64,000 nt of DNA from Rhizobium sp. Root483D2 (GTDB lineage: Bacteria > Pseudomonadota > Alphaproteobacteria > Rhizobiales > Rhizobiaceae). Where the stretch lies: NCBI RefSeq assembly GCF_001426685.1, contig NZ_LMFB01000004.1, positions 111,514-175,513 of the forward strand. The letters are read 5' to 3'. Of this stretch, positions 1 to 64,000 are shown one piece after another (positions within the stretch are counted from its first letter, which is position 1; the number at the start of each line of letters is the position of its first letter). Below the pieces are notes generated by a model that was given only the letters and a program-made list of their open reading frames with translations, did no database searches and was not told the origin of the DNA. The position numbers and the translations under genes were made by a program.

Positions 1-14
1 TCGACTGCGTCGCG

Positions 15-37
15 ACCTCCCCCCTCAAGGGGGAGGT
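15..37. repeat. Short GC-rich palindrome downstream of the DUF2207 gene
   Basis: Arms ACCTCCCCC and GGGGGAGGT are perfectly complementary around a five-base spacer. It lies just past the stop of the leftward DUF2207 gene, so it may end transcription, but no T-run is visible inside the window. It resembles the larger palindromic intergenic repeat at 59,931-60,105 and may belong to the same kind of dispersed repeat. Confidence 0.5.
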
Positions 38-44
38 GGAAGAG

Positions 45-1988
45 CTACCACCCCCCGCCACCGCCACCGCCACCGCCGCCGCCCGAGAAGCCGCCGCCGC
101 TGGAGAAGCCGGAGGAGGACGAGCTGGGGGGTGGGGGGAGAGATGAGGACATGGTGCTGGCCATGGAGCCGGCGAAACCGCCCATGCGATCGCCAAAGGA
201 GCCGGCGGCGAAGCTGTTGCCGGAATACCAGGCGGGCTGGTAGGCGGCGGCACCGGCGGCAGCGGCCAGAAGCCAGCGGTCGAAGGTGTCCGACCAGGGT
301 CTTTCGACGCCCAGCGCCACGGCATAGGGCAACAGCTTCTCGAAATGCTGCGGCGACATGTCAGGGGCGCCAGCCATATTCATCCGCTCTTTTTCCGCGA
401 GCGTCAGATATTGCCGCAGACCATCGATGCCATCCATCATCTTTGCGCCGATCGGCGTCGGCGCGCCCATCAGATGGAAGAACAGCATGTTGACCAGCAC
501 GATACCGCCGACGCCGATCAGAAGCGGGATCTGATGGGCGCTCAGCGCCATGCTGATAACGACAGCAGAAACGCTGAGCGCGCCTGCGACGGCAAAGAAT
601 GTGAGAAAGGCCGCGGCAATCAGCGCGCCAATGCGGGTAAACAGGCTGCCGCGCTTGTTGAACAGGCGGCCGATGGCGAGTGCAAACAGCGAGATGATCA
701 CCGAGGCTACGACCGGCAGAAGCACCAGTGCGACCGTTGCGCCATCGACAAGGCCCGCGACGAAAATGGCGAGCAGAAACAGAGCCGAGATCGCGATGCC
801 GCCGGCCACATAGGCGGTATTGGCGTGATAGTATCTGTTGCGATGTTCCTTTTCCATGGCAGTGCGGAACTCGGCTCCAGCCTTCTGCACGGCCGGGCCA
901 TTGTCCTTGTCGATCGCAAGCTTGCCGCCATTGCGCTGGACAGCCGCCAGAACCGCCGCCTCGCCGGTTGGTAGCGACGGCGGCTTCGGCTTGTCGGTGC
1001 GGGTGATCTCCAGCGCGTTCTTAAAGTCCTTGAGGACGACATAGCCTTCGACGGCGAGATTGAGGGCGGCGGCCGACAGCGCTGTCCAGCCCTGGCCGGA
1101 AAAACCCCTGTTGTCGATATAGTTGACCAGCGCCGGGGAGATCCCGTCGGGCGCATCCCAGCGCGGGACGATGACGCCGCGGGCCGGATCGCGGCCGACC
1201 TTCAGCCACATGCGGGAATAATAGAGCGCGGCGATTACGAAACCGGCGATGGCCAGGATCGCCGGCAGATGATCGTAGAACCACCAGGTCCGTTCCTGCG
1301 ATACCGACGGCGGATCGATGCTGCCCTTTTGCATCTTGACCGCGATGGTCAGCCCCTCGTTGGCCTCCAGGCGGCGCGTCGTGGTAAAGACCAGCCGGTC
1401 GCCATCTTCCAGCGCGCGGGCGTTCTTGTCGGTCGCGCCCTGGCCGCCGGTGAAGATATCCAGCGCCTGCGCCTTCACGCCCGCAGGCAAGGCGACCGTG
1501 GCAGAGGCCTCCTCGATCGGAAACGCCCATTGATTGCCGGTCACATTCCAGTACAGCTCGTCATGATCGGGAAAGAAGCGGATCTGGCGGGCGGTCTCGT
1601 AGGTAAACTGGAACGTATGCTCGCCATCTTGCAGGAACACGTCCTTGTCGCCGGTATAGATGCGGATGCCACCACTGATATTTTCGGTGCGATAGGGCTC
1701 GGCCGCACCGTCGCGCTCAACGGAGATCAGCTTGAAATCCACCTTGACGACGCGGCCAGCCGCATCGGTGACGGTCAGCGGAAAATCGCGGTAGATGCCG
1801 CGCTTGATGCGGTCTCCCTCGACATTGGCGGTGATCGTTTCCGTGACGCTCAGCACGCCGCTTTTGGCAACGCCGATGACCGAGCGATAGGATTTAAAAA
1901 CCTCCTCGGCGCGCGCCAGTCCTGCGGTGGACAACAGGATGGAGAGCAGGAAGAAGATCCGTGCCAGCGCCGCGAAAACACGTGTCAT
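45..1988 (-). CDS. DUF2207 domain membrane protein with glycine-rich tail
   Basis: The 647-residue protein starts with a signal peptide (residues 1-27, ending ARA). A beta-rich extracytoplasmic part typical of DUF2207 follows, then a membrane segment near residues 236-256 and further hydrophobic segments around 395-510. The C-terminus is serine-rich and then almost pure glycine, ending in Trp, a hallmark of this family. A GGAGGG site lies nine bases before the ATG. DUF2207 genes often sit beside lemA; here the leftward order is lemA, aroA-like gene, DUF2207, suggesting a shared envelope role for the two outer genes. The biochemical function of the family is unknown. Confidence 0.85.
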
Positions 1989-2033
1989 GCGATCGATCCC
2001 TCCCCGGCCGGAACAGCCTTATTCGCCTAAACC

Positions 2034-3302
2034 TTAAGGCCGGTCGCCCTCAAGCCCGACGCCCAGCGATGCAAGCTCATCCCAATAGCGCGGATAGGTC
2101 TTGGCGACGCAGCCGGGGTCGAGAATGGCGATGCCCTTGATCTTGAGGCCCGCCAAAGCAAAGCTCATGGCAATCCGGTGATCGGCGAATGTGTCGATAT
2201 CGGCCGGCAGCGTCTGGCCGGCAAGCGCCGGATCGGAGGCAACCAGCAGATCATCGCCCTCCTCGATGCCGAGGCCTGGGCGGATATTCGAGAGGCCGGT
2301 GGACAGGGCGCGCACGCGGTCGCATTCCTTGACACGCAGGTTCTCGATCCCGACGAAACGCACTGGCGTCTCGTTGAAAGCGGCCAGCACGGCAAGTGTT
2401 GGAATGGCGTCCTGCATCTGCGAGCCGTCGATGACGGCAGGCATATGCGGGAACGAGGCAATGACCTCATAGGCCTTGGCATCGGGCTGCGAAAACGACG
2501 CGGCCGCAACGCCGAGATCGATCCGCCCGCCGGTCAAGACTTCCGCCGCCCAGAGATAGGTCGCAGCCGAGGCATCCGGCTCGATCAGATAATCGGTTGC
2601 ATGATACCCGCTCGGGGCCACCTGCCAGATCGACGGGCTAACCTGGGTGACTTCGGCGCCAAAGGCGCGCATCGCGGCAACCGTCAGATCGATATAGCCG
2701 CGCGCGCCGATCTCCTCGCCGGCAAGCTCGATATTGATGGGGCGGGAGGCACCGGCAGCGGCCATCAACAGGGCGGATACATATTGGCTGGAAAGGCCGG
2801 CATCGATGGTGACATGGTCTTCGGCGAAATCGCCGGTGCCGGCGATCGTCACCGGCGGGCAGCCGGTTTCAGCGTCCACCGTCACACCGAGCGAACGCAG
2901 TGCCGTGACCAGCGGCGCGATCGGCCGCTTGCGCATATGCTGGTCGCCATCGACCACCACCGTGCCATCAACCAGGGCAGCAGCGGCCGTGAGAAAACGC
3001 GTCGCAGTGCCGGCATTGCCGAGGAAAAGCGGCTGTCGCGGCGCCAGAAGCTGGCCGGAACCGGTGACGATGAAGGTGGTATCGTCGGGCTCGGAAATAT
3101 CCACGCCCATGGCGCGCAGGGCGTCCGCCATATACCGGGTGTCGTCGCTCTTCAAGGCGCCGGTCAGGCGGCTGGTGCCCTTGGCAAGGCCGGCCAGAAG
3201 CAGTGCCCGGTTGGTGATCGATTTTGAGCCTGGGGGGCTGACGCGGCCCTCAAGCGGATGGCCTGATGGAAGGATGGTGAGTTTCTGGTCTGCGGCGTTC
3301 AT
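2034..3302 (-). CDS. aroA: 3-phosphoshikimate 1-carboxyvinyltransferase (EPSP synthase), non-CP4 type
   Basis: The 422-residue length fits EPSP synthase, which joins shikimate 3-phosphate and phosphoenolpyruvate in the cytoplasmic shikimate pathway. Visible motifs are PGSKSITNRALLLAG (residues 24-38), GNAGTATRF (95-103), RVKECDRVRAL, DHRIAMSFAL and CVAKTYPRYW near the C-terminus. It is closer to the E. coli type than to the CP4-type enzyme I recall as the usual main enzyme of rhizobia, so it may be a second copy. The position matching Pro101 of the E. coli enzyme is Phe103, a site where changes alter glyphosate sensitivity. It lies between lemA and the DUF2207 gene on the same strand. Confidence 0.85.
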   Translation of the reverse strand: MNAADQKLTILPSGHPLEGRVSPPGSKSITNRALLLAGLAKGTSRLTGALKSDDTRYMADALRAMGVDISEPDDTTFIVTGSGQLLAPRQPLFLGNAGTATRFLTAAAALVDGTVVVDGDQHMRKRPIAPLVTALRSLGVTVDAETGCPPVTIAGTGDFAEDHVTIDAGLSSQYVSALLMAAAGASRPINIELAGEEIGARGYIDLTVAAMRAFGAEVTQVSPSIWQVAPSGYHATDYLIEPDASAATYLWAAEVLTGGRIDLGVAAASFSQPDAKAYEVIASFPHMPAVIDGSQMQDAIPTLAVLAAFNETPVRFVGIENLRVKECDRVRALSTGLSNIRPGLGIEEGDDLLVASDPALAGQTLPADIDTFADHRIAMSFALAGLKIKGIAILDPGCVAKTYPRYWDELASLGVGLEGDRP

Positions 3303-3402
3303 GCTCTCGTCTCTTCATGCCCAATGCACGGCCCCTGCGTGGCTGCGCCTGCTCTATCGATCGTGGATAGCCGTCTACGACGGAATGTCTTTTGCGGCTA
3401 GA

Positions 3403-3951
3403 TCAAAATTTCACCACGGGGACTGCGCGGTCGGCCTCGTTGGTGATTTCGAAAAAGGCGGCCTTGGTAAATCCGAAGGGACCGGCAATCAGGTTTGACG
3501 GGAAGCTTTCCACCTTGACGTTAAGGTCGCGGGCGGCACCGTTATAATAGCGGCGGGCCATCTGTACTTCGCTTTCGATGCTTTCCAGCGACTGCTGCAG
3601 TTCGGAGAAGTTCTGATTGGCCTTAAGGTCCGGATAGGCCTCCGCCAGCGCAAACAGCTTGCCAAGCGCCTGGCTGAGCAGGCCCTCCGTTGCTGCGCGG
3701 CCGGCAACGTCACCCGCCGGCAAAGACTGCGCCCGGTTTCGAAGCGCGATGACCTCCTCCAGCGTGCCCTTTTCATGGGCGGCGTAACCTTTGACGGTCT
3801 CGATCAGATTGGGAATCAGGTCGGCGCGGCGTTTCAGCTGCACGTCGATACCCGACCATGCCTCCTCCTTCACCTGCCGCGCCTTGACCAGGCCGTTATA
3901 GACGAAAATCAGGTAGAGGATCACGACCGCAGCAATAGCGAGACCAATCAT
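3403..3951 (-). CDS. lemA: LemA family protein
   Basis: The 182-residue protein has one N-terminal membrane segment (residues 2-20) and then a long helical cytoplasmic or periplasmic part. Typical LemA features are the stretch RADLIPNLIETVKGYA, the run of conserved charged and Gln residues after it, and the YYNGAARDLNVKVESFPSN segment near the C-terminus. A ribosome site AAGGA precedes the ATG. It is first in a leftward group with the aroA-like gene and the DUF2207 gene. LemA proteins are membrane-anchored helical bundles of unsettled function that often co-occur with DUF2207 or zinc-protease genes. Confidence 0.9.
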   Translation of the reverse strand: MIGLAIAAVVILYLIFVYNGLVKARQVKEEAWSGIDVQLKRRADLIPNLIETVKGYAAHEKGTLEEVIALRNRAQSLPAGDVAGRAATEGLLSQALGKLFALAEAYPDLKANQNFSELQQSLESIESEVQMARRYYNGAARDLNVKVESFPSNLIAGPFGFTKAAFFEITNEADRAVPVVKF

Positions 3952-4157
3952 CAGGGGTTCCTTCCCGAAACCTATGTTTCGCGCAGCTTATGGATCGAAT
4001 GCCGCCGGTGAAAGACAAATTTCAACCGACTGCCCCAGCCTCCGGCTTTTCTGTGTTTCAACAGGTGAGCCTGTTCCGCCGGGAACCGCGCAAAGGCGCC
4101 GTCTGATCGATAGTGCGGTCATCAGATCAACGCCGAACCCCGCAAAGTACCGCCCCC

Positions 4158-4355
4158 ATGAAACCGCTCGCCACCTTCATCAACGTCATCGCCTTTTCAG
4201 CGCTGTTTTTCGCCTATGCTCATATCGGCGCGATGGAAAAACCGGCAGGTGTGCGGCGCGCCTTGCAGACCTATGCCGGTCAGCTGCCGACTGGCGCCTT
4301 TGCAACGTTGAAGCCTGTCTGGACGATTGGTGTCGAAGCGACCGATCTGATCTAA
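4158..4355 (+). CDS. Small membrane-anchored hypothetical protein
   Basis: This 65-residue reading frame starts MKPLATFINVIAFSALFFAYAH, a single hydrophobic segment with a positively charged start, followed by a short polar tail. The upstream in-frame ATG at 4,113 would add 15 residues without signal character, so the start at 4,158 is preferred. Its stop codon overlaps the stop of the convergent GGDEF gene by three bases. Such small membrane proteins occur beside lemA-type genes, but I do not recognise the family. The hydrophobic profile and clean start support a real gene; the function is unknown. Confidence 0.5.
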   Translation: MKPLATFINVIAFSALFFAYAHIGAMEKPAGVRRALQTYAGQLPTGAFATLKPVWTIGVEATDLI

Positions 4356-5353
4356 AGCTGGTCGTTGGAGGCTCTCGCTGGTCCCCATTGCATCTGGTCT
4401 TCCGGCGAGGGAACCGTTTCCAGGATCTGCCCGAAACAGACGACGGCCACCCGCTGCTCGCTGGTCTTGGCGATATACATATATTCGTCCGCCCTGCGCA
4501 CGAAGGACGCGACGGTATCGTCCGGCTTCAGGAACGTCACCCCGACGGCAGCACCTGTATAGGTGACCTTTCCCTCGATGGCGATCGGCTTGAAAACCCG
4601 CTCCATCGCATCCTGGATATTCTGCTGTACGTCGGCCGCCAGCTTCAGGTCGATATCGAGCAGAACGACGAATTCATCGCCGCCAATGCGCGCAATGAAA
4701 TCGGTGGCGCGGAAACTTTCGCGCAGGCGGCTGGCGATCGTTCGCAGCACCTCGTCCCCGGCAGCATGACCCAGGGTGTCGTTCACGGTCTTAAAATCAT
4801 TGAGATCGACGAAGGCCAGCGCCAGCTTGCGATCGTTCTGCATGCTGCGCGCCACGGATTCGATGACGACTTCGTCAAAACAGGCCCGGTTCGGCAGGCC
4901 GGACAGAGCGTCGGTGCGCGCCGATGCCCGAAGCGCATTCTCGATTTCACGCTGCTGGCGGACACGCGCCGAAACATCGACGATGACCTCGACATCGAAG
5001 GAGACGCCGTCGACAACGGTTCGCTGCGCCGAGATCAGCGTCGGGATGATCGTGCCGTCGGCATAGACGAGATCGACCTCTTCCAGCTCGTAGGATCCCA
5101 CTTCCGCAAGCAGGCGGTGGCGGCGATCGCGGGCGGGATTATCGATGGCAGCACCATCAGAGGTCAGCTTCTTGCCGCGGATGTTTTCCCATTTCAGGCC
5201 GGTCAGCTTCAGATAGGCATCGTTGACCTTGGCATAGCTCGACGTCCGGGTATCACTGGTTGTGATCGCCATCGCAATCGGTGCGAATTCGAACATCCGC
5301 ATCAACATCGAAGCCAAAACTTCCGGGGGCAGAATATCCTCGTCGTCCATCAT
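4352..5353 (-). CDS. PAS-GGDEF diguanylate cyclase
   Basis: The 333-residue protein has an N-terminal PAS fold (about residues 17-130) and a C-terminal GGDEF domain (about 140-315). The catalytic loop is intact, GGDEF at 224-228, so it should join two GTP into cyclic di-GMP. An RATD motif lies five residues before the loop, the usual product-inhibition site. There is no membrane segment, so it is probably a cytoplasmic sensor whose signal is unknown. Two ATG codons stand in tandem at the start. It is downstream of glyQ on the same strand after a 180-base gap and meets the small gene at 4,158 tail to tail. Confidence 0.92.
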   Translation of the reverse strand: MMDDEDILPPEVLASMLMRMFEFAPIAMAITTSDTRTSSYAKVNDAYLKLTGLKWENIRGKKLTSDGAAIDNPARDRRHRLLAEVGSYELEEVDLVYADGTIIPTLISAQRTVVDGVSFDVEVIVDVSARVRQQREIENALRASARTDALSGLPNRACFDEVVIESVARSMQNDRKLALAFVDLNDFKTVNDTLGHAAGDEVLRTIASRLRESFRATDFIARIGGDEFVVLLDIDLKLAADVQQNIQDAMERVFKPIAIEGKVTYTGAAVGVTFLKPDDTVASFVRRADEYMYIAKTSEQRVAVVCFGQILETVPSPEDQMQWGPARASNDQL

Positions 5354-5534
5354 CCGTCCTGAACCTTGTCACTTGAACAAAGCTTAGAACAAACTCCTTA
5401 AAAGCTTCCTGAACGCCCCAATGGGCTCAAGCACTTGATTTCGCTTCTTTAAAGAGAGTCATGTGACAGCTCTCGCAAAGATTGCATTTTCGTGACAGAT
5501 CGCGCGCGTTTATGTTGATTGTGCAGCCCGATCG

Positions 5535-6497
5535 TCAGGCAGCCGTTTTTGCCAGATTGATGCCGCCCGCGTCCGTCAGAAGGAACGCTTCGCCACAGGC
5601 GGTCGCCAGCGTGCGGACACGCAGGATATAGCTCTGGCGTTCCGTCACGGAGATGACGCCGCGTGCATCGAGCAGATTGAACACATGGCTGGCCTTGATG
5701 CACTGGTCATAGGCCGGGAAAACGCATTTGTGCAGGATGGCGTTGGCGCCGGTATCGGGCGCGCCGGCCGCCAGAAGTGCCAGGCATTCCCGTTCGGCAT
5801 CGACGAAATGCTGCTGCAGCATCGCCGTGTTGGCATATTCGAAATTGTGCCTCGAATATTCCTGCTCTGCCTGCAGGAAGACATCGCCGTAGCTGATCTT
5901 CTCGTCGCCCTCGCGGCCGTTGAAATTCAGGTCGTAGACATTGTCGACGCCCTGCACATACATGGCGAGACGCTCGAGACCATAGGTCAGCTCTCCCGAA
6001 ACCGGCGCGCATTCGATGCCGCAGACCTGCTGGAAATAGGTGAACTGCGAGACCTCCATGCCGTCGCACCAGCATTCCCAGCCGAGACCCCAGGCACCCA
6101 GCGTCGGGCTTGCCCAGTCATCTTCCACGAAGCGAATATCGTGCAGCAGCGGATCGAGACCGATCGCCTCCAGCGAACCGAGATAGAGTTCCTGCAGGTT
6201 CGGCGGATTGGGCTTCAGGATGACCTGATACTGGTAATAATGCTGCAGCCGGTTGGGATTTTCGCCGTAACGCCCGTCGGACGGGCGGCGCGATGGCTGC
6301 ACATAGGCTGCCCGCCACGGCTTTGGCCCGAGCGCGCGCAAAGTCGTTGCCGGATGGAATGTGCCGGCGCCGACCTCCATATCATAGGGCTGCAGAACCG
6401 CGCATCCCTTGTCCGCCCAGTAGGCGTGCAGCGTCAGGATCAGCGCCTGAAACGAGCGCTTGGGGTTCATATGGTCCGGGAGAGCGGCGGCGGTCAT
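5535..6497 (-). CDS. glyQ: Glycyl-tRNA synthetase alpha subunit
   Basis: It is the alpha chain of the bacterial alpha2-beta2 glycyl-tRNA synthetase, which charges tRNA-Gly in the cytoplasm. Nearly every stretch is conserved, for example [34 protein letters not shown] and the [19 protein letters not shown] segment. The reading frame is open from 6,539, but known rhizobial homologs begin only a few residues before LPDHM, so the ATG at 6,497 (320 residues) is preferred. The beta gene glyS is not in this window. The neighbouring 62-residue protein and S49 peptidase gene are usual rhizobial companions. Confidence 0.95.
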
Positions 6498-6597
6498 GGC
6501 ATCAGTCCAGGTTGGGATTATCTGGCTGTCTGGTGCCATGATGGGCGCAGAGGGTCAAGGGGCGGGCTTATGGGAACTCCCAGTGCGCGTTGCCTCG

Positions 6598-6627
6598 TTG
6601 CAGGCAATTCACCCGATGTGGTAAGCT
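6598..6627 (+). promoter_or_regulatory. Possible sigma-70 promoter of the toxin-antitoxin pair
   Basis: TTGCAG and TAAGCT are separated by 18 bases and lie 25 bases before the antitoxin ATG. The match is partial; no palindromic operator was recognised. Confidence 0.3.
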
Positions 6628-6652
6628 AGACAAGAAACCAAGGGACCGGCAC

Positions 6653-6928
6653 ATGACCGTCAAAATCCATATCGAACTGGACGACACCCACCGGGAATTT
6701 GCAGAGAAAATGGTGGCGGATGGGATCTATCCCTCCGTATCCAGCGTCATCCAGGCCGGGATCGAGCATATGATGCACAATGACGCCGTCACGGCCGACC
6801 CATTGGCAGGCATGGCGGATGAAATAAATCGGCGGATGGAACTGCCGAAGGATCAGTGGATACCTTGGGATGGAGACACGCTTTTCCGTGAGATTCGAAG
6901 CAAAATCGCCGAAAAATACAAAAGGTAG
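6653..6928 (+). CDS. ParD-like antitoxin
   Basis: The 91-residue protein begins with a short ribbon-helix-helix pattern, VKIHIELDDTHREFAEKMV then a helix with SVSSVIQAGIEHM, typical of ParD/CopG DNA-binding antitoxins. The C-terminal half is charged and probably wraps the toxin. The longer open frame from 6,590 lacks a start with a ribosome site, while AGGGACC lies shortly before the chosen ATG. The toxin gene follows after five bases. The pair lies between glyQ and a divergent housekeeping group, a place where accessory genes can settle. Family assignment rests on pattern and pairing. Confidence 0.75.
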   Translation: MTVKIHIELDDTHREFAEKMVADGIYPSVSSVIQAGIEHMMHNDAVTADPLAGMADEINRRMELPKDQWIPWDGDTLFREIRSKIAEKYKR

Positions 6929-6933
6929 CCGCA

Positions 6934-7251
6934 ATGGTTTACCGCATCGTCAAGCACCCGCTCATTGATCGCGACATTTATGACATAGCCGATCTTGTCG
7001 CGAACTATGCGGGACCTGCCATCGGCGTGGCAAAGGCCAACGACATCGTTCGTGTCATTGATAATCTCGCAGACTTTCCACATATCGGTTCGACGCGGGA
7101 CGACTTGCGGACGGGCCTACGTGCAATCCCCGCTGGAGAAAAAGGCGTGGTTTGTTTTACCGTCAATGAACGCGATCAAAGCGTTTTCATCATCTGCGTC
7201 ACCTATGCCGGCGCCGACTGGATGGCGCGGGTCAAGGATCGCGAGGAATAA
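6934..7251 (+). CDS. ParE/RelE-type toxin
   Basis: The 105-residue protein matches the RelE/ParE fold: an early helix with RDIYDIADLVANYAG, then the region DFPHIGSTRDDLRTGLRAIP, and C-terminal strands around VVCFTVNERDQSVFIICVTYAG. ParE toxins poison DNA gyrase, whereas RelE toxins cut mRNA; the DL(R)xGLR segment fits ParE better. It follows its antitoxin by five bases, so the two are surely cotranscribed and autoregulated. It stops two bases from the stop of the convergent gene at 7,254. It appears complete. Confidence 0.78.
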   Translation: MVYRIVKHPLIDRDIYDIADLVANYAGPAIGVAKANDIVRVIDNLADFPHIGSTRDDLRTGLRAIPAGEKGVVCFTVNERDQSVFIICVTYAGADWMARVKDREE

Positions 7252-7253
7252 AC

Positions 7254-7442
7254 TCATTCCGGCTTCTTCAGCCGGTATTCCCCCGTCACCGGGTCCTTGA
7301 CCAGCGTTCCCTGCGTACCGTTTTCCTGCTGGCGGCGGGCTTCGTTTTGGCGGCGGGTCAGTTTTTCCGCGTCTGCCACGAATTTGCGGTAGCCGATCCA
7401 GGCGATGGCTGCAAACAGCAGCAGTATAATCAATTGCGGCAT
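7254..7442 (-). CDS. Small single-pass membrane protein, glyQ neighbour
   Basis: The 62-residue product starts MPQLIILLLFAAIAWIGYRKFV, one membrane helix, followed by a charged helix (KLTRRQNEARRQQ) and a C-terminal stretch KDPVTGEYRLKKPE. The earlier in-frame ATG at 7,517 lies inside the S49 gene and adds a non-hydrophobic leader, so 7,442 is chosen. It follows the S49 peptidase gene on the same strand, overlapping only if the long start is used. Equivalent short proteins accompany glyQ and the S49 gene in rhizobia; their function is unknown. Confidence 0.6.
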   Translation of the reverse strand: MPQLIILLLFAAIAWIGYRKFVADAEKLTRRQNEARRQQENGTQGTLVKDPVTGEYRLKKPE

Positions 7443-7467
7443 GCGCCTCCCCGTTTCAACTGGAGCT

Positions 7468-8334
7468 TCAAAGCCCGAAGCGGCCCCATAATGCCTTTTC
7501 CTCCGCCACCTCGGCAAGACCAGAAACGGCCGTTACAGCAAAACGCTCGGCCATTCCGCTTGCGATTGCTGCGCCAGGCTGGCGGCGTCCGAACAGGCCG
7601 CGCGAGGCGGACACCAGCTGCAACTCGGTCTTTGCGCCGAACCGCTTCTTCAATTCGCTGCGCATGTCGCCGAGGCTATCGACCAGCCCCAGTTCCTGAC
7701 CGCGCTTGCCGGTCCAGAACAGGCCGGAGAAAATGTCGGGCGTATCAGCCAGCAGATGGCCGCGCCGCGCCTTGACCATGCCGATGAAAATCTCATGGAT
7801 TTCGAGCTGCAGCCCTTTGAGGAACTCGATATCCTTTTCCTTTTCAGGCTGGAAGGGATCGAGCATCACCTTGTTGGAACCGGCGGTGTAGACACGCCGC
7901 TCGACGCCGATCTTCTTCAGAAGTTCCGGAAACCCGAAACCGCCCGACACCACGCCGATGGAGCCGACGATCGAGGTCGGATCGGCAATGATCTCGTCGC
8001 CGGCCAGCGCGATCATATAGCCGCCGGACGCGGCCACATCCTCGACGAAGATCAGCACGCGCTTCTTCTTTTCGTCCGCCAGATCACGGATACGCTGGTA
8101 GATCAGCCGCGACTGGACGGGGGAGCCGCCGGGAGAATTGATCGATATGGCGACGGCCGGCGCGTCCTTCATCGAGAAGGCCTTTTCGAGCACCGGCGCC
8201 ACCGTCGCCAGATTGAGCGCCGGACGAAACTGGCTGCCGCCTGCCATGATCGCGCCTTGCAGGCGCACGACGGGGATCGTTAAACCTTGCTTGCGAAAAC
8301 GTTTCGGCAACAGCTTCCTGAACAGTCCGGCCAT
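7468..8334 (-). CDS. S49 family serine peptidase (SohB/SppA-like)
   Basis: The 288-residue protein contains the S49 signature: VAISINSPGGSPVQS, then VEDVAASGGYMIALAGDEI with the nucleophile Ser in AASGGY, and SIVGSIGVVSGG. S49 enzymes use a Ser-Lys pair and degrade signal peptides or membrane protein fragments. Length matches the short, single-domain SohB class rather than the duplicated SppA. No clear N-terminal membrane helix is present, unlike many family members. The start at 8,334 is chosen because AGGGAG stands five bases ahead; an ATG at 8,349 is also in frame. It leads a leftward pair with the 62-residue membrane protein. Confidence 0.88.
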   Translation of the reverse strand: MAGLFRKLLPKRFRKQGLTIPVVRLQGAIMAGGSQFRPALNLATVAPVLEKAFSMKDAPAVAISINSPGGSPVQSRLIYQRIRDLADEKKKRVLIFVEDVAASGGYMIALAGDEIIADPTSIVGSIGVVSGGFGFPELLKKIGVERRVYTAGSNKVMLDPFQPEKEKDIEFLKGLQLEIHEIFIGMVKARRGHLLADTPDIFSGLFWTGKRGQELGLVDSLGDMRSELKKRFGAKTELQLVSASRGLFGRRQPGAAIASGMAERFAVTAVSGLAEVAEEKALWGRFGL

Positions 8335-8577
8335 CTGAACTCCCTGCATTCATTCCATCATTCTTCGTGTTGGCATGTATGTATTGACGCGGCAAACGCA
8401 ATGGCCGGAGCGATCATTTCTCCTTCGCATCCCCGCCGCCACTGGAAAGCGCGTTGCGGCAAGCCATGCGGGATTGGCAAAAGATTTCACTTCAGGCCAC
8501 AAGATTAAACGGCTTGGCCTGTGCTGAAATCGATAAAATTTGTAGATTTCAGACAGCAGTTCCAGCAGGAGACTTTC

Positions 8578-8751
8578 ATGGCAGCCCAGACGGCAACGGT
8601 CATCGACTTGCAATCCTATCGGCAATCGCGCGCCAAGGCGGCCTCCTTGCCTGCTGTGGCGGTTCCACATGCCGTGCCGATGCAGCCGATGTTGGTCTGG
8701 GTGCCCTATTGGGGCTTCATGCCGGTCATGATGATGGGTCATGGCGCCTAG
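8578..8751 (+). CDS. Small conserved-type hypothetical protein
   Basis: The 57-residue protein begins MAAQTATVIDLQSYRQSR, then a proline- and alanine-rich linker, and ends with a hydrophobic, aromatic stretch (MLVWVPYWGFMPVMMMGH). AGCAGGAG precedes the ATG, which favours it over the ATG at 8,521. Its last eleven bases overlap the start of the next gene, an XRE-cupin regulator, so the two are probably translationally coupled. No family is recognised. The overlap and ribosome site make it likely real. Confidence 0.6.
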   Translation: MAAQTATVIDLQSYRQSRAKAASLPAVAVPHAVPMQPMLVWVPYWGFMPVMMMGHGA

Positions 8752-9364
8752 TCCGCTATTGCAGTTGGCGGAAGAGCTGAAGGTCGATCCCGCCGATGAA
8801 ATAGCGCTTCTGACCGGACGCAATCTGCGTCGGCTGCGAACCCGGCGCGGGTATTCGCTCGACCGGCTGGCCAAGATTTCCGGTGTCAGCCGTGCCATGC
8901 TCGGCCAGATCGAAACCGGCAAGAGCAGTCCGACAATCAGTATTCTGTCCAAGATTGCGCTGGCCCTTGACGTTCCCTGCGGCTCGCTGATCGCCGAGCG
9001 CGATGAAACGACATTCTTCTCGCTGAGCCGGGCAAAATCGAAAATCCTGTCCTCGTCCGAAGGGAAATTCCAGACCCGCGCGCTGTTTCCCTTCGAGAGC
9101 GAACGACGGGTGGAATTCTACGAGCTGAGGATTGCACCGCATCACGCGGAAAGTGCCGAAGCGCATCAGCATGGCACGGTGGAGAACCTGATCGTCTCGA
9201 AAGGGACCGTGGAAATCATCGCCGGCAAGCATCCGCCGCAAATTCTCGGTGAAGGCGATGCGGTGCTGTTTGATGCCGACGTCGTCCATACCTATCGCAA
9301 CATGACCGGCACCGAAGCCATCCTCTACCTCGTCATGACCTATGCCGAGCAGGTGGGCACCTGA
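8741..9364 (+). CDS. XRE-family regulator with C-terminal cupin domain
   Basis: The 207-residue protein has a helix-turn-helix (about residues 27-80, with NLRRLRTRRGYSLDRLAKIS and SRAMLGQIETGKSSPTIS) and a cupin barrel (about 125-200, with AEAHQHGTVENLIVSKG and LGEGDAVLFDADVVHTYRN). This architecture binds DNA through the N-terminus and senses a small ligand through the cupin, as in PuuR-like and amino acid or polyamine regulators. It overlaps the preceding small gene by 11 bases. The target genes are not evident from the neighbours. Confidence 0.88.
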   Translation: MAPSPLLQLAEELKVDPADEIALLTGRNLRRLRTRRGYSLDRLAKISGVSRAMLGQIETGKSSPTISILSKIALALDVPCGSLIAERDETTFFSLSRAKSKILSSSEGKFQTRALFPFESERRVEFYELRIAPHHAESAEAHQHGTVENLIVSKGTVEIIAGKHPPQILGEGDAVLFDADVVHTYRNMTGTEAILYLVMTYAEQVGT

Positions 9365-9410
9365 AACACGGCGCCGATTGCGGCAAGATCGTAAACCTTA
9401 TAGGGCAGAC

Positions 9411-9440
9411 ACAAAAAGGGCCCCCGTAACCGGAGGCCCT
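9411..9440 (-). terminator. Intrinsic terminator of the methionine-rich gene
   Basis: On the minus strand AGGGCC-T-CCG and CGG-GGGCCCT form a stem with a TTA loop, followed by TTTTTGTG. It lies 24 bases beyond the stop of the methionine-rich gene, between two convergent genes. Confidence 0.75.
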
Positions 9441-9463
9441 GAATGGCGTCAGCTTAGGGTGCC

Positions 9464-9823
9464 TTAGGCAGCCATCGTGCAGCACATCATCATGCCGCCG
9501 CACATCATCATCATCGGCATGCCGCCGGACATCATGGACATCATGCGCTTGCAGCATTCCATGAACATGTCCTTGTCCATGCCGTCCATCGGCTTCATTT
9601 CGCAGGTCATGCCGTCTGCCGTCATCGTGCAGGACATCATGCCCATCATCATCGCCATCATCATGCCGTTCATCATGGGCATGCCGCCCATCATCGGCAT
9701 CATGCCGTTCATCATGGGCATGCCACCCATCATCGGCATCATCGGGTTCATCATTCCACCCATCATCGGGTTCATCGGCATCATGTTGTTCATCATCGGC
9801 ATCATGTTCATGGCGGGGTTCAT
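9464..9823 (-). CDS. Methionine-rich, cysteine-containing small protein
   Basis: The 119-residue protein has about 55 methionines (46%) and seven cysteines. The first 60 residues are Met, Gly, Pro and Asn only, built of repeats such as MMGGMPMMNGMMP; the centre (SCTMTADGMTCEMKPMDG) is more ordinary; the C-terminus has CC pairs within Met runs. There is no signal peptide or membrane helix. GGAGAGAG precedes the ATG and a strong terminator follows, so it is a real transcription unit. Met- and Cys-rich motifs suggest soft-metal (copper or silver) binding or an oxidant sink, but this is inference; I do not recognise the family. Confidence 0.8.
   Translation of the reverse strand: MNPAMNMMPMMNNMMPMNPMMGGMMNPMMPMMGGMPMMNGMMPMMGGMPMMNGMMMAMMMGMMSCTMTADGMTCEMKPMDGMDKDMFMECCKRMMSMMSGGMPMMMMCGGMMMCCTMAA
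9659..9736. repeat. Tandem duplication of a 39-base unit in the methionine-rich gene
   Basis: Two adjacent 39-base copies (9,659-9,697 and 9,698-9,736) differ at one base. They encode two copies of a 13-residue Met-Gly-Pro-Asn unit, so the low-complexity part has grown by recent in-frame duplication. Confidence 0.85.
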
Positions 9824-9996
9824 TGGGCTCTCTCCGGGTTGAATTCACGTCATTTCGTGTCTCAGTGATTTTTGAGATAGATCAACCAATTCAGCGCCAC
9901 AATATAAAAAATAGTTCTATTATTCTTTCCTCCAATAGAACGGACGCCGCATCCAACAGGACTCCAATATCGCTTAGGATCGCGGATTTTCGTCTG

Positions 9997-10803
9997 TTAT
10001 TGCGGAAGCTTCTGGTGCCGCACAGGCGCTTGCCGGCTATACCCGGCGCGGCCGTTGTTCATGTCATCGACGGCACCGGCGAATCTGTGCGTCTGCGCTT
10101 CATGCACGATGAGCGGCGCCCGCAAGGTCAGCCGCGCCCGGCTCTGCTTGATGGCGGTGACAAGGATACGGACGGCATTTTCGCCGTCGCGCGGATGCAA
10201 AGGCGTGATCTCGATGCCGCCGAAACGGCGGCTGCAGGCGGACATGATCTCGGCGATCGATTGCGGCCGGGCGATCAGCGACAGCTGCCCGCCCGGCCGT
10301 GCAATGGCACTGGCCGTGCGGATCCAGGTGTCGAACAGGCCATCGGTCATGGCATGCGCCTCCGCCTTAAGCGCATCCGGCGTCTTGCGGTCTGCTGCAT
10401 CGTTGAAGGGCGGGTTCATGATCACATGGTCGAAACTGTTATCGGCCAGACCGGCGGCAGCCCTTGCCCTGCCCGTCAGCGAGACGTCGGCCTCCAGAAC
10501 CGATATGCGCGTGGCCAGCCGGGTATTGGCTTCCAGCGCGAGGCTCCGCCTGGCAAACTGCGCCATCAACGCCGACCGTTCGACCAGGAGCACTTCGGCA
10601 TGGTCCAGCCGTGAGGCAACCGCCATGCCGGCAGCACCGGCGCCTGCGCCGAGATCGGCGACGCGGCAGGGCCGTTTCGAAACGACCAGAGAGGCAAGCA
10701 ACATCGCGTCCATGCCGGACCGGTGTCCCTGCCCCAGAGGCTGGATCACTTGAAATTGACCGCGGTGAAAGCTGTCGATGGTTTCGGTTGCCGCCGTCGT
10801 CAT
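9997..10803 (-). CDS. TrmN6-like SAM-dependent methyltransferase
   Basis: The 268-residue protein has a class I methyltransferase fold: motif I VADLGAGAGAAGMA (residues 48-61), an acidic residue after the second strand, and the catalytic NPPF motif of adenine-N6 and glutamine methyltransferases near residue 134. The entry segment GQFQVIQPLGQGHRSGMDAMLLA is typical of the tRNA1(Val) A37 N6-methyltransferase (TrmN6/YfiC) group. It overlaps the upstream DUF2007 gene by four bases (ATGA). The exact substrate is inferred from family resemblance only. Confidence 0.8.
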   Translation of the reverse strand: MTTAATETIDSFHRGQFQVIQPLGQGHRSGMDAMLLASLVVSKRPCRVADLGAGAGAAGMAVASRLDHAEVLLVERSALMAQFARRSLALEANTRLATRISVLEADVSLTGRARAAAGLADNSFDHVIMNPPFNDAADRKTPDALKAEAHAMTDGLFDTWIRTASAIARPGGQLSLIARPQSIAEIMSACSRRFGGIEITPLHPRDGENAVRILVTAIKQSRARLTLRAPLIVHEAQTHRFAGAVDDMNNGRAGYSRQAPVRHQKLPQ

Positions 10804-11024
10804 TCGTCCCGCAATTCCGCCTCAAGTCCAGCGTCGATCAGAAGCTGCCGGGCATCCTCCTCATCGTCCTCGCTGACCAGAAAACGCCGGGGCAACAGGC
10901 CCAGCGAACCTTCAAGGATGCTCATGCCCTGATCGGCGATGAAGCAGCCGATGCCGGCATCCTTCATCAGACTTTCGGCAAACGAGAGCACGACGGCGTC
11001 GTTGGTGCGGATCAATTCCTTCAT
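10800..11024 (-). CDS. DUF2007 small protein
   Basis: The 74-residue protein starts MKELIRTNDAVVLSFAESLM and ends with the acidic segment SEDDEEDARQLLIDAG, both characteristic of DUF2007 (putative signal-transducing or PII-like small proteins). The reading frame extends upstream to 11,228, but that part overlaps the promoter and start of the divergent polyprenyl synthase gene and does not look coding. The stop overlaps the methyltransferase start by four bases, so both are made from one leftward transcript. The molecular role of DUF2007 is not known. Confidence 0.8.
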   Translation of the reverse strand: MKELIRTNDAVVLSFAESLMKDAGIGCFIADQGMSILEGSLGLLPRRFLVSEDDEEDARQLLIDAGLEAELRDE

Positions 11025-11130
11025 TACGGGTCGTTTTCCTGCCTTATTTGGGCAAGCGGGACAATTCGCCTCTTGCCGCCACAAGCCCCCCTTTCTATTG
11101 TCCGAACTGGAATTTGAACAGGAGTCCCTT

Positions 11131-12150
11131 GTGTTGGGCGTAGTGATACCGCTGGAAGACAGCAAAAACAAACAGGCATCGGTCAAGCCGCTCGTCGACC
11201 TGACGAAGGCGGACATGGAGCGCGTCAATCAGCTGATCCTGTCCAAGGCGGGATCCGACGTCCAGATGATCCCGGAGGTGGCCAATCACCTGATTTCCTC
11301 CGGCGGCAAGCGCCTGCGCCCGATGCTGACGCTCGCGTCCGCCGCGATGTTCGGTTTCACCGGCGATGCCCATATCAAGCTGGCGACCGCCGTCGAATTC
11401 ATGCACACGGCCACGCTTCTGCACGACGACGTGGTTGACGAGAGCGACCTGCGGCGCGGCAAATCGACGGCGCGGATGATCTGGGGCAACCAGGCCAGCG
11501 TGCTGGTCGGCGACTTCCTGCTCGGCCAGGCTTTCCGGATGATGGTCGATGTCGGTTCGCTCGATGCGCTCGACGTTCTGTCGACGGCGGCGTCCGTGAT
11601 TGCCGAAGGGGAAGTCCTGCAGCTGTCGGTCGCCAAGAACATGGAGACGACGGAGGACGACTATCTGTCCGTCATCCGCGCCAAGACGGCAGCCCTGTTT
11701 GCGGCCGCCGCCGAAGTCGGCCCGATCGTTGCCAAGACCGACAAGGCCAGCCGCAATGCGCTGAAATCCTACGGCATGAACCTGGGCCTTGCCTTCCAGC
11801 TGGTGGACGACGTGCTCGACTATGGCGGCAAGGCCGCCGATCTCGGCAAGAACACCGGCGACGATTTCCGCGAAGGCAAGATCACGCTTCCGGTCATTCT
11901 CTCCTACCGCCGCGGAACCGCCGAGGAGCGCAGTTTCTGGCGCGCCGCCATCGAAGGCGGCGAAAGCAACGATCAGAACCTGGAAAAGGCATTGGGCCTG
12001 ATCACCCGCTATGGCGGCCTGACGGACACTATCGCGCGGGCACAGCATTATGGCACGATTGCCCGCGATGCGTTGGCGCCGTTGCCGGCATCCCCTTGGA
12101 AAGATGCGCTGCTGGAAGTGATCGATTTCTGCATCGAACGGGTCAGCTGA
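11131..12150 (+). CDS. ispB: Polyprenyl diphosphate synthase (ubiquinone side chain)
   Basis: It is a long-chain trans-prenyltransferase that elongates farnesyl diphosphate with isopentenyl diphosphate; in rhizobia this supplies the decaprenyl tail of ubiquinone-10. Visible motifs are GGKRLRPML, the first Asp-rich motif LLHDDVVDES, GDFLLGQAF and the second Asp-rich motif QLVDDVLDY, with K-N-T-GDDFREGK after it. The frame is open from 10,939 but AGGAG is followed after six bases by GTG at 11,131; TTG at 11,134 is an alternative that would give the MGVVIPLE start seen in relatives. It is divergent from the DUF2007 gene. Confidence 0.93.
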   Translation: MLGVVIPLEDSKNKQASVKPLVDLTKADMERVNQLILSKAGSDVQMIPEVANHLISSGGKRLRPMLTLASAAMFGFTGDAHIKLATAVEFMHTATLLHDDVVDESDLRRGKSTARMIWGNQASVLVGDFLLGQAFRMMVDVGSLDALDVLSTAASVIAEGEVLQLSVAKNMETTEDDYLSVIRAKTAALFAAAAEVGPIVAKTDKASRNALKSYGMNLGLAFQLVDDVLDYGGKAADLGKNTGDDFREGKITLPVILSYRRGTAEERSFWRAAIEGGESNDQNLEKALGLITRYGGLTDTIARAQHYGTIARDALAPLPASPWKDALLEVIDFCIERVS

Positions 12151-12249
12151 GCCGCCGCTGCAGGGACGCGTTGCAACCTTGAGGAATTTCTTGCCGCACT
12201 GCGCCAAAAAAGCCATTCTGTCCTTCCATGCTGTGGCCGCCGGATAGTA

Positions 12250-12274
12250 TCGCTCACGATCGGGTGAGCGAAAA
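12250..12274 (+). terminator. Hairpin after the polyprenyl synthase gene
   Basis: TCGCTCAC and GTGAGCGA form a perfect eight-base stem with a six-base loop, 100 bases beyond ispB. It is followed by AAAATTG, not a T-run, on the plus strand, so termination in this direction is doubtful; it may be a regulatory hairpin ahead of the TPR gene. Confidence 0.35.
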
Positions 12275-12416
12275 TTGACGGCGGTATGTCGAATTGCGTC
12301 TTGCCTTGCGTTCAAACCTTTTCCGGTTTGCCGGGTTTTGCGTTATTGATTTGGGACTGATTCCGCGCGAATCCGTGTCGGCGCCAAGGGGTGCCGCCCG
12401 TAACGAAAGGCTTGTC

Positions 12417-14243
12417 ATGCGGCAAAAACACCTTCTTCGCCTGCTCAGCGGCGCTGCCTTCCTGGCCTTGGCGTCGCTTTCCGGCGCAGCACCCAGCTTT
12501 GCCGAGGAAAAAGCTGCGGTCGAAGAAAGCAAGCCATTCGACTTCAATTCGGTCAACAGCTTTTCGGGCGCGTTTCTCGCTGCCCGCACCGCCGATGTCG
12601 ACCACGATCTCGACACGGCCACCAAGCTCTACCGCACGGCGCTCGAATTCGAACCCGACAATGTCGATGTCAAGCAGCGGCTGATGATCACCTCGCTGAT
12701 GAATGGCGATTTCAACACCGGCGCCAAGATTGCCGAAGAGTTGAAGAACGACAGTTCCGTCGAGCGCATCACCACGATCACCCGCGCCGTCGAGGCGATC
12801 CGCAAGCGGGAATACCGCCACGCGCAGAAAATCCTCAATTACGAGGGCCCCAACGATCTCGACCGGCTGATGAACGGCCTGCTGCTCGGCTGGGCGAAGG
12901 CTGGCGAAGGCAAGCCGAAGGACGCAATCGCCGATATCCAGAAGATGGAAGGACCGGACTGGTTCCGCATCTTCAAATCCTACAACCAGGGCGCCATTGC
13001 GCTGGCTGCCGGCGACAAATCCACCGCCCGCTCGAAGCTGAATGATGCCGTGCTCGACCGCGAAGGCGGCGCTGCCGCCCCCGACACGTTCATGCGTGCC
13101 GTTATCGCGCTGGCAAAGCTTGAGGCCCGCGACGGCAACAAGCAGAAGGCGCTCGATGCGGTTTCGGTCGGCGAAGGCTTCATCAGCAACTATGCACCGC
13201 TGAAGGCCTTGCGCACCTCCATCGACGAGGGCAAACCGCAGGAGCAGCAGGTTCGCAGCGCAACGCAAGGGGCAGCTTCCGTGCTGTTTTCGATCGCTGC
13301 CGCGCTCAACCGCGAAGGCGCAGAAGACATCGTCTCGCTTTATCTGCAGACCGCACGGGCGCTCGATCCGGAAAGCGCCGATATCCTCGTCATGCTCGGC
13401 GGGATCGCCGAGAACCTGAAGAAGCCGGAACGGGCAATTGCGCTCTACAAGAGCGTGCCGGAAAATTCGCCGATGCGGCGCCTGTCGGAAATGCAACTGG
13501 GTCTCAGCCTCGCCTCGATCGGCAAGGTCGATGAGGCCAAGGAACATCTGAAGGAACTGATCGAGCTCGATCCGAAGGACGTTCGCAGCTATCTGGCCTA
13601 TGGCAGCGTGCTGTCGGATGCCAAGGATTACAAGGAGATGGGGCTGATCTACGACCGTGCGGTCGAGCAGATCGGCCCGGTGCCGCAGCGCAGCGACTGG
13701 ACGATCTTCTTCCAGCGCGGTATTGCCTATGAGCGCCAGAAAATGTGGGACAAGGCCGAGCCGAGCTTCAAGAAGGCGCTGGACCTCAATCCCGACCAGC
13801 CGCAGGTACTGAATTATCTCGGCTATTCTTGGGTCGATATGAATATCAATCTCGAAGAAGGCCTCGGCATGATCCGCAAGGCGGTCGATCTGAAGCCAGA
13901 TGATGGCTATATCGTCGATTCGCTGGGCTGGGCCTATTTCCGGATGGGCCGTTTTGACGAGGCGGTTGGCGAACTGGAGCGCGCTGTCGAGCTGATGGCC
14001 GGCGATGCGACGATCAACGACCATCTGGGCGATGCCTATTGGCGCGTCGGCCGCAAGCTGGAAGCGGTATTCCAGTGGAACCAGGCCTTGGCTCTGAAGC
14101 CCGAGGAAGCGGAAATCCCGAAGATCAACGCCAAGATCGAAAGCGGCCTGCCGCCGGTCGAAGCCAAGGTTCCGGCCGCTGCCGAAGCGGGCGACACGCA
14201 GCCGAAGAAAGTGGCTCCGGACGTTGCCGGCAAGAAATCCTGA
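12417..14243 (+). CDS. Exported tetratricopeptide-repeat protein
   Basis: The 608-residue protein has a signal peptide (MRQKHLLRLLSGAAFLALAS, cleavage near SFAEE) and then TPR units through most of its length, clearest around residues 30-90, 330-400 and 430-560 (for example ALDLNPDQPQVLNYLGYSW and AVDLKPDDGYIVDSLGWAYFRMG). TPR arrays hold protein partners; in the periplasm such proteins take part in envelope assembly. The ATG at 12,417 is chosen over 12,294 because the signal peptide begins there. It precedes ispE by 12 bases, so the two probably share a transcript. The C-terminus is Ala-Lys rich. Confidence 0.9.
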   Translation: MRQKHLLRLLSGAAFLALASLSGAAPSFAEEKAAVEESKPFDFNSVNSFSGAFLAARTADVDHDLDTATKLYRTALEFEPDNVDVKQRLMITSLMNGDFNTGAKIAEELKNDSSVERITTITRAVEAIRKREYRHAQKILNYEGPNDLDRLMNGLLLGWAKAGEGKPKDAIADIQKMEGPDWFRIFKSYNQGAIALAAGDKSTARSKLNDAVLDREGGAAAPDTFMRAVIALAKLEARDGNKQKALDAVSVGEGFISNYAPLKALRTSIDEGKPQEQQVRSATQGAASVLFSIAAALNREGAEDIVSLYLQTARALDPESADILVMLGGIAENLKKPERAIALYKSVPENSPMRRLSEMQLGLSLASIGKVDEAKEHLKELIELDPKDVRSYLAYGSVLSDAKDYKEMGLIYDRAVEQIGPVPQRSDWTIFFQRGIAYERQKMWDKAEPSFKKALDLNPDQPQVLNYLGYSWVDMNINLEEGLGMIRKAVDLKPDDGYIVDSLGWAYFRMGRFDEAVGELERAVELMAGDATINDHLGDAYWRVGRKLEAVFQWNQALALKPEEAEIPKINAKIESGLPPVEAKVPAAAEAGDTQPKKVAPDVAGKKS

Positions 14244-14255
14244 TTTCGCCCACCC

Positions 14256-15200
14256 ATGGCACATCAGGACGGCATTTCCGGATTTTCGCTGACGCGGATC
14301 GCGCCGGCGAAAATCAACCTGGCCCTGCATGTCGTTGGCCAGCGGGCTGACGGCTATCATCTTCTGGAAAGCCTTGTAACCTTTGCCGATGCGGGAGACC
14401 GCATCGGCTTTTCCACATCCGGTGAAGACCGCTTCACCCTGTCCGGCCGTTTTTCCGGCGCACTGCCGCCAACCGGCGACCCCGCTGGAAATCTGGTGCT
14501 GAAGGCGCGCGACCTGTTGCGGGCGCATCTCGGCGAAAAGGGCATTCAGGCAGCACCAGTGCATCTGCATCTCGAAAAAAACCTGCCGGTCGCCTCCGGC
14601 ATCGGTGGCGGCTCGGCCGATGCGGCGGCGACGTTGCTTGGCTTGCTGGAGCTTTGGGGCGTTTCCACCCGGCTTGAAATCCTGCAGGCGATTGCGCTGA
14701 AACTGGGCGCCGATGTGCCGATGTGCCTTCGCGGCGAGCCGCTGGTCGCGCGCGGCATAGGGGACTATATCGAGCAGGTCGCAGATTTTCCGTCCTTTCC
14801 CATGCTGATCGTCAATCCGCTGAAAGCGGTCTCGACGCCGGTGATTTTCCGGCTTTTGACGAACAAGACCCAGCCGCCGCTGATCATGCCGCAGGACCGG
14901 CCGTCGCGCGACGGGTGGATCGACGTTCTCAAAACCCTGCGCAACGATCTGGAACCGCCGGCGCGCACGCTGGAGCCGCAGATCGGGTCGGTCTCGAATG
15001 CGCTTGGCCTGACCGGCGCGCATCTGGTGCGGATGTCCGGATCGGGCGCATCCTGCTTTGGGCTTTACGCGAGCCTTGAGGCTCGCGACGAGGCGGCGGC
15101 TCTGCTTTCCAGGCAGAACCCGGGATGGTACGTTCTGGCCTGTAACAGTGTTTCCAGCCACAGCTTTGACGGAGAGGAAGAGCACGATGACCGAGGTTAA
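14256..15200 (+). CDS. ispE: 4-diphosphocytidyl-2-C-methyl-D-erythritol kinase
   Basis: IspE phosphorylates the 2-hydroxyl of CDP-methylerythritol, the fourth step of the MEP route to isoprenoids. The 314 residues show the GHMP kinase pattern: APAKINLALHVVGQRADGYHLL at the start, the ATP loop NLPVASGIGGGSADAAA in the middle and the MSGSGASCFGLY motif near the end. The functional link with the polyprenyl synthase two genes upstream is natural, as both serve isoprenoid supply. Its last 14 bases overlap moaB in another frame. Confidence 0.95.
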   Translation: MAHQDGISGFSLTRIAPAKINLALHVVGQRADGYHLLESLVTFADAGDRIGFSTSGEDRFTLSGRFSGALPPTGDPAGNLVLKARDLLRAHLGEKGIQAAPVHLHLEKNLPVASGIGGGSADAAATLLGLLELWGVSTRLEILQAIALKLGADVPMCLRGEPLVARGIGDYIEQVADFPSFPMLIVNPLKAVSTPVIFRLLTNKTQPPLIMPQDRPSRDGWIDVLKTLRNDLEPPARTLEPQIGSVSNALGLTGAHLVRMSGSGASCFGLYASLEARDEAAALLSRQNPGWYVLACNSVSSHSFDGEEEHDDRG

Positions 15201-15729
15201 GGATCAACGGCCCTTCGTTCCGGTCGGGATTGCGATTCTCACTGTTTCTGATACGCGCACGCCGGCCGATGACCGTTCCGGCGATACGCTCGTCGCCCGC
15301 ATCACGGACGCCGGCCACAGATTGGAAGCCCGCGCCATCGTTGCCGACGACAAGGACAGCATTGCGGCGCAGGTGAAAGCCTGGACGCTGGATGAGGCGA
15401 TCGACGTGGTGATCACCACCGGCGGAACGGGCTTTACCGGACGCGATGTGACGCCCGAGGCGCTGGAGCCGTTGTTTGAAAAGCGGATGGACGGCTTTTC
15501 CGAGGTCTTCCACCGGATTTCCTATGACAAGATCGGCACCTCGACAATCCAGTCGCGGGCCACCGGCGGTGTGGCAAACGCCACCTTCATCTTCGTCCTG
15601 CCGGGATCACCCGGCGCCTGCAAGGACGCCTGGGACGGCATTTTGAAGCAGCAGCTCGACTACCGCCACCTGCCCTGCAATTTCGTCGAGATCATGCCCA
15701 GGCTGGACGAGCATCTCAAACGCGGCTAA
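15187..15729 (+). CDS. moaB: Molybdenum cofactor biosynthesis protein B
   Basis: The 180-residue protein is a MoaB/Mog-type molybdopterin adenylyltransferase family member, acting in molybdenum cofactor assembly. Signatures are ILTVSDTRTPADDRSGD near the start, VVITTGGTGFTGRDVTPEA in the centre and FVLPGSPGACKDAWDGIL near the end. The start at 15,187 has GAGAGGAAG ahead of it and overlaps the end of ispE by 14 bases, implying translational coupling. The open frame before this start is shadow coding inside ispE. Confidence 0.95.
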   Translation: MTEVKDQRPFVPVGIAILTVSDTRTPADDRSGDTLVARITDAGHRLEARAIVADDKDSIAAQVKAWTLDEAIDVVITTGGTGFTGRDVTPEALEPLFEKRMDGFSEVFHRISYDKIGTSTIQSRATGGVANATFIFVLPGSPGACKDAWDGILKQQLDYRHLPCNFVEIMPRLDEHLKRG

Positions 15730-16037
15730 CCGCCAAGGGTCGTCAACACCCAACCGTCCCTGTTCCATCCGTAACAGCGCATCACGATGCAGCATCGTAG
15801 AACTGTGCCTACCGGAGACGGACACGAGGCGGGCGAAGGACGGGATTACGGAACGCCTCAGTCTCTATCCCGGTCACGGCAGACACCAGGAAAGCGGCGG
15901 ATTTCACCTCATGAAAGCCGCCACGGCAAGCGATACGACGCGACGGCTGGGTTTCACGCGGCAAGCCATTTTGACGGTCATTTTTTCAATGAAGACAGGG
16001 CAGGCTCGCAAGGGCCTGCTCTTTTTGCTGCCTGCCG
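15730..16037 (+). terminator. Gene-free stretch ending in a strong terminator (15,997-16,026)
   Basis: No convincing gene is seen in these 308 bases. At its right end AGGGCAGGC and GCCTGCTCT form a nine-base stem (one G-U pair) with an eight-base loop, followed by TTTTT on the plus strand. This terminator lies 270 bases beyond moaB, so an untranslated tail or a small RNA of up to about 260 bases could be made here; a short frame at 15,911 has no ribosome site. Confidence 0.6.
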
Positions 16038-16568
16038 CTATTCCGCATCCGGACGATTGGCGATTGCCACCCAGGCCGGCACGAGTTCGCTTCCAAGCTT
16101 GCGCACCGCCCGTCCATTGGCAAAATCGGCGAGCTGCATCGAGGATTTGGCAATCGCTGCGGCCTGTTGCTTGGAGAGCAGCAAGCCCAGCTCCAATGGC
16201 GCCGGCCGCTTGACGATACGCTGCAGGATGGGGCGGCGGTATTGCCGCGACGCAGAAAAGCGCGCCGGCATCTTGTTCAGCGACATATATTCCGCGACAT
16301 CATCGATCCAGCGCCCTGCAGGCCTTGCACCCGCTTCAAGCAGAAGCAGCCAATCGCCGCGAGCCGAGCGCACGATATCGGTCATGTCCCAGCTGCTGCA
16401 GAACCGCGCACCGGCGGCATCCGCCACGCGGCTTGAACCATCCTGCGAGGCATGATCGAGGACGATAACATCGCTCACCAGACCTTCCACGGCACCCGCC
16501 ACCAGCGCCGACAGCGTCTGCGCCAGTTCAGCCTCATTGTCGCGGGTTTCGGTGATGATCGTCAGCAT
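16038..16568 (-). CDS. Glycosyltransferase-like protein
   Basis: The 176-residue product starts MLTIITETRDNEAELAQTL, then VSDVIVLDHASQDGSSRVADAAGAR and GDWLLLLEAGARP, the pattern of the nucleotide-sugar half of GT-A (family 2-like) enzymes: early strand, acidic DHAS motif and a hydrophobic strand before the metal site. The usual DxD is replaced by EAGARP, and the acceptor half is short, so it may be a degenerate or specialised member. The frame is open to 16,778, but GGACGG precedes the ATG at 16,568. It is convergent with the moaB unit. Confidence 0.65.
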   Translation of the reverse strand: MLTIITETRDNEAELAQTLSALVAGAVEGLVSDVIVLDHASQDGSSRVADAAGARFCSSWDMTDIVRSARGDWLLLLEAGARPAGRWIDDVAEYMSLNKMPARFSASRQYRRPILQRIVKRPAPLELGLLLSKQQAAAIAKSSMQLADFANGRAVRKLGSELVPAWVAIANRPDAE

Positions 16569-16776
16569 CGCCGTCCATACCGCATTGCACACAGATTTTC
16601 CAGAAGCCCTTCCTATCGCGGTGATTAACTTTTGATTCATGATGAATGCTGGCGCCCTGGCGGCTTCGCGCAACGGCGTTTCGAATTTTTGTTCTTGCAT
16701 TGTTCTCTTTTTCGCGATAGGAAAATAATCAGAGGATATCGGAAAGTCCGCAAGGACCAGTCCACCGGAGAAACCC

Positions 16777-17934
16777 ATGAACGAGCTGTCTCAGATCAGG
16801 CAGGGTGCTTTGGCGCCTGCCAATACGGCAGATATGGCCGAGGCGATGATTGCGGGCTCCGGGCTGCGCATCGAGATCGACCGGCGGCGCGGCCGGGGCG
16901 CTGCGATCAATTCGTCCGGCCGGTTCGAGCCGCTGTCGCGCCAGCTGGAGGATGACGGCTGGAACTCGCTGGAGGACTTGCCGAACTTCAAGACCGAGGT
17001 TCAGGTCGAAAAGCCGCGCTCGATCATCAGCCGCAACGATTCGCCCGACATCCCGTTCGACCGCTCGGTCAACCCCTACCGGGGATGCGAGCATGGCTGC
17101 ATCTATTGTTTCGCCCGGCCGACCCATGCCTATATGGGCCTGTCGCCGGGTCTCGATTTCGAGGCCAAGCTGTTTGCCAAGCCGGATGCGGCAAAGCTTC
17201 TGGAGCGGGAGCTAGCCAAGCCCGGCTACAAGGTTCGCCCGATCGCCATCGGCACCAATACCGATCCCTACCAGCCGATCGAGAAGGAATGGCGGATCAT
17301 GCGCCAGGTCCTCGAAGTGCTCAAAGCTGCCGATCACCCGGTGATGATCGTCACCAAATCGGCGATGGTGATGCGCGATATCGATATCCTGGCGCCGATG
17401 GCCGAGAAGGGGCTGGCCAAGGTCGGCCTGTCGGTGACGACGCTCGACCGCAAGCTTGCCCGGTTGATGGAGCCGAGAGCATCGACGCCGTCGAAACGCC
17501 TGGAAGCGATCAAGGCGCTCGCCGATGCCGGAATTCCCGCAACGGTGATGATGGCCCCGGTCATTCCGGCGCTGAACGACCATGAGATCGAGCGGGTGCT
17601 GGACGCCGGCAAGGCGGCGGGTGCGATGAGCGCCAGCTATGTGCTCTTGCGCCTGCCGATCGAAGTCAGCCCGCTGTTTCGCGACTGGCTGCTGCGCAAC
17701 TATCCCGATCGCTACCGCCATGTCATGTCGCTGGTCCGTTCGATGCGCGGCGGCAAGGATTACGATGCGGAGTTCGGCAAGCGCATGAAAGGGGCTGGGC
17801 CCTATGCCTGGCAGATCGGCCGCCGGTTCGAGCTTGCCGCCAAGCGGCTGGAACTGAACGTCACGCGGCGCCCGCTGAACTGCGAGCTGTTCGTGCCGCC
17901 GCTCGGTACCGGCGTGCAACTCTCGCTGCTCTGA
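16777..17934 (+). CDS. PA0069 family radical SAM protein
   Basis: The 385-residue protein has the iron-sulfur motif [12 protein letters not shown] (Cys residues spaced CxxxCxxC) that binds a 4Fe-4S cluster and S-adenosylmethionine. The flanking text, [12 protein letters not shown] and [11 protein letters not shown], marks the PA0069/SplB-like group. The reaction is unknown, though the relation to spore photoproduct lyase hints at nucleic acid repair. GGAG stands six bases before the ATG. In rhizobia this gene commonly lies directly upstream of rnhB, and here too the split rnhB follows after 143 bases. Confidence 0.92.
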
Positions 17935-17950
17935 CGGCGGACAAGGATTG

Positions 17951-17969
17951 CTCCGGGACTGTCCCGGAG
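17951..17969. repeat. Perfect palindrome between the radical SAM gene and rnhB
   Basis: CTCCGGGAC and GTCCCGGAG flank a single T. No T-run follows, so it is a hairpin or protein-binding site of unknown role rather than a clear terminator. Confidence 0.4.
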
Positions 17970-18077
17970 ATCGAAATACCGGTGCTGCACACCCGCAGCA
18001 GCAGCGGTCATCCTCCGGCAATTGCCTCCTTGCCGAAGGACTTGCAGGGAATCGGGCTTGTGTGCGAGTTTCGCCGC

Positions 18078-18215
18078 ATGTCACGACGCACACAGTCCGA
18101 TTCCCCTTTTCTTTTCGAGACGATCGAAGGGCCCGATTTCAGCTTCGAACTCGCCGGGCGCCGCGATGGGCTCTGGCCGGTCGCTGGCACGGATGAAGCC
18201 GGACGCGGCCCGCAC
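18078..18215 (+). pseudogene. rnhB: 5-prime fragment of chromosomal rnhB (RNase HII)
   Basis: From the ATG at 18,078 the frame encodes 45 RNase HII residues, ending [13 protein letters not shown], then runs into island sequence and stops at 18,245. The two catalytic residues of the first active-site motif (D39, E40) are here. The next expected residues, [10 protein letters not shown], are found 19.2 kb away at 37,440, in the matching frame. The gene was therefore interrupted after the codons for GRGP. Without the two later catalytic Asp residues this fragment cannot be an active nuclease. GGCC occurs at both junctions (18,207-18,210 and 37,435-37,438), so the exact exchange point is ambiguous within a few bases. 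Confidence 0.95.
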
Positions 18216-18303
18216 TTACCAGCTGGGAATATACGATTACTTTAAACTGTATGATCGCCACGCATTATGGCGTGGTATATATACCATTTGCCTGTACGAT
18301 TAG
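18216..18303. repeat. Left island end: two recombinase-arm-like motifs
   Basis: Copy one (18,216-18,240) begins TTACCAGC and ends ATACGATTAC. Copy two (18,282-18,303) begins TACCATTT and ends TACGATTAG. Both match the inverted copies at the right end. Between them is a hairpin, CCACGC-ATTATG-GCGTGG (18,258-18,275). The arrangement suggests binding sites for two recombinases at each end. Confidence 0.75.
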
Positions 18304-18723
18304 GTTGCGCGAGAAATCACGCGTGCATCAAGCGAAATCTGTTGGTGAGCTTATCTTGCGTCACGACTCCCCGAATAAAATGCGTGGCACATGACAATTA
18401 CATGGTCGTAGTACGGGACGACAGCGCTCAAACGGAGCAACATTACGAGTTGAGGAGGTCGCTTCGGGTTTCATCCTGACGCCTCGCTCCAGTTTCCAGG
18501 CGTTCCTCAAGAGTATTTCCAACGCCTAGCTTTCTCAGATGACAAGCGTGATGGGGTGGTGCGCTATCATTCTGCATTCTACGGGGAATAGTCACTTTTG
18601 GCATAGCCCTGCCGAGGCCTTGGTCTGCAGTCGGCCAAACAGGTCATCTGCTTGCTCTAATAGCGGCAGGCGCACGCCGTTCAAGGAAATAGCACTACGC
18701 CTGCGGCTCTCCAACCGACAATC
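18304..18723. other. Gene-free stretch inside the left island end
   Basis: No reading frame here has a convincing start, length or codon pattern. It separates the end repeats from the stop of the beta-propeller gene. I see no transposase remnant and no clear terminator in it. Confidence 0.6.
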
Positions 18724-20100
18724 CTATCGAGACTTCAAAACGGCATCCTTCGATGGTTTGGCACCTTCGACCAGGATCACGTTGGGAGATGCTGACGCTT
18801 CACCCGCATTGACGATCGCGCGTGTGGGGCTGGTTGCGGATGCCATCGCGGCCCCCTTGGCATCGGTCTTGAAGGCGACGATCGGTTCCGGCTGGCCTTC
18901 GAAGAGCAGCGTGTAAGTGGTGTCCGGCTTCAGCTTGGAAACGCTGACGTCGACGATATCGATCAAACCGAGATTGCGCGAAACGATCATGCCGCTGCCC
19001 TCCATATTCTCTGCGGGCTTGAGCCTGAGGGTGATGTTCTCGGGCATATCCTTTCGCGGCTCCAAGTTTTGACGGCCATCACCGCCCACAACTGCGTCGG
19101 GAACATAGATCAGGGCCTGCGGAGCTTGGCCGGAGGGGATGTGGGCGATCTTCGTCTGCTTTTCGGTGTCGATGACATCGATCGCATCGCCATTCTCCAG
19201 TCCGACATAGATACGGCTGCCGTCTCCGGAGCCCCAGATGCCATGCGGAAGCGCACCGACCGGTATGGTCGAGACCAGTTTGGCTTCATCATCGAGTGTG
19301 TAGACTTTCACGACATTCTCGCCGCCAATGGTCACGTAAGCGAGGGTGCCAGCGGGTGTCTTGGCAAAGGCCAGATGGTTTGTGATCGGGCCGGTATCGA
19401 TAACACCCTTGACCTCGAGGGTTTTGGTATCGATCCGCGTTACCTTGCCGACGTCCTTGTGGGTCAGCCAGGCTTCCTTGCCGTTGGGCGTGACCTGTAT
19501 GAACGGTGAGAAGGGCGACACGACCGGGATGGCAGCTAGCAGCTTTTTCGACGCCACGTCGAAGACCTGGACGACGGGGTTGAAGCTGTTTGCGACGAAG
19601 GCGCGCTTGCTGTCGGGCGCGAAGATCGTCATGCCGGGGCCACTCTCCGTCTTGATCCGATCGGTCTCCTTGAACGTCTTGGCGTCGATGACCGACAGGT
19701 AGTCTTCTCCACGCACCGTCACCCAGACATGCTTGCCATCGGGTGTGAAGAAGGCTTCGTGCGGGTTGCGGCCGATATAGGTCACACCCTTCACCTTGTT
19801 GGTCGCGGTATCGATGAAGGTCACCGAATTGGTAACGGTGGAGACAGCAACGATTGTTTTATGGTCCGGCGAGAAGCCGAGACCGTGAACATTGACCTCG
19901 CCCTTGTAGAGAGGGCTCAGGACGTTCGGCCTTGGATCACCCAGCTTGATCAGACCCAGAAGCGTGTTCGTCGAGGGATCGATGACGGAAACCGTGTTGC
20001 TGTTCTGGTCGGCGGCATAGACTCGATCCTTGGCGTCCGGAAGAGCCAGGGCGGGAGATGCTGCGAGTGCGGACATCAGAACCAGGATGGAACGTTTCAT
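18724..20100 (-). CDS. Exported YVTN-type beta-propeller protein
   Basis: The 458-residue protein has a signal peptide (MKRSILVLMSALAASPALA) and repeated propeller blades with the pattern VSVIDPSTNT, VTFIDTATNKV, LSVIDAKTFKE and IDVIDTEKQTK, each about 42 residues apart. This is the YVTN/cytochrome-d1-like fold, but no heme ligand pattern is evident. A C-terminal beta domain (about residues 345-450) follows. It overlaps the upstream DUF305 gene by four bases (ATGA) and is last in the LysR-led cargo operon. It probably acts in the periplasm; the partner or substrate is unknown. Confidence 0.85.
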   Translation of the reverse strand: MKRSILVLMSALAASPALALPDAKDRVYAADQNSNTVSVIDPSTNTLLGLIKLGDPRPNVLSPLYKGEVNVHGLGFSPDHKTIVAVSTVTNSVTFIDTATNKVKGVTYIGRNPHEAFFTPDGKHVWVTVRGEDYLSVIDAKTFKETDRIKTESGPGMTIFAPDSKRAFVANSFNPVVQVFDVASKKLLAAIPVVSPFSPFIQVTPNGKEAWLTHKDVGKVTRIDTKTLEVKGVIDTGPITNHLAFAKTPAGTLAYVTIGGENVVKVYTLDDEAKLVSTIPVGALPHGIWGSGDGSRIYVGLENGDAIDVIDTEKQTKIAHIPSGQAPQALIYVPDAVVGGDGRQNLEPRKDMPENITLRLKPAENMEGSGMIVSRNLGLIDIVDVSVSKLKPDTTYTLLFEGQPEPIVAFKTDAKGAAMASATSPTRAIVNAGEASASPNVILVEGAKPSKDAVLKSR

Positions 20101-20513
20101 TTTACTGTCTCCGGAGTTGCGGCAGGTTGATTGCCCGACTTATCAAGCATCGCGTGCATCAGTTGAATCTCATAGGTCTGCTCGGTGATGATCGATTGAG
20201 CGAGGTTTCGAATTTGCGGGTCTTTCGTGCTGACCAGAACCGCCTTGGCCATATCGACAGCGCCCTGATGATGCGGGATCATTTGCGCCAGGAAGTCCCT
20301 GTCCGGATTTCCGCTCTCCGAAACCGACATCATGCCGGCATGCATCTTTTCCATTGCAGCCTTCATGCTTGCCGAGAACGCATCTGCTGTTTCATTCTTG
20401 CCCGCCGGTTCGGGCTGATGATGCTGGTGCTGCTGTTCTGACAAGGCGGGGCTGAGGGAACAGAGGCTTATGCCGACCGCCGTTGCGATAAGAACTGTGA
20501 CTTTGGCGCGCAT
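20097..20513 (-). CDS. DUF305 periplasmic protein
   Basis: The 138-residue protein has a signal peptide (first 25 residues), a His-rich spacer (EQQHQHHQPEP) and a DUF305 domain with the characteristic DFLAQMIPHHQGAVDMAKAVL and a later IITEQTYEIQLMHAM helix. DUF305 proteins are ferritin-like helical bundles that often accompany copper or other metal resistance genes. The His and Met content (MHAGMM, MIPHH) fits metal binding. It is cotranslated with the propeller gene through a four-base overlap and follows the DsbA-like gene after 125 bases. Metal identity is not shown by the sequence. Confidence 0.88.
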   Translation of the reverse strand: MRAKVTVLIATAVGISLCSLSPALSEQQHQHHQPEPAGKNETADAFSASMKAAMEKMHAGMMSVSESGNPDRDFLAQMIPHHQGAVDMAKAVLVSTKDPQIRNLAQSIITEQTYEIQLMHAMLDKSGNQPAATPETVK

Positions 20514-20638
20514 GAGGTCTTCCTTTCGACAATAATGGGTAAGAACCCCTGGAGGCGGGATTCATTCCCACGTGACGGACAATCCGTGCTCACGTTCCCG
20601 TGACTGGGCTCCGGGTGCTCTGCATCGGGCCTTTCTGA

Positions 20639-21256
20639 TCAGCCGGCTTGTGCGGCGGCGACAGCATCGGAGACCTCGTCGAAACTGCGCTTCACTTCGA
20701 CCCGCTCGCCGTTGACAAAGAACGATGGCGTGCCGGCCACACCGAACTTCTGACTGGCCTCGGTCGTCACGGCATTGAGCTTGTCCAGATAAGCCTGATC
20801 GGCAACAGCGCGATCGAAGCCCGCCCGGTCGATGCCCATGCTAGCGGCGATCTCGCGCAGCACATCCTCGGCGTTTGAGGCCGAAGCAATCTCATCGGAC
20901 TTCGACATAAAGGTCGATACCGTCTCATCGAATCTGTCCTGGCCCCGCGTATTCGCCAGCATGAAGATGACGGCATCCGCCGAATTTCGCACGAAGGGCC
21001 GGTAGGCGATCTTCAGCTTGCCTGGTGCCACATACGTCTCCTGCAGCTTCGGCAAGACTTTTTCATGGAAGTCGATGCAGTGACTGCAAGTCGGGGAGGA
21101 ATAGACGACCAGCGTGACCGGGGCCGTCCTCACTCCAACGATACTGTCCTGGAACACAGCCGGATTCATCAAGCCCTGCACGGGGTCGGCCTTGGCGGAC
21201 CCTACACATCCCAACGCAATGCCGCCGACGATCACGGCCATAATACGAAGCGTCAT
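20639..21256 (-). CDS. DsbA-like periplasmic thiol-disulfide protein
   Basis: The 205-residue protein has a signal peptide ending SAKA and a thioredoxin fold of the DsbA/DsbG class: VTLVVYSSPTCSHCIDFHEKVLP with active-site CSHC near residues 57-60, a helical insertion, and the cis-proline loop VAGTPSFFVNGERVE near the C-terminus. Such proteins make, break or shuffle disulfides in secreted partners. Likely partners are the co-encoded DUF305 or propeller proteins, though both contain few Cys, so another target is possible. It sits between the TDT exporter and DUF305 genes on the same strand. Confidence 0.85.
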   Translation of the reverse strand: MTLRIMAVIVGGIALGCVGSAKADPVQGLMNPAVFQDSIVGVRTAPVTLVVYSSPTCSHCIDFHEKVLPKLQETYVAPGKLKIAYRPFVRNSADAVIFMLANTRGQDRFDETVSTFMSKSDEIASASNAEDVLREIAASMGIDRAGFDRAVADQAYLDKLNAVTTEASQKFGVAGTPSFFVNGERVEVKRSFDEVSDAVAAAQAG

Positions 21257-21319
21257 ATCTTCTCCTGCTCGGTTCGAGAAAACACTCCGACATGGGCAGA
21301 CGCCGGAGTGTTTCGATCA

Positions 21320-22462
21320 TCAGTCTGCCTTGAGGCAGGGCGCGATAAAGAGCGAGCGGTCGAGTGCACCCTTGATCGTCTTGGCCGCAACCAGCAGCCA
21401 CATGCAGGCAAGGGCAGTGACCAGAACCTCTCCGAAAACTGCGATGGCCGACATTGGCACCATCGTCGACAGACGAAGCGTGGCCACGGAAAACACGCCG
21501 AGCGGGAAGGTGTAGCCCCACCAGCCGATGTTGAAGGGCAGGCCCTCGCGAAGGTAGCGCAGGGTGATCAAGACGGCAGTGGCCAGCCACCAGATGCCGT
21601 AGCCCCACAGAAGTATCGCGCCCAGGAAACTGGCTCCGCCGAAGGCGGGAGCAACGCTGGCCAATCCATTGGCCGCGAGCACAGCGGGGCCGGTCTGGCT
21701 CATCACGAGAAGGCCGAGGGCTCCGGTTCCGATCGGGCCAAGCGCCAGCCAGCTCGAGGCGGCCATGTTGACATGCGGAAGCTTGTGGACGGCCATGCGC
21801 AGGAACAGGATGACCAAGACGCTCATGGCGAGCGGGACCGAACAGGCCCACAGAACCAGGCTGGTCATCAGCACCGTCAACTGTGTCTGGGCGTCGGCGA
21901 TATGGGGCAGAAGCAGACCACCGCTGACGGCCGCCACCTCGCTGGCCACGATCGGCAGCAGCCAGACTGCGGTCATCTGGTCGATCGAATGCGACTGGCG
22001 GGTGAACATCATGAACGGTATGGCGAGGCCGCAGGCAAGCGACATCGAGACGTCAATCCACCACAGCGTCGTTGCGATTGCTACCGCCGTGTCGCCGATA
22101 TGCGGGATGCCGTAAATCAGAAAGCCATTGATGATCGTGGCGAGGCCCATAGGGATGCAGCCGAAGAACATCGATACGACCGAATGGGAAAAGACCCGGC
22201 TTGCCTCATGGAAATAGAGCGTCCACCTTGCAGCGTAGAGCGCCGTGCAGGTGGCGAACAGCAGGATGTTGAACAGCCAGAGCGCCTGGCCCATGGCGAA
22301 CAGCCACGAATGCCCCGGGAACTGGGCGAGAGCGACAGACAGGATGCCGGTGCCCATCGTGGTGGCGAACCAGTTCGGGGTAAAGTTGCGGATGATATTG
22401 CCCTGCATAGGCACATCTGCGACGTGTGTGATGGGCTTAGTGGTGGCAACAACCCGTTGCAT
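21320..22462 (-). CDS. TDT/SLAC1 family exporter (tellurite/dicarboxylate/sulfite type)
   Basis: The 380-residue protein has about ten membrane segments and the family entry text FTPNWFATTMGTGILSVAL (residues 27-45 of the chosen frame). Further marks are GCIPMGLATIINGFL and FNIGWWGYTFPLGVFSVAT. The family includes TehA, malate carriers, SLAC1 anion channels and the Ssu1 sulfite exporters. With a CysL/YeiE-like LysR gene heading the operon, sulfite export is an attractive but unproven guess. The ATG at 22,462 (MQRVVATTK) is chosen; TTG or ATG further up to 22,507 is possible. Confidence 0.85.
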   Translation of the reverse strand: MQRVVATTKPITHVADVPMQGNIIRNFTPNWFATTMGTGILSVALAQFPGHSWLFAMGQALWLFNILLFATCTALYAARWTLYFHEASRVFSHSVVSMFFGCIPMGLATIINGFLIYGIPHIGDTAVAIATTLWWIDVSMSLACGLAIPFMMFTRQSHSIDQMTAVWLLPIVASEVAAVSGGLLLPHIADAQTQLTVLMTSLVLWACSVPLAMSVLVILFLRMAVHKLPHVNMAASSWLALGPIGTGALGLLVMSQTGPAVLAANGLASVAPAFGGASFLGAILLWGYGIWWLATAVLITLRYLREGLPFNIGWWGYTFPLGVFSVATLRLSTMVPMSAIAVFGEVLVTALACMWLLVAAKTIKGALDRSLFIAPCLKAD

Positions 22463-22525
22463 GGCTTCTCTCCTGATTATTGAGGAGAAAATACGCGACC
22501 ACGTCAATCAGTTCCAACGCATAGT

Positions 22526-23152
22526 TCAGGATGTTTCAATCGACATTTTCGATTGATTGAGGATTGCGGACAACGTTTCGAAGGCCTCATGCAGACGGTG
22601 ACGCTGCGTTATCGAGGTATTGATCAGCGTCGGGCTCGGATGAGGCGACAGGATCACCTTGATACCGAAACTCTCGAGCAGTTCCATCGCTGCACTCGCC
22701 ACCGATCCCGCGAGAATGGCAACCTCGACGTCCGGCAGCAGCGGTAAGAGGCCAGAAAATTTCTCCTTGCCGTCGCGCCGCTCGCTGGCCGTGATCGACG
22801 TTCTCGTCGCACGGACCCACGGGACCGCATTCCACAGAACGATGTTATCTCTCGATATGCCGGTCTCAGCCAGCGCCTGTCGCAGGTTCTTCGCCGTGCC
22901 GGTCGGGTTATCGATTGAGACGAAGCGGCGGTGGCATTCGACCTCACTTGGCCCGGGTGTCTCGAGGAGGATCAGCAGTCTCGCGTGGACGCCGCCATCG
23001 AATGGATCGAAGTTCGGCACATCCCGGCCGGATGCAAGCTGAAGGCGGTCTCGGTAGTCATTCAGTGCTCGCGTATGCGGTCTGTCGAGTGCGGCCAACC
23101 GCTCGTCGCGACGGTGCTCGTGCCAGAGTGTCTCAGGCCCGCGATAGGTCAT
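22526..23152 (-). CDS. Uracil-DNA glycosylase family protein
   Basis: The 208-residue protein shows UDG-superfamily marks: LLILLETPGPSEVE (motif 1 region), NPTGTAKNLRQAL, WNAVPWVRA and the C-terminal SPHPSPTLINT, corresponding to the HPSP loop that intercalates DNA. The catalytic Asp/His pair of classical family 1 enzymes is not obvious; the motif-1 text fits the family 4/6-like or unclassified branch. It starts one base inside the stop of the LysR gene (TGATG). A base-excision enzyme within a transport and redox operon is unusual; it may answer DNA deamination caused by the same stress. Confidence 0.78.
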   Translation of the reverse strand: MTYRGPETLWHEHRRDERLAALDRPHTRALNDYRDRLQLASGRDVPNFDPFDGGVHARLLILLETPGPSEVECHRRFVSIDNPTGTAKNLRQALAETGISRDNIVLWNAVPWVRATRTSITASERRDGKEKFSGLLPLLPDVEVAILAGSVASAAMELLESFGIKVILSPHPSPTLINTSITQRHRLHEAFETLSAILNQSKMSIETS

Positions 23153-24036
23153 CAGACCTGCTCTGATAGCAGAGTCTCAAACGCATCGGCTGCCTTCGAG
23201 CGATATCGTTCCTTGTGCCGGATCAGGAAGAACGGACGTGGAAGCGGAGGATGGTTGGCCTCGACCAGCATGTTGCTGTTGAGTTCTGTCTGGGCGGCAC
23301 TTCGCGAGGTCAGCGTTACCCCCATGCCCGCTTCGACTGCGCCGAGCACAGCCTCATTCCCCGGCAGAACAATCGCAACATCTAAGGCCTGAAGCTTCAG
23401 CTTCTCTTTGGCCATCATCGCCTCGAAGGCGAGACGCGTGCCCGACCCGGGTTCGCGCAGCACCCATGTCGCATCTGCAAAATCCGCCTTGCCCAGCTTT
23501 TTGCCTTTGGCCCAGGGATGGGTTGGTGAAACAACGATGATCATCTCGTCCGTGGCGATCACGCGTGAGGACAAGGTCGAGCGATCTATCACGCCCTCGG
23601 CCAAACCGAGCTCGACCCGCCCAGTCTCGACAGCATCCGCCACCGCCTCCGTATTGCCGATTGAGACATCAAGACCGAGACCCGGATAATACGCATGAAA
23701 CCTCGCAAGCCGTGACGGCAGCCAATAGGCACCGACGGTCTGGCTGGCCATGACCGACAGATCACCGCGTAACAAACCCGTCAAATCCTTGAGCGCGGTT
23801 TCGGCCGCCTTCGCCTCCGCGAGCACCTGAAGCGCGTGTTCGCGAAAGATCGTTCCCGCCTGGTTGAGAACGATCGAGCGTCCGATCCTGTCGAACAGCG
23901 CTACGCCATGACGTTCCTCCAGCGCGATAATTGCCGCACTGACGGCCGACTGCGTCATGTGCATCGCCTTGGCGGCTTTGGTGATGTGCTGATGGCGGGC
24001 GACTTCGGCGAAGATGCGCAACTGGTCTAGGGTCAT
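23152..24036 (-). CDS. LysR-type regulator heading the left cargo operon
   Basis: The 294-residue protein has the LysR winged HTH (residues 1-60, with LRIFAEVARHQHITKAAKAMHMTQSAVSAAI) and a two-lobed effector domain. Its text (GAYWLPSRLARFHAYYPGLGLDVSIGNTEAV) is like the CysL/YeiE/CbbR branch, whose known members answer sulfite or carbon status. Unusually for LysR genes it is not divergent but is the first gene of the operon, overlapping the UDG gene by one base. It should autoregulate from the gap upstream (24,037-24,612). Confidence 0.9.
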   Translation of the reverse strand: MTLDQLRIFAEVARHQHITKAAKAMHMTQSAVSAAIIALEERHGVALFDRIGRSIVLNQAGTIFREHALQVLAEAKAAETALKDLTGLLRGDLSVMASQTVGAYWLPSRLARFHAYYPGLGLDVSIGNTEAVADAVETGRVELGLAEGVIDRSTLSSRVIATDEMIIVVSPTHPWAKGKKLGKADFADATWVLREPGSGTRLAFEAMMAKEKLKLQALDVAIVLPGNEAVLGAVEAGMGVTLTSRSAAQTELNSNMLVEANHPPLPRPFFLIRHKERYRSKAADAFETLLSEQV

Positions 24037-24612
24037 GGGGATCGCAGTCTTGAATTCGTCCAGTCCAACAATCGAATTTTCCGAATGTTCGGTATGACTT
24101 TAAGCGATGCAAGTGATGTTGCACAGTGCTGCTGAATGGCAATCGAGGGGGCATCGGTTCCTGTAATTTTGCCACTTCCCACCCCAGATGCCCGTCCTAA
24201 AAAACACCTAACGGATTACACGATAAGTCGGACCCGAGATGACCGCTATTGGCGCATTCTTACCATCAATGTCGTAGCGACATTTTTCGAAATGCCCAAT
24301 CAACCTTGGTCAATGTGCGAGGAAAACACCGCTTACCGTGTTAATCGCCTTTTTCGCGCATCGCGAATTCGGTGAAAATATGGCTTGGGCCGCCGAAGCG
24401 CCCCTTGGCGACGAGGGCATCGAGCGCGCGCTCGCAATTCGAACTTCATCCGTTGTTTTGTTACGCGTGGCTTGGAGCGGGATGTTTTGGAACGCGGTTT
24501 CCACCCTACTTCATCAAGACCTGATCCACACGGAGGCGCGCCGTCATCTTGGCAGCCAATTCTCAGTCTTTCGTCCTTTTGACAAGGCAATATCTCCTGT
24601 CAGTCTTGCGGA
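24037..24612. other. Long gap between the two island cargo blocks, with a possible gene remnant
   Basis: Near its left end it must hold the promoter of the LysR-led operon. On the minus strand about 24,440-24,341 encodes ALDALVAKGRFGGPSHIF and about 10 more residues before TAA, with strongly G/C-ending codons, yet has no start and an in-frame stop just upstream. This may be the tail of a lost gene, marking the joint between two cargo acquisitions. Otherwise nothing is recognised. Confidence 0.35.
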
Positions 24613-26637
24613 CTAGATCACGCCCCAGCGTCTCAGCGCTGCACCTACCTCCTTGCGAATGTCGTCCGCATGAACACTGAGCAACGCCCCCCAGGCAACT
24701 CGAACCGTGTCGTCCGGCCGATCGGCTTCCGATCCCAAGGCATCTATCCGCGCCGGGTGGGCCTTCAGGACATTTTGCACCTCAGTGACGTTCATAACTC
24801 GTGTCGCTACCAACGTTTTGGCGACTGCGTTGAGGGCATCATTCCTGAGGTCCAGAATAGTCTTTGCCCTCTTAGATTCTGTATCAAGAAGTGCGGTGAC
24901 CGCCTTGCGAAGCCCGATGTCACCGGCACGCAGCCGTGCGAGATCGCGGTCGTCTACCAGATCGATCGCAAGTGTCCCTCCCATCCCGTAACACCCTTCG
25001 ATCCTGGTCGCGAGCGCCGTGGCTCGAGCTAGGTCCGATCGCGGATCGCCCCCCATCTCAGTGAACTCGCCGAAAATCAAGGATTCCGATCCAAGACCTG
25101 CGAGATACATGCATATCTGATCGAGATAGTAAGATCGCGTATTGCTCGAGAACATTGGCGTTCTGAACGCCGCGCCGCCGAGGCTATCCACACCGGTCGC
25201 CAAGACCTTGTCGTTGATCGTTATGCCTTCAAGCTCCATTTTGAGTTCGAGACCGACGATCGCATGTCCCGCTTCATGATACGCGGCGCGCAGCATGTGC
25301 TCTGCAGGAAGGTCTACAAGTGGAGACGCGATCGAGGCTACATGTCCAAACTCAAATGGTTTTCCTTGGCGACGCGCAGTTCGACGACCATTGCGAACAA
25401 GTTGCGCCAGGTCAGCACCGGACATGCCCGTTGTCGAATGCGCGAACCCGTCCTCGTGATCGTCGGGCACAGGTAAGCCGGCATGGAACTGGAATATCTG
25501 CCGACGAGTAGCTGCGTCGGGAAGCGGTATGACAAAATGCTTGTCAAGACGTCCTGGGCGCAGGATCGCGGGATCAATATATTCCGGATGATTCGTTGCC
25601 CCGACGACCACGATGCCACTGCGGCGATCGAAGCCGTCGAGCAACTCCAGAAGTGCGTTGATAACCTGCCGTGTGTAGTCGGCGTTATGGCTATTGTTCA
25701 TTGCCCGGCTGCCAACCGCGTCGAGTTCGTCGATGAAGAGCAACGCCGTCCCTTGTGATCGCGCCTCGCTGAAGCTCTCGCGCATAGCCCGCAACATATC
25801 GTTTAGGTAGCCATTGGCTTGCCACTGCGCCGCCGTCGATACGACGATCGGGATGCCGCAGGTTCTTGCGAGCGCTTCAGCGAAGAGCGTCTTGCCTGTC
25901 CCAGGAGGCCCGGAAATAAGGGCACCGACATCCACGTCGCTCCAAGGTATCAGGCCGGCCTTAAAGTCGTCGAGGTCGCGAGCAAGCTCAAGACCCCATT
26001 CCTTTGCCTCGCCGAGCCCAGTGAGGTCGGCCAGTGTCGGTCCAGTGGACGCCGGCGTGGCCTCCACTTGTGTACGATTTACTGACTCTCTCAGCCGGCG
26101 CAGGGCCGTTTTGACTGGGCGATTGGGTTGAAATGCATATACGAGCCGCGTCCATGTCTCCGACCTGATCATCTCCTCATCAGACGATGTAATCGCATGT
26201 CCGTATCGACGGAATGTCGCTATGATCTGATGCGACGTCGGCGTCGGGATCACCGCAATGACGTCTGCAAACAACCTCAGCTCCTCGTCTACGTCATCCA
26301 GGCTTGAACAAACCAGAATGCTTTTGCCCGCCTCAGCGGCACGACGCTGGATTTCCAATTCTGTCAGTCGGTCTCGTGTGGTGTTTTTCAGCGAACGAAC
26401 GAATGGTTCAGTGTATCCATGTTGATCAAAAACCTGACGAAGGTAGAGGCGGCTGGCGGAGACGAAACTATCGACGGCGTCGGCAGCTTGCACCACGACG
26501 ATGGCAAGGTTCGGTGATCCGGCGCCCGCGTGATGTCGTAGCGCGGCGACCACCTGGCAATAGGCCAGGTGGATCGGCACGGTTAGGTCGGACAGGTCGG
26601 CCGTGTTGTCCGGGGTCCACAAAGACCGACCTCGCAT
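24613..26637 (-). CDS. Soluble FtsH-like AAA+ ATPase with M41 zinc peptidase
   Basis: From the ATG at 26,637 the product has 674 residues: an N-terminal domain without membrane segments (1-205), an AAA+ module (Walker A GPPGTGKT at 243-250, Walker B LLFIDELD at 299-306, arginine finger text ILRPGRLDKH), and a peptidase domain with HEAGH at 454-458 and the likely third zinc ligand D535 in SDLARAT. All catalytic parts of FtsH are present, but the two N-terminal membrane helices of FtsH are missing. It should unfold and degrade cytoplasmic proteins. A TTG at 26,676 would overlap the upstream phosphoesterase gene by 29 bases. The N-terminal domain is probably the substrate sensor. Confidence 0.9.
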   Translation of the reverse strand: MRGRSLWTPDNTADLSDLTVPIHLAYCQVVAALRHHAGAGSPNLAIVVVQAADAVDSFVSASRLYLRQVFDQHGYTEPFVRSLKNTTRDRLTELEIQRRAAEAGKSILVCSSLDDVDEELRLFADVIAVIPTPTSHQIIATFRRYGHAITSSDEEMIRSETWTRLVYAFQPNRPVKTALRRLRESVNRTQVEATPASTGPTLADLTGLGEAKEWGLELARDLDDFKAGLIPWSDVDVGALISGPPGTGKTLFAEALARTCGIPIVVSTAAQWQANGYLNDMLRAMRESFSEARSQGTALLFIDELDAVGSRAMNNSHNADYTRQVINALLELLDGFDRRSGIVVVGATNHPEYIDPAILRPGRLDKHFVIPLPDAATRRQIFQFHAGLPVPDDHEDGFAHSTTGMSGADLAQLVRNGRRTARRQGKPFEFGHVASIASPLVDLPAEHMLRAAYHEAGHAIVGLELKMELEGITINDKVLATGVDSLGGAAFRTPMFSSNTRSYYLDQICMYLAGLGSESLIFGEFTEMGGDPRSDLARATALATRIEGCYGMGGTLAIDLVDDRDLARLRAGDIGLRKAVTALLDTESKRAKTILDLRNDALNAVAKTLVATRVMNVTEVQNVLKAHPARIDALGSEADRPDDTVRVAWGALLSVHADDIRKEVGAALRRWGVI

Positions 26638-26647
26638 TCGTAGGACT

Positions 26648-27436
26648 TTACGCTTGGGCGAGTTCGGCAAGATCAATCACCAGGCTAGGATTGAAGGTTT
26701 TCCGCGATGGCTCGTCGGGATAGCCAAGCGGATTGCACACCACCCGTGTCCTTCCGATCCGGTAGTCGCTAGGGGAATGGATGTGACCATGCACCCACAG
26801 CAGCGGCTCATACTCAAGTATTCGGCGCTCGAACCGCGATGCAAAAGATGGCGTCAGACCATCTCGTAGAAACTGCCGCGGTACTGACATTAGACTCGGC
26901 GCATGATGGCTGACTATGACGGTCGGCGACTTTGGCTGCGACAGGTACACGTTGTCGATATCTACAGCAGCCACTCGGTGCAGGTGCTGGCTTTCCTGTG
27001 GTGTGAATTTTCTAAACGGGGTCTTTGAGAGCTTGATACGTTTGTAATCGTTCAACTCTTCCCGAGCGATGGCCATGGCCAGTCTCGGCTCGTCATACAA
27101 ATCGAAGTCGGTCCATAGCGTCGCGCCGATGAAGCGATAGCCATCGATCAGCACGGCGTCTCCGTTTAGGATGAACAGGTTATCGCAGTTCTCCGCCAGA
27201 CGATATCCGGCTGCCAATCCTTCCTTGATCGACCCGCGATAGTATTCATGATTTCCGGGAACGAAGAGGACCGGCATGAAGGGAGCGACATAATCGCGTA
27301 AAAACAGGAGGCTCGCAGTCACTCCGCCGTCAAAGATGTCGCCAGCACATAAGCAAACGTCCGCTTCGGGAATTGCCATCAATGGGAAGTTCGGGTCCAT
27401 CTCGAGATGGAGATCGGAGAAAACCCAAGCTCTCAT
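26648..27436 (-). CDS. Calcineurin-like metallophosphoesterase
   Basis: The 262-residue protein carries all metal-binding motifs of the family: SDLHLE (D8, H10), AGDI (D33), PGNHEY (N62, H63), VSHHAP and HGHIHS. The enzyme could cleave phosphodiesters of nucleotides, nucleic acids or cyclic signals; the substrate cannot be read from sequence. It overlaps the upstream small gene by four bases (ATGA) and is followed by the AAA+ protease gene after 10 bases, so the three form one operon. It is complete and of usual length. Confidence 0.9.
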   Translation of the reverse strand: MRAWVFSDLHLEMDPNFPLMAIPEADVCLCAGDIFDGGVTASLLFLRDYVAPFMPVLFVPGNHEYYRGSIKEGLAAGYRLAENCDNLFILNGDAVLIDGYRFIGATLWTDFDLYDEPRLAMAIAREELNDYKRIKLSKTPFRKFTPQESQHLHRVAAVDIDNVYLSQPKSPTVIVSHHAPSLMSVPRQFLRDGLTPSFASRFERRILEYEPLLWVHGHIHSPSDYRIGRTRVVCNPLGYPDEPSRKTFNPSLVIDLAELAQA

Positions 27437-27771
27437 AGCGACCTCGGATAACGATGTTCCCAGTAATTCGGTGCCGCTTGATTGCCCAAGTCATACCAGC
27501 GCGAAAAAGTTCGAGCGATGTTGCGGCCGGGATCGAGGTAGTACAGTTCACTTGAGAAAAGCGGTTGGCCGTCAGCGATTGTGGGATGTGAAGTGGGCAG
27601 GCCGATAAGGCATGGAACAACTCGTCTAGCTACAGTCCACTGGTCAATACGTACTGGCGGTATGGTTTTCGAAATTGCCGATTGCTCCAAGTCGTCAGCT
27701 AACTTTCTTAGCCCCTCGATCAGTTGAACTCTTGTCATGCCAAACCAAGCGACTGATGAAGCGTCACTCAT
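27433..27771 (-). CDS. Small protein, DUF6634-like
   Basis: The 112-residue protein begins with a helix (TRVQLIEGLRKLADDLEQSA), then the segment PCLIGLPTSHPTIADGQPLFSSELYYLDPG and a final RTFSRWYDLG. This text resembles DUF6634, small proteins from rhizobial accessory genomes, but the match is from memory. There is no catalytic motif, signal peptide or membrane helix. It is first in the operon with the phosphoesterase and the AAA+ protease, and is divergent from the duplicated-HTH regulator. It could be an adaptor or a sensor for the protease. Confidence 0.65.
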   Translation of the reverse strand: MSDASSVAWFGMTRVQLIEGLRKLADDLEQSAISKTIPPVRIDQWTVARRVVPCLIGLPTSHPTIADGQPLFSSELYYLDPGRNIARTFSRWYDLGNQAAPNYWEHRYPRSL

Positions 27772-27871
27772 GTAAACTCTCCGGTTTAATACCCCTTGAA
27801 CCGGGCCAACGATTCAGTTGCCGGTTTTTTATAGGCCGTCATGCCCGAATCAGCGACCGCGCCTATCCTGC

Positions 27872-27938
27872 ATGACGTCCCCTTTCGACGTCATAAACAC
27901 CTCTACAGTGATTCTATGACGTATTAAAAGACTTCATA
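27872..27938. promoter_or_regulatory. Two palindromic operators between divergent island genes
   Basis: ATGACGTC and GACGTCAT (27,872-27,894) form a perfect inverted repeat with a seven-base spacer. CTATGACGT and ACTTCATAG (27,914-27,938) form a near-perfect one. Both share the half-site ATGACGT and lie in the gap between the DUF6634-like operon and the HTH gene, as expected for a regulator controlling both. Confidence 0.65.
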
Positions 27939-27984
27939 GTAAAGAAAATTGACATTGGTTTCGGAAACCGGCCTTACGGTTTTC

Positions 27985-28530
27985 ATGACGACACTTCTAT
28001 CCGCCGACGCCCTGAGAGTCGCCCGTACGCTTGCTGGACTAAGCCAGCGAGAGGTGGCCTCGCAGGTTGCTATCACTCAGAAAGCGGTATGGATTGCTGA
28101 GAATACAGATCAACTCGCAAAGCCGACGAATGCTAAACTCCGAACGTATTACGAGACCTTGGGTATAGAATTTCTTGGTACGATTGATCTGAGGGCAGGC
28201 TTAACGACTGGGCTTGGAGCCCGCTGGCGAACACCATACCGGTTGCCTGTTGAACATTCAGAAGCCACGGACTATCATACCGAGCGAACCGGCATAGCGT
28301 TCGTGGCCGCAAGAGCCTTGCTCAACAGAAAGCAATCCGAGATCGCCAACGACTCGGGTATGGCTGAACGTAAAATTGGCCAGCTTGAGGCAGGATTATC
28401 TGCCGATCAGGAATCATCGCTCCGACTGCGATCGTTTTACGAGCGAGAGCGCATCGCGTTTCTCGGTTGGGGAGATGTAACTTCTGGGCTCTACTATGGC
28501 GTCGGTGTGAAATGGCAGGGAAGCAATTGA
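27985..28530 (+). CDS. Regulator with tandem-duplicated XRE-type HTH units
   Basis: The 181-residue protein consists of two similar halves. The first has RVARTLAGLSQREVASQVAI, then LRTYYETLGIEFLG and GLTTGLGARW; the second has VAARALLNRKQSEIANDSGM, then LRSFYERERIAFLG and GLYYGVGVKW. Each half is an HTH plus a short beta tail, so one chain could bind both halves of a palindrome. The ATG at 27,985 is preferred because the frame before it lies in the operator region. It is divergent from the protease operon and a hairpin terminator follows. No known family name is offered. Confidence 0.8.
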   Translation: MTTLLSADALRVARTLAGLSQREVASQVAITQKAVWIAENTDQLAKPTNAKLRTYYETLGIEFLGTIDLRAGLTTGLGARWRTPYRLPVEHSEATDYHTERTGIAFVAARALLNRKQSEIANDSGMAERKIGQLEAGLSADQESSLRLRSFYERERIAFLGWGDVTSGLYYGVGVKWQGSN

Positions 28531-28618
28531 CGCCGAACGAGAATTGCGGGGTGAAGTTCCTACGATCGGATACACGTACTGCTCTCAGCAGTTGGCTAAA
28601 CCTCGTATAAACTACGGA

Positions 28619-28640
28619 GTCCGCCTATGGCGGACGCATT
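28619..28640 (+). terminator. Hairpin terminator after the duplicated-HTH gene
   Basis: GTCCGCC and GGCGGAC form a perfect seven-base stem with a TAT loop, followed by GCATTTTATTG. It lies 90 bases beyond the gene. Confidence 0.6.
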
Positions 28641-28784
28641 TTATTGATGTCCTCGCCCCTATCAATCAGCCTGCCATGACACCGATCCATGTCAATGGCC
28701 AAGGCCATTCCCCTTCGGTGACATAAATCGCCTTACATGGCCTGCTTGGCGTATCGGGACGGGGAACATCGGTGGCTTCGAACG

Positions 28785-28807
28785 TTCGATCCTCCGGAAG
28801 GATCGAA
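28785..28807 (-). terminator. Hairpin at the end of the recombination operon
   Basis: TTCGATCCT and AGGATCGAA form a perfect nine-base stem with a CCGGA loop, 24 bases past the stop of the island RNase HII gene. There is no T-run, so its strength as a terminator is uncertain. Confidence 0.45.
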
Positions 28808-28830
28808 CAGGGAACATCAACTATTAAGAA

Positions 28831-29490
28831 TCAAGCGCTCTCGATAGCCTTTATCCCGCCTACCAAAATCTCACTCGTCGCCTGAAAGTCGAACGAGTAC
28901 TGAGCGACTGGAGCATAAGAGCGACGGTGGTGCGCAGTGGCACCGTAATCTTTGATCGCTCCGAGATGATGCTTTGTCCCGTAACCCGCATTGCGCTCCC
29001 ACGCATATGCCGGATACCTTGTAGCCAGCCTCGCCATGAGGCCATCCCGCACCGTCTTTGCGATGATAGACGCCGCCGCGATTTGGGGGACTATACTATC
29101 TCCCCTCACAACGGCGGTGCAATTCCCCGTTAAACCGGGTGGCACATCGATCCCATCAATCATTATCGGTGCATCGATCCGCAGTTTCACAACCGCTCGC
29201 CGCATCGCATCCAACGTCGCGTTCCGAATGTTCAGAGCATCGATCACGGCGACAGAATTGGCCGCAATTGCGATCACACAGTTCTTCCTTATCTGCGCGG
29301 TGAGCTCTAGCCGTTTAACAACGGACAGGTTCTTGCTGTCGTCGAGTGCGCTCAATAGCTTGCGCGGGATAACTTGCGGCTCAAACCACACCGCTGCGAC
29401 CACCACAGGGCCCGAGAGCGCTCCTCTTCCGACCTCATCACAACCGATGACCACAGGGTATTTCGATCTGTCTCGTGCGGTGAAAGGCAT
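28831..29490 (-). CDS. rnhB: Island-encoded ribonuclease HII
   Basis: The 219-residue protein is a complete RNase HII, which cuts RNA in DNA-RNA hybrids and starts removal of single ribonucleotides from DNA. The four catalytic acids are visible: D18 and E19 in GCDEVGRGALSGPVV, D112 in MIDGIDVPPG and D131 in [17 protein letters not shown]. It is last in the six-gene recombination operon, overlapping the previous gene by one base. The host rnhB is destroyed by this island, so this copy probably replaces it. It is clearly diverged from the host copy, including at the insertion motif (GALSGP against host GPLAGP). It could also act in the element's own DNA processing. Confidence 0.93.
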   Translation of the reverse strand: MPFTARDRSKYPVVIGCDEVGRGALSGPVVVAAVWFEPQVIPRKLLSALDDSKNLSVVKRLELTAQIRKNCVIAIAANSVAVIDALNIRNATLDAMRRAVVKLRIDAPIMIDGIDVPPGLTGNCTAVVRGDSIVPQIAAASIIAKTVRDGLMARLATRYPAYAWERNAGYGTKHHLGAIKDYGATAHHRRSYAPVAQYSFDFQATSEILVGGIKAIESA

Positions 29491-30179
29491 CAGGTCTTAA
29501 ACTTCTCAGATAGCTTCGTAAGCGCCTGCCCAAAACCAGGCGGAGCGACTTCGAAACTCTCGTTGTAAAGGAGTGCGCCTGAAGTCTCGTCGATGTTGCA
29601 GTGTATATCAATCAAATTTTCGCGAAACTGTTTCACCGCTTCGATCTCGATCTCGGTGAAGCCTACGAGTTCGCCTTCGCTACCGAAGTCGCTGGCCGGG
29701 GCACCGGCGCTAAGTAGCTTGACTGGCTCGAGTCTTTGGAATTCTGCATGCAACAGATCGAGCCGTCGCTTTAGACTACGATTTTCATTGAGTATCCATC
29801 GTACTTGAGCGGCAATCCGTAAATCCTCAATCCCATAAACAAAATTCTCGTCGTCACTTGTCTTTCCAGACTTTTTAGCACCGCTCAGGGTAACGTAAGT
29901 GTGGATGAGCTCCCTGAAGTCCTTTCCTTCGACATTTCTGATTGACTGGGCCTTCGGCACATCGAAGCCAAGTTCCTTGAGTGATCGCGCAATCGCGGCA
30001 ACAGACGTTGCGTCCGACCCGACCGAAAGAAGATGCCGGAGGGTGCTGTACAGGTTACGGAGAGAGTTAAGCCGACGCGTGTTGTCGGTACGCGACACAA
30101 ATTCATTATAAATCTCGTCGAGAGCGTCGCGTTTTTGCGCATCCAGCGGCACCTCGATTTCTGGTTTCCCCTTCACCAT
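29490..30179 (-). CDS. GmtX-like accessory protein of the recombination operon
   Basis: The 229-residue protein has an N-terminal helical domain with an HTH-like segment (SVAAIARSLKELGFDVPKAQSIRN, broken here by family-typical charged residues) followed by DFRELIHTYVTLSG. A central coiled coil (NENRSLKRRLDLLHAEFQRLE) comes next, then an acidic C-terminus. From memory the layout resembles GmtX of Gamma-Mobile-Trio islands, proposed to assist recombination. It overlaps its neighbours by one base on each side, between the helicase and RNase HII genes. No catalytic motif is seen. The GmtX link should be taken as a hypothesis. Confidence 0.55.
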   Translation of the reverse strand: MVKGKPEIEVPLDAQKRDALDEIYNEFVSRTDNTRRLNSLRNLYSTLRHLLSVGSDATSVAAIARSLKELGFDVPKAQSIRNVEGKDFRELIHTYVTLSGAKKSGKTSDDENFVYGIEDLRIAAQVRWILNENRSLKRRLDLLHAEFQRLEPVKLLSAGAPASDFGSEGELVGFTEIEIEAVKQFRENLIDIHCNIDETSGALLYNESFEVAPPGFGQALTKLSEKFKT

Positions 30180-32332
30180 CAGTTCATCTCCTTCATCGAA
30201 TTTAGGTGATGTCGAAGACCGACTTGCCGCCGATATGACATTGGGGGCGACGTAACGGCGTTCTCGAATACGGATCGATCGCCAATCAAGAAAACCTGCT
30301 TCTGCCCTCGACTTACCGCCGTTAGCAGCAACGTTCGATCCATCAGCCTAGACTGCGTGACAGGAACAATGACACGTTCGAATTGGCTGCCCTGGCTTTT
30401 GTGGCATGTAATCGCGTAAGCTAGGTCTATATTCTGAAGGTACTCTCGCGGGATCGTAATTTTTCGCCCACTGAAATCCGCCTCGAGCTCGCGCTCTTGT
30501 GTCTCACCCATGACAGTGCCGAGATCGCCATTCATGATGCCAATGTCGTAGTCGTTGCGTGTGGCTATAATCGGCTCCCCCATAAAGAACCTTCCGCAAA
30601 GGGGCATTTTTCCCCTCCCTGCTAAAGCCTGTAGTTGCCGATTGAATTCGAATATGCCTCCTACCCCACGTTTGACGGAGCCGATAATCTGCGCTTTGCC
30701 GATGCCACCCAATCGGCCGAGCGTGTCCATGACGTGATCAATAACCTCTTCTGGTTTGGCATTGATGAAGGTGACCCCTTCCCTATCATTCCATCCAGCG
30801 AGAAGTTCCGGCCGCCGCCCGGAGCGAATGGCCGCACAGACTTGCGGAATCCCGCTTTCAGCACTTTGCCGCATCACTGTTTTGAGTTCAGTTTTAGGAA
30901 TGCTCGGATCATCGGCGAGCACGTGGAATGTCAGACCGAATCCAATGGGTGGCAGTTGTCCGGTGTCGCCTACCAGCAGCAGTCGGACACCTGGTTTAAA
31001 TTGGGACGTCAACCGGTAGAGCGTTGCGAGATCGATCATCGAGCTCTCATCTAGGATCAGCAAGACGCCGTCGCCCAAATCAATCTCGCCTCGACCCACC
31101 TGGATCAAGAGCCCTGCGATCGTGAAAGCTGGACGGCCCGTGGCCTCCCTCATGCGCTGTGTCGCACGGCCAGATAACGCAGCCTGATGCACCACAATAT
31201 CCATCTTTTCCGCGACTTGGTGAATGGCTTTGAGGACCGTAGTCTTACCAACCCCTGGGCCGCCGACCAGCAACGAGGCACGGTGTAAGAGTGCGGCGTG
31301 GACTGAAAGTCGCTGTTCCACGTTGAGAACATATCCCTCAGAATGTTCGAACTCGTCGAGATCAGCCTCGATCTCGCTGTCCGTCAGTTGGCGTCGAAAG
31401 CTGAGTTGAGGCGCTTGGAATTTGCCCCCGGCCATGGCCGATACTCGATCGGCGCAGAAGCGCTCCATGATATCGCAACCAGCTAAAGCATAGCCATCAC
31501 CGACAGGAACGATTGCGCCAATACTGACAGCATCGACTACAGCAGTTCTTGCTACAGTAACATGGCTCTTCAGAAGACCTTTCGCGATTTTGACGAGCTC
31601 GTCCCCGGACGTCCATGTGTGATTGATTTGGAGCCGTTTTATCAGCGCGGCCTCGATCGCCCCGACACAACGCCGTTTATCATCTACACTGATCCCTATA
31701 CGTTGAGCAGCTTGATCTACGGAATCCCAATTGGCGAACGCGAGCATACGATAGGGGTCACGCTGAAGATGCCAAACCGCGGCGCCAAATGATTTGGCTT
31801 CCTCTATAGACGCAGATGGCACTGGAAGGTCACTGTAGATGGCGATTATCTTTTCAGCGAGCGTAGGCGACAAATCGAGTGACGTAAGCCAGCGATAAGT
31901 ATTTGCCTCTCCGTCGATAGCAAGCCATCCGGACACGAGCACCTCCGCGAGGTCAATACCCACAGCAGGTACAAACGGTGACGGATCACCAGCATCGAGC
32001 AGGTCATAGGTTCCGTGGGCATGTAGGTCCCAAAGCCGCTGAGCTTTCGCAATGCCGATACCCGGGAAGGCTTTGTGTCCGCTCAACGTCTGAATCAAGA
32101 GGCGTCCGGTGGGGCGTTTGGGCGCGGCCGCCCGGACGTAGACCTGACGCCCGTAAGAGGCGTGGACGCGCCAAGCGCCGGTTATTTCCCAGGTCTCACC
32201 GATGATGGGCGCGCGCCCAAGCACGCGCATTTCGTCTATAAAGCGGGTAGCTTTGCCGTCAATGGTCTGTCCCGAAAACACAATCGGCGGCTCAGATCGC
32301 AGAACATCAGTAATCACCACCGACTGGGTCAT
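30179..32332 (-). CDS. RecD2-type SF1B DNA helicase
   Basis: The 717-residue protein has the RecD2 layout: an N-terminal OB-like and helix-hairpin-helix region (residues 75-240, including FPGIGIAKAQRL and RDPYRMLAF), then two RecA-like lobes with Walker A GGPGVGKT at 357-364, ILDESSMIDL at 427-436, LVGDTGQLPPIG and the C-terminal ITCHKSQGSQFERV. Such enzymes move 5-prime to 3-prime on single-stranded DNA. It overlaps the small protein gene by four bases and the 229-residue gene by one. A helicase cotranslated with the recombinases suggests that the element's movement involves strand unwinding or replication. Confidence 0.9.
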   Translation of the reverse strand: MTQSVVITDVLRSEPPIVFSGQTIDGKATRFIDEMRVLGRAPIIGETWEITGAWRVHASYGRQVYVRAAAPKRPTGRLLIQTLSGHKAFPGIGIAKAQRLWDLHAHGTYDLLDAGDPSPFVPAVGIDLAEVLVSGWLAIDGEANTYRWLTSLDLSPTLAEKIIAIYSDLPVPSASIEEAKSFGAAVWHLQRDPYRMLAFANWDSVDQAAQRIGISVDDKRRCVGAIEAALIKRLQINHTWTSGDELVKIAKGLLKSHVTVARTAVVDAVSIGAIVPVGDGYALAGCDIMERFCADRVSAMAGGKFQAPQLSFRRQLTDSEIEADLDEFEHSEGYVLNVEQRLSVHAALLHRASLLVGGPGVGKTTVLKAIHQVAEKMDIVVHQAALSGRATQRMREATGRPAFTIAGLLIQVGRGEIDLGDGVLLILDESSMIDLATLYRLTSQFKPGVRLLLVGDTGQLPPIGFGLTFHVLADDPSIPKTELKTVMRQSAESGIPQVCAAIRSGRRPELLAGWNDREGVTFINAKPEEVIDHVMDTLGRLGGIGKAQIIGSVKRGVGGIFEFNRQLQALAGRGKMPLCGRFFMGEPIIATRNDYDIGIMNGDLGTVMGETQERELEADFSGRKITIPREYLQNIDLAYAITCHKSQGSQFERVIVPVTQSRLMDRTLLLTAVSRGQKQVFLIGDRSVFENAVTSPPMSYRRQVGLRHHLNSMKEMN

Positions 32333-32712
32333 CTGGGAAGCAATCCGGTCGACGCGAGGTGGCTATCAATGTGTTCGTACCTCTGAAGTCGTTTCCGAAG
32401 CTCATGCACCTCGACGCGCGCCGCTATGAGTTGGTTCTCGAGTTGCAGGATACGTTGTGATGCCCATGCAGGAATTTCTGTCTGCGAGTTTTTGACCTGC
32501 GATGGCATTGAAAGGCCTTTAGTCTGCACGGCGCTCGCTATTTTTTCTTGCGCCTCTGGTCGATACAAAAATTGTCGATCAACCCCTGCAACAAGTGCCA
32601 GTGCCGAAAGGTTTACCTTGCCACCGCGACCAGGTATGTTTTCGCAAGAATCCAACCAACCTTGTAGCTTGGCTAAGTTCTGCAAACCGACCTCTTGCGT
32701 CGATAGGGTCAT
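32329..32712 (-). CDS. Small coiled-coil recombination accessory protein (TnpC/VPA1267-like)
   Basis: The 127-residue protein starts with a helical part (LQNLAKLQGWLDSC), then a segment like a short HTH (LSALALVAGVDRQFLYR), and ends with a coiled coil (ILQLENQLIAARVEVHELRKRLQRYE). Position and size match TnpC of Tn554 and the VPA1267-type small proteins found with trio recombinases; these are thought to bind DNA or guide the recombinases. It overlaps the big recombinase gene and the helicase gene by four bases each. The relation is structural and contextual, not a proven homology. Confidence 0.65.
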   Translation of the reverse strand: MTLSTQEVGLQNLAKLQGWLDSCENIPGRGGKVNLSALALVAGVDRQFLYRPEAQEKIASAVQTKGLSMPSQVKNSQTEIPAWASQRILQLENQLIAARVEVHELRKRLQRYEHIDSHLASTGLLPR

Positions 32713-35700
32713 CCCGCCACCCTTTTTTCATAGCCGATAGCGGCAACATCGCCACCGTCCACACGCTGTTGAATGAACTCCTCGAACTGAGGGGCAATGC
32801 CGAGATCGTCCAATGCTAGGCGACCCGCAAGGACGTCTTCAAGTCTTGGGCTCCCAATCATGGAGCGCAATAGGTTGGCGGCCTCGTTACCGATCACGAT
32901 CATCTGTTGATCGGTAAGCGTTGCAAACACAGATGGGCGGCCGTTCCGCTTGAACATCACATCAAACATCCGCGCCCTGCGGATTGCAGGTAGACGAGCA
33001 TCGACGTTTGGGTAGAAGGTCGATGACTGACAAATACGATCCCACATTTCGAACTCGGTCGACTCCTCAAGAGAGATACTCAGGTCGCGGAGCTGGCCAT
33101 TCAGGACGAGCGTGTTCTTACCGTTGTCGTTTGCGTGGGTTTCTATAATTTTCTCGATCTTTTGAATTAGCCTGAGCTGACTGACCCATGTCTGTGAGAA
33201 GATATCCAGCTTTGATTGGGTCGATTGCACTGCCTCATCCACCGTTGTCAGCTCAGCCGAAACCTTCCGATCCGTAGGGAGCGTACCGTGCTCGGCAATG
33301 ATCGCCCGCCGTCTGGTTTGATTCTCCTCCAGAAATCCAAAGAGCTCACGGATTTGGCCACCAGTTTGGTTAAATGCAGCAACTAATCCGCCGAGAAATG
33401 CGGGGCCCGTCACGAAATAACGGCACAACGCACAGTTCTTCGATCCACCAGGTACGGGCGCGTAAACCTTTTTTCCCTCGTTAAGAAGTGGCCCGCCGAC
33501 GTTGCATAAGGTGGCGCCGTTAGGACAAATCCCGCCAGCCATTGGAGACCAGAGAGAAGACTGGGTCGACTGTGCAGCGCGCAAGCCCTCATCACTATTG
33601 TACGCGGCGATCTCATGAATGAGCTCAGTAGGTTGGTTTTTCAGGAAGGCGGCCCAGTTTTGGCTCTCGTTTGTGCTCATCTCCTCTAAAGCGCTATCAA
33701 GCACCCTCGTGATCTCCGCAGCGCCTGGCTTATGATAATACAAGGTCATCAAGATCGTTGCGTGCCCGGCGACAAATTCGCTCAGGATGTGAATTGGTAC
33801 ACCGGCATCGATAAACGCAGTCAGTCCCGACACCCGAAGCGAGTGCATGTCGAAAATTGGAGTTTTCGGCACGCCGCTAGCCTTGTGCCTTCTGATGAGC
33901 TGTATCTTGCTACCGTCGCTATTCGTTTGCCCGGCCTCCTCAAGCCGTCGCTCGAGTTCGGCAATAAGCAATGCCCAGAAGCCGTGCAACCTGCCTTCGG
34001 TCGGAGGTTCATGTGGGAAGTCACGGTCAGCCGCGTCTCGAAAGAGGAAGTGCAGCCCATAAAGTCGCTTTGCGAGGTCCGCCGACACCACCAGCTTCTT
34101 ATCGCTTTTGAGGTCGGCGCGAGATATGGCCCTCACGATGGGATTGTATCTCACCTGCCAGTCACGCAGCCTGCAGAACAGTTGAATAACGTCCGCGTTC
34201 TCCCATGGGATTTCGTAGCCATTCTCAGTGAAGAGCTCCTCTCGATCTTGTGTTTTGTTTGTCGTAATGAAGAGGCCGTTGAATGTGCGCCCGCTGTGGT
34301 GGTCCCATATACGGCGTATGAAGCCCAACTCTCGTTGGCCGGTCTTATCCGTAGGTGCCAGCGATCCGGTGTTAGGCTGCCAACCCTGTTCGGTTGACCA
34401 TATCTCAGGATCACCTTCACCGCTGTCAAGCAGGCGCGTTTGAAGTGCCCGGATCGGCAGCAGTAGCCTCAGTAGGATGAACTCCGCCCGAACCGGACTC
34501 CAGACGCGTGTACGTTGCCCCGTCTTGGGGTCGGTGTATTCGAGGTAGTCGGACCTAATGGTTTTAGGCCACGCATAGTCGTCGCCCTCAATGATCTCGC
34601 GGATCATACGAAGGAATCGAAGCGGTATTGCATCGCGATCAGTCTGGCCCTTTGATGTAGCCTGCGGCGGAAGGTCGTCGATATCAATCGGATTCGCATA
34701 CTCCCGGTAGGGAATGCCGTCCTCGTCCGAACCATATGTCGAGATCACCCAATCAAAGAACCTGGCTATGTTTCGAAGTGATCCAGACGCTCTGCGTTCG
34801 GAAATGTTACGAGTTTCCTCTTGGAAAGAACCAATTGAAACTGCGGCGGTATAGTCCCGCCGACAATAACGAAGGGGCTCGTCGGGAACATCTTGGGTGG
34901 CGATCACATAATCCAACACTAGGTTCAAATGCGAGATTTCGTACCGAAGACCCACGCGGTTTGGGAGCGACGCCACATAGTCTGCAAGTTGCTCTCGCCA
35001 CTTCTCCACCCGCGAGCTGCCGCGACCGATTGCCCAACGAAACTCAGCGCTTGAGCGATCCTCCCCTTTCTGTCTGATGAATATTTCGCGATAAGACTGA
35101 GGTAGGGCTAACTCCGCTTCGCGGTTGCCGTGGTAGACCATTCTTTGGCGCGCATGGACTTGATCGGTTATGCCGTAAACGAGTGTTTGATGGTTGAGTT
35201 TCAGCGCAAAAGGTTCAAACAGTTTGAGAACGGCATAGTCGTAATCGCCGATTTCAAATGGTTTCGAGCACGCAAGGATGAACCGCAGCATGGCTCTGCC
35301 TTGGCCCGGATGTTTAAGAGGCAAAGTCAGACTGGTCATCACCTCGGCCATGTCGCCGAAATGTAGTTCAGAGATTTCTATGGCTCTTCCCAGCGGGATG
35401 TCTGACTCCCTAAATGCCCAGACCTGTGACGCAGGAAACGCGATGAGCCGATGCTTCCACAGAATGAACAGGAATTCGATAAAACGTAGCGATGAGACCT
35501 TAAATCCTTTCTCCTTTCTAGGAAGGACAGACACTCTGCGCATCTCGAGGAGGAAGGCTTCAAGCAACGGTAAGGCGCTGGTACCTTCGTCCGTTTCGAG
35601 TATCTCATTGATCAGATCGACAACTTGTTCACTGTATCCCTGCTTCGTTGGGTCGGGATTGCTAAGGGCAGTTTTCCCAAGCGAATAGGATTTCGCAGTC

Positions 35701-35876
35701 AGGCTGGCCACATGTTCGCGCCAAGTCACCGATGCGGATCGGATCGATTCAGAGTTCCATGTTGGAAGAACGCAATAGCGCGTCGAATCGTTTACGAAGA
35801 TGTAGTTACTGGTAATCTTGGAGAGAACCCGTGACGGATTTGCGTGCCAGTTCTCTGTGTGCTCGACATCTATCAT
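32709..35876 (-). CDS. Large tyrosine recombinase (1055 residues, TnpB/GmtZ-like)
   Basis: The catalytic centre lies in the middle of the chain: the first Arg in LLLPIRALQTRLLD (R476 or R481), then HSLR (H678, R681), GHAT (H705) and a Tyr pair at 713-714. The N-terminal 400 residues probably hold arm- and core-binding domains. After the catalytic domain there is a Cys-containing stretch (GGICPNGATLCN and NCALCRYF, about 788-835) that may bind zinc, then a helical C-terminus. This size and Cys region fit VPA1269/GmtZ-type proteins. Overlaps of four bases on both sides bind it into the operon. All recombinase residues are present. Confidence 0.85.
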   Translation of the reverse strand: MIDVEHTENWHANPSRVLSKITSNYIFVNDSTRYCVLPTWNSESIRSASVTWREHVASLTAKSYSLGKTALSNPDPTKQGYSEQVVDLINEILETDEGTSALPLLEAFLLEMRRVSVLPRKEKGFKVSSLRFIEFLFILWKHRLIAFPASQVWAFRESDIPLGRAIEISELHFGDMAEVMTSLTLPLKHPGQGRAMLRFILACSKPFEIGDYDYAVLKLFEPFALKLNHQTLVYGITDQVHARQRMVYHGNREAELALPQSYREIFIRQKGEDRSSAEFRWAIGRGSSRVEKWREQLADYVASLPNRVGLRYEISHLNLVLDYVIATQDVPDEPLRYCRRDYTAAVSIGSFQEETRNISERRASGSLRNIARFFDWVISTYGSDEDGIPYREYANPIDIDDLPPQATSKGQTDRDAIPLRFLRMIREIIEGDDYAWPKTIRSDYLEYTDPKTGQRTRVWSPVRAEFILLRLLLPIRALQTRLLDSGEGDPEIWSTEQGWQPNTGSLAPTDKTGQRELGFIRRIWDHHSGRTFNGLFITTNKTQDREELFTENGYEIPWENADVIQLFCRLRDWQVRYNPIVRAISRADLKSDKKLVVSADLAKRLYGLHFLFRDAADRDFPHEPPTEGRLHGFWALLIAELERRLEEAGQTNSDGSKIQLIRRHKASGVPKTPIFDMHSLRVSGLTAFIDAGVPIHILSEFVAGHATILMTLYYHKPGAAEITRVLDSALEEMSTNESQNWAAFLKNQPTELIHEIAAYNSDEGLRAAQSTQSSLWSPMAGGICPNGATLCNVGGPLLNEGKKVYAPVPGGSKNCALCRYFVTGPAFLGGLVAAFNQTGGQIRELFGFLEENQTRRRAIIAEHGTLPTDRKVSAELTTVDEAVQSTQSKLDIFSQTWVSQLRLIQKIEKIIETHANDNGKNTLVLNGQLRDLSISLEESTEFEMWDRICQSSTFYPNVDARLPAIRRARMFDVMFKRNGRPSVFATLTDQQMIVIGNEAANLLRSMIGSPRLEDVLAGRLALDDLGIAPQFEEFIQQRVDGGDVAAIGYEKRVAG

Positions 35877-37306
35877 GCTGCAATCAGCCGGTTGAAGCCA
35901 TCGTATTTTTCTCTCTCAGCGATCGCAATCCGCCCCGCTTCCAGAGCGACGTTTACCTCTGATGCATCGGGAAGCGTGTAGACACCCTGCGAGACGACGG
36001 ATTTGTGGTGCATGCAGACCTGTGTAATCTTGTCCGAAATGCCGGCACACTCCAACGAGTGGCCATATGCATGCCGGAATCCATGTGACGATGTACCTTC
36101 TTCTTTGTTCACCCTAACCCCGATGCGATCCATCGCCGCAGCATGGTTGTCGTAGTAAGCCGACAAGGTATACATTGACCCTTTGCGCTTGCTGTTGCTC
36201 AGGTTGACCAGCAAGTAGGGATGATCAAGATTAGTGGGTAAAACCTCTCGAACGTACGCTTGATAAAGTTTCCAGAACAACAGGCCCCAATACGTTGGAA
36301 ACCAACGAACGACCGCATAATAGTGCGGTGCGCCGACATCGAGCATCAATTCTTTCCATCCCGCCGCCTTTTTGTCGGTTCGCTGGTTACGGGGCTGGAG
36401 CCCATACCTTTCTCGCAGAAACTCCGTTCTCGTCGTATGGACGATTTCACCTGTCAGAGGGCTCATATAGCTGAACCGGCCTAACTCGGGATGATAAAGC
36501 CGCACCTCAGCTGAACCGGGAACCGATTTGCTTTCAAGCACGTCCGTTACGAAGAGGTGGAAAGGTTCGCTTGCGCGCAGTCCTCCGTACCTTTGCAAGA
36601 TGCAGATCATCATGTCTCTGAGATGATAGCGATCAGAGAGACGCTTGCCTTTTCCAGCTTTTTTGTATCCTGACGACAAGAGGGCATCGAACGCCTCCGG
36701 CGGAAACCGCGGAGGCGCACGGTCGCTGACCTTTGGCGAATCAGGAGACACGACTGCTCTTGCCCGAGTGGCCTGTTTTCTTGCAACTTTAGAAACGCCA
36801 AGATGTTTTAGGAGCGAGTTCTGATTACGGATGTCGAGCTTCCGGTATGCAGCTAGCCGTTGTTGAAACGTATTTTCGACTATTGGGTTAAGAGCCTCAG
36901 CGCCGTACTTTCTGGCGCAAAAGTCAGAAAACACGTTAACGAAAGAAATGGTTTCAGAAACCCGCGACCAGCTCGCTGGAGGCCAGAAGAGACCGGAAGG
37001 GTCGTCTCCATCGTCCGCTACAGTGCCGGATAGAAGTGCCTGCACAAAATCGCTAAGGTAAGTGATTGGCGGGTCCGGACGATTAGCATCACGGACGGCA
37101 TACAAGTAATCATATAGACAGCCAATTGCTCGACAGGCCTTTGTTTGCCAAGCCAGGCTCTTGTTTCGGTTCGCTTCCGTCAGAAAAAATTCTAACAGGG
37201 GGCACAGTGGACCGCCATCCGTCACAAGGATGCGCATGCCTCCGTGCCTACCGTGCGTGGGAAGAGTGACCGCATCATGAAATCTGGGAGTGATCAGCTT
37301 TCTCAT
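35873..37306 (-). CDS. Tyrosine recombinase, first gene of the island operon (TnpA/GmtY-like)
   Basis: The 477-residue integrase has the full catalytic set: Arg in YGGLRASEPFH (R244), HGFRH (H408, R411), the later His in CMHHK (H433 or H434) and Tyr443 in SQGVYT. The N-terminal half is the DNA-binding core domain. It starts about 100 bases from the right island end, so its promoter lies among the end repeats and recombination could alter its expression. It overlaps the large recombinase gene by four bases. Together with the next genes it forms a trio-type module that inserts at one site, here rnhB. Confidence 0.88.
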   Translation of the reverse strand: MRKLITPRFHDAVTLPTHGRHGGMRILVTDGGPLCPLLEFFLTEANRNKSLAWQTKACRAIGCLYDYLYAVRDANRPDPPITYLSDFVQALLSGTVADDGDDPSGLFWPPASWSRVSETISFVNVFSDFCARKYGAEALNPIVENTFQQRLAAYRKLDIRNQNSLLKHLGVSKVARKQATRARAVVSPDSPKVSDRAPPRFPPEAFDALLSSGYKKAGKGKRLSDRYHLRDMMICILQRYGGLRASEPFHLFVTDVLESKSVPGSAEVRLYHPELGRFSYMSPLTGEIVHTTRTEFLRERYGLQPRNQRTDKKAAGWKELMLDVGAPHYYAVVRWFPTYWGLLFWKLYQAYVREVLPTNLDHPYLLVNLSNSKRKGSMYTLSAYYDNHAAAMDRIGVRVNKEEGTSSHGFRHAYGHSLECAGISDKITQVCMHHKSVVSQGVYTLPDASEVNVALEAGRIAIAEREKYDGFNRLIAA

Positions 37307-37316
37307 TCAAACCCTC

Positions 37317-37430
37317 AATCGTATAAAACGTATAATGGTAAGCTGTGCAAAAAGGCTCACACTTATCCACTAATTGCAAGGCCTTTTTGCAATTTTTTTG
37401 AGGGTAATCGTATAGACACCTAACTGGTAA
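37317..37430. repeat. Right island end: two inverted copies of the left-end motif
   Basis: Read on the minus strand, the outer copy (37,404-37,430) begins TTACCAGT and ends ATACGATTAC. The inner copy (37,317-37,341) begins TTACCATT and ends TACGATT. They mirror the left-end copies at 18,216-18,240 and 18,282-18,303. The recombinase operon promoter must lie in or beside them. Confidence 0.8.
37347..37399 (+). terminator. Nested hairpins with T-run at the right island end
   Basis: GCAAAAAGGC (37,347-37,356) pairs with GCCTTTTTGC (37,381-37,390), and AATTGCAA (37,372-37,379) pairs with TTGCAATT (37,387-37,394); the two stems exclude each other. Seven Ts end at 37,399. On the plus strand this should stop transcripts leaving the island toward the rnhB remnant. 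Confidence 0.6.
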
Positions 37431-37988
37431 TAAGGGCCACTCGCCGGTCCGGTCGTTGCCGCCGCCGTCATCCTCGATCCCGACAATATCCCCGAAGGCT
37501 TGAACGACAGCAAGCAGCTGTCGATTGCCCGCCGCGAGGAACTGTTCGATCTTATCCTCGCCTCTTCCATCGTCTCCATCGCCTCGTCCGGTGCCGGCCG
37601 GATCGACGGTACGGATATCCGCAAGGCGAGCCTGGATGCGATGCGCCGGGCGGTGCATGGCCTGTCCACCGCGCCTGCCCTGGTGCTCGCCGACGGCCGC
37701 GACATTCCGCCCGGCCTTGCCTGTCTCGGCAAGGCCGTCGTCAAGGGCGATGCCCGCTCGCTGTCAATTGCGGCGGCCTCGATCATTGCCAAAGTGTCAC
37801 GCGACCGGATGATGACCCGCGCCCATCTGGTGTTCCCGGCCTATGGGTTTTCCACCCATGCCGGCTATGCCACGCAGCGCCACCGCAATGCCATCGACGA
37901 TCACGGCCCCTGCCCGCTGCATAGAATGAGCTTCAGGCCGCTGCGCCAGGACGGCGTTGACATGCCGGACGAGGAACTGCAGGGCTGA
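37431..37988 (+). pseudogene. rnhB: 3-prime fragment of chromosomal rnhB (RNase HII)
   Basis: From GGG CCA CTC GCC at 37,434 the frame reads [20 protein letters not shown] and continues to a normal C-terminus. It joins the fragment at 18,078 exactly in frame, with the GP codons shared. It holds the two later catalytic Asp residues (in [10 protein letters not shown] and [18 protein letters not shown]) but lacks the Asp-Glu pair and any start signal; an ATG-free run follows the island edge. It cannot act as a nuclease. Codon use is host-like, and no further mutation is evident, which suggests a recent insertion. Confidence 0.95.
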
Positions 37989-38180
37989 CGCTTGGGGAGA
38001 TGCGGGCTGTATCCTGGAACATCCGCCCGTGCCAAACGTTTTTCCCATCGTCATTGACGTCAAAGACACAGGAGCGGTTTTTCTTGTGTGCGGCGTGCCC
38101 CAGGTAACAAACAGCCGGGCGGACGGGTTATAGAACGAGGAACGGCATGCACCCGCGATTCCCTTGAAAGGTTTTACACC

Positions 38181-38492
38181 GTGTTTTTTGGCTTGATCTT
38201 CCTTGCTGCGACGGCAGCGGCCAGCGCTCCCGCTGCACAGGAGCCGACCGCGGACGCCTTGCAATCGGATCTGCAGACGGCCTATAGCTGCCAGGATATT
38301 GACGGCCGCAAGGTTTGGAAAGGCGGGCTTGCCTATTATATCCAGTCCTACGTCTATGATGATGGGACGCCCGATGATGCCGGCAATATGGCGACCGACG
38401 CGGTCCTGCCCGAAGACAACAGCGCCGAGACCATGCAGGAATTCGAACAGGCCTGCCTGACCATGGCGCCGACGGCAAGCACCAGCAATTAG
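38181..38492 (+). CDS. Small secreted hypothetical protein
   Basis: The 103-residue product starts at GTG with GAAAGG nine bases ahead. The N-terminus FFGLIFLAATAAASAPAAQ is a signal peptide. The mature part has two Cys (YSCQDID and QACLTM), possibly a disulfide, and is acidic. An ATG at 38,088 in the same frame would add a charged leader before the signal peptide, so GTG is preferred. It lies between rnhB and the ATP synthase genes, facing the latter. No family is recognised; a periplasmic or secreted role is inferred from the signal only. Confidence 0.55.
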   Translation: MFFGLIFLAATAAASAPAAQEPTADALQSDLQTAYSCQDIDGRKVWKGGLAYYIQSYVYDDGTPDDAGNMATDAVLPEDNSAETMQEFEQACLTMAPTASTSN

Positions 38493-38606
38493 AGCCTCTG
38501 ACTTTCAGGTTAACTGGCTTGAGGCCACGTGGCGTTGCCGGGGTGTGTCCAAGCGCGCGCCGCTGGTGCGCGAGCCGATGCCAGTCCTCGAAGCCCTCCG
38601 GCAGAC

Positions 38607-38636
38607 ATAAAAAAGGCCGGCGCGAGCCAGCCTTTT
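38607..38636 (-). terminator. Terminator of the ATP synthase F0 operon
   Basis: AAAAGGC-C-GGC and GCC-A-GCCTTTT form a stem around GCGA. Read leftward it is followed by TTTTTTATG; in the other direction TTTT also follows, so it can serve both convergent units. Confidence 0.8.
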
Positions 38637-38658
38637 CAAATCCCGATCATGCGGTTGC

Positions 38659-39150
38659 TTAATTCAGGCGTGTCTTCACGTCGCTGATTGCCTTGGAAAA
38701 CAGGGCGGCCTGGGTTGCGGCATCCGATTTTGCCGTGATGACGCTTTCGGCGGCGGCAATGGCGATATCGACGGCCGTGGCGCGAACCGAGTTGATGGCG
38801 TCGGTTTCGGCCTGCTTGATCTTCTGTTCCGACAAGGCCGTGCGGCGGGCGACGAATTCGTCGGTCTTCTGCTTGGCTTCGGCGGTCAGCATTTCAGCTT
38901 CGCGTTCGGCAGCGGCAACGATGTTGGCGGCTTCCGCTTCGGCTTCCTTGCGCTTGCGCTGGTATTCGACGAGCAGGGCCTGGGCTTCGGCGCGCAGGCG
39001 CTTGGCTTCGGCCAGTTCGTTGGTGATGCGGCCGGCGCGCTCGTCGAGCGATTTGGCCAGCATGCCCGGAACCTTGAGATAGACGATGAGCGCGAGGAAA
39101 AGCACCAAGCCGACTGTGGCCCAGAATGTGGCCAGTGAGGTCAAATCCAT
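38659..39150 (-). CDS. atpF: ATP synthase F0 subunit b
   Basis: The 163-residue protein has one N-terminal membrane helix (FWATVGLVLFLALIVYLKVPG) and a long charged helix rich in Ala, Glu, Lys and Arg that forms the peripheral stalk. It holds the F1 head against rotation. It is last in the leftward operon atpI-atpB-atpE-b-prime-atpF and follows the b-prime gene by 10 bases. Alphaproteobacteria typically have two different b-type subunits, as here. Confidence 0.95.
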   Translation of the reverse strand: MDLTSLATFWATVGLVLFLALIVYLKVPGMLAKSLDERAGRITNELAEAKRLRAEAQALLVEYQRKRKEAEAEAANIVAAAEREAEMLTAEAKQKTDEFVARRTALSEQKIKQAETDAINSVRATAVDIAIAAAESVITAKSDAATQAALFSKAISDVKTRLN

Positions 39151-39160
39151 GATGCTCTCC

Positions 39161-39769
39161 TTACTTCGCCGATGCTTTGACCGCAGATGCGATCTCAGCC
39201 TTCGATACCTTGCCGCCGATCAACTGCTCGACGACGGCTGTCGCAGTGTCCTCGGCGATCGCGCCAACGTCGGCCAGGGCCTTCGTCTTGATATCGGCGA
39301 TACGCGCTTCGGCAGCGGAAATCTTGTTGTTCAGGCTCTCTTCGACCGCGGTGCGATCGGCAGCAGCCTTTGCCTTTGCAGCTTCGCGCGCAGTCGATGC
39401 GATCGCGTTGCCCTTGGCTTTTGCGGCGGCCAGTTCCTGCTCATAGGCAGCAATGGCGGCGTCGGCCTCTGCCTTCGAGCGGGCTGCATCATCGAGGTCA
39501 CGTGCGATCGTGTCGTTACGCGTTTCGAGAATGCCACCGATGCGCGGCATGACGACCTTCGACATCAGAAGGTAGAAAAGACCGAATGTGATCGCCAGCC
39601 ACAGAAGCTGCGATGCAAATGTCGACGTATCGAAGGGCGGGAACACTCCCGAGCCATGTCCGCCTTCTTGGGCTACACCGGTTTCGGTGTGGACCTCGCC
39701 GGCAGCGGCGTCGTGGGTCACTGCGCCTTCGGTGGTGGTTGACTGGGCGTATGCCGCGGTCACAAACAT
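39161..39769 (-). CDS. atpF2: ATP synthase F0 subunit b-prime
   Basis: The 202-residue protein has an unusual 50-residue N-terminal extension rich in Thr, His and Gly, then a membrane helix ([21 protein letters not shown]) and a long Ala/Lys/Glu helix like that of subunit b. It pairs with b in the peripheral stalk. The start at 39,769 has GGAGGTGAGC directly ahead, better than the ATG six codons upstream. It sits between atpE and atpF on the same transcript. Confidence 0.93.
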
Positions 39770-39842
39770 GCTCACCTCCAGGTGCACTCAGAAAAGATGC
39801 GGGCCGCGACGTTGAAACCGCGGCCCTGCCTTCAAGCCGGTC

Positions 39843-40070
39843 TTAGACGGCGAAAAGGAGAAGCAGAGCTACGAGCAGCGAGAAGATGCCCAGAGCTTCC
39901 GTAACGGCGAAGCCGAATACGAGACGGCCGAACTGGCTGTCTGCTGCCGACGGGTTGCGCAGGGCGCCCGACAGGTAGCTACCGAAAATGTTGCCGAGGC
40001 CAAGAGCCGTGCCGGCCATACCGAGGCAAGCGAGACCTGCGCCGATGTACTTTGCTGCTTCCGCTTCCAT
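39843..40070 (-). CDS. atpE: ATP synthase F0 subunit c
   Basis: The 75-residue protein is two membrane helices with a polar loop (RNPSAADSQ). The first helix is Gly/Ala rich (GAGLACLGMAGTALGLGNIFG) and the second carries the proton-binding Glu in FAVTEALGIF. It forms the rotating ring. The start at 40,070 has GAAGGAG ahead; the longer frame is not needed. Confidence 0.96.
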   Translation of the reverse strand: MEAEAAKYIGAGLACLGMAGTALGLGNIFGSYLSGALRNPSAADSQFGRLVFGFAVTEALGIFSLLVALLLLFAV

Positions 40071-40170
40071 GATTTTCTCCTTCGAAATGGTTGTTGCGGC
40101 TAACTTGGGCACTCCCACCGGTCAGGACCGAAGAACGATCCGGAGCGGGAAAGCCCCACGACTTTATTCC

Positions 40171-40932
40171 TTAGTGGCCACCCGGATGCACTGCGTCGTT
40201 GAGGTACATGCACGTCAGCACCGCAAAGACATAGGCCTGGAGGAAGGATACGAGGAATTCGAGACCCGTAAGGGCCACGGTCATGATGAGCGGAAGGATC
40301 GCACCACCAATGCCCAGCGCGCCGAGGGTTCCGAGCGAGGCGACGAAGCCTGCGAACACTTTCAGCGTGATATGGCCGGCCAGCATGTTCGCGAAGAGAC
40401 GAACCGAAAGGCTGATCGGACGGGACAGGAAGGAGATCACTTCGATTGCAATAACCAAAGGCAGAAGGATACCGGGTACGCCAGAGGGCACGAACACATT
40501 GAGGAAGCCAAGGCCGTGCTTATAGAAACCGTAGAACAGGACAGTGCCGATGACGAAGAGCGCAAGCGCGAAGGTCACGACGATCTGGCTGGTAACGGTG
40601 AAAAAGTAGGGAACCATGCCGAGCATGTTTGCCGTCAGGATGAACATGAACAGCGAAAACACCATCGGGAAGAATTTCATGCCGTGGGAGCCTGCACCTT
40701 CGCGCAGCATCGAGGCGATGAATTCATAGGAGATTTCGGAGACGGACTGCATGCGGCCGGGAACCAGGCTGCGCGTCGACGTCGTGAAGTAGAGGAAACC
40801 GGTGGCAACGGCGAGCGTCGCGACCATGAACAGCGATGCATTGGTGAAAGAGAGATCAATACCGCCAATTTCGATCGGAATGATCTTGTTGACCACAAAC
40901 TGGTGTACCGGATCTACCTTATCGCCTGCCAC
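40171..40932 (-). CDS. atpB: ATP synthase F0 subunit a
   Basis: The 253-residue membrane protein provides the two proton half-channels. The essential Arg is in [12 protein letters not shown], and the C-terminal helices contain the typical [21 protein letters not shown] segment. It lies 100 bases upstream of atpE and 63 bases after atpI. All family marks are present, and length is normal. Confidence 0.96.
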
Positions 40933-40995
40933 AGCCGCTCTTCCTCGTTACTCACCGCCAAGGGGCGGATATTTCAACCTGCGATGACAGCGCGT

Positions 40996-41361
40996 CTACG
41001 CGTCGTCGCTCTTGTTCTTGATGCCCTTGCCCAGCGTATCTGCCGGATGAGGCGCTGCCACCATGCCCGCCGAACGCAGGACATTCAGCACACCGGCACA
41101 AAAACCAAGCAGGAGAAGCACAATCATCCCCCACGGCCCTGTACCCGCAAAATGGTCCAAAAGATAGCCCAGAAGTGCACCGACAATGATCGCCGCCACA
41201 AATTCGCTCGAAAGCTTGATCGCGACCTGATAGCCCTTGCGGTTCTGCGCAGCGCGCGCTTCATCCGCAGCGTATTTCGGATCGTCCTTGCGCTTTTCAG
41301 ACAATTCCGAACCGAGGCGTTTCAGCCGATCTTCCAGACCCTCTTTCCGGTTATCCGTCAT
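40996..41361 (-). CDS. atpI: ATP synthase assembly protein AtpI
   Basis: The 121-residue protein has a charged N-terminus (residues 1-45) and two membrane helices (SSEFVAAIIVGALLGYLLD and GPWGMIVLLLLGFCAGVLNVL) typical of AtpI, which helps assemble the c-ring. The start at 41,361 has GGCGGAG ahead; the frame from 41,415 runs into promoter-proximal sequence. It is first in the F0 operon. Confidence 0.92.
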   Translation of the reverse strand: MTDNRKEGLEDRLKRLGSELSEKRKDDPKYAADEARAAQNRKGYQVAIKLSSEFVAAIIVGALLGYLLDHFAGTGPWGMIVLLLLGFCAGVLNVLRSAGMVAAPHPADTLGKGIKNKSDDA

Positions 41362-41465
41362 GTGGCACTCCGCCTTTTGCTGCCTCTCATGGTGATAAAC
41401 CATAAGCCTGGTCACACAAAGGCCGGATTTGAAGCCACCGTTCGGCCCGTTCTGAAGTCGGCCGC

Positions 41466-41494
41466 AACATAGTTTTCGGGGCCTGCATAGTCAA
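41466..41494 (-). promoter_or_regulatory. atpI: Sigma-70-type promoter of the F0 operon
   Basis: On the minus strand TTGACT and TATGTT are separated by exactly 17 bases and lie about 105 bases before the atpI start, a close match to the housekeeping consensus. Confidence 0.65.
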
Positions 41495-41693
41495 GGCACC
41501 AAACGGCCTTGTTAGGCCACAATATTATTTAATAAAAACATTATGTTACGCGATAAGCGTGCCGGTCTGGCGGGATTTTCGGGGAATCACCGGAGGCTTT
41601 GCCGGACCGTGACGGAAATAAGTCAGTCCGTCTGCTGCCCCCCAGCCTAAGTGAGTAGCCCAAGTAAGCAGGCCAAGTGATCAGGCTAGGCGA

Positions 41694-42974
41694 TCAGCTC
41701 CATCCGCCGCCATAGGTGCGGTAGAAGATGTGCTTGCCGATCTTGGAGACCCGCTTCATCGTCGGACCCCAGTCCGGCTTCACATAGGTGGCGTGATAGT
41801 GCGTCGCGGAGCCGACTTCGGGAAACCAGATCTTGCCTGCGGTCACCGCAAGAGCAATTTCCTTGGCAGTTGCCCAAGCCGAGCGCGACCAGACGATATC
41901 GGGGATGCGGTCGCAGGCAAACGAGAACTGGCAACGGTTGTACCAGTTCTTGTTTTGATAGACGACGCCGCAGATGGTCGAGGGATAGGCGGGATTGCGG
42001 ACGCGGTTGAGAATGACCTGGGCGACGGCCGCCTGGCCTTTCAGCGTTTCACCGCGCGATTCGAAATAGATGCCCGATGTCAGGCATTTCTGTTCAGCCT
42101 CGGAAAAAACCGAGGCCGGCAGCGGATTGGCAGCCCAGGCGTGATCCTCTGGCGCGATGTCGGGAATGAAGCGGCCGCCGGTCTTGTCTTCGCGCAGGAT
42201 CGAATCAAATGGCGACTGGCGGGCATAATCCGGCTCGGCCGGTGCATAGGCGGTAGCAAGGATATCGGCCGACGCATTGGTCACGAGGCTCGCCAGCATC
42301 GGCGACATGGTTGCATCTGCCTTGGGCGCCTTCTTCTTGTAGAAGGCCGTGGCGATCTTGATTTCCTTGCCTTGGATCTGCGACTTCGAAAACACCATGC
42401 GTTCTGCCGCATCAAACAGGGGGTCGGTCAGCGAACTCGTGCGCTGCAGGATCGAGCCTGCGGTAAAATCCTTCGGCGGTGTCACCGGTGCGACGGCGAT
42501 GATGCGGCCCTTCTTGTCCTTGCGGTTCACCCGGTCCTCGTCGGTACGCGGATCGGCCAGTTTCTGGCCGGCGGTGAGCGAGACCTTGCCGCCACCCGGC
42601 ATGTCGATCCCTGCCCCGTCGCCGATCGCGCCGGTGATCACCGGATCGCTGAAGACCATCTCGACCTCGTGCAGCGAGCCTGCCGGCGAGCGGGTCATGT
42701 GCATGCGCCAGCGTTCGCCACCGCGATTGATGCCGGAGAGAAAGGTTGCAAGATCGGAATGAGCGACCACCGTGGGGAACCCGACGAGCAGGCCGATACC
42801 CAGCATCAGCGGGGCAGTCCAGCGCGCGGATGGCAAACCGGACGGAAAACGCAGCACTTTACCCTTACGCACCAACCGTACTCCACGCACTGACAGACGC
42901 GGGTTTCCATCCGGCAAAAATACCCGGACCGTCTTTTCCCGCGGAAGTGAATCGGACAAGCGGTGACGTCGCAT
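41694..42974 (-). CDS. SleB-type cell wall hydrolase with membrane anchor
   Basis: The 426-residue protein has a positively charged cytoplasmic start, one membrane segment (about residues 53-72) and a C-terminal Hydrolase_2/SleB domain (about 300-426). Typical text is SGIYFESRGETLKGQAAVAQVILNRV, with the catalytic Glu in ESRGE, and later CQFSFACD and ATHYHATYV. SleB-type enzymes are lytic transglycosylases or amidases on peptidoglycan. The middle region is poorly conserved. It is a single-gene leftward unit, separated from kup by 148 bases. Confidence 0.88.
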   Translation of the reverse strand: MRRHRLSDSLPREKTVRVFLPDGNPRLSVRGVRLVRKGKVLRFPSGLPSARWTAPLMLGIGLLVGFPTVVAHSDLATFLSGINRGGERWRMHMTRSPAGSLHEVEMVFSDPVITGAIGDGAGIDMPGGGKVSLTAGQKLADPRTDEDRVNRKDKKGRIIAVAPVTPPKDFTAGSILQRTSSLTDPLFDAAERMVFSKSQIQGKEIKIATAFYKKKAPKADATMSPMLASLVTNASADILATAYAPAEPDYARQSPFDSILREDKTGGRFIPDIAPEDHAWAANPLPASVFSEAEQKCLTSGIYFESRGETLKGQAAVAQVILNRVRNPAYPSTICGVVYQNKNWYNRCQFSFACDRIPDIVWSRSAWATAKEIALAVTAGKIWFPEVGSATHYHATYVKPDWGPTMKRVSKIGKHIFYRTYGGGWS

Positions 42975-43069
42975 TCAATGGCGCGTTTACCGCTTCAACT
43001 GCCCTGACAATGAAGCATTAACCTTGATGGTTGGTTAATAAGGCCGTCCCGGAATGGGTGGCTGGAACG

Positions 43070-43103
43070 AAAAACGCCCCCCGGCCGCACGGCGCAGGAG
43101 GCG
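43070..43103 (-). terminator. Terminator after kup
   Basis: Read leftward, CGCCTCC pairs with GGGGGCG (one G-U pair) and TTTTT follows at once. It lies 20 bases beyond the kup stop. Confidence 0.65.
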
Positions 43104-43122
43104 CTTGTCGCTATAAGCGCAA

Positions 43123-45024
43123 TCAAATGATGACGTGCGAGCCCAGTTCCACCACGCGGTTGGTCGGCAGGCGGAAATAGTCCGAGGGGTCGATGGCGGC
43201 ATTGGCAAGGCCGATGAACAGGCGGTCCTGCCAGTGCGGCATGCCCGATTGCGCATCCGGCACCAGCTTCCGCCGTCCCAGATAGAAGGAGGTCGACATG
43301 ATGTCGAACTTCAGGCCGGTCTTGCGGAAGAGGCCGAGCGCCTGCGAGACGTTCTGGGTCTCCATATAGCCGAAGCGCATTTCCAGGAGGCTGAAACGTT
43401 CCGACAGGCTGCTGGCCGTGACGCGCTGGTCCTTGGGAACGATCGGCGTGTTCAGCGTGCGGATCGTCAGGATGAAGTTTTGCGCGTGCAGCACGTGATT
43501 GTGCTTGATGTTGTGCAACAGCGCGGCCGGCGTCGATTCCGGATCGCTGGTGAGGAAGATCGCCGTTCCCGGCACGGAAACCGGGGCATGCTCGCTCTTG
43601 CGCTCGATCGACTTGACGAAGGAGGCCAGCGGGATATCGGTGTGCCGGGTCTTGTCATGCAGGATCTTGGTGCCGCGCCGCCACGTCCACATGATGACGA
43701 TGATCGCTGCGGCAATCAGCACCGGCACATAGCCGCCATCGTGGATCTTCAGCATATTTGCGCCGAAGAAGATCATTTCGAGCATCAGCAATGGAAGAAG
43801 CGTCGCAATCGCCAGATAGAGCGGCCAGCGCCAGCGCACCCGTACGAACTCATAGGCCAGGAACGTATCGACCACCATCGCGCCGGTAACCGAGATGCCA
43901 TAGGCGGTGGCCAGCGATTCGGACGAGCCGAAGACGAAGACCAGAAGCATGACGCCAAACATCAGGAGCATGTTGACATTGGGCAGGTAGATCTGGCCGG
44001 TCTGGGTCTCCGAGGTATGGAAAATCGCCATGCGCGGCAGGAAGCCAAGATGGATCGCCTGGCGCGTCAGTGAGAAGGCGCCGGTGATGACGGCCTGGGC
44101 GGCGATGATCGTGGCGCAGGTGGCCAGGATGACGACCGGCAGCAGCGCCCATTCCGGGAACATCAGGTAGAAGGGATCGGACATCGCCTCGGGATGCTTG
44201 AGAACGAGAGCCCCCTGCCCCAGATAATTGAGCGCGAGTGCCGGAAAGACGAGGCCGATCCAGGCCCACTGGATGGGCTTGCGGCCGAAATGGCCGAGGT
44301 CCGCATAGAGCGCCTCCGCACCGGTGACGGTCAGGAACACGGCGCCGAGCACGACGATCCCGACATAACCGGCGTGAATGAGGAAATGCACGGCATAATA
44401 GGGATTGAAGGCGGCCAGGATGCCGTAGTCATCGGTAATGTGGCTGACGCCGGCAACCGCCAGAACGATGAACCACACGGCCATGATCGGGCCGAAGAAT
44501 TTCGAGACCGCCGCCGTGCCGCGCGATTGCACGGCAAAGAGCAGAAGCAGGATCACCACCGAGATCGGCACCACATAGGGCGAGAGCGTCGGCGTCACCA
44601 GCTTCAAACCTTCGACGGCCGAGAGAACCGACAAAGCCGGCGCGATGATCGCATCGCCGATGAACAGGGCGGCGCCGGCGATCCCGAGGAAAAACAGACG
44701 GTTGGCGCGCTTGCTGGAATATTTCATCAACAGCGCCAGCAGCGACAGCGTGCCGCCCTCGCCATTGTTGTCGGCGCGCAGCAGGAACAGCACGTATTTC
44801 AAGGTGACGATGATCGTCAGCGTCCAGATCATCAGCGAGATCAGGCCGATGATTTCCAGACGCGTCACGCCGTCAGCGGAGACCGGGCGCAGCGCTTCAC
44901 GGAACGCGTAAAGCGGGCTGGTGCCGATATCGCCATAGACAACGCCGATCGAGCCAAGGGAGAGAGCCAGAAGCTTCCGTATTTCCTTGTCGCGCGTCCC
45001 GGGTTGAGCTGCAGAATGAGACAT
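43123..45024 (-). CDS. kup: KUP/Trk-type potassium uptake protein
   Basis: The 633-residue protein has about twelve membrane helices and the KUP opening [20 protein letters not shown] (residues 18-37), followed by PLYAFREAL and the [18 protein letters not shown] stretch. It takes up potassium with protons, mainly at low pH or low potassium. The ATG at 45,024 is used; the open frame continues to 45,132 inside the corA gene. It lies 17 bases after corA, so the two ion transporters share a transcript. The C-terminal soluble domain (about 460-633) is present. Confidence 0.95.
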
Positions 45025-45041
45025 CTGAATATTTCGGGCTC

Positions 45042-46019
45042 CTAGAGCCAGCCTTTCCAGCGAAAGAAGTAGTAGGGGACGATGGCCGAAATCACCATGC
45101 CGATCACGGCCATGGGATAACCGAAGGTCCATTTCAATTCGGGCATGATCTCGAAGTTCATGCCGTAGAGCGAAGCGACGAGCGTCGGCGGCAGGAAGAC
45201 GACGGCCGCAATCGAGAAAATCTTGATGATGGCGTTCTGTTCGACATTGATCAGGCCGAGCGACGCATCGAGCAGGAAGGTGATGTTTCCGGAGATGAAG
45301 GACGCATGCTCCGACAGCGACTGGATGTCGCGCGAAATTGTCCGACAGAGTTCCTTGGTCTCCCTGTTCTCCTGAACCGAGGGGACCGTGTAGAGAAATG
45401 TCAGCACGCGCGACAGCGAGGCGAGACTGTCACGGGTCTTGGCCACCAGCCGGTGATGCGACGCCACGTCCATCAGCTTGGCTTCGAGATAATGCGGCGG
45501 GCGGCGCTTGCCGACCGGCCGGTCGCCGAACACCTGCAGCGACAGGCCGTCGATGCGGGCAACCGCAATCTCGAGGATTTCGGCGGTGCGATCGACGATG
45601 GTTTCAAACAGCCGCGTCGCCAGAACCGTTCCGGTGGCGCAACCGCCGGGAATGCGGTGCATGGCGGCGGTGAACAGGGCGAACGCTTTCGGCTCGTCAT
45701 AGCGGATGGTGATCAGCCGTCCCTTGCTCAAAACGAAGGCGACATCGGCCAGTTCCGGATGGCCGCTTTCGGCCTTGCAGACGAGCGACGCCGTCATGAA
45801 AACGGCGTCCTTGGCAGTGTAGAGACGGCTGGACGGTTCAATGTCCTTCAGGTCGTCGCGGGTCGGCACGTCGATGCCGAGAAGACCTTCAAGCAGAAGG
45901 TCCTCGGCCTTGTCCGGGCGCAGCATGTCGATCCAGACCACATCGGCCGGCAGGGACGCAGGCGGCTGCGCCGCGCTGATGACCACGGCTTCACCATTGT
46001 CGCGATAGGCAGTGATCAT
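45042..46019 (-). CDS. corA: CorA-type magnesium/divalent cation transporter
   Basis: The 325-residue protein has a large N-terminal cytoplasmic domain, a long coiled helix, and two C-terminal membrane helices. The selectivity motif [11 protein letters not shown] lies between them, and the charged tail FFRWKGWL ends the chain. Members move Mg2+, Co2+ or Ni2+. The ATG at 46,019 ([11 protein letters not shown]) is chosen over the Cys/Arg-rich leader from 46,076. kup follows on the same strand after 17 bases. Confidence 0.94.
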
Positions 46020-46437
46020 ACGTGCGGCCTTATATGCGCAGCATCGGCGCGGGCGCTCGTTTCCTGCGCATCGCATGGACGGCGAAGGCTGACAGAAACC
46101 GGACCATGGCGAGCCGGAACCAGCCGGCCGGAGAAGTTAAAAGCTGCGCGCGGCAGATCCATATGGAAACTCTCGTCGTTTACGACAAACCCTCAAACGG
46201 TCATCACAGTCATGCGGAGCCCGACGGAGGGCAGCACCGCTGGTGCAGCCTTGCGGATGCGGGGAGGCATATGGAACAAGGCACGCTCAAAATCAATGCG
46301 GAAATTGGCAAAGCGCCACAATGCCGCCCAAAGACTTAACGACGCTCGCCGCCCGAATGTCAACAGCCCGCATTTGCCGGCCCGGTTTTCCAGGGCCGTG
46401 CGGCAGACACGAAGACCGGCTCGGTGGTGCTGTTGCG
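46020..46437. other. Gap upstream of corA and downstream of mrp
   Basis: This 418-base stretch lies between the end of mrp and the start of corA, both leftward. Frames on both strands are open by chance but lack starts and recognisable text. It should contain the corA-kup promoter, but no clear -35/-10 pair was identified. Confidence 0.5.
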
Positions 46438-47640
46438 TTACTCGAACACGATGTTGGGCATGGTCCGGGCCTTGTCGCCCTGATGCGCGCCGACCTGTTC
46501 CCAGACCTTTTTGGCGATATCGCGATAGACGCGGGTGATCTCGCTGTCGGGTTCGGAGGCGACGACGGGCGTGCCGGCATCGGATGTTTCGCGGATGCCC
46601 ATGGTCAGGGGCACTTCGCCCAGGAACGGCACGCCGATACGCTCGGCCTCCTTGCGGGCACCGCCATGGCCGAAAATATCGTAGCGATTGCCGGTATCAG
46701 GCGCGATGAAATAGCTCATGTTCTCGACAATGCCGAGCACCGGCACTTCGACCTTGCGGAACATCGCCAATCCCTTGCGGGCGTCGATCAAGGCCAGGTC
46801 CTGCGGCGTCGAGACGATGACGGCACCGGCCAGCGGCACCTGCTGGGCCATGGTCAACTGCGCGTCACCAGTGCCCGGCGGCATATCGACGACCAGGACG
46901 TCGAGATCGCCCCAGGCGACTTCGCGCAGCATCTGCAACAGCGCCGACTGGATCATCGGGCCGCGCCAGATCATCGCGACTTCCTCATCGACGAGGAAAC
47001 CCATCGACATGACCTTCAAGCCGTAATTTTCCATCGGACGGATCATCCGCCCTTCGATCTGCTGCGGCCGCCCGGAAATCTTCAACAGGCGCGGCATGGA
47101 CGGGCCGTAGATATCGGCGTCGAGTATGCCGACGCGCAGGCCGTTGGCCTTTAGCGCCAAAGCGAGGTTGACCGATGTGGTCGACTTGCCGACGCCGCCC
47201 TTGCCGGAGGCAACTGCGATGATGGCGCCGACGCCGGGAATGCCGGCTTTCGCCGCAGCCGTGGGGGTGCGCTGCGGTGCTGCTGCAGGTGCGTGACTAT
47301 GGCCCGCATGGGAGTGACCGGCATGCGAATGACCGGATTGCGCGGGGGCTGCTGCGGGGCGCTGCACCGGCGCCGACGACGAGGCGCCCTTCTTGTCGGC
47401 GGTGAGCGCCACCATGGCGCCCTTGACGCCGGGGATATCCTTGACCACCCGCTCGGCTGCAGCCCGCAGGGGATCCAGTTCGCGGGCGCGCTCGGCAGGC
47501 ACGGTGATGGAGAAATAGACTTTGGCATCGGAAATGAAGACATCCGAGACCAGACCCATATCGACGATATTGCCGTCCATATCCGGTCCGCGAACGCCCC
47601 TCAGCTTGTCGAGAACCTGTTCCTTGGTCACATCGGTCAT
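46438..47640 (-). CDS. mrp: Mrp/ApbC iron-sulfur cluster carrier ATPase
   Basis: The 400-residue protein has an N-terminal MIP18/DUF59 domain (1-90), a linker (about 90-140) and a P-loop NTPase domain with the deviant Walker A ASGKGGVGKSTT and later VVDMPPGTGDAQLT. It carries iron-sulfur clusters to target enzymes. AGGAG stands eight bases before the ATG; the earlier open frame is not coding. Odd feature: the linker contains three tandem copies of GHSHA, a His-rich tract that could bind metal. The usual CxxC near the C-terminus that holds the cluster in Mrp proteins is not seen; the matching region reads ENMSYFIAPDTG. Confidence 0.92.
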   Translation of the reverse strand: MTDVTKEQVLDKLRGVRGPDMDGNIVDMGLVSDVFISDAKVYFSITVPAERARELDPLRAAAERVVKDIPGVKGAMVALTADKKGASSSAPVQRPAAAPAQSGHSHAGHSHAGHSHAPAAAPQRTPTAAAKAGIPGVGAIIAVASGKGGVGKSTTSVNLALALKANGLRVGILDADIYGPSMPRLLKISGRPQQIEGRMIRPMENYGLKVMSMGFLVDEEVAMIWRGPMIQSALLQMLREVAWGDLDVLVVDMPPGTGDAQLTMAQQVPLAGAVIVSTPQDLALIDARKGLAMFRKVEVPVLGIVENMSYFIAPDTGNRYDIFGHGGARKEAERIGVPFLGEVPLTMGIRETSDAGTPVVASEPDSEITRVYRDIAKKVWEQVGAHQGDKARTMPNIVFE

Positions 47641-48100
47641 GTCATTCACTCCTGCCGCCAGCGCGGCTGGTTTGCCCTGCTGTCCCGCCCTTGCATTATG
47701 CATGGACATATTTATCAGCGCCCGGCCAAGACCGGGGCTTTCCCTTAGATAATCGAGCCGAAGTGTTTCGCCAATGCGGCGGCCGAGAAAAAACCGGCGC
47801 AAAAGAAAGGCCGCTTTCTGCCGGTGGTGTCCGTACATCCGGGATCACCTGTGGCTGAAAGCGGCCTTATCTGTCGCGACCTTCTTGGGCGCAGTTTTTA
47901 TTATAGTCCCCTCTGGACATGCATCTAACAAAGCAGGAACCGTGCCAGTTTGGAAAACCCTTTGGAAACCGGGGTTTCACGGACAATGCCAGTGCAGCGC
48001 AACATCAATTCCGATGATTAATTGTGCAATTGCGTTGCCCAAGGTTTGGCATTGCCGGATTTTGCAACAGGGGCGCCGGCGGGCGGCGCCCCCTTAGTCC
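47641..48100. other. Gap between mrp and the chemoreceptor gene
   Basis: No convincing gene is seen in these 460 bases; a 107-codon open frame at 47,774 has no ribosome site and unnatural composition. At its right end AGGGGCGCCG and CGGCGCCCCCT (about 48,069-48,094) form a strong hairpin just past the stop of the leftward chemoreceptor gene, which may end its transcript although no T-run follows. Confidence 0.5.
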
Positions 48101-50515
48101 TTAGAATTCGTCCCAGCCGTCATTGGCCGGGGCCGCTGCGGCGCCGCCATGTCCCTGGAACGCACCGGCGAGCTTGTTGCTGAGCGAGCGGGCGGGCGAT
48201 TGCACGGCCGGTGTCGTGGCCGAAGCGGATCGGATGCCGGTTCTCGACAGCGGGGATGTGCGGGCCGCAGCAGGCGCTGCCCTGTGCGCAGAGGTGTCGC
48301 TTGACGCGCGATGCATGCTGGCCTGCGCGTGCATGGCCGCCTGCGAGGCTTCGCCAAGCTGGAAGTTCGACAGCAGCGTCGTCAGCGCCGAGGCTTCGGC
48401 TGCAAGCGTATGGCTGGCAGCGGTGGATTCCTCGACCATGGCGGCATTCTGCTGCGTGCCCTGGTCCATGACATTGACGGCGCGGTTGATGTCGTTGAGG
48501 CCGATCGACTGTTCGCGGGCCGCCTCGACGATGGACGAGACGCGCAGATTGATTTCATCGACCTCGTGCACGATGACCTCCAGCGCCTTGCCGGCCTGGC
48601 CGACCAGTTCGACACCGGTCTTGACCTGCTGGCCGGATTTCGAAATCAAAGCCTTGATTTCCTTTGCCGCATTGGCAGAGCGCTGGGCGAGTTCGCGCAC
48701 TTCCTGGGCAACGACGGCAAAGCCCTTGCCCGCATCGCCGGCACGGGCCGCTTCGACGCCGGCGTTCAGGGCCAGCAGGTTGGTCTGGAAGGCGATCTCA
48801 TCGATGACGCCGATAATGCTGGAGATTTCCTGCGACGACGTCTCGATCTGGCCGACGGCATCGATGGCGCTCTTGACGACGGCGCTGGATGTCTGCGCGC
48901 CGGATTTTGCCTTGGCGACCAGCTGGCCTGCCTCTTCGGCGCGCACGGTGGAATCGCGCACCGAGGCGGTGATCTCGTCAAGCGCTGCTGCCGTTTCCTC
49001 GACGGATGCCGCCTGCTGTTCGGTGCGCTTGGCCAGGTCGTCGGCCGAGGAGCGAATTTCGGCGGAGCCGGCCTGGATGCCGAGCGCGTTGTTGCCGACC
49101 GATTGCAGGGTCTGCTGCAGGGTGGACATCGAGCTGTTGAAGTCGTCACGCAACGCATCGAGCGAGCCGATGAACGGCGTCATCAGGCGGAACGTCACGT
49201 CGCCATCGGCCAGGCGCTGCAGGCCGGTGCCGAGTTCGGTGACGGCAAAGCGCATCTGGCGCTCGTTTTCCTGGGTCTCTGCGGCGCGGCGCTGGCGGTC
49301 TTCCTCGCTGAGCGTGCGGGTTTCTGCAGCCTCCGTCTCCAGGCGCTGCTTGGCAATCGTCGCGTCGCGCAGAATGGCAAGCGACCGGGCCATGTCGCCG
49401 ATCTCATCCTTCCGCTCGGCATCGGCAATGGCGATGCTGGTATTGCCCCTGGCGATTTCGCCGGTGGCATTGACGATGGCTTCGAGGCGGCGGCGGAAAC
49501 GGTTGGAGATCATCACGCCAAGCAGCACGAGCAGAACGGAGGCGACGGCGATGATAGCGACGGAAATCCAGGCCATATGGGTCAGGTAGGCGAACACGGT
49601 CGCCTTCGGGACGGAAACAATCGCATACCATGCGGTATCCGGCAGGAGTTGCACGGGGACCGCGACGGAGAGGAACTTGGTACCGTCCTCGCCGGTGACG
49701 TCGACCGGCTCGCCGGGGTTGTCGATCATCCTCTGCCAGGCGGCGGCATCGACGCTGCTGTCCTTGAACGCCTTGCCGAGATTGGCGGCGTTGACATGGC
49801 TGAGGAAATGTCCGCCCTGCGAAACGAGGGCGACATTGCCATCACCCAGCGGTTTCATATCGGCGAGTTTAGATGTCAGGCTGTCGAGCGCGATGTCGAT
49901 GCCGGTGACGCCGAGCGGCTTGCCGTTGACGGTGACCGGCGCAACCAGCGAGGTCATCATCACATCCTTGCCATCGACCACATATTTATAGGGCTCGATC
50001 ACGACCATCTTCTGCGCCTTGAAAGGCTGCTGGTAATAGTCGCCGGGGCCCGGCTTGTCGTAATCGACCAGCGGCGTCACGTCGATCTTGCCGCCGGCGC
50101 GCACCCAATAGGGCACGAAGCGGCCCGTCGCATCATGGCCGGGCTGGTTGACATAGTCGGCATCCTTGCCGTCGAAGGCGTTCGGCTCCCAGCCGCTCCA
50201 GACGCCCAGCGCGAAGGGGCTATCTTCCAGTGCCTTCTTCATCATCGCATCGGCGGAGGTGCGGTCGGCAGCGCCCGATGTTTGAAGCGCAGAAAAAACG
50301 CTCTGGAACGTGCTGACGAGCTGCAGGCCCTGCGACATCTGCGCTTTCAGGTCGGCAGCGGTCAAAGCGGCGGCCGCGTTCATTTCGCCGACGCTGCGGC
50401 GCTCGACTTCGGAATAGGAGATCCAGAACAGTGTGCCCGCCGTCACCACCGTGGCGAAGAGCCCGGTTGCCACAACAGAGAATATATTACGGGAGGTCGC
50501 AGTCTTGAACAGCAT
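48101..50515 (-). CDS. Methyl-accepting chemotaxis protein with dCache sensor
   Basis: The 804-residue receptor has a membrane helix near residues 10-33, a periplasmic dCache-type sensor (about 40-305), a second helix (about 308-330), HAMP, and the signalling domain. The highly conserved hairpin tip is recognisable in [21 protein letters not shown]. The chain ends in GWDEF, a C-terminal pentapeptide of the kind that tethers CheR/CheB methylation enzymes. The ligand is unknown. The ATG at 50,515 ([10 protein letters not shown]) fits better than 50,542. Two LuxR-type regulator genes lie upstream on the same strand. Confidence 0.93.
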
Positions 50516-50855
50516 CTCGTATCCTCGCAAGCGCGACGGCAACGGGCGAATGCCTTCAATGTTGCTGCGTCACATGACTATCATTTGGACGATCATTTGG
50601 AAAAAGGTGCGGAGGATAGCGTTCGCCCGGCTTGCGTCCCTGAAGACGGACAAGACCGGCAACGTAAAAGCGTCTTACATCCCGCTTCGACCAAAGATCG
50701 AAGGCGGGCGTGTTTACGCACCCTCCCAGTGAAATCATTTCACCGGCAGTAAAGTGCGCCACAAAACTTAATGTTCATCTAAAATACCGGCAAGAATCGA
50801 AACGCCTTCTTGGGCGGCCCCGAACCTGGAGCGCTTCATCTCAAACGGAAGCGAT
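50516..50855. other. Upstream region of the chemoreceptor gene with a long hairpin
   Basis: There is no gene in these 340 bases. At 50,664-50,717 an imperfect inverted repeat is present: CCCGCTTCGA and TCGAAGGCGGG around a seven-base loop, extended outward by GTAAA and TTTAC. It could be the terminator of the LuxR gene or a regulatory hairpin in the receptor leader. Confidence 0.45.
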
Positions 50856-51611
50856 CTAGCTGATATAGCCCTTCTTCATCGCCTTGACGACGGCCTGGGT
50901 GCGGTTGACCGCATCGAGCTTCTTGCTGACATGGTTGAGATAGTGGTTGACCGTATGCTCGGACAGACCAAGGATACCGGCGATCTCCGAGCTGGTCTTG
51001 CCGGCGGCCGTCCAGTTCAGACATTGGATCTCGCGCTCCGACAGGGCAACCGGGGCGCCCTTCCAGAACGAGCCGATTTCCGTCAGGCGATTATAGACAT
51101 GGATGGCGATCATCTGCAGTTCCATCAGCGCGGACATTGGCAGGTCGGCGCGCTTGCCCATCCAGATGACGGTTGCCCGGCTGCCATCGGCATCGTGAAC
51201 CGGGAAATAATTGGCCTGCAGAATCCCGTGCTCACGCAACTGGGTAATATAGCCATTGGTCTGTGGCAGGCGGCTGCTTTCCTTTTCCCAGTCCTCCAGC
51301 GTCAGCTGGAACGGTGTCGTGGTTTCCCGCAGACGGCGAATGCCGGTCGAATGCTTCAGCATCGAGATACTGTCATAGGTATTGACCAGATCGGCCGGCA
51401 TATTGGACAGGATCGCCGCGCTGGACAGCTTTTCCGCATCGAAGGCCGGCACGACGCAGACAAGGAACGCCTGGAAGCCGAAGGCCTGGGTAATCTTCTT
51501 CATGTAACGGATGGCATCGAACTGGGTTTCCAGCGCTGCGATATCCGCAGCGAAATCTCCGCCACGCGACTGTTCTGCTTCGACCGGTTCTGCCATCAAT
51601 GTATCGCGCAT
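50856..51611 (-). CDS. LuxR-type regulator, first of a tandem pair
   Basis: The 251-residue protein has an N-terminal ligand-type domain of the autoinducer-binding fold (about residues 25-175) and a C-terminal LuxR HTH (about 185-250) with LSEREIQCLNWTAAGKTSSEIAGILGLSEHTVNHYLNHVSKKL broken across the helices. GGAG precedes the ATG. It is clearly paralogous to the next gene upstream (51,724-52,464). No acyl-homoserine lactone synthase gene is in the window, so it may be an orphan receptor. It lies upstream of the chemoreceptor gene. Confidence 0.88.
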   Translation of the reverse strand: MRDTLMAEPVEAEQSRGGDFAADIAALETQFDAIRYMKKITQAFGFQAFLVCVVPAFDAEKLSSAAILSNMPADLVNTYDSISMLKHSTGIRRLRETTTPFQLTLEDWEKESSRLPQTNGYITQLREHGILQANYFPVHDADGSRATVIWMGKRADLPMSALMELQMIAIHVYNRLTEIGSFWKGAPVALSEREIQCLNWTAAGKTSSEIAGILGLSEHTVNHYLNHVSKKLDAVNRTQAVVKAMKKGYIS

Positions 51612-51723
51612 TCACAAACTCCACCGCACATCCGAGTGCGTTGCCGGTCAAGCGCTCTGAGGCTTGCCCGATATTTCACTCTACACATCATGCCGGTTTC
51701 CTGCTTGCATTCATAAACATTTC

Positions 51724-52464
51724 TCAATTGATCAACCCGGCCCGTATCGCTTTTGCCACGGTCTGGACGCGATTGACAGAATCAAGCTTGCGCGTGGCAC
51801 GGCTCAGATAGTGATTGACGGTATATTCCGACAAATCGAGAATTTTCGCCATTTCCGTCGTCGTCTTGCCGGCAGCCGCCCAATGCAGGCATTCGACCTC
51901 GCGCCGCGACAGCACGGCGGGCATGGGCGCGCGAAGGCCCTTGATCTCGCTCAGCCGGCCAAACAGGTGGCCGGCCTTGTAGGTCAGTTCCTTTAGTTCC
52001 GCTGCGTTCACCACGGCGCGATTGCCGGCGAAAGCGACCGCACCGCAGGTGCCGTGTACATCATGAACGGGAATATAGACGCCGCGCCGCAGGTTGACCC
52101 GTTCGAACAGGGTGAGCACCTCGCGCCCCTTGCCATCCGAACGCCGGTCGGAATCAAGGGTCGTGTCATAGGTGAAGGGAATGGTGCTCTTGCGCAGACG
52201 CGCAATCACCGGGCTGCCCGCCATCAGGTTGGCGGCATCGTAATTGCTCAGGAAATCCGCCGGCCAGTTCGTCATGACGACCGTATCGGACAGGCTGCAG
52301 CAGGATTTGCCCGGCACGACCATCACCAAGAAACCGTGGAAGCCATAGATGCGCGAGACTTTTTCCAAGGCCTGGCGGATATCGGCTTCCCGCGTCATCT
52401 CCCCGATTTCCCGCGGGTCCGCGGCAACCGTCATGGGTGATAGATGTCCGCTGAAGTCCACCAT
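51724..52464 (-). CDS. LuxR-type regulator, second of a tandem pair
   Basis: The 246-residue protein has the same two-domain plan as its neighbour: a sensor-like N-terminus (FHGFLVMVVPGKSC region) and a LuxR HTH with LSRREVECLHWAAAGKTTTEMAKIL and VNRVQTVAKAIRAGLIN. The ATG at 52,464 has AAGAGG ahead, so the longer frame from 52,560 is not used. The pair looks like an old duplication. Adjacent LuxR pairs such as VisN/VisR control motility in rhizobia; the location beside a chemoreceptor invites comparison, but identity is not shown. Confidence 0.87.
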   Translation of the reverse strand: MVDFSGHLSPMTVAADPREIGEMTREADIRQALEKVSRIYGFHGFLVMVVPGKSCCSLSDTVVMTNWPADFLSNYDAANLMAGSPVIARLRKSTIPFTYDTTLDSDRRSDGKGREVLTLFERVNLRRGVYIPVHDVHGTCGAVAFAGNRAVVNAAELKELTYKAGHLFGRLSEIKGLRAPMPAVLSRREVECLHWAAAGKTTTEMAKILDLSEYTVNHYLSRATRKLDSVNRVQTVAKAIRAGLIN

Positions 52465-52682
52465 TTCGTACCTCTTCCAGGCTCGCCGCCGATGAAACCC
52501 GGCATCACGAGACCCGTTCTGCCGCCTCCCCAGGCTTTCCTGCCGATTCACGTCCTGCATTCCCGTCTTTGCGGCGGGGCTTGAACGTCGGCAGGCACAG
52601 AATCTGATATATTAAAACTACAGCTCCGTTTTTCCCACGTCCAGTCGATAAACCTAATTAACTGTCCAGGCATCACCAAAGT

Positions 52683-53507
52683 CTAACGGCCAGGCCCGAG
52701 ACGGATTTCGGCGTCTTCACTGATCGCCATCGCCACCTGCCGCACCGTCCCTGCCCAGCTTTCCAGCTGCTCCATCGTCACCCGATAGGCCGGCCCCGTC
52801 ACCGAGATCCCGGCGACAAGATCGAACCCGGCATCATGGATGGGAGCAGCAACACAGCGGATGTCCGTTTCATGTTCCTCACGATCAAAGGCATATCCCC
52901 GCAAGCGAGCCTCGTCCAGATCACGCGTTAAAGACGCCACGGAAAGATGTGTATTGCCGGTGAAACGGTGGAATGTCAGCTTGGCGAGCGTATCGGCGAG
53001 CTTGGCCTGCGGCAAGACCGACAGCGCCGCTTTGCCAAGGCCGGTACAATAGACCGGAGAGGCATTGCCGATCTGCGATTCCATCCGCACCGTCTGGCGG
53101 CTTTCGACCTTGTCGACATAGATGATTTCGGTGCCGCGCAGGACGCCCAGATGAACCGTCTCGCCGGTTTCTTCGTGCAGCCGGCGCAAATGCGGGGCGG
53201 CCACGGCGCGGAACTGGTTTTTCGACCAGGAGCGATAGGCAAATTTCAGCAGGCGCAGACCGGGCTCGTAGCAGAGATCGCGCCCTTGAGTCAGCAGGCC
53301 CTCCTCGACCAGATGGGAAAGCTGCCTATGCAACGTACCGCGCGGCTGGCCCGTCAGAGCGAGGATATCGCTGAAACGCAGCGGCCGGTCGGATGTCACG
53401 ACCGTTTCGAGCACGGAAAGAACCTTGCCCAGCGTGCCTGTGCCGCTATTGTGCGCAGGCTCAGGCAAAGACATATCCGGTTGATCCCGTTCCATCTTAA
53501 TGTCCAT
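52683..53507 (-). CDS. IclR-type regulator of the galactonate-type operon
   Basis: The protein (about 274 residues from 53,507) has an N-terminal winged HTH (LRFSDILALTGQPRGTLHRQLSHL) and a C-terminal IclR effector domain with the text GTEIIYVDKVES, CTGLGKAALSVLP and DREEHETDIRCVAAPI. It is divergent from the operon for sugar acid breakdown and very probably controls it, with a sugar acid as effector. The start is uncertain: ATG codons at 53,516, 53,507, 53,495 and 53,474 are in frame and none has a strong ribosome site. Confidence 0.85.
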   Translation of the reverse strand: MDIKMERDQPDMSLPEPAHNSGTGTLGKVLSVLETVVTSDRPLRFSDILALTGQPRGTLHRQLSHLVEEGLLTQGRDLCYEPGLRLLKFAYRSWSKNQFRAVAAPHLRRLHEETGETVHLGVLRGTEIIYVDKVESRQTVRMESQIGNASPVYCTGLGKAALSVLPQAKLADTLAKLTFHRFTGNTHLSVASLTRDLDEARLRGYAFDREEHETDIRCVAAPIHDAGFDLVAGISVTGPAYRVTMEQLESWAGTVRQVAMAISEDAEIRLGPGR

Positions 53508-53669
53508 TGGCCGCATGCGGATTTGCCCGGCGCATAGGCTCCGATCTTGACAAGCCGGTAGCAGCAGCGCGATAATTCCAAATAGCAAGAGTCAGTTCCG
53601 CATAATGGAACAACAAAAAAAGAAAAGCAAGCCGGCGCCGGTCGCTTGCATCCGGGAGACGACACCATC

Positions 53670-54440
53670 ATGGCCTTGCCAGCCGCGCAATTTCACGACC
53701 TCAAAGGGCGTGGCGTCCTCGTTACCGGCGGCGGATCGGGGATTGGCGCTGCCCTCGTCGAAGGCTTTGCGCTCCAGGGCGCACGCGTTGCTTTCATTGA
53801 CATTGCCAAAGCCGAGAGCCGGGCGCTGGTTGAACGGCTCGCTCCCCATGTCGAGCATGCCCCGGTTTTCATTCAGGCCGATCTGCGCGACATTGCGGCG
53901 ATTAAGTCCGCCGTCGACCAGGCTGCAGGCAGGGTCGGTTCTCTCAGTATCCTCATCAACAATGCCGCGCGCGACGACCGGCAGCCGCTGGAAGAGGTGA
54001 CCGAAGCGAGCTGGGACGAAAGCCAGGCCGTCAATCTGCGGCATGTGTTCTTCACCTGCCAGGCGGCGGCCCCGCATATGCGGCGGGCCGGTGGCGGCTC
54101 GATCATCAATTTCTCCTCGATTGCCTTCATGCTCAATATGGGAGAAATCCCGGCTTACGCGACGGCCAAGGCCGGCATCATCGGGCTGACCAAATCGCTT
54201 GCCGGCAAGCTCGGACCGGACAATATCCGCGTCAACGCGGTTCTGCCGGGCATGGTCGTTACCGAGCGGCAGAAGAAGCTGTGGATCAGCGATGCCGCGA
54301 TTGCCGGCATGATCGAAAAACAATGCCTGAAACACATGCTCGTCGCAGACGACATGGTTGGCCCCTGTCTCTATCTCGCCTCCAATTGTTCGGCGCGGAT
54401 GACGGCACAGGCCATGATCATCGACGGAGGAGTATTTTAA
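53670..54440 (+). CDS. SDR-family sugar dehydrogenase
   Basis: The 256-residue protein is a classical short-chain dehydrogenase: TGGGSGIG for NAD(P) binding (about residues 19-26), NNAA, the catalytic Ser in INFSSIAF, and YATAK. In this cluster it is likely to oxidise an aldose such as galactose to its lactone, the first step of the De Ley-Doudoroff-type route. GGGAG lies ahead of the ATG at 53,670; an ATG at 53,646 is also open. Its stop overlaps the kinase start (TAATG). The precise sugar is inferred from neighbours. Confidence 0.85.
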   Translation: MALPAAQFHDLKGRGVLVTGGGSGIGAALVEGFALQGARVAFIDIAKAESRALVERLAPHVEHAPVFIQADLRDIAAIKSAVDQAAGRVGSLSILINNAARDDRQPLEEVTEASWDESQAVNLRHVFFTCQAAAPHMRRAGGGSIINFSSIAFMLNMGEIPAYATAKAGIIGLTKSLAGKLGPDNIRVNAVLPGMVVTERQKKLWISDAAIAGMIEKQCLKHMLVADDMVGPCLYLASNCSARMTAQAMIIDGGVF

Positions 54441-55357
54441 TGACGGCAGCATCCTATGCGGCGGTAGACTGGGGGACCTCGAGCTTCCGTCTGTGGATCG
54501 TCAGCGAAAGCGGCGCGGTTCTTGCCGAGCGCCGCAGCGGCGAAGGCATGACGACCGCCGCAAAGTCCGGTTTTTCCGCCATTCTCGAATCCCACCTTTC
54601 CGCCGTTTCGGCGCCTGCGCATCTGCCGGTGATCGTCTGCGGCATGGCGGGCGCCCGTCAGGGCTGGGTCGAGGCAGGCTATCTCGATACGCCGGCACCG
54701 CTTAGCGCCATCGTCAAGGCCGCCGTGACCGTGCCCGACGCCAACCGCGATATCCGCATCCTGCCCGGCCTTGCGCAGCGCAGCGAGGAAGCGCCCGACG
54801 TGATCCGCGGCGAGGAAACCCAGTTGCTGGGCGCGATATCGCAGCTCGGCGGCGGCAGTCATCTCGTGTGCATGCCGGGCACGCACAGCAAATGGGTGCG
54901 CGTCACCGGCGGCATCGTCGATGGCTTTTCCACTTTCATGACCGGCGAACTGTTCGACGTTATTTGCAAGCATTCGATCCTCAGTCATGCCGTTGCCGAT
55001 GCCACGCCTTTCGATAGCGGCGATCCCGTATTCCTCAAGGCCGTGGCCAAGGCTGCGAAAAACCCGGCGCTTGCCACCAATCTCGTCTTTACGGTGCGCA
55101 GCGGCCAGCTGCTGCACGGACTGCCGCCCGAGGCCGCCAAGGCGCGGCTTTCGGGAACATTGATCGGCCTTGAAATTGCCGGTGCGCTGGCCACGGCCAA
55201 GCCCGGAAGCAGCGTTTGCCTTGTGGCGTCCGGGGCGCTTGCCGGTCTCTACCAATCGGCCCTGTCGGCGCTCGACCTCACCCCAACGGCCATCGATGCC
55301 GATGAAGCCGTCCGCCACGGCCTTGCCGCTGCGGCCAACGCCATCTGGCCTGCCTGA
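54440..55357 (+). CDS. dgoK: 2-dehydro-3-deoxygalactonokinase
   Basis: The 305-residue kinase phosphorylates 2-dehydro-3-deoxygalactonate. Family text includes AVDWGTSSFRLW at the start, VIVCGMAGARQGWVEA, RGEETQLLGA and MPGTHSKWVRV. GGAGG lies ten bases before the ATG, which overlaps the dehydrogenase stop by one base. The aldolase gene follows after 25 bases. Length and motifs are normal. Confidence 0.93.
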   Translation: MTAASYAAVDWGTSSFRLWIVSESGAVLAERRSGEGMTTAAKSGFSAILESHLSAVSAPAHLPVIVCGMAGARQGWVEAGYLDTPAPLSAIVKAAVTVPDANRDIRILPGLAQRSEEAPDVIRGEETQLLGAISQLGGGSHLVCMPGTHSKWVRVTGGIVDGFSTFMTGELFDVICKHSILSHAVADATPFDSGDPVFLKAVAKAAKNPALATNLVFTVRSGQLLHGLPPEAAKARLSGTLIGLEIAGALATAKPGSSVCLVASGALAGLYQSALSALDLTPTAIDADEAVRHGLAAAANAIWPA

Positions 55358-55382
55358 AGCCCCATTTGAAGAAAGAACCATC

Positions 55383-56021
55383 ATGAGCCGCATCCCTTTT
55401 CCACCGATGAAATATCCGCTGATCGCCATCCTGCGCGGGCTGAAGCCCGAGGAGACGCAGGGCGTCGTCGGCGCGCTGATCGAAGCGGGCTTTACCGCCA
55501 TCGAAATCCCGCTCAATTCGCCGGATCCGTTCCGCTCGATCGAGATTGCCGTGAAGATGGCGCCGGCCGGCTGCCTGATTGGCGCAGGCACGGTCCTGAC
55601 CACGCAGCAGGTCGAAACACTCGACAGCGTCGGCGGCAAGCTGATGGTGAGCCCGAATGTGGAGCCTGCGGTGATCTCGCTGGCGGCCGCGCGCGGCATG
55701 GTGACCATGCCGGGCGTTCTCACCCCGACCGAAGCACTGGCCGCCGCCCATGCGGGTGCCACCGGCCTCAAGTTCTTCCCCGCCAGCGTGCTTGGCCCGG
55801 CCGGCATCGCCGCCATCCGGACCATCCTGCCGACGGACCTCGAAATCGCAGCCGTCGGCGGCGTCTCCGACACCAATTTCGGCGATTATGCCAAGATCGG
55901 CATCAAGAGCTTCGGTTTGGGCTCCAGCCTGTACAAGGCCGGCATGAGCGCTGCCGATGTCGCGGAGCGGGCGCGGGTCACTATCAAAGCCTATGATGCA
56001 GTCTATGGAGCCGGAGCATGA
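55383..56021 (+). CDS. dgoA: 2-dehydro-3-deoxy-6-phosphogalactonate aldolase
   Basis: The 212-residue class I aldolase splits KDPGal into pyruvate and glyceraldehyde 3-phosphate. The catalytic Lys is in GLKFFPAS, the Glu-type motif in AIEIPLNSPDP, and the phosphate loop in AVGGVSDTN. The upstream open frame is a shadow of dgoK. The stop overlaps the lactonase start by four bases (ATGA), confirming the operon. Confidence 0.93.
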   Translation: MSRIPFPPMKYPLIAILRGLKPEETQGVVGALIEAGFTAIEIPLNSPDPFRSIEIAVKMAPAGCLIGAGTVLTTQQVETLDSVGGKLMVSPNVEPAVISLAAARGMVTMPGVLTPTEALAAAHAGATGLKFFPASVLGPAGIAAIRTILPTDLEIAAVGGVSDTNFGDYAKIGIKSFGLGSSLYKAGMSAADVAERARVTIKAYDAVYGAGA

Positions 56022-56902
56022 GCGAGACCATTCCCTTTTCCGGCAAAGTGCTGAGCGACCTGCCGCTGGAACTCGGCGAAGGCCCGACCTTCGATCCGGC
56101 GACCGGCACCGCCTGGTGGTTCAACATCAAGGGCCGCGAGCTGCACGAGCTGCATCTGGAAACCGGCCGCAAGACCCTGCATGCCTTGCCCTTCATGGGC
56201 AGCGTGCTCGCCGTCATCGATCCTAAGCGCCAGTTGATCGCGTCCGATCGCGGCCTGTTCATCCGCGACACTGAAAGCGGCGAGCTGACGGCCTATGCGG
56301 CGCTGGAAAGCAATCCCGGCAACCGCTCCAACGACGGCCGCGTGCATCCGTCCGGCAGCCTGTGGGTCAGCACCATGGGCCGCAAGGCCGAGAAGGAAGC
56401 GGGCGCCATCTATCATGTGGGCAAGGGTACGGTGACGCGCATCTATGGTGGCATCAGCATTCCCAACGGCATCTGCTTTTCGCCGGATGGCACGACCGGC
56501 TATTTCGTCGATTCCGCCATCAACCACATCATGCGCGTCGATCTCGACCCGGCGACCGGCCTGCCGGCCGGCGAGGCAACCGTGTTCAGCGACCAGAGCG
56601 GCAATCCCGGCGATGTCGATGGTTCGGTCTGCGATGCCGAGGGCCGCATCTGGAACGCGCGCTGGGGCCAAGGGGCCGTGGACGTCTACACGCCTAACGG
56701 CACCCACATCGCCCGCCACGCGGTCCCCGCCACCCAGTCGAGCTGCCCCGCCTTCATCGGCGCCAAGGCTGACCGGCTGCTGGTAACGTCTGCCTGGCAG
56801 GACATGGATGACGCAGCCCGAAAGGCTGACGCGAACGCCGGCCAGACATTCGAACTTGGCGTTACCGTCAACGGGCGTTTTGAACCGGCTTACACGCTCT
56901 GA
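56018..56902 (+). CDS. SMP-30/gluconolactonase-type sugar lactonase
   Basis: The 294-residue six-bladed propeller has the metal-site Glu in LGEGPTFD, the text NDGRVHPSGSLWVSTMG and PNGICFSPDG, and a late DGSVCDAEG. It should open the sugar lactone made by the dehydrogenase to the free acid. The operon thus covers dehydrogenase, lactonase, kinase and aldolase, but the sugar acid dehydratase (DgoD or similar) is not in the window. A good terminator follows. Confidence 0.9.
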   Translation: MSETIPFSGKVLSDLPLELGEGPTFDPATGTAWWFNIKGRELHELHLETGRKTLHALPFMGSVLAVIDPKRQLIASDRGLFIRDTESGELTAYAALESNPGNRSNDGRVHPSGSLWVSTMGRKAEKEAGAIYHVGKGTVTRIYGGISIPNGICFSPDGTTGYFVDSAINHIMRVDLDPATGLPAGEATVFSDQSGNPGDVDGSVCDAEGRIWNARWGQGAVDVYTPNGTHIARHAVPATQSSCPAFIGAKADRLLVTSAWQDMDDAARKADANAGQTFELGVTVNGRFEPAYTL

Positions 56903-56959
56903 CGGAACGGGAGAGTACAACCTGGCACGGCTTCGGACGCTGCCAGAAGAAAGATGAGG

Positions 56960-56983
56960 ACCGGGCGTAAAGCCCGGTTTTCT
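56960..56983 (+). terminator. Terminator of the dgo-type operon
   Basis: ACCGGGC and GCCCGGT form a perfect stem with a GTAAA loop, followed by TTTCTCGTCTTT, 58 bases after the lactonase stop. Confidence 0.85.
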
Positions 56984-57051
56984 CGTCTTTGCCCTTCATC
57001 GCGATAAAAAACTTTGGAAAAAGTTCCCTTCCAAATTGCAAATCTTTTTTC

Positions 57052-57076
57052 GGAACCACTCCAGGCCTGCCACGTT
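57052..57076 (+). promoter_or_regulatory. EcfG-type general stress promoter
   Basis: GGAAC and CGTT are separated by exactly 16 bases, the consensus read by the alphaproteobacterial general stress sigma factor EcfG. It lies 81 bases before the PRC-barrel gene. Confidence 0.65.
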
Positions 57077-57156
57077 CTGTCTGCATCACCGGTGCGGCGG
57101 CAAGGATTTGAACCCCGCGCTTTGATCGACAAAAAGAACGAAAAGGCAGGTTTACA

Positions 57157-57762
57157 ATGACCCATAAACTCGTAGCTTCCGTCGCCGCAGGTGCACTCTT
57201 TGCAGGCGTTACCGTATTTGCCCCGATGAGCTTTGCTCAGGAGGCAACCCAGCCAGCGGCGCAGCCGCCAGCGATGGAAACGCCGATGACCGGCGAGCAG
57301 CCGGCTGACGCCATGAAGCCGGCGGACCAGGCAGCCACAACCGCCCCCGCTTCGGGCTCTGGCTACCTGACCGAACAGGGCGCTGACCAGATCGCTGCCA
57401 GCACCTATATCGGCCAGTCCGTCTACAACGCTTCGGACGAGAGCATCGGCGAGATCAATGATGTGATCTTCACCAAGGATGGCTCGGTCGAAGCAGCCGT
57501 GATCGGCGTCGGCGGCTTCCTCGGTATCGGCGAAAAGAATGTCGCGGTTCCGCTCGACACCATCACCGTTGCGGAAGTGCCAAACTCCGACGACCTGAAG
57601 CTGACCACGGCTGAAACTTCCGATACGCTGAAGGCAGCGCCGGAATTCAAGACCAAGTCGCAGCAGGTGGCCGAACAGAACGCCAATGCTCCGGTCGATT
57701 CGACGACCACATCGGCAACCGACCCGGCAACCCCGGCAACAGAAGTCAAGCCGGCCCAGTAA
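57157..57762 (+). CDS. Exported PRC-barrel domain protein
   Basis: The 201-residue protein has a signal peptide (cleavage near SFAQE), a Pro/Ala-rich spacer with many Gln and Met, a PRC-barrel (about residues 78-150: STYIGQSVYNASDESIGEINDVIF, broken by turns, and GGFLGIGEKNVAVPLDTI) and an Ala/Thr/Pro-rich tail. PRC-barrel proteins in rhizobia are often stress- or acid-induced; the EcfG-type promoter upstream agrees. AAGGCAGG precedes the ATG. The partner molecule of the barrel is unknown. Confidence 0.88.
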   Translation: MTHKLVASVAAGALFAGVTVFAPMSFAQEATQPAAQPPAMETPMTGEQPADAMKPADQAATTAPASGSGYLTEQGADQIAASTYIGQSVYNASDESIGEINDVIFTKDGSVEAAVIGVGGFLGIGEKNVAVPLDTITVAEVPNSDDLKLTTAETSDTLKAAPEFKTKSQQVAEQNANAPVDSTTTSATDPATPATEVKPAQ

Positions 57763-57801
57763 TCGCTGGCTGACCAGCAATGGTTTAGATGATGAGATTA
57801 G

Positions 57802-57828
57802 GGCGCTACCGCGAGGTGGCGCCTTTTT
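57802..57828 (+). terminator. Terminator after the PRC-barrel gene
   Basis: GGCGC-T-ACC and GGT-G-GCGCC pair around GCGA, followed by TTTTT. It sits between two convergent genes. Confidence 0.85.
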
Positions 57829-57846
57829 CCATGCTCGCAGTTTTTG

Positions 57847-59895
57847 TCAAAACAACACCCCATAGCGCAGCGCGTCATAAATACCAGCATGGATATTGCG
57901 GCTGGCCACGGCGTCGCCGATCCGGAACAGGTCGAATTTTCCGTTGGGATTGCGCGTCTGGATGGGGTTTTGCTGGGTGATCAGGGCTTTGTAATCCACC
58001 GCACCCAGATTGCGCGACAGCGGTTTCAGCTCGAGATAGAGCTCCGCCATCGGCAAGGTGCCGTGCTCGACGACCACCTGGGCCACGCGGCGCTCCACCG
58101 AGGCCTTGTCCGAATAGTCGGAGCCCAGAACCGCCACCAGTTGATTGCCCTCGCGACGAACCGATTTCAGCTTGGTGTTGATGGTCACGCGAACATTCTT
58201 TTCCGCGAAGGCCTTGGCATAGGGGACATGGTTCATGCCGCCGATTTCCGGGGCAAACATGCGTTCCGGCGAGACAATCTCCAGTTCGGCACCGGTGGCG
58301 GCGATCATTTCCGCCGCCGTCATGCCAGTATGGGCGCCATTGTCGTCATAGAGCAGGACCGGACCTTCCGGCTTGATGGCGCCGGCAATGATGTCCCAGC
58401 TCGACACGACCAGGCCGTCGCCCGCATCCAGCAGCGGATTCTGGGCGATGCCGCCCGTGGCGATGACGACCAGATCGGGGTTTCGTTCGAGAATATCGGC
58501 GGCCTCGGCAAAGACGTTGTAATGGATGGGAACACCGAGGCGCTCCAGCTCGGACAGCCGCCAGTCGACGATGCCGATCATTTCCTTGCGGCGCGGATTG
58601 CGCGCGGCCAACAGGATTTGCCCACCGGCCTCGCCGGTCGCCTCCAGCACCTCGACCGTATGGCCGCGTTCGGCCAGCACCCGGGCTGCCTCCAGGCCCG
58701 CAGGTCCGGCGCCGACGACGACCGCCTTGCGGATCGCGCCGGTGGTCCTGGAAATCACATGCGGGATGGTTGCTTCCCGGCCTGTCGCCGCATTGTGAAT
58801 ACACAGCGCCCCGCCGCCCTCATAGATACGGTCGAGACAGTAGGTGGCGCCGACGCAAGGGCGGATCTGGTTTTCGCGGCCCTCGATGATCTTCCGGACG
58901 ATATGCGGATCGGCAATATGAGCACGCGTCATGCCGACCATGTCGAGCTTGCCCTCGGCGATCGCATGGCGCGCGGTGGCGACATCGGCGATGCGGGCGG
59001 CGTGGAAAACCGGAAACTTCGTGGCCGCACGGACATCGCCGGCAAAGTCCAGATGCGGCGATGCCGCCATGCCCTGGATCGGGATGACATTGGTCAGATG
59101 CGCGTCGTGATCGATATGGCCGCGAATGATGTTCAGGAAATCGACCTTGCCGGACCCGGCCAGCCGCTTGGCGATCCCCACGCCTTCTTCCCTGGAGAGA
59201 CCGATATCCCACTGCTCATCGGCCACCATGCGGATACCGACGATGAAATCCGGGCCGACGGCCTTGCGCACGGCATCGAGCACCATATCGGAAAAGCGCA
59301 TGCGATTGTCGAGCGAACCGCCATATTCATCGTCGCGGTGGTTGGTCGCCGACGACCAGAAGCCGTCCATCAGATGGCCATAGGCCTCGAACTCGATGCC
59401 ATCGAGCCCAGCCGCCTGCATGCGCTGTGCGGCACTGGCATAATCTGCGACGATGCGCTCGATATCCCAGTCCTCGATCTCTTTTGGAAAGGCGCGATGG
59501 GCGGCCTCGCGCACCGGCGACGGCGACAGCACCGGCAGCCAGTCGCCCTTGTTCCAGCCGGTGCGGCGGCCCAGATGGGTAAGCTGGATCATCACGGCGG
59601 CGCCGTGCTCATGACAGTCGTCGGCGATCTTCTTCAGCCAGGGCACGATCTCGTCGGAATAGGCATAGAGATTGCCAAAGGCAGGCGGCGAATCCTGCGA
59701 CACGATCGCCGACCCCGCCGTCATCGTCAGCGCGATGCCGCCCTTGGCCTTTTCGAGATGGTAGAGCCGGTAGCGGTCCTTCGGCATGCCATCTTCGGAA
59801 TAGGCCGGTTCATGCGATGTCGACATGATCCGGTTTTTCAGCGTCAGGTGTTTGAGTTGATAGGGTTGGAGAAGCGGGTCTTTTGAAAGGGTCAT
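57847..59895 (-). CDS. FMN/FAD-dependent NADH:flavin oxidoreductase (N-methylproline-demethylase-like)
   Basis: The 682-residue protein has an N-terminal Old Yellow Enzyme barrel (1-370), a cluster-binding segment, and a C-terminal FAD/NAD(P) module beginning AVVVGAGPAGLEAARVLAERG. It resembles trimethylamine dehydrogenase, dienoyl-CoA reductase and the StcD-type N-methylproline demethylases. In the 4Fe-4S segment the pattern is CVGATYC followed 11 residues later by another Cys, so the second of the four usual Cys is Ala. The upstream gene is an MttB-family methyltransferase, which suggests stepwise demethylation of a quaternary or tertiary amine such as a betaine. The substrate is not determined. 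Confidence 0.85.
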   Translation of the reverse strand: MTLSKDPLLQPYQLKHLTLKNRIMSTSHEPAYSEDGMPKDRYRLYHLEKAKGGIALTMTAGSAIVSQDSPPAFGNLYAYSDEIVPWLKKIADDCHEHGAAVMIQLTHLGRRTGWNKGDWLPVLSPSPVREAAHRAFPKEIEDWDIERIVADYASAAQRMQAAGLDGIEFEAYGHLMDGFWSSATNHRDDEYGGSLDNRMRFSDMVLDAVRKAVGPDFIVGIRMVADEQWDIGLSREEGVGIAKRLAGSGKVDFLNIIRGHIDHDAHLTNVIPIQGMAASPHLDFAGDVRAATKFPVFHAARIADVATARHAIAEGKLDMVGMTRAHIADPHIVRKIIEGRENQIRPCVGATYCLDRIYEGGGALCIHNAATGREATIPHVISRTTGAIRKAVVVGAGPAGLEAARVLAERGHTVEVLEATGEAGGQILLAARNPRRKEMIGIVDWRLSELERLGVPIHYNVFAEAADILERNPDLVVIATGGIAQNPLLDAGDGLVVSSWDIIAGAIKPEGPVLLYDDNGAHTGMTAAEMIAATGAELEIVSPERMFAPEIGGMNHVPYAKAFAEKNVRVTINTKLKSVRREGNQLVAVLGSDYSDKASVERRVAQVVVEHGTLPMAELYLELKPLSRNLGAVDYKALITQQNPIQTRNPNGKFDLFRIGDAVASRNIHAGIYDALRYGVLF

Positions 59896-59930
59896 GATAA
59901 GGCTCGGGTTTCAAATTCAATCATTGCAAC

Positions 59931-60105
59931 ACCCCTCACCAACTCCGGCCAAGGGCTCGTAAACTCGCCCGGCCTGCGTATCCTCTCCCGCAAGGGGAGA
60001 GGAAGACCCGCGGTGGGCGCCTCCGCTCTACCTCTCCCCTTGCGGGAGAGGATAGCAAGCCCGCACGAAGCGAAGCTGAGTGCATGGGCGCGCTTGGTGA
60101 GGGGT
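59931..60105. repeat. Composite palindromic intergenic repeat
   Basis: The inner arms are a perfect 24-base inverted repeat (59,979-60,002 and 60,031-60,054), each arm itself a CCTCTCC-type palindrome around a CGCAAG or CTTGCG turn. The outer arms ACCCCTCACCA (59,931-59,941) and TGGTGAGGGGT (60,095-60,105) are also perfectly inverted. It fills the gap between mttB and the oxidoreductase gene and looks like a rhizobial intergenic mosaic repeat or a small non-autonomous element. Confidence 0.8.
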
Positions 60106-60111
60106 ACCCCC

Positions 60112-61665
60112 TCAATACCACGCATCCGCCATGCTGTTCTTGCGTCGTGTCATATACTCTGCCAGAGCGTCATCGATTGCCACGTCCAGGGGCGGCGCTT
60201 CGTATTCGGCCAGCGTCTTTTTCCAGCGCCGGTTGGCGCGCGTGGCCATGTCGGTCGAGCCGCCCTCCTCGCTCCACTTCTCGAAGGGCTCGTTATCCGA
60301 CAGGGCGGAATCCCAGAAGGCCGTCTGGTAGTTGCGCATCGTGTGGTCGCAGCCGAGAAAATGGCTGCCGGGGCCGACCTGCAGGAAGGCGTCCATGGCG
60401 AGCGTATTGTCATCCACCACGACGCCGGCGAGATAGGAATGCAGCGCGCCGCAGAAATCGGTGTCCATCACGAACTTCTCGTAGGACATGGCAAGCAGCC
60501 CATCGAGGAAACCTGCCGAATGCAGGATGAAATTGGCGCCGCAATGCACGGCCGACAGCATCGACATGACGCCTTCCTGCATCGCCTGCCCGTCCGGCAG
60601 TTTCGAATTGGAGAAATTGCCGGCGCAGCGCAAGGGCAGTTTCAGCCGCCGGGCGAGCTGGCCGATGACCATGGAGCCGATGGCCGGTTCCGGCGTGCCG
60701 AAGGTCGGCGAGCCCGAGCGCAGCGACATCGAGGAAAGAAAATTGCCGAAAATCACCGGCGCGCCCTTGCGTTCCAGCTGCGTCAGCGCACAGCCCGCCA
60801 GCGTCTCGGCATAGGACTGGGCGATGGCCCCGGCATTGGTGACAGGCCCCATGGCGCCGCCCAGAATGAAGGGCACGATCACCGCCGCCTGGTTGGCGCG
60901 GGCATAGGCACGCAGCGATTTCGTCATCGTGCCGTCCCAGACGAGCGGCGAGTTGACGTTGACATTGCCGAGGATGACACAGTTGCGATCGACGAAATCG
61001 CGCCCGAAGACGATCCGCGCCATATCGATGGAATCTTCCGCCCGGTCCTCCTGCGTGATCGAGCCCATGAAGGCGCGGTCGGAATATTTGATGTGGCTGT
61101 AGACCATGTCGAGATGGCGCTTGTTGACGGGAATATCGACCGGCTCGCAGATCGTACCGCCGGAATGATGCAGCCACGGGCTCGACTGGGCCAGCTTGAT
61201 GAAGTTGCGGAAATCCTCCAGCGTGCCGTAGCGGCGGCCCTTGTCGAGGTCCATGACGAAGGGTGAACCGTAGGCCGGGGCAAAGACGACGTTCTTGCCG
61301 CCGATCTCGACATTATGGGCGGGATTGCGGGCATGCTGGGTAAACTGGGCGGGTGCGCTCGAGACGATCTCGTTCAGCATGCCCGGCTCGAAGCGGACGA
61401 GCACACCGTCCACCTTTGCCCCTGCCCGCTTCCAATGCTCCAGCGAGACCGGGTCGTCGCGAAACTCGATACCGACTTCGGACAGGATGCGGTCGGCGAC
61501 GCGCTCAATCTTTTGAAGGTTTTCTTCGCTGAGAATGTCATAGGTCGGGATGTTGCGGGCGATATAGGGAATGCCCACGATCCTGGCGGAATTGTCGCGC
61601 CGCGCGGAGCGGGCCGGGCGTGCGCGTCTTGCCGGTTCGACGTCGGTATCCACAAGCGTTTCCAT
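60112..61665 (-). CDS. MttB-family (non-pyrrolysine) methyltransferase
   Basis: The 517-residue protein belongs to the trimethylamine methyltransferase family; recognisable text includes GGTICEPVDIPVNKRHLDM, TFGTPEPAIGSMVIGQLARR and GGAMGPVTNAGAIAQSYAETL. There is no in-frame amber codon, so it is the non-pyrrolysine type, whose characterised members demethylate glycine betaine, proline betaine or similar with a corrinoid protein. No corrinoid protein gene is in the window. AGGGAGG lies ahead of the ATG at 61,665; the frame open to 62,559 is a shadow of the LysR gene. It is divergent from that regulator. Confidence 0.88.
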   Translation of the reverse strand: METLVDTDVEPARRARPARSARRDNSARIVGIPYIARNIPTYDILSEENLQKIERVADRILSEVGIEFRDDPVSLEHWKRAGAKVDGVLVRFEPGMLNEIVSSAPAQFTQHARNPAHNVEIGGKNVVFAPAYGSPFVMDLDKGRRYGTLEDFRNFIKLAQSSPWLHHSGGTICEPVDIPVNKRHLDMVYSHIKYSDRAFMGSITQEDRAEDSIDMARIVFGRDFVDRNCVILGNVNVNSPLVWDGTMTKSLRAYARANQAAVIVPFILGGAMGPVTNAGAIAQSYAETLAGCALTQLERKGAPVIFGNFLSSMSLRSGSPTFGTPEPAIGSMVIGQLARRLKLPLRCAGNFSNSKLPDGQAMQEGVMSMLSAVHCGANFILHSAGFLDGLLAMSYEKFVMDTDFCGALHSYLAGVVVDDNTLAMDAFLQVGPGSHFLGCDHTMRNYQTAFWDSALSDNEPFEKWSEEGGSTDMATRANRRWKKTLAEYEAPPLDVAIDDALAEYMTRRKNSMADAWY

Positions 61666-61755
61666 GATAGGCCTCCCTTTTATCATTTCGAGGCTAATCG
61701 TGAAAAAGGTCAATGTAACGCTGGAAAAATTGGAGACATGATATAAGCTCACCTT

Positions 61756-62679
61756 ATGGAAACCCTGCGCCGCCTGCTTCCCTCCGCCTCCAGCCTGATC
61801 GTCTTTGAGGCAGCTGGGCGGCATCAGAATTTCACCCGTGCGGCCAATGAGCTGGCGATGACGCAGGCCGCCGTCTCCTATGCCATTCGCGGGCTGGAAG
61901 AGCAGCTTGGCGTGCCCTTGTTTCACCGGGTCCACCGCGCCGTGCAATTGACCGAGGCGGGCGAAAAATTCCATGCGGACGTGTCGCTTGGCCTGTCGCG
62001 CATCCAGAAATCGGCCGAGGACATTCGCGCCAAGCGCCGCGAGACCAATGTGACGCTCGCCGCCTCGACCGCCTTTGCCTCCATGTGGATGCTGCCGCGG
62101 CTGACCAAACTGCGCGAGGACCTGCCGGAGATCGACCTGCGCATCCAGACCAGCGTGCGCGATCTGGATCTGGAGGAAGAGCCGATTCCGCTTGCCATTC
62201 GCGGCGGCGGCGATCCGGTCAACTGGCCGCGTTACCATACCGCGCTTCTGGCGCCGGAAGTGATCTGTGCGGTCGCGTCGCCCGCCTTCGTCGAGGCAAA
62301 CGGCATGCCGCAGCGGCCGGCGGACCTGCTGAAACATCCGCTGATCCATCTGGAGGAACCGGTCAGGCAGGCCTATAGCTGGCAGGAGTGGTTTTCGAGC
62401 GCCGGTGTGCCCTATCCCGCCAAGGCGCGGCGGCTGACTTTGAACGATTATGTGCTGGTCATTCAGGCCGTGCTGGCCGGCGAAGGCATCGCACTCGGCT
62501 GGAACCACCTCATCGAACGGCAGGTCCGCTCGGGCGCGCTCGTTCCCGTCGGCAATCACGTGCTGAAGACCGATCTCGCCTTCTACGTCGTCTGGCCGCG
62601 CTCGCGCGAGCTCAACCAGCAGGCAGGCCGGGTGCGCGACTGGCTTCTGGAAGAAGGCCGCCGGGAGCGGGAAGGCTGA
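61756..62679 (+). CDS. LysR-type regulator (GcvA-like) of the demethylation genes
   Basis: The 307-residue protein has a LysR HTH (residues 8-67, with LIVFEAAGRHQNFTRAANEL and MTQAAVSYAIRGLEEQL) and an effector domain with DLRIQTSVRDLDLEEEPIPLAIRGG typical of the GcvA branch. It is divergent from the MttB-family gene with a 90-base shared gap, so it probably controls the mttB and oxidoreductase genes in answer to their substrate. Confidence 0.9.
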   Translation: METLRRLLPSASSLIVFEAAGRHQNFTRAANELAMTQAAVSYAIRGLEEQLGVPLFHRVHRAVQLTEAGEKFHADVSLGLSRIQKSAEDIRAKRRETNVTLAASTAFASMWMLPRLTKLREDLPEIDLRIQTSVRDLDLEEEPIPLAIRGGGDPVNWPRYHTALLAPEVICAVASPAFVEANGMPQRPADLLKHPLIHLEEPVRQAYSWQEWFSSAGVPYPAKARRLTLNDYVLVIQAVLAGEGIALGWNHLIERQVRSGALVPVGNHVLKTDLAFYVVWPRSRELNQQAGRVRDWLLEEGRREREG

Positions 62680-62688
62680 TAGGAAGGA

Positions 62689-64000
62689 TCAGACAGCGAC
62701 GGATAATGCCGGTCCGTTATCGTGATATTTTTCGGCGAGATAGCGCAGCGTCGTGACGGAATCGGCGGGCTTGCCGTAGAAATAGCCCTGCCCCATGCCG
62801 CAGCCGAGGCCTTTCAGCTTCAGCGCCTCGGAGAAATCCTCGATGCCTTCGGCAACGACTTCGAGATTGAGGCCGTCGCACATGGCGATGATCGCCTTGA
62901 CGATATGCTCGGATGCGCGGTCGGCGGAGATGCGCGACACGAAGGCGCGATCGACCTTGACCTTGTCGAAGGAGAAATCGCGCAGGCGGCCAAGGCTGGA
63001 TTGCCCGGTGCCAAAATCATCGAGCGAAATGCGGACACCAGCGGCGCGCAGTTCGGTGACGATCCGCTGGGCCACATCCGCATCGGTCATCACGGCGGTT
63101 TCTGTAATTTCGAGTTCCAGCCGGCGCGGATCGAGCCCGGCACGCTGGATGATCGACAGGACGTTGGTGGCCGTCATCGGGTCCATCAGCTGGGCTGACG
63201 ACAGGTTGAACGACAAGAACAATTCCTTCGGCCAGAGCAGCGCCGTTTCGGCCGCCTTGCGCAAAAGCGTCTCGGACAGAGAATCGATGAAGCCGCGTTC
63301 TTCGGCAAGCGGCACGAAGACGGCGGGAGAGACATAGCCGAGGTCCGGATCGCACCAGCGGGCCAGCGCTTCAAAGCCCACGACCATTTCCGTCTTCAAA
63401 TTGACGATCGGCTGGAAATGGACATCGACCTCGTCGGCGATGATGGCGTTGCGCAGCGCCTGTTCGAGATGCGTCGCCCGCTTCATCTCCTGGGCGATTT
63501 CCTGGGAATAGACGGTGATCTGGCCGCGGCCGCGGCGCTTGGAACGGTAGAGCGCCGTATCGGCGCTTTTCAACAGATCCTCGAATTCCTCGCCGGCGAA
63601 GGGATAGACGGCAAAGCCGAAGGAGGCCGAGAGGCGGACATTGCGCTCGCCGAGATCGAAAGGCGCCGACAGCACCTCTTTCAGCATGTGCCCGATCTTT
63701 TCGGCCGCCTTGCGCTCAAAGACCAGCGGCAGAACGAAGCCGAACTCGTCGCCACCGGCGCGAATGACCGTTGCGCCGTCCGGCACGCAGGCCAGCAGCC
63801 GGCTTGCCACCTGGCACAGGATCTCGTCGCCGGCACTGGGGCCGAAGAGATCGTTGATCGGCTTGAACCCGTCGAGATTGGCAAGGCCGATGGTGAATGG
63901 CGCAGGATCGCTGGCGCGCTCGGCGGCGATTTCGCGCACCTTGTCACGCAGCTTGTAGGAATTGCCCAGCCCGGTCAGCGGATCGGTGTAGGCCATTGCA
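62689..64000 (-). CDS. GGDEF-EAL cyclic di-GMP enzyme (5-prime end outside the window)
   Basis: The visible 436 codons hold a GGDEF domain (DPLTGLGNSYKL, AGGDEFGFVLPL) and a complete EAL domain (FQPIVNLKTEMVVGFEALARW, LDDFGTGQSSLGRLRDFSFDKVKVD, EGIED). Both catalytic motifs are intact, so the protein may make, break or do both to cyclic di-GMP. The Met at 63,996 stands directly at the conserved start of the GGDEF fold, so the true start, probably with a sensory domain, lies beyond the right edge. Confidence 0.92.
   Translation of the reverse strand, partial: AMAYTDPLTGLGNSYKLRDKVREIAAERASDPAPFTIGLANLDGFKPINDLFGPSAGDEILCQVASRLLACVPDGATVIRAGGDEFGFVLPLVFERKAAEKIGHMLKEVLSAPFDLGERNVRLSASFGFAVYPFAGEEFEDLLKSADTALYRSKRRGRGQITVYSQEIAQEMKRATHLEQALRNAIIADEVDVHFQPIVNLKTEMVVGFEALARWCDPDLGYVSPAVFVPLAEERGFIDSLSETLLRKAAETALLWPKELFLSFNLSSAQLMDPMTATNVLSIIQRAGLDPRRLELEITETAVMTDADVAQRIVTELRAAGVRISLDDFGTGQSSLGRLRDFSFDKVKVDRAFVSRISADRASEHIVKAIIAMCDGLNLEVVAEGIEDFSEALKLKGLGCGMGQGYFYGKPADSVTTLRYLAEKYHDNGPALSVAV

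Follow-up and report, generated by a model that had tools for sequence, protein, structure and literature searches.

Whether a mobile element can lie within the active-site codons of a conserved gene without harming its host is the question raised by a 64,000-nucleotide stretch of DNA (the window) from Rhizobium sp. Root483D2. The host rnhB gene was interrupted at 18212/37434 within the active-site codons DEAGRG/PLAGPV, and the reading frame was kept. The 5' part began with an ATG at 18078 and was open as far as the break, with its DEAGRG motif starting at 18192 and the core GGCCCG at 18207-18212. The 3' part began with the core GGGCCA (37434-37439), continued with LAGPV from 37440, and ended with a stop at 37988. 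The four acids, which we take to be the catalytic residues of RNase HII, were shared out two and two: the 5' part has DE, and the 3' part has the D of ADGRD and that of KGDAR. In this state the gene would not be expected to function. These junctions confirmed a sequence-only reading of the window, which had described rnhB as cut in frame into pieces 19.2 kb apart with the acids divided in this way.

Of the 18 same-genus genomes, 17 showed the motif DEAGRGPLAGPV uninterrupted; in the remaining one the contig stopped 8 bases short of the core. Each of the 30 relatives searched (18 of the same genus) gave a single PF01351 match. The strain's own genome, a 99.95% complete draft of 44 contigs, gave exactly two, the island copy and the 3' part of the split gene, and the PF01351 search showed no third rnhB copy there. 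A second intact rnhB in the strain, which the earlier reading had named as evidence against itself, was thus sought and not found. The 3' part was undecayed, with dN/dS of 0.06-0.16 against 7 intact relatives and 0.06-0.18 between those relatives.

The inserted DNA carried a full RNase HII of its own, as had been claimed from the letters. It exceeded the cut-offs of PF01351 (128.4 versus 25.8 bits) and NF000595 (208.5 versus 167), and all four acids were present when it was aligned to the RNase HII chains 7uwe and 7uwh. In the tree, the substitute lineage was distinct from the host rnhB genes. In the rnhB-lineage substitutes the P codon no longer holds the target core, GRGPLAGPV having changed to GRGAL[SC]GPV. 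Judged from these motifs, the loss may be an escape from being a target itself; immunity of the substitute is a guess, because the window copy has GGGCCC nine bases past the lost core. When 249 genomes of the strain's order were searched at E 1e-70, the island-type RNase HII was found in the own genome and in four genomes of one genus (g89) of another family.

The island rnhB was the last gene of a recombinase operon, and its start overlapped the gmtX stop (TGATG). This single operon ran in the order gmtY-gmtZ-gmtX, with the VPA1267-like and RecD2-like genes standing between gmtZ and gmtX. Its gene content and profile matches place the island among the Gamma-Mobile-Trio (GMT) elements. A RIT element, with three adjacent tyrosine recombinases, was ruled out since domain scans found integrase domains only in GmtY and GmtZ. 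The G+C content of 18211-37433 was 55.3%, compared with 60.5-60.8% in the flanks. The two inward ends, shared core included, aligned at a score of 39. Shuffling the left end by single bases 1000 times never reached that score. An Rfam search of 15000-42000 gave no match. Relatives of the FtsH-like protease and of a small protein in the same cargo block (24613..27771) were also seen near another GMT (L119). The features are listed in Table 1.

Table 1. Features of the split rnhB gene and the island within it (window coordinates).
Feature	Position	Strand	Basis
Host rnhB, 5' part (MSRRTQ...GTDEAGRGP)	18078..18212	+	In frame with 3' part; same-genus relatives read across the site
GMT element, 19.2 kb	18213..37433		Boundaries from split gene and M. 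lupini sister element
Left terminal inverted repeat	18213..18240		Local alignment with right end, core included
Cargo: beta-propeller, DUF305, DsbA-like, SLAC1-type channel, UDG-superfamily and LysR genes	18724..24036	-	
Cargo: FtsH-like AAA/M41 protease, calcineurin-like phosphoesterase, protein with weak DUF6634 match	24613..27771	-	
193-aa ORF, repeated helix-turn-helix protein by eye	27949..28530	+	Without Pfam match
Substitute RNase HII, complete, motif GRGALSGPV	28831..29490	-	All four acids; PF01351, NF000595
gmtX	29490..30179	-	NF040692, 79.4 bits, cut-off 40
RecD2-like helicase	30179..32332	-	TIGR01448 E 1.5e-100, 337.4 bits, under cut-off 500; Pfam
VPA1267/DUF6262-like small protein	32329..32712	-	NF040697 E 6.6e-7, PF19776 E 2.1e-6, both under cut-off
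gmtZ integrase, 1055 aa	32709..35876	-	NF047926 E 2.2e-159 across 278-1018, 531.9 bits versus model cut-off 600; PF13009
gmtY tyrosine recombinase	35873..37306	-	NF040693, 415.3 bits, cut-off 340
Right terminal inverted repeat	37404..37433		Alignment of inward ends
Host rnhB, 3' part (core GGGCCA, then LAGPV...ELQG)	37434..37988	+	Groups with same-genus rnhB, 98/93 fork in tree

GMTs were rare among the alphaproteobacterial samples searched: GmtY was found in one of 385 genomes, the own genome, and GmtZ in three of 397, the own genome included. The viral contigs searched held no relatives of either protein, and plasmid GMT proteins were at most about 36% identical among the matches listed. Two accessory RNase HII loci from the plasmid search (L011, L012) were without gmtY in the annotation viewed.

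A diverged sister element was found in rnhB of Microvirga lupini (L018), at the same split codon and in the same orientation. Since the split recurs at this codon, it is not a matter of chance. The gene preceding rnhB was a radical-SAM gene in both genomes, and moaB was shared as well by eye. As in the window, a complete RNase HII directly followed gmtX with an overlapping ATG (at 14321, a chosen start), and the genome gave two PF01351 matches. GmtY was 53% identical between the two elements and GmtZ 46% in the best segment, and the link between them is therefore old. The substitute looks, from this arrangement, resident in the element, because it stands next after gmtX, its start overlapping, in two diverged elements from different genera. 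At L018, where gmtZ contained a run of N, no counterpart of the window's recD2-like and VPA1267-like genes was found, and the two operons thus differ. The M. lupini terminal repeats were weak, in that the best alignment was matched by 31 of 1000 shuffles and began inside the element.

An element-side RNase HII, relative to gmtY and within the fetched span, was present in two of 100 loci scanned; these were the window and M. lupini, the only rnhB-type elements known, and in both the RNase HII gene directly followed gmtX and the element lay within host rnhB. When 95 GMT loci were screened for homology linking the flank beside gmtY to the remainder of the locus (flanks of up to 10 kb), long two-copy matches appeared only in the window, L018, and L056, and most loci showed no such pair. 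Short matches of 23 and 36 residues were seen at L064 and L096. In the family of M. lupini, GmtY matches occurred in 7 of 298 genomes. No RNase HII match was found in the fetched regions of the six other GmtY genomes, nor at L115, which is a second GMT of M. lupini itself.

A second GMT lineage did likewise with the kinase gene srkA. Three of the four elements found (L056, L027, and L047) split srkA at HGDC/H.GN, between HGDC and GN, and carried a complete SrkA-type kinase that passed NF008738; the L047 pieces lay on two contigs. The fourth, L065, lay outside srkA and carried SrkA with the host srkA intact, and so the substitute does not occur solely in elements at that site. GmtY of the three was 68-76% identical mutually and to L065, and 35-38% to the rnhB lineage. 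Among themselves the island SrkA copies shared 73-75% identity, against 56-62% with the three host N-parts; the kinase C-parts separated less clearly (island versus host 73-79%, host versus host 76-88%). The srkA core Gly codon was not GGC in any of the five island-type copies (G1241, described below, counted), nor in one of four comparison copies; given codon use this is about a 1-in-20 event, and recoding at the core was rejected. The insertion of an element with its own substitute into the corresponding gene was thus seen in the window, L018, L056, L027, and L047, but not in L065. The claim that the element splits rnhB and supplies a substitute was supported by the recurrence of the split and by the second lineage. 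Related islands sited elsewhere with the gene, which had been named as contrary evidence, did not appear for rnhB, and one of four appeared in the srkA lineage.

We further investigated genomes in which the substitute stands alone. All 24 genomes of the M. lupini family with an island-type RNase HII gave one PF01351 match each, and no other RNase HII was detected in them. Weak matches (E 1e-8 to 1) revealed no left-over rnhB piece in 20 loci of this family, nor at L006. In a survey of 300 genomes for SrkA, at least 182 matched at E 1e-30 or better and 8 were followed up. G1184, G1267, G1362, G1238, G1105, and G1395 were rejected as srkA splits, being gapped matches in one open frame, and G1255 was rejected as a match at contig ends. 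In G1241 an island-type SrkA adjoined an opposite-strand srkA remnant, with no GMT protein match within the 39 kb fetched, making it a possible fossil of an srkA-lineage element. Together, the 24 rnhB genomes and G1241 suggested likely fossils, with no element seen beside the gene, and that lock-in to the substitute can follow. The chromosomal island-type RNase HII could instead be the donor of the island gene; the tree order, which rests on two long island branches, favours a remnant.

These observations bear on several explanations. The RNase HII might serve the element, for example by clearing ribonucleotides or RNA-DNA hybrids in excision or copying, its site in rnhB being a coincidence. 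The enzyme does end a recombinase operon that also has a RecD2-like helicase, but RecD2-like genes stood near many GMTs without RNase HII, the element-side enzyme was confined among 100 loci to the two elements sited in rnhB, and the srkA lineage has a kinase in its place; we regard this as unlikely. That rnhB was broken first, and an unrelated RNase HII later acquired by each host or element, would agree with a substitute lineage distinct from the host genes. It is made very improbable by the occurrence of the same gene, placed alike after gmtX and with its start codon overlapping, in elements that have diverged and belong to distant genera, by island SrkA copies closer to each other than to host N-parts, and by L065, which has SrkA despite an intact host gene. 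An assembly artefact or chimera is hardly credible: the genome is a draft of 44 contigs, but one 180-kb contig contains both junctions and the split codon is identical in an independent genome.

The earlier reading proposed addiction by replacement; taken as the chief selected effect, this means that a cell which loses the element loses RNase HII with it. The split gene should indeed not work, only the island-type enzyme was detected in 24 genomes, and G1241 retains a substitute SrkA beside a decayed srkA. However, precise excision should rebuild the host gene because core and frame are preserved at both junctions, the window 3' part is undecayed, no GMT was seen beside the substitute in the likely fossils, and many bacteria live without RNase HII. 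The genomes with only the substitute detected spoke for that claim; the cost it placed on element loss was not supported as proposed, since precise excision should rebuild rnhB. Only if the element were deleted, or the split gene decayed, would the cell come to depend on the substitute. As the main selected effect, addiction is doubtful.

We conclude that the island is probably a GMT element of an insert-and-rescue type, in which a resident substitute makes insertion into a conserved gene harmless. The recombinase would target the catalytic-motif codons of a widely conserved gene (rnhB, or srkA in the second lineage), a site available in many hosts, and would presumably choose the rnhB active-site DNA itself. 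Insertion would destroy the host gene, and the diverged copy resident in the element, predicted to be functional in the window strain, would supply the lost function, so that insertion costs little. Precise excision would restore rnhB, and lineages having lost the element could retain the substitute as sole copy. We also lean towards the view that GMT elements evolved this habit more than once, targeting active-site DNA and bringing a full-length substitute that has lost the site, and would thereby gain access to positions where insertion would otherwise carry a cost. Decay of the element would then leave the substitute permanently displacing the original; a clade within the M. lupini family (probably Methylobacterium) may have lost its first rnhB in this way, and one or more lineages in the order of L056 their srkA. 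Integrases often spare genes by inserting at a gene end or between genes. With a resident full-length substitute, an element could use active-site codons, the most conserved DNA of the cell, as its target in distantly related hosts. This would also offer a simple, testable way for foreign versions to displace core genes, and would be a natural parallel of engineered rescue drives.

Rescue-type synthetic gene drives likewise knock out a conserved gene while bringing a recoded version of it, but they are man-made, nuclease-based, and eukaryotic, and the likeness is one of analogy only. The Tn554 family resembles the window element as a multi-gene tyrosine-recombinase transposon within a conserved gene, radC; to our knowledge it carries no complete radC, unlike the window element with its rnhB. 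A literature search with narrow terms, with most subscription papers, including the main GMT paper, outside its scope, found no account linking rnhB with genomic islands or tyrosine recombinases, or of an element carrying an intact copy of the gene it disrupts. GInt islands (PMC5385486) and strand-biased elements (PMC10214605), as far as the available portions of these sources describe them, share with the window element recombinase genes clustered at one end, site-specific insertion, imperfect repeats, and cargo, but in those portions neither is described with the substitute gene that the window element carries. The authors of the GInt study consider full inactivation of the targets improbable, the insertions lying at 3' ends, between genes, or at 5' ends where an outward promoter is present (PMC5385486). 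In tRNA-gene islands a gene is also split by insertion and its function restored by island sequence, but according to the accessible text (PMC4383910) they restore the split gene itself, whereas the window element brings a separate, diverged, full-length replacement. With GMT islands, as known from the NCBIfam models and PMC12715929, the window element has in common gmtY, gmtZ, gmtX, variable cargo, and the island form; it differs from them in its alphaproteobacterial host, a class where GMTs were rare in the samples searched, in the two extra genes between gmtZ and gmtX, and in holding a complete substitute for the gene that it splits.

The sequence-only reading had held that host rnhB is cut into two pieces 19.2 kb apart and that the inserted DNA carries a complete RNase HII. 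Both statements were borne out, with the break at 18212/37434 within DEAGRGP-LAGPV and all four catalytic acids of the island copy aligned to solved RNase HII chains. Two of the catalytic acids fall in each host piece. In the genome, 6.04 Mb in 44 contigs and 99.95% complete, RNase HII was matched only twice, by the island copy and by the host C-part, and relatives of the strain gave one match apiece (30/30). The insertion site was uninterrupted in 17 of 18 same-genus genomes; in the eighteenth (G1082), the rnhB contig (C84, fetched as L189 and L248) stopped 8 bases short of the core, and no island-type RNase HII was matched in its assembly. The C-part was undecayed, its dN/dS being 0.06-0.16 versus seven relatives and 0.06-0.18 among those relatives, which indicates that the insertion is recent or that the gene is restored at times.

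Pieces of the split genes and their complete copies (window positions unless a fetched locus is named; L018 and L102, Microvirga lupini; L056, Rhodocyclaceae MAG)
Feature	Position	Strand	Remark
Host rnhB N-part	18078 (start), through DEAGRGP to core	+	reading of sequence
Core GGCCCG at end of N-part	18207-18212		then foreign sequence
Host rnhB C-part	37434-37988	+	resumes with GGGCCA-LAGPV
Complete island RNase HII	28831-29490	-	all four acids aligned to 7uwe, 7uwh
M. lupini rnhB C-part	L018:6992-7522
M. lupini rnhB N-part	L102, near 372		reads LDEVGRGP
L056 srkA C-part	7624-7998		adjoins gmtY
L056 complete kinase inside element	17352-18338
L056 srkA N-part	18412-19269

The insert, with 55.3% G+C against 60.5-60.8% in the flanks, is a Gamma-Mobile-Trio (GMT) element with one near relative among the sets searched. 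From its right end inward it carries gmtY (NF040693, 415.3 bits, cut-off 340), gmtZ (NF047926, 531.9 bits, cut-off 600), a VPA1267-like gene, a RecD2-like helicase gene, gmtX (NF040692, 79.4 bits, cut-off 40), and rnhB. Neighbouring genes share one to four bases at each of the five junctions, indicating a single operon that includes rnhB. The inward ends of the island aligned with a score of 39, core counted, which none of 1000 shuffles equalled. GMTs are rare in the alphaproteobacterial samples: GmtY was found in 1 of 385 genomes of the class, the strain's own, and GmtZ in 3 of 397 of the order, own included. The cargo at 24613-27771 encodes an FtsH-like AAA/M41 protease, whose AAA part resembles PADLOC IetA models, and a small DUF6634-like protein. 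A related pair (34% and 31% identity) lies near another GMT (L119:15762-17673), and the protease and its partner are possibly a defence module.

A GmtZ profile scan of an 84,980-species collection returned 168 relatives. The best 80 of the 168 were retained, the top one being Microvirga lupini Lut6 (GmtZ 46% in the best segment, GmtY 53%). Directly after its gmtX (NF040692, 73.8 bits) comes an RNase HII gene whose ATG overlaps the gmtX stop and whose product is 57% identical to the window island copy. Its gmtZ is interrupted by a run of N, and recD2-like and VPA1267-like genes were not matched in L018. Host rnhB pieces lie about 74 kb apart in M. lupini, and the genome again gave two RNase HII matches, island copy and C-part. 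Element orientation agrees between the two strains, and in both a radical-SAM gene (PF04055), which we take to be of the PA0069 type, precedes rnhB. Across 100 loci scanned, only the window and L018 had RNase HII on the element side of gmtY inside the fetched span; the scan included L011 and L012, chosen for their RNase HII and without gmtY in the stretch fetched. When trio operons with RNase HII were thus inspected for their site, as that reading had proposed, both sat in host rnhB at the same codon. L011 and L012 are plasmids of Parasedimentitalea and Acidiphilium bearing RNase HII genes. In L046, a Crocinitomicaceae MAG, a complete RNase HII match (2442-2978) sits roughly 5 kb away from a GMT, on the side of gmtY away from the element, and is probably the host's own.

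In a two-copy screen of 95 loci in which gmtY had been placed, some sites being represented twice, the 3-kb gmtY-side stretch of each locus was compared with the remainder. Long matches were confined to the window, L018, and L056; L064 and L096 gave short ones of 23 and 36 residues. In L056, a GMT element splits an srkA-type kinase gene and contains a complete kinase (NF008738, 490.9 bits, cut-off 194), whose plasmid-collection relatives at 44% identity are annotated srkA. Searching with this kinase yielded two further split srkA genes, each with a complete copy present and cut where L056 is (HGDC|H.GN): L027 (genome G1076), where contig C25 holds every piece, and L047 (Herminiimonas contaminans), where the orientation is opposite and the pieces are spread over two contigs. 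The island kinases shared 73-75% identity among themselves versus 56-62% with the three host N-parts, so that by sequence the substitute looks like a separate lineage carried along by the element. The host N-parts were 70-75% identical among themselves and 65-73% to the intact gene of L065; the C-parts separated less (73-79% island to host versus 76-88% host to host). Within this lineage, the four GmtY proteins were 68-76% identical mutually and 35-38% to those of the rnhB lineage. In L065 (Pseudoduganella guangdongensis), the same element type with its kinase lies between other genes while srkA is intact on another contig, which speaks against strict coupling of site and substitute. Surveying 300 genomes from the order to which L056 belongs, we found at least 182 with a SrkA match at E 1e-30 or better, and none of eight odd cases followed up among the matches listed had a split srkA without a full copy. 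By eye, other GMTs (L048, L049, L074, L070, L069, L025) adjoin glmS, recA, pheS, xthA, or tig, conserved genes upstream of gmtY, which suggests that the sites used by GMTs are of more than one kind.

The island-type RNase HII profile divided 298 genomes of M. lupini's family into 25, including M. lupini, at 302-405 bits and the rest at 207 or below. In all 24 others of the 25, the island-type enzyme was the sole PF01351 match. Because one of the copies matches the Methylobacterium bullatum enzyme (L006) exactly, these 24 probably belong to Methylobacterium. The island-type gene lay tail to tail, within 0.5 kb, with the radical-SAM gene found before rnhB in the window in 15 of 20 loci fetched; the distance was 3.5 and 5.1 kb in two, and the radical-SAM gene was not seen in three. 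In those 15 loci the chromosomal copy thus occupies rnhB's place in the island copy's orientation. The sole RNase HII detected in this clade (L006, L151-L170) differs from the enzyme found elsewhere in the family. In the tree, both island copies and the chromosomal copies formed one clade (100/99) away from host genes, nested in the order window island, M. lupini island, chromosomal copies; the bootstrap had not completely converged, and the branches of the two island copies are long. Most simply, the substitute carried by a GMT would have become the only RNase HII once its element was lost; conversely, a chromosomal island-type gene could have been the donor of the island gene. A possible fossil of this kind for srkA is seen in genome G1241, where an island-type copy, 79-80% identical to the island copy of L056, stands beside an opposite-strand srkA remnant of about the last 80 residues, and no GMT protein was matched in the 39 kb fetched.

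Insertion within catalytic-motif DNA, with a complete diverged substitute inside, recurred in two lineages, and in the rnhB lineage the substitute shares the recombinase operon. The recombinase would recognise conserved catalytic-motif codons, and the substitute would supply the lost function. Six island-type RNase HII copies compared have lost the target core at the P codon, reading GRGAL[SC]GPV in place of GRGPLAGPV, by which the rnhB-lineage substitute may escape targeting; in the window copy, GGGCCC is present nine bases beyond the lost core. A harmless insertion, as had been proposed, would be explained by the resident substitute. The accompanying proposal of addiction by replacement is weaker, because precise excision should rebuild the host gene; addiction would arise only through element deletion or decay of the host pieces.

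GMT elements are already known, and what appears new relative to them is the full-length diverged substitute for the gene split. A narrow literature search, made without the main GMT paper, met no description of such a separate substitute. For tRNA genes, restoration of the split gene by the inserted island is well documented (PMC4383910); there the split gene itself is restored, whereas here a separate full-length diverged gene is supplied. The GInt authors argue that full inactivation of the targets by insertion is improbable (PMC5385486), whereas here the catalytic-motif DNA of rnhB or srkA is split.
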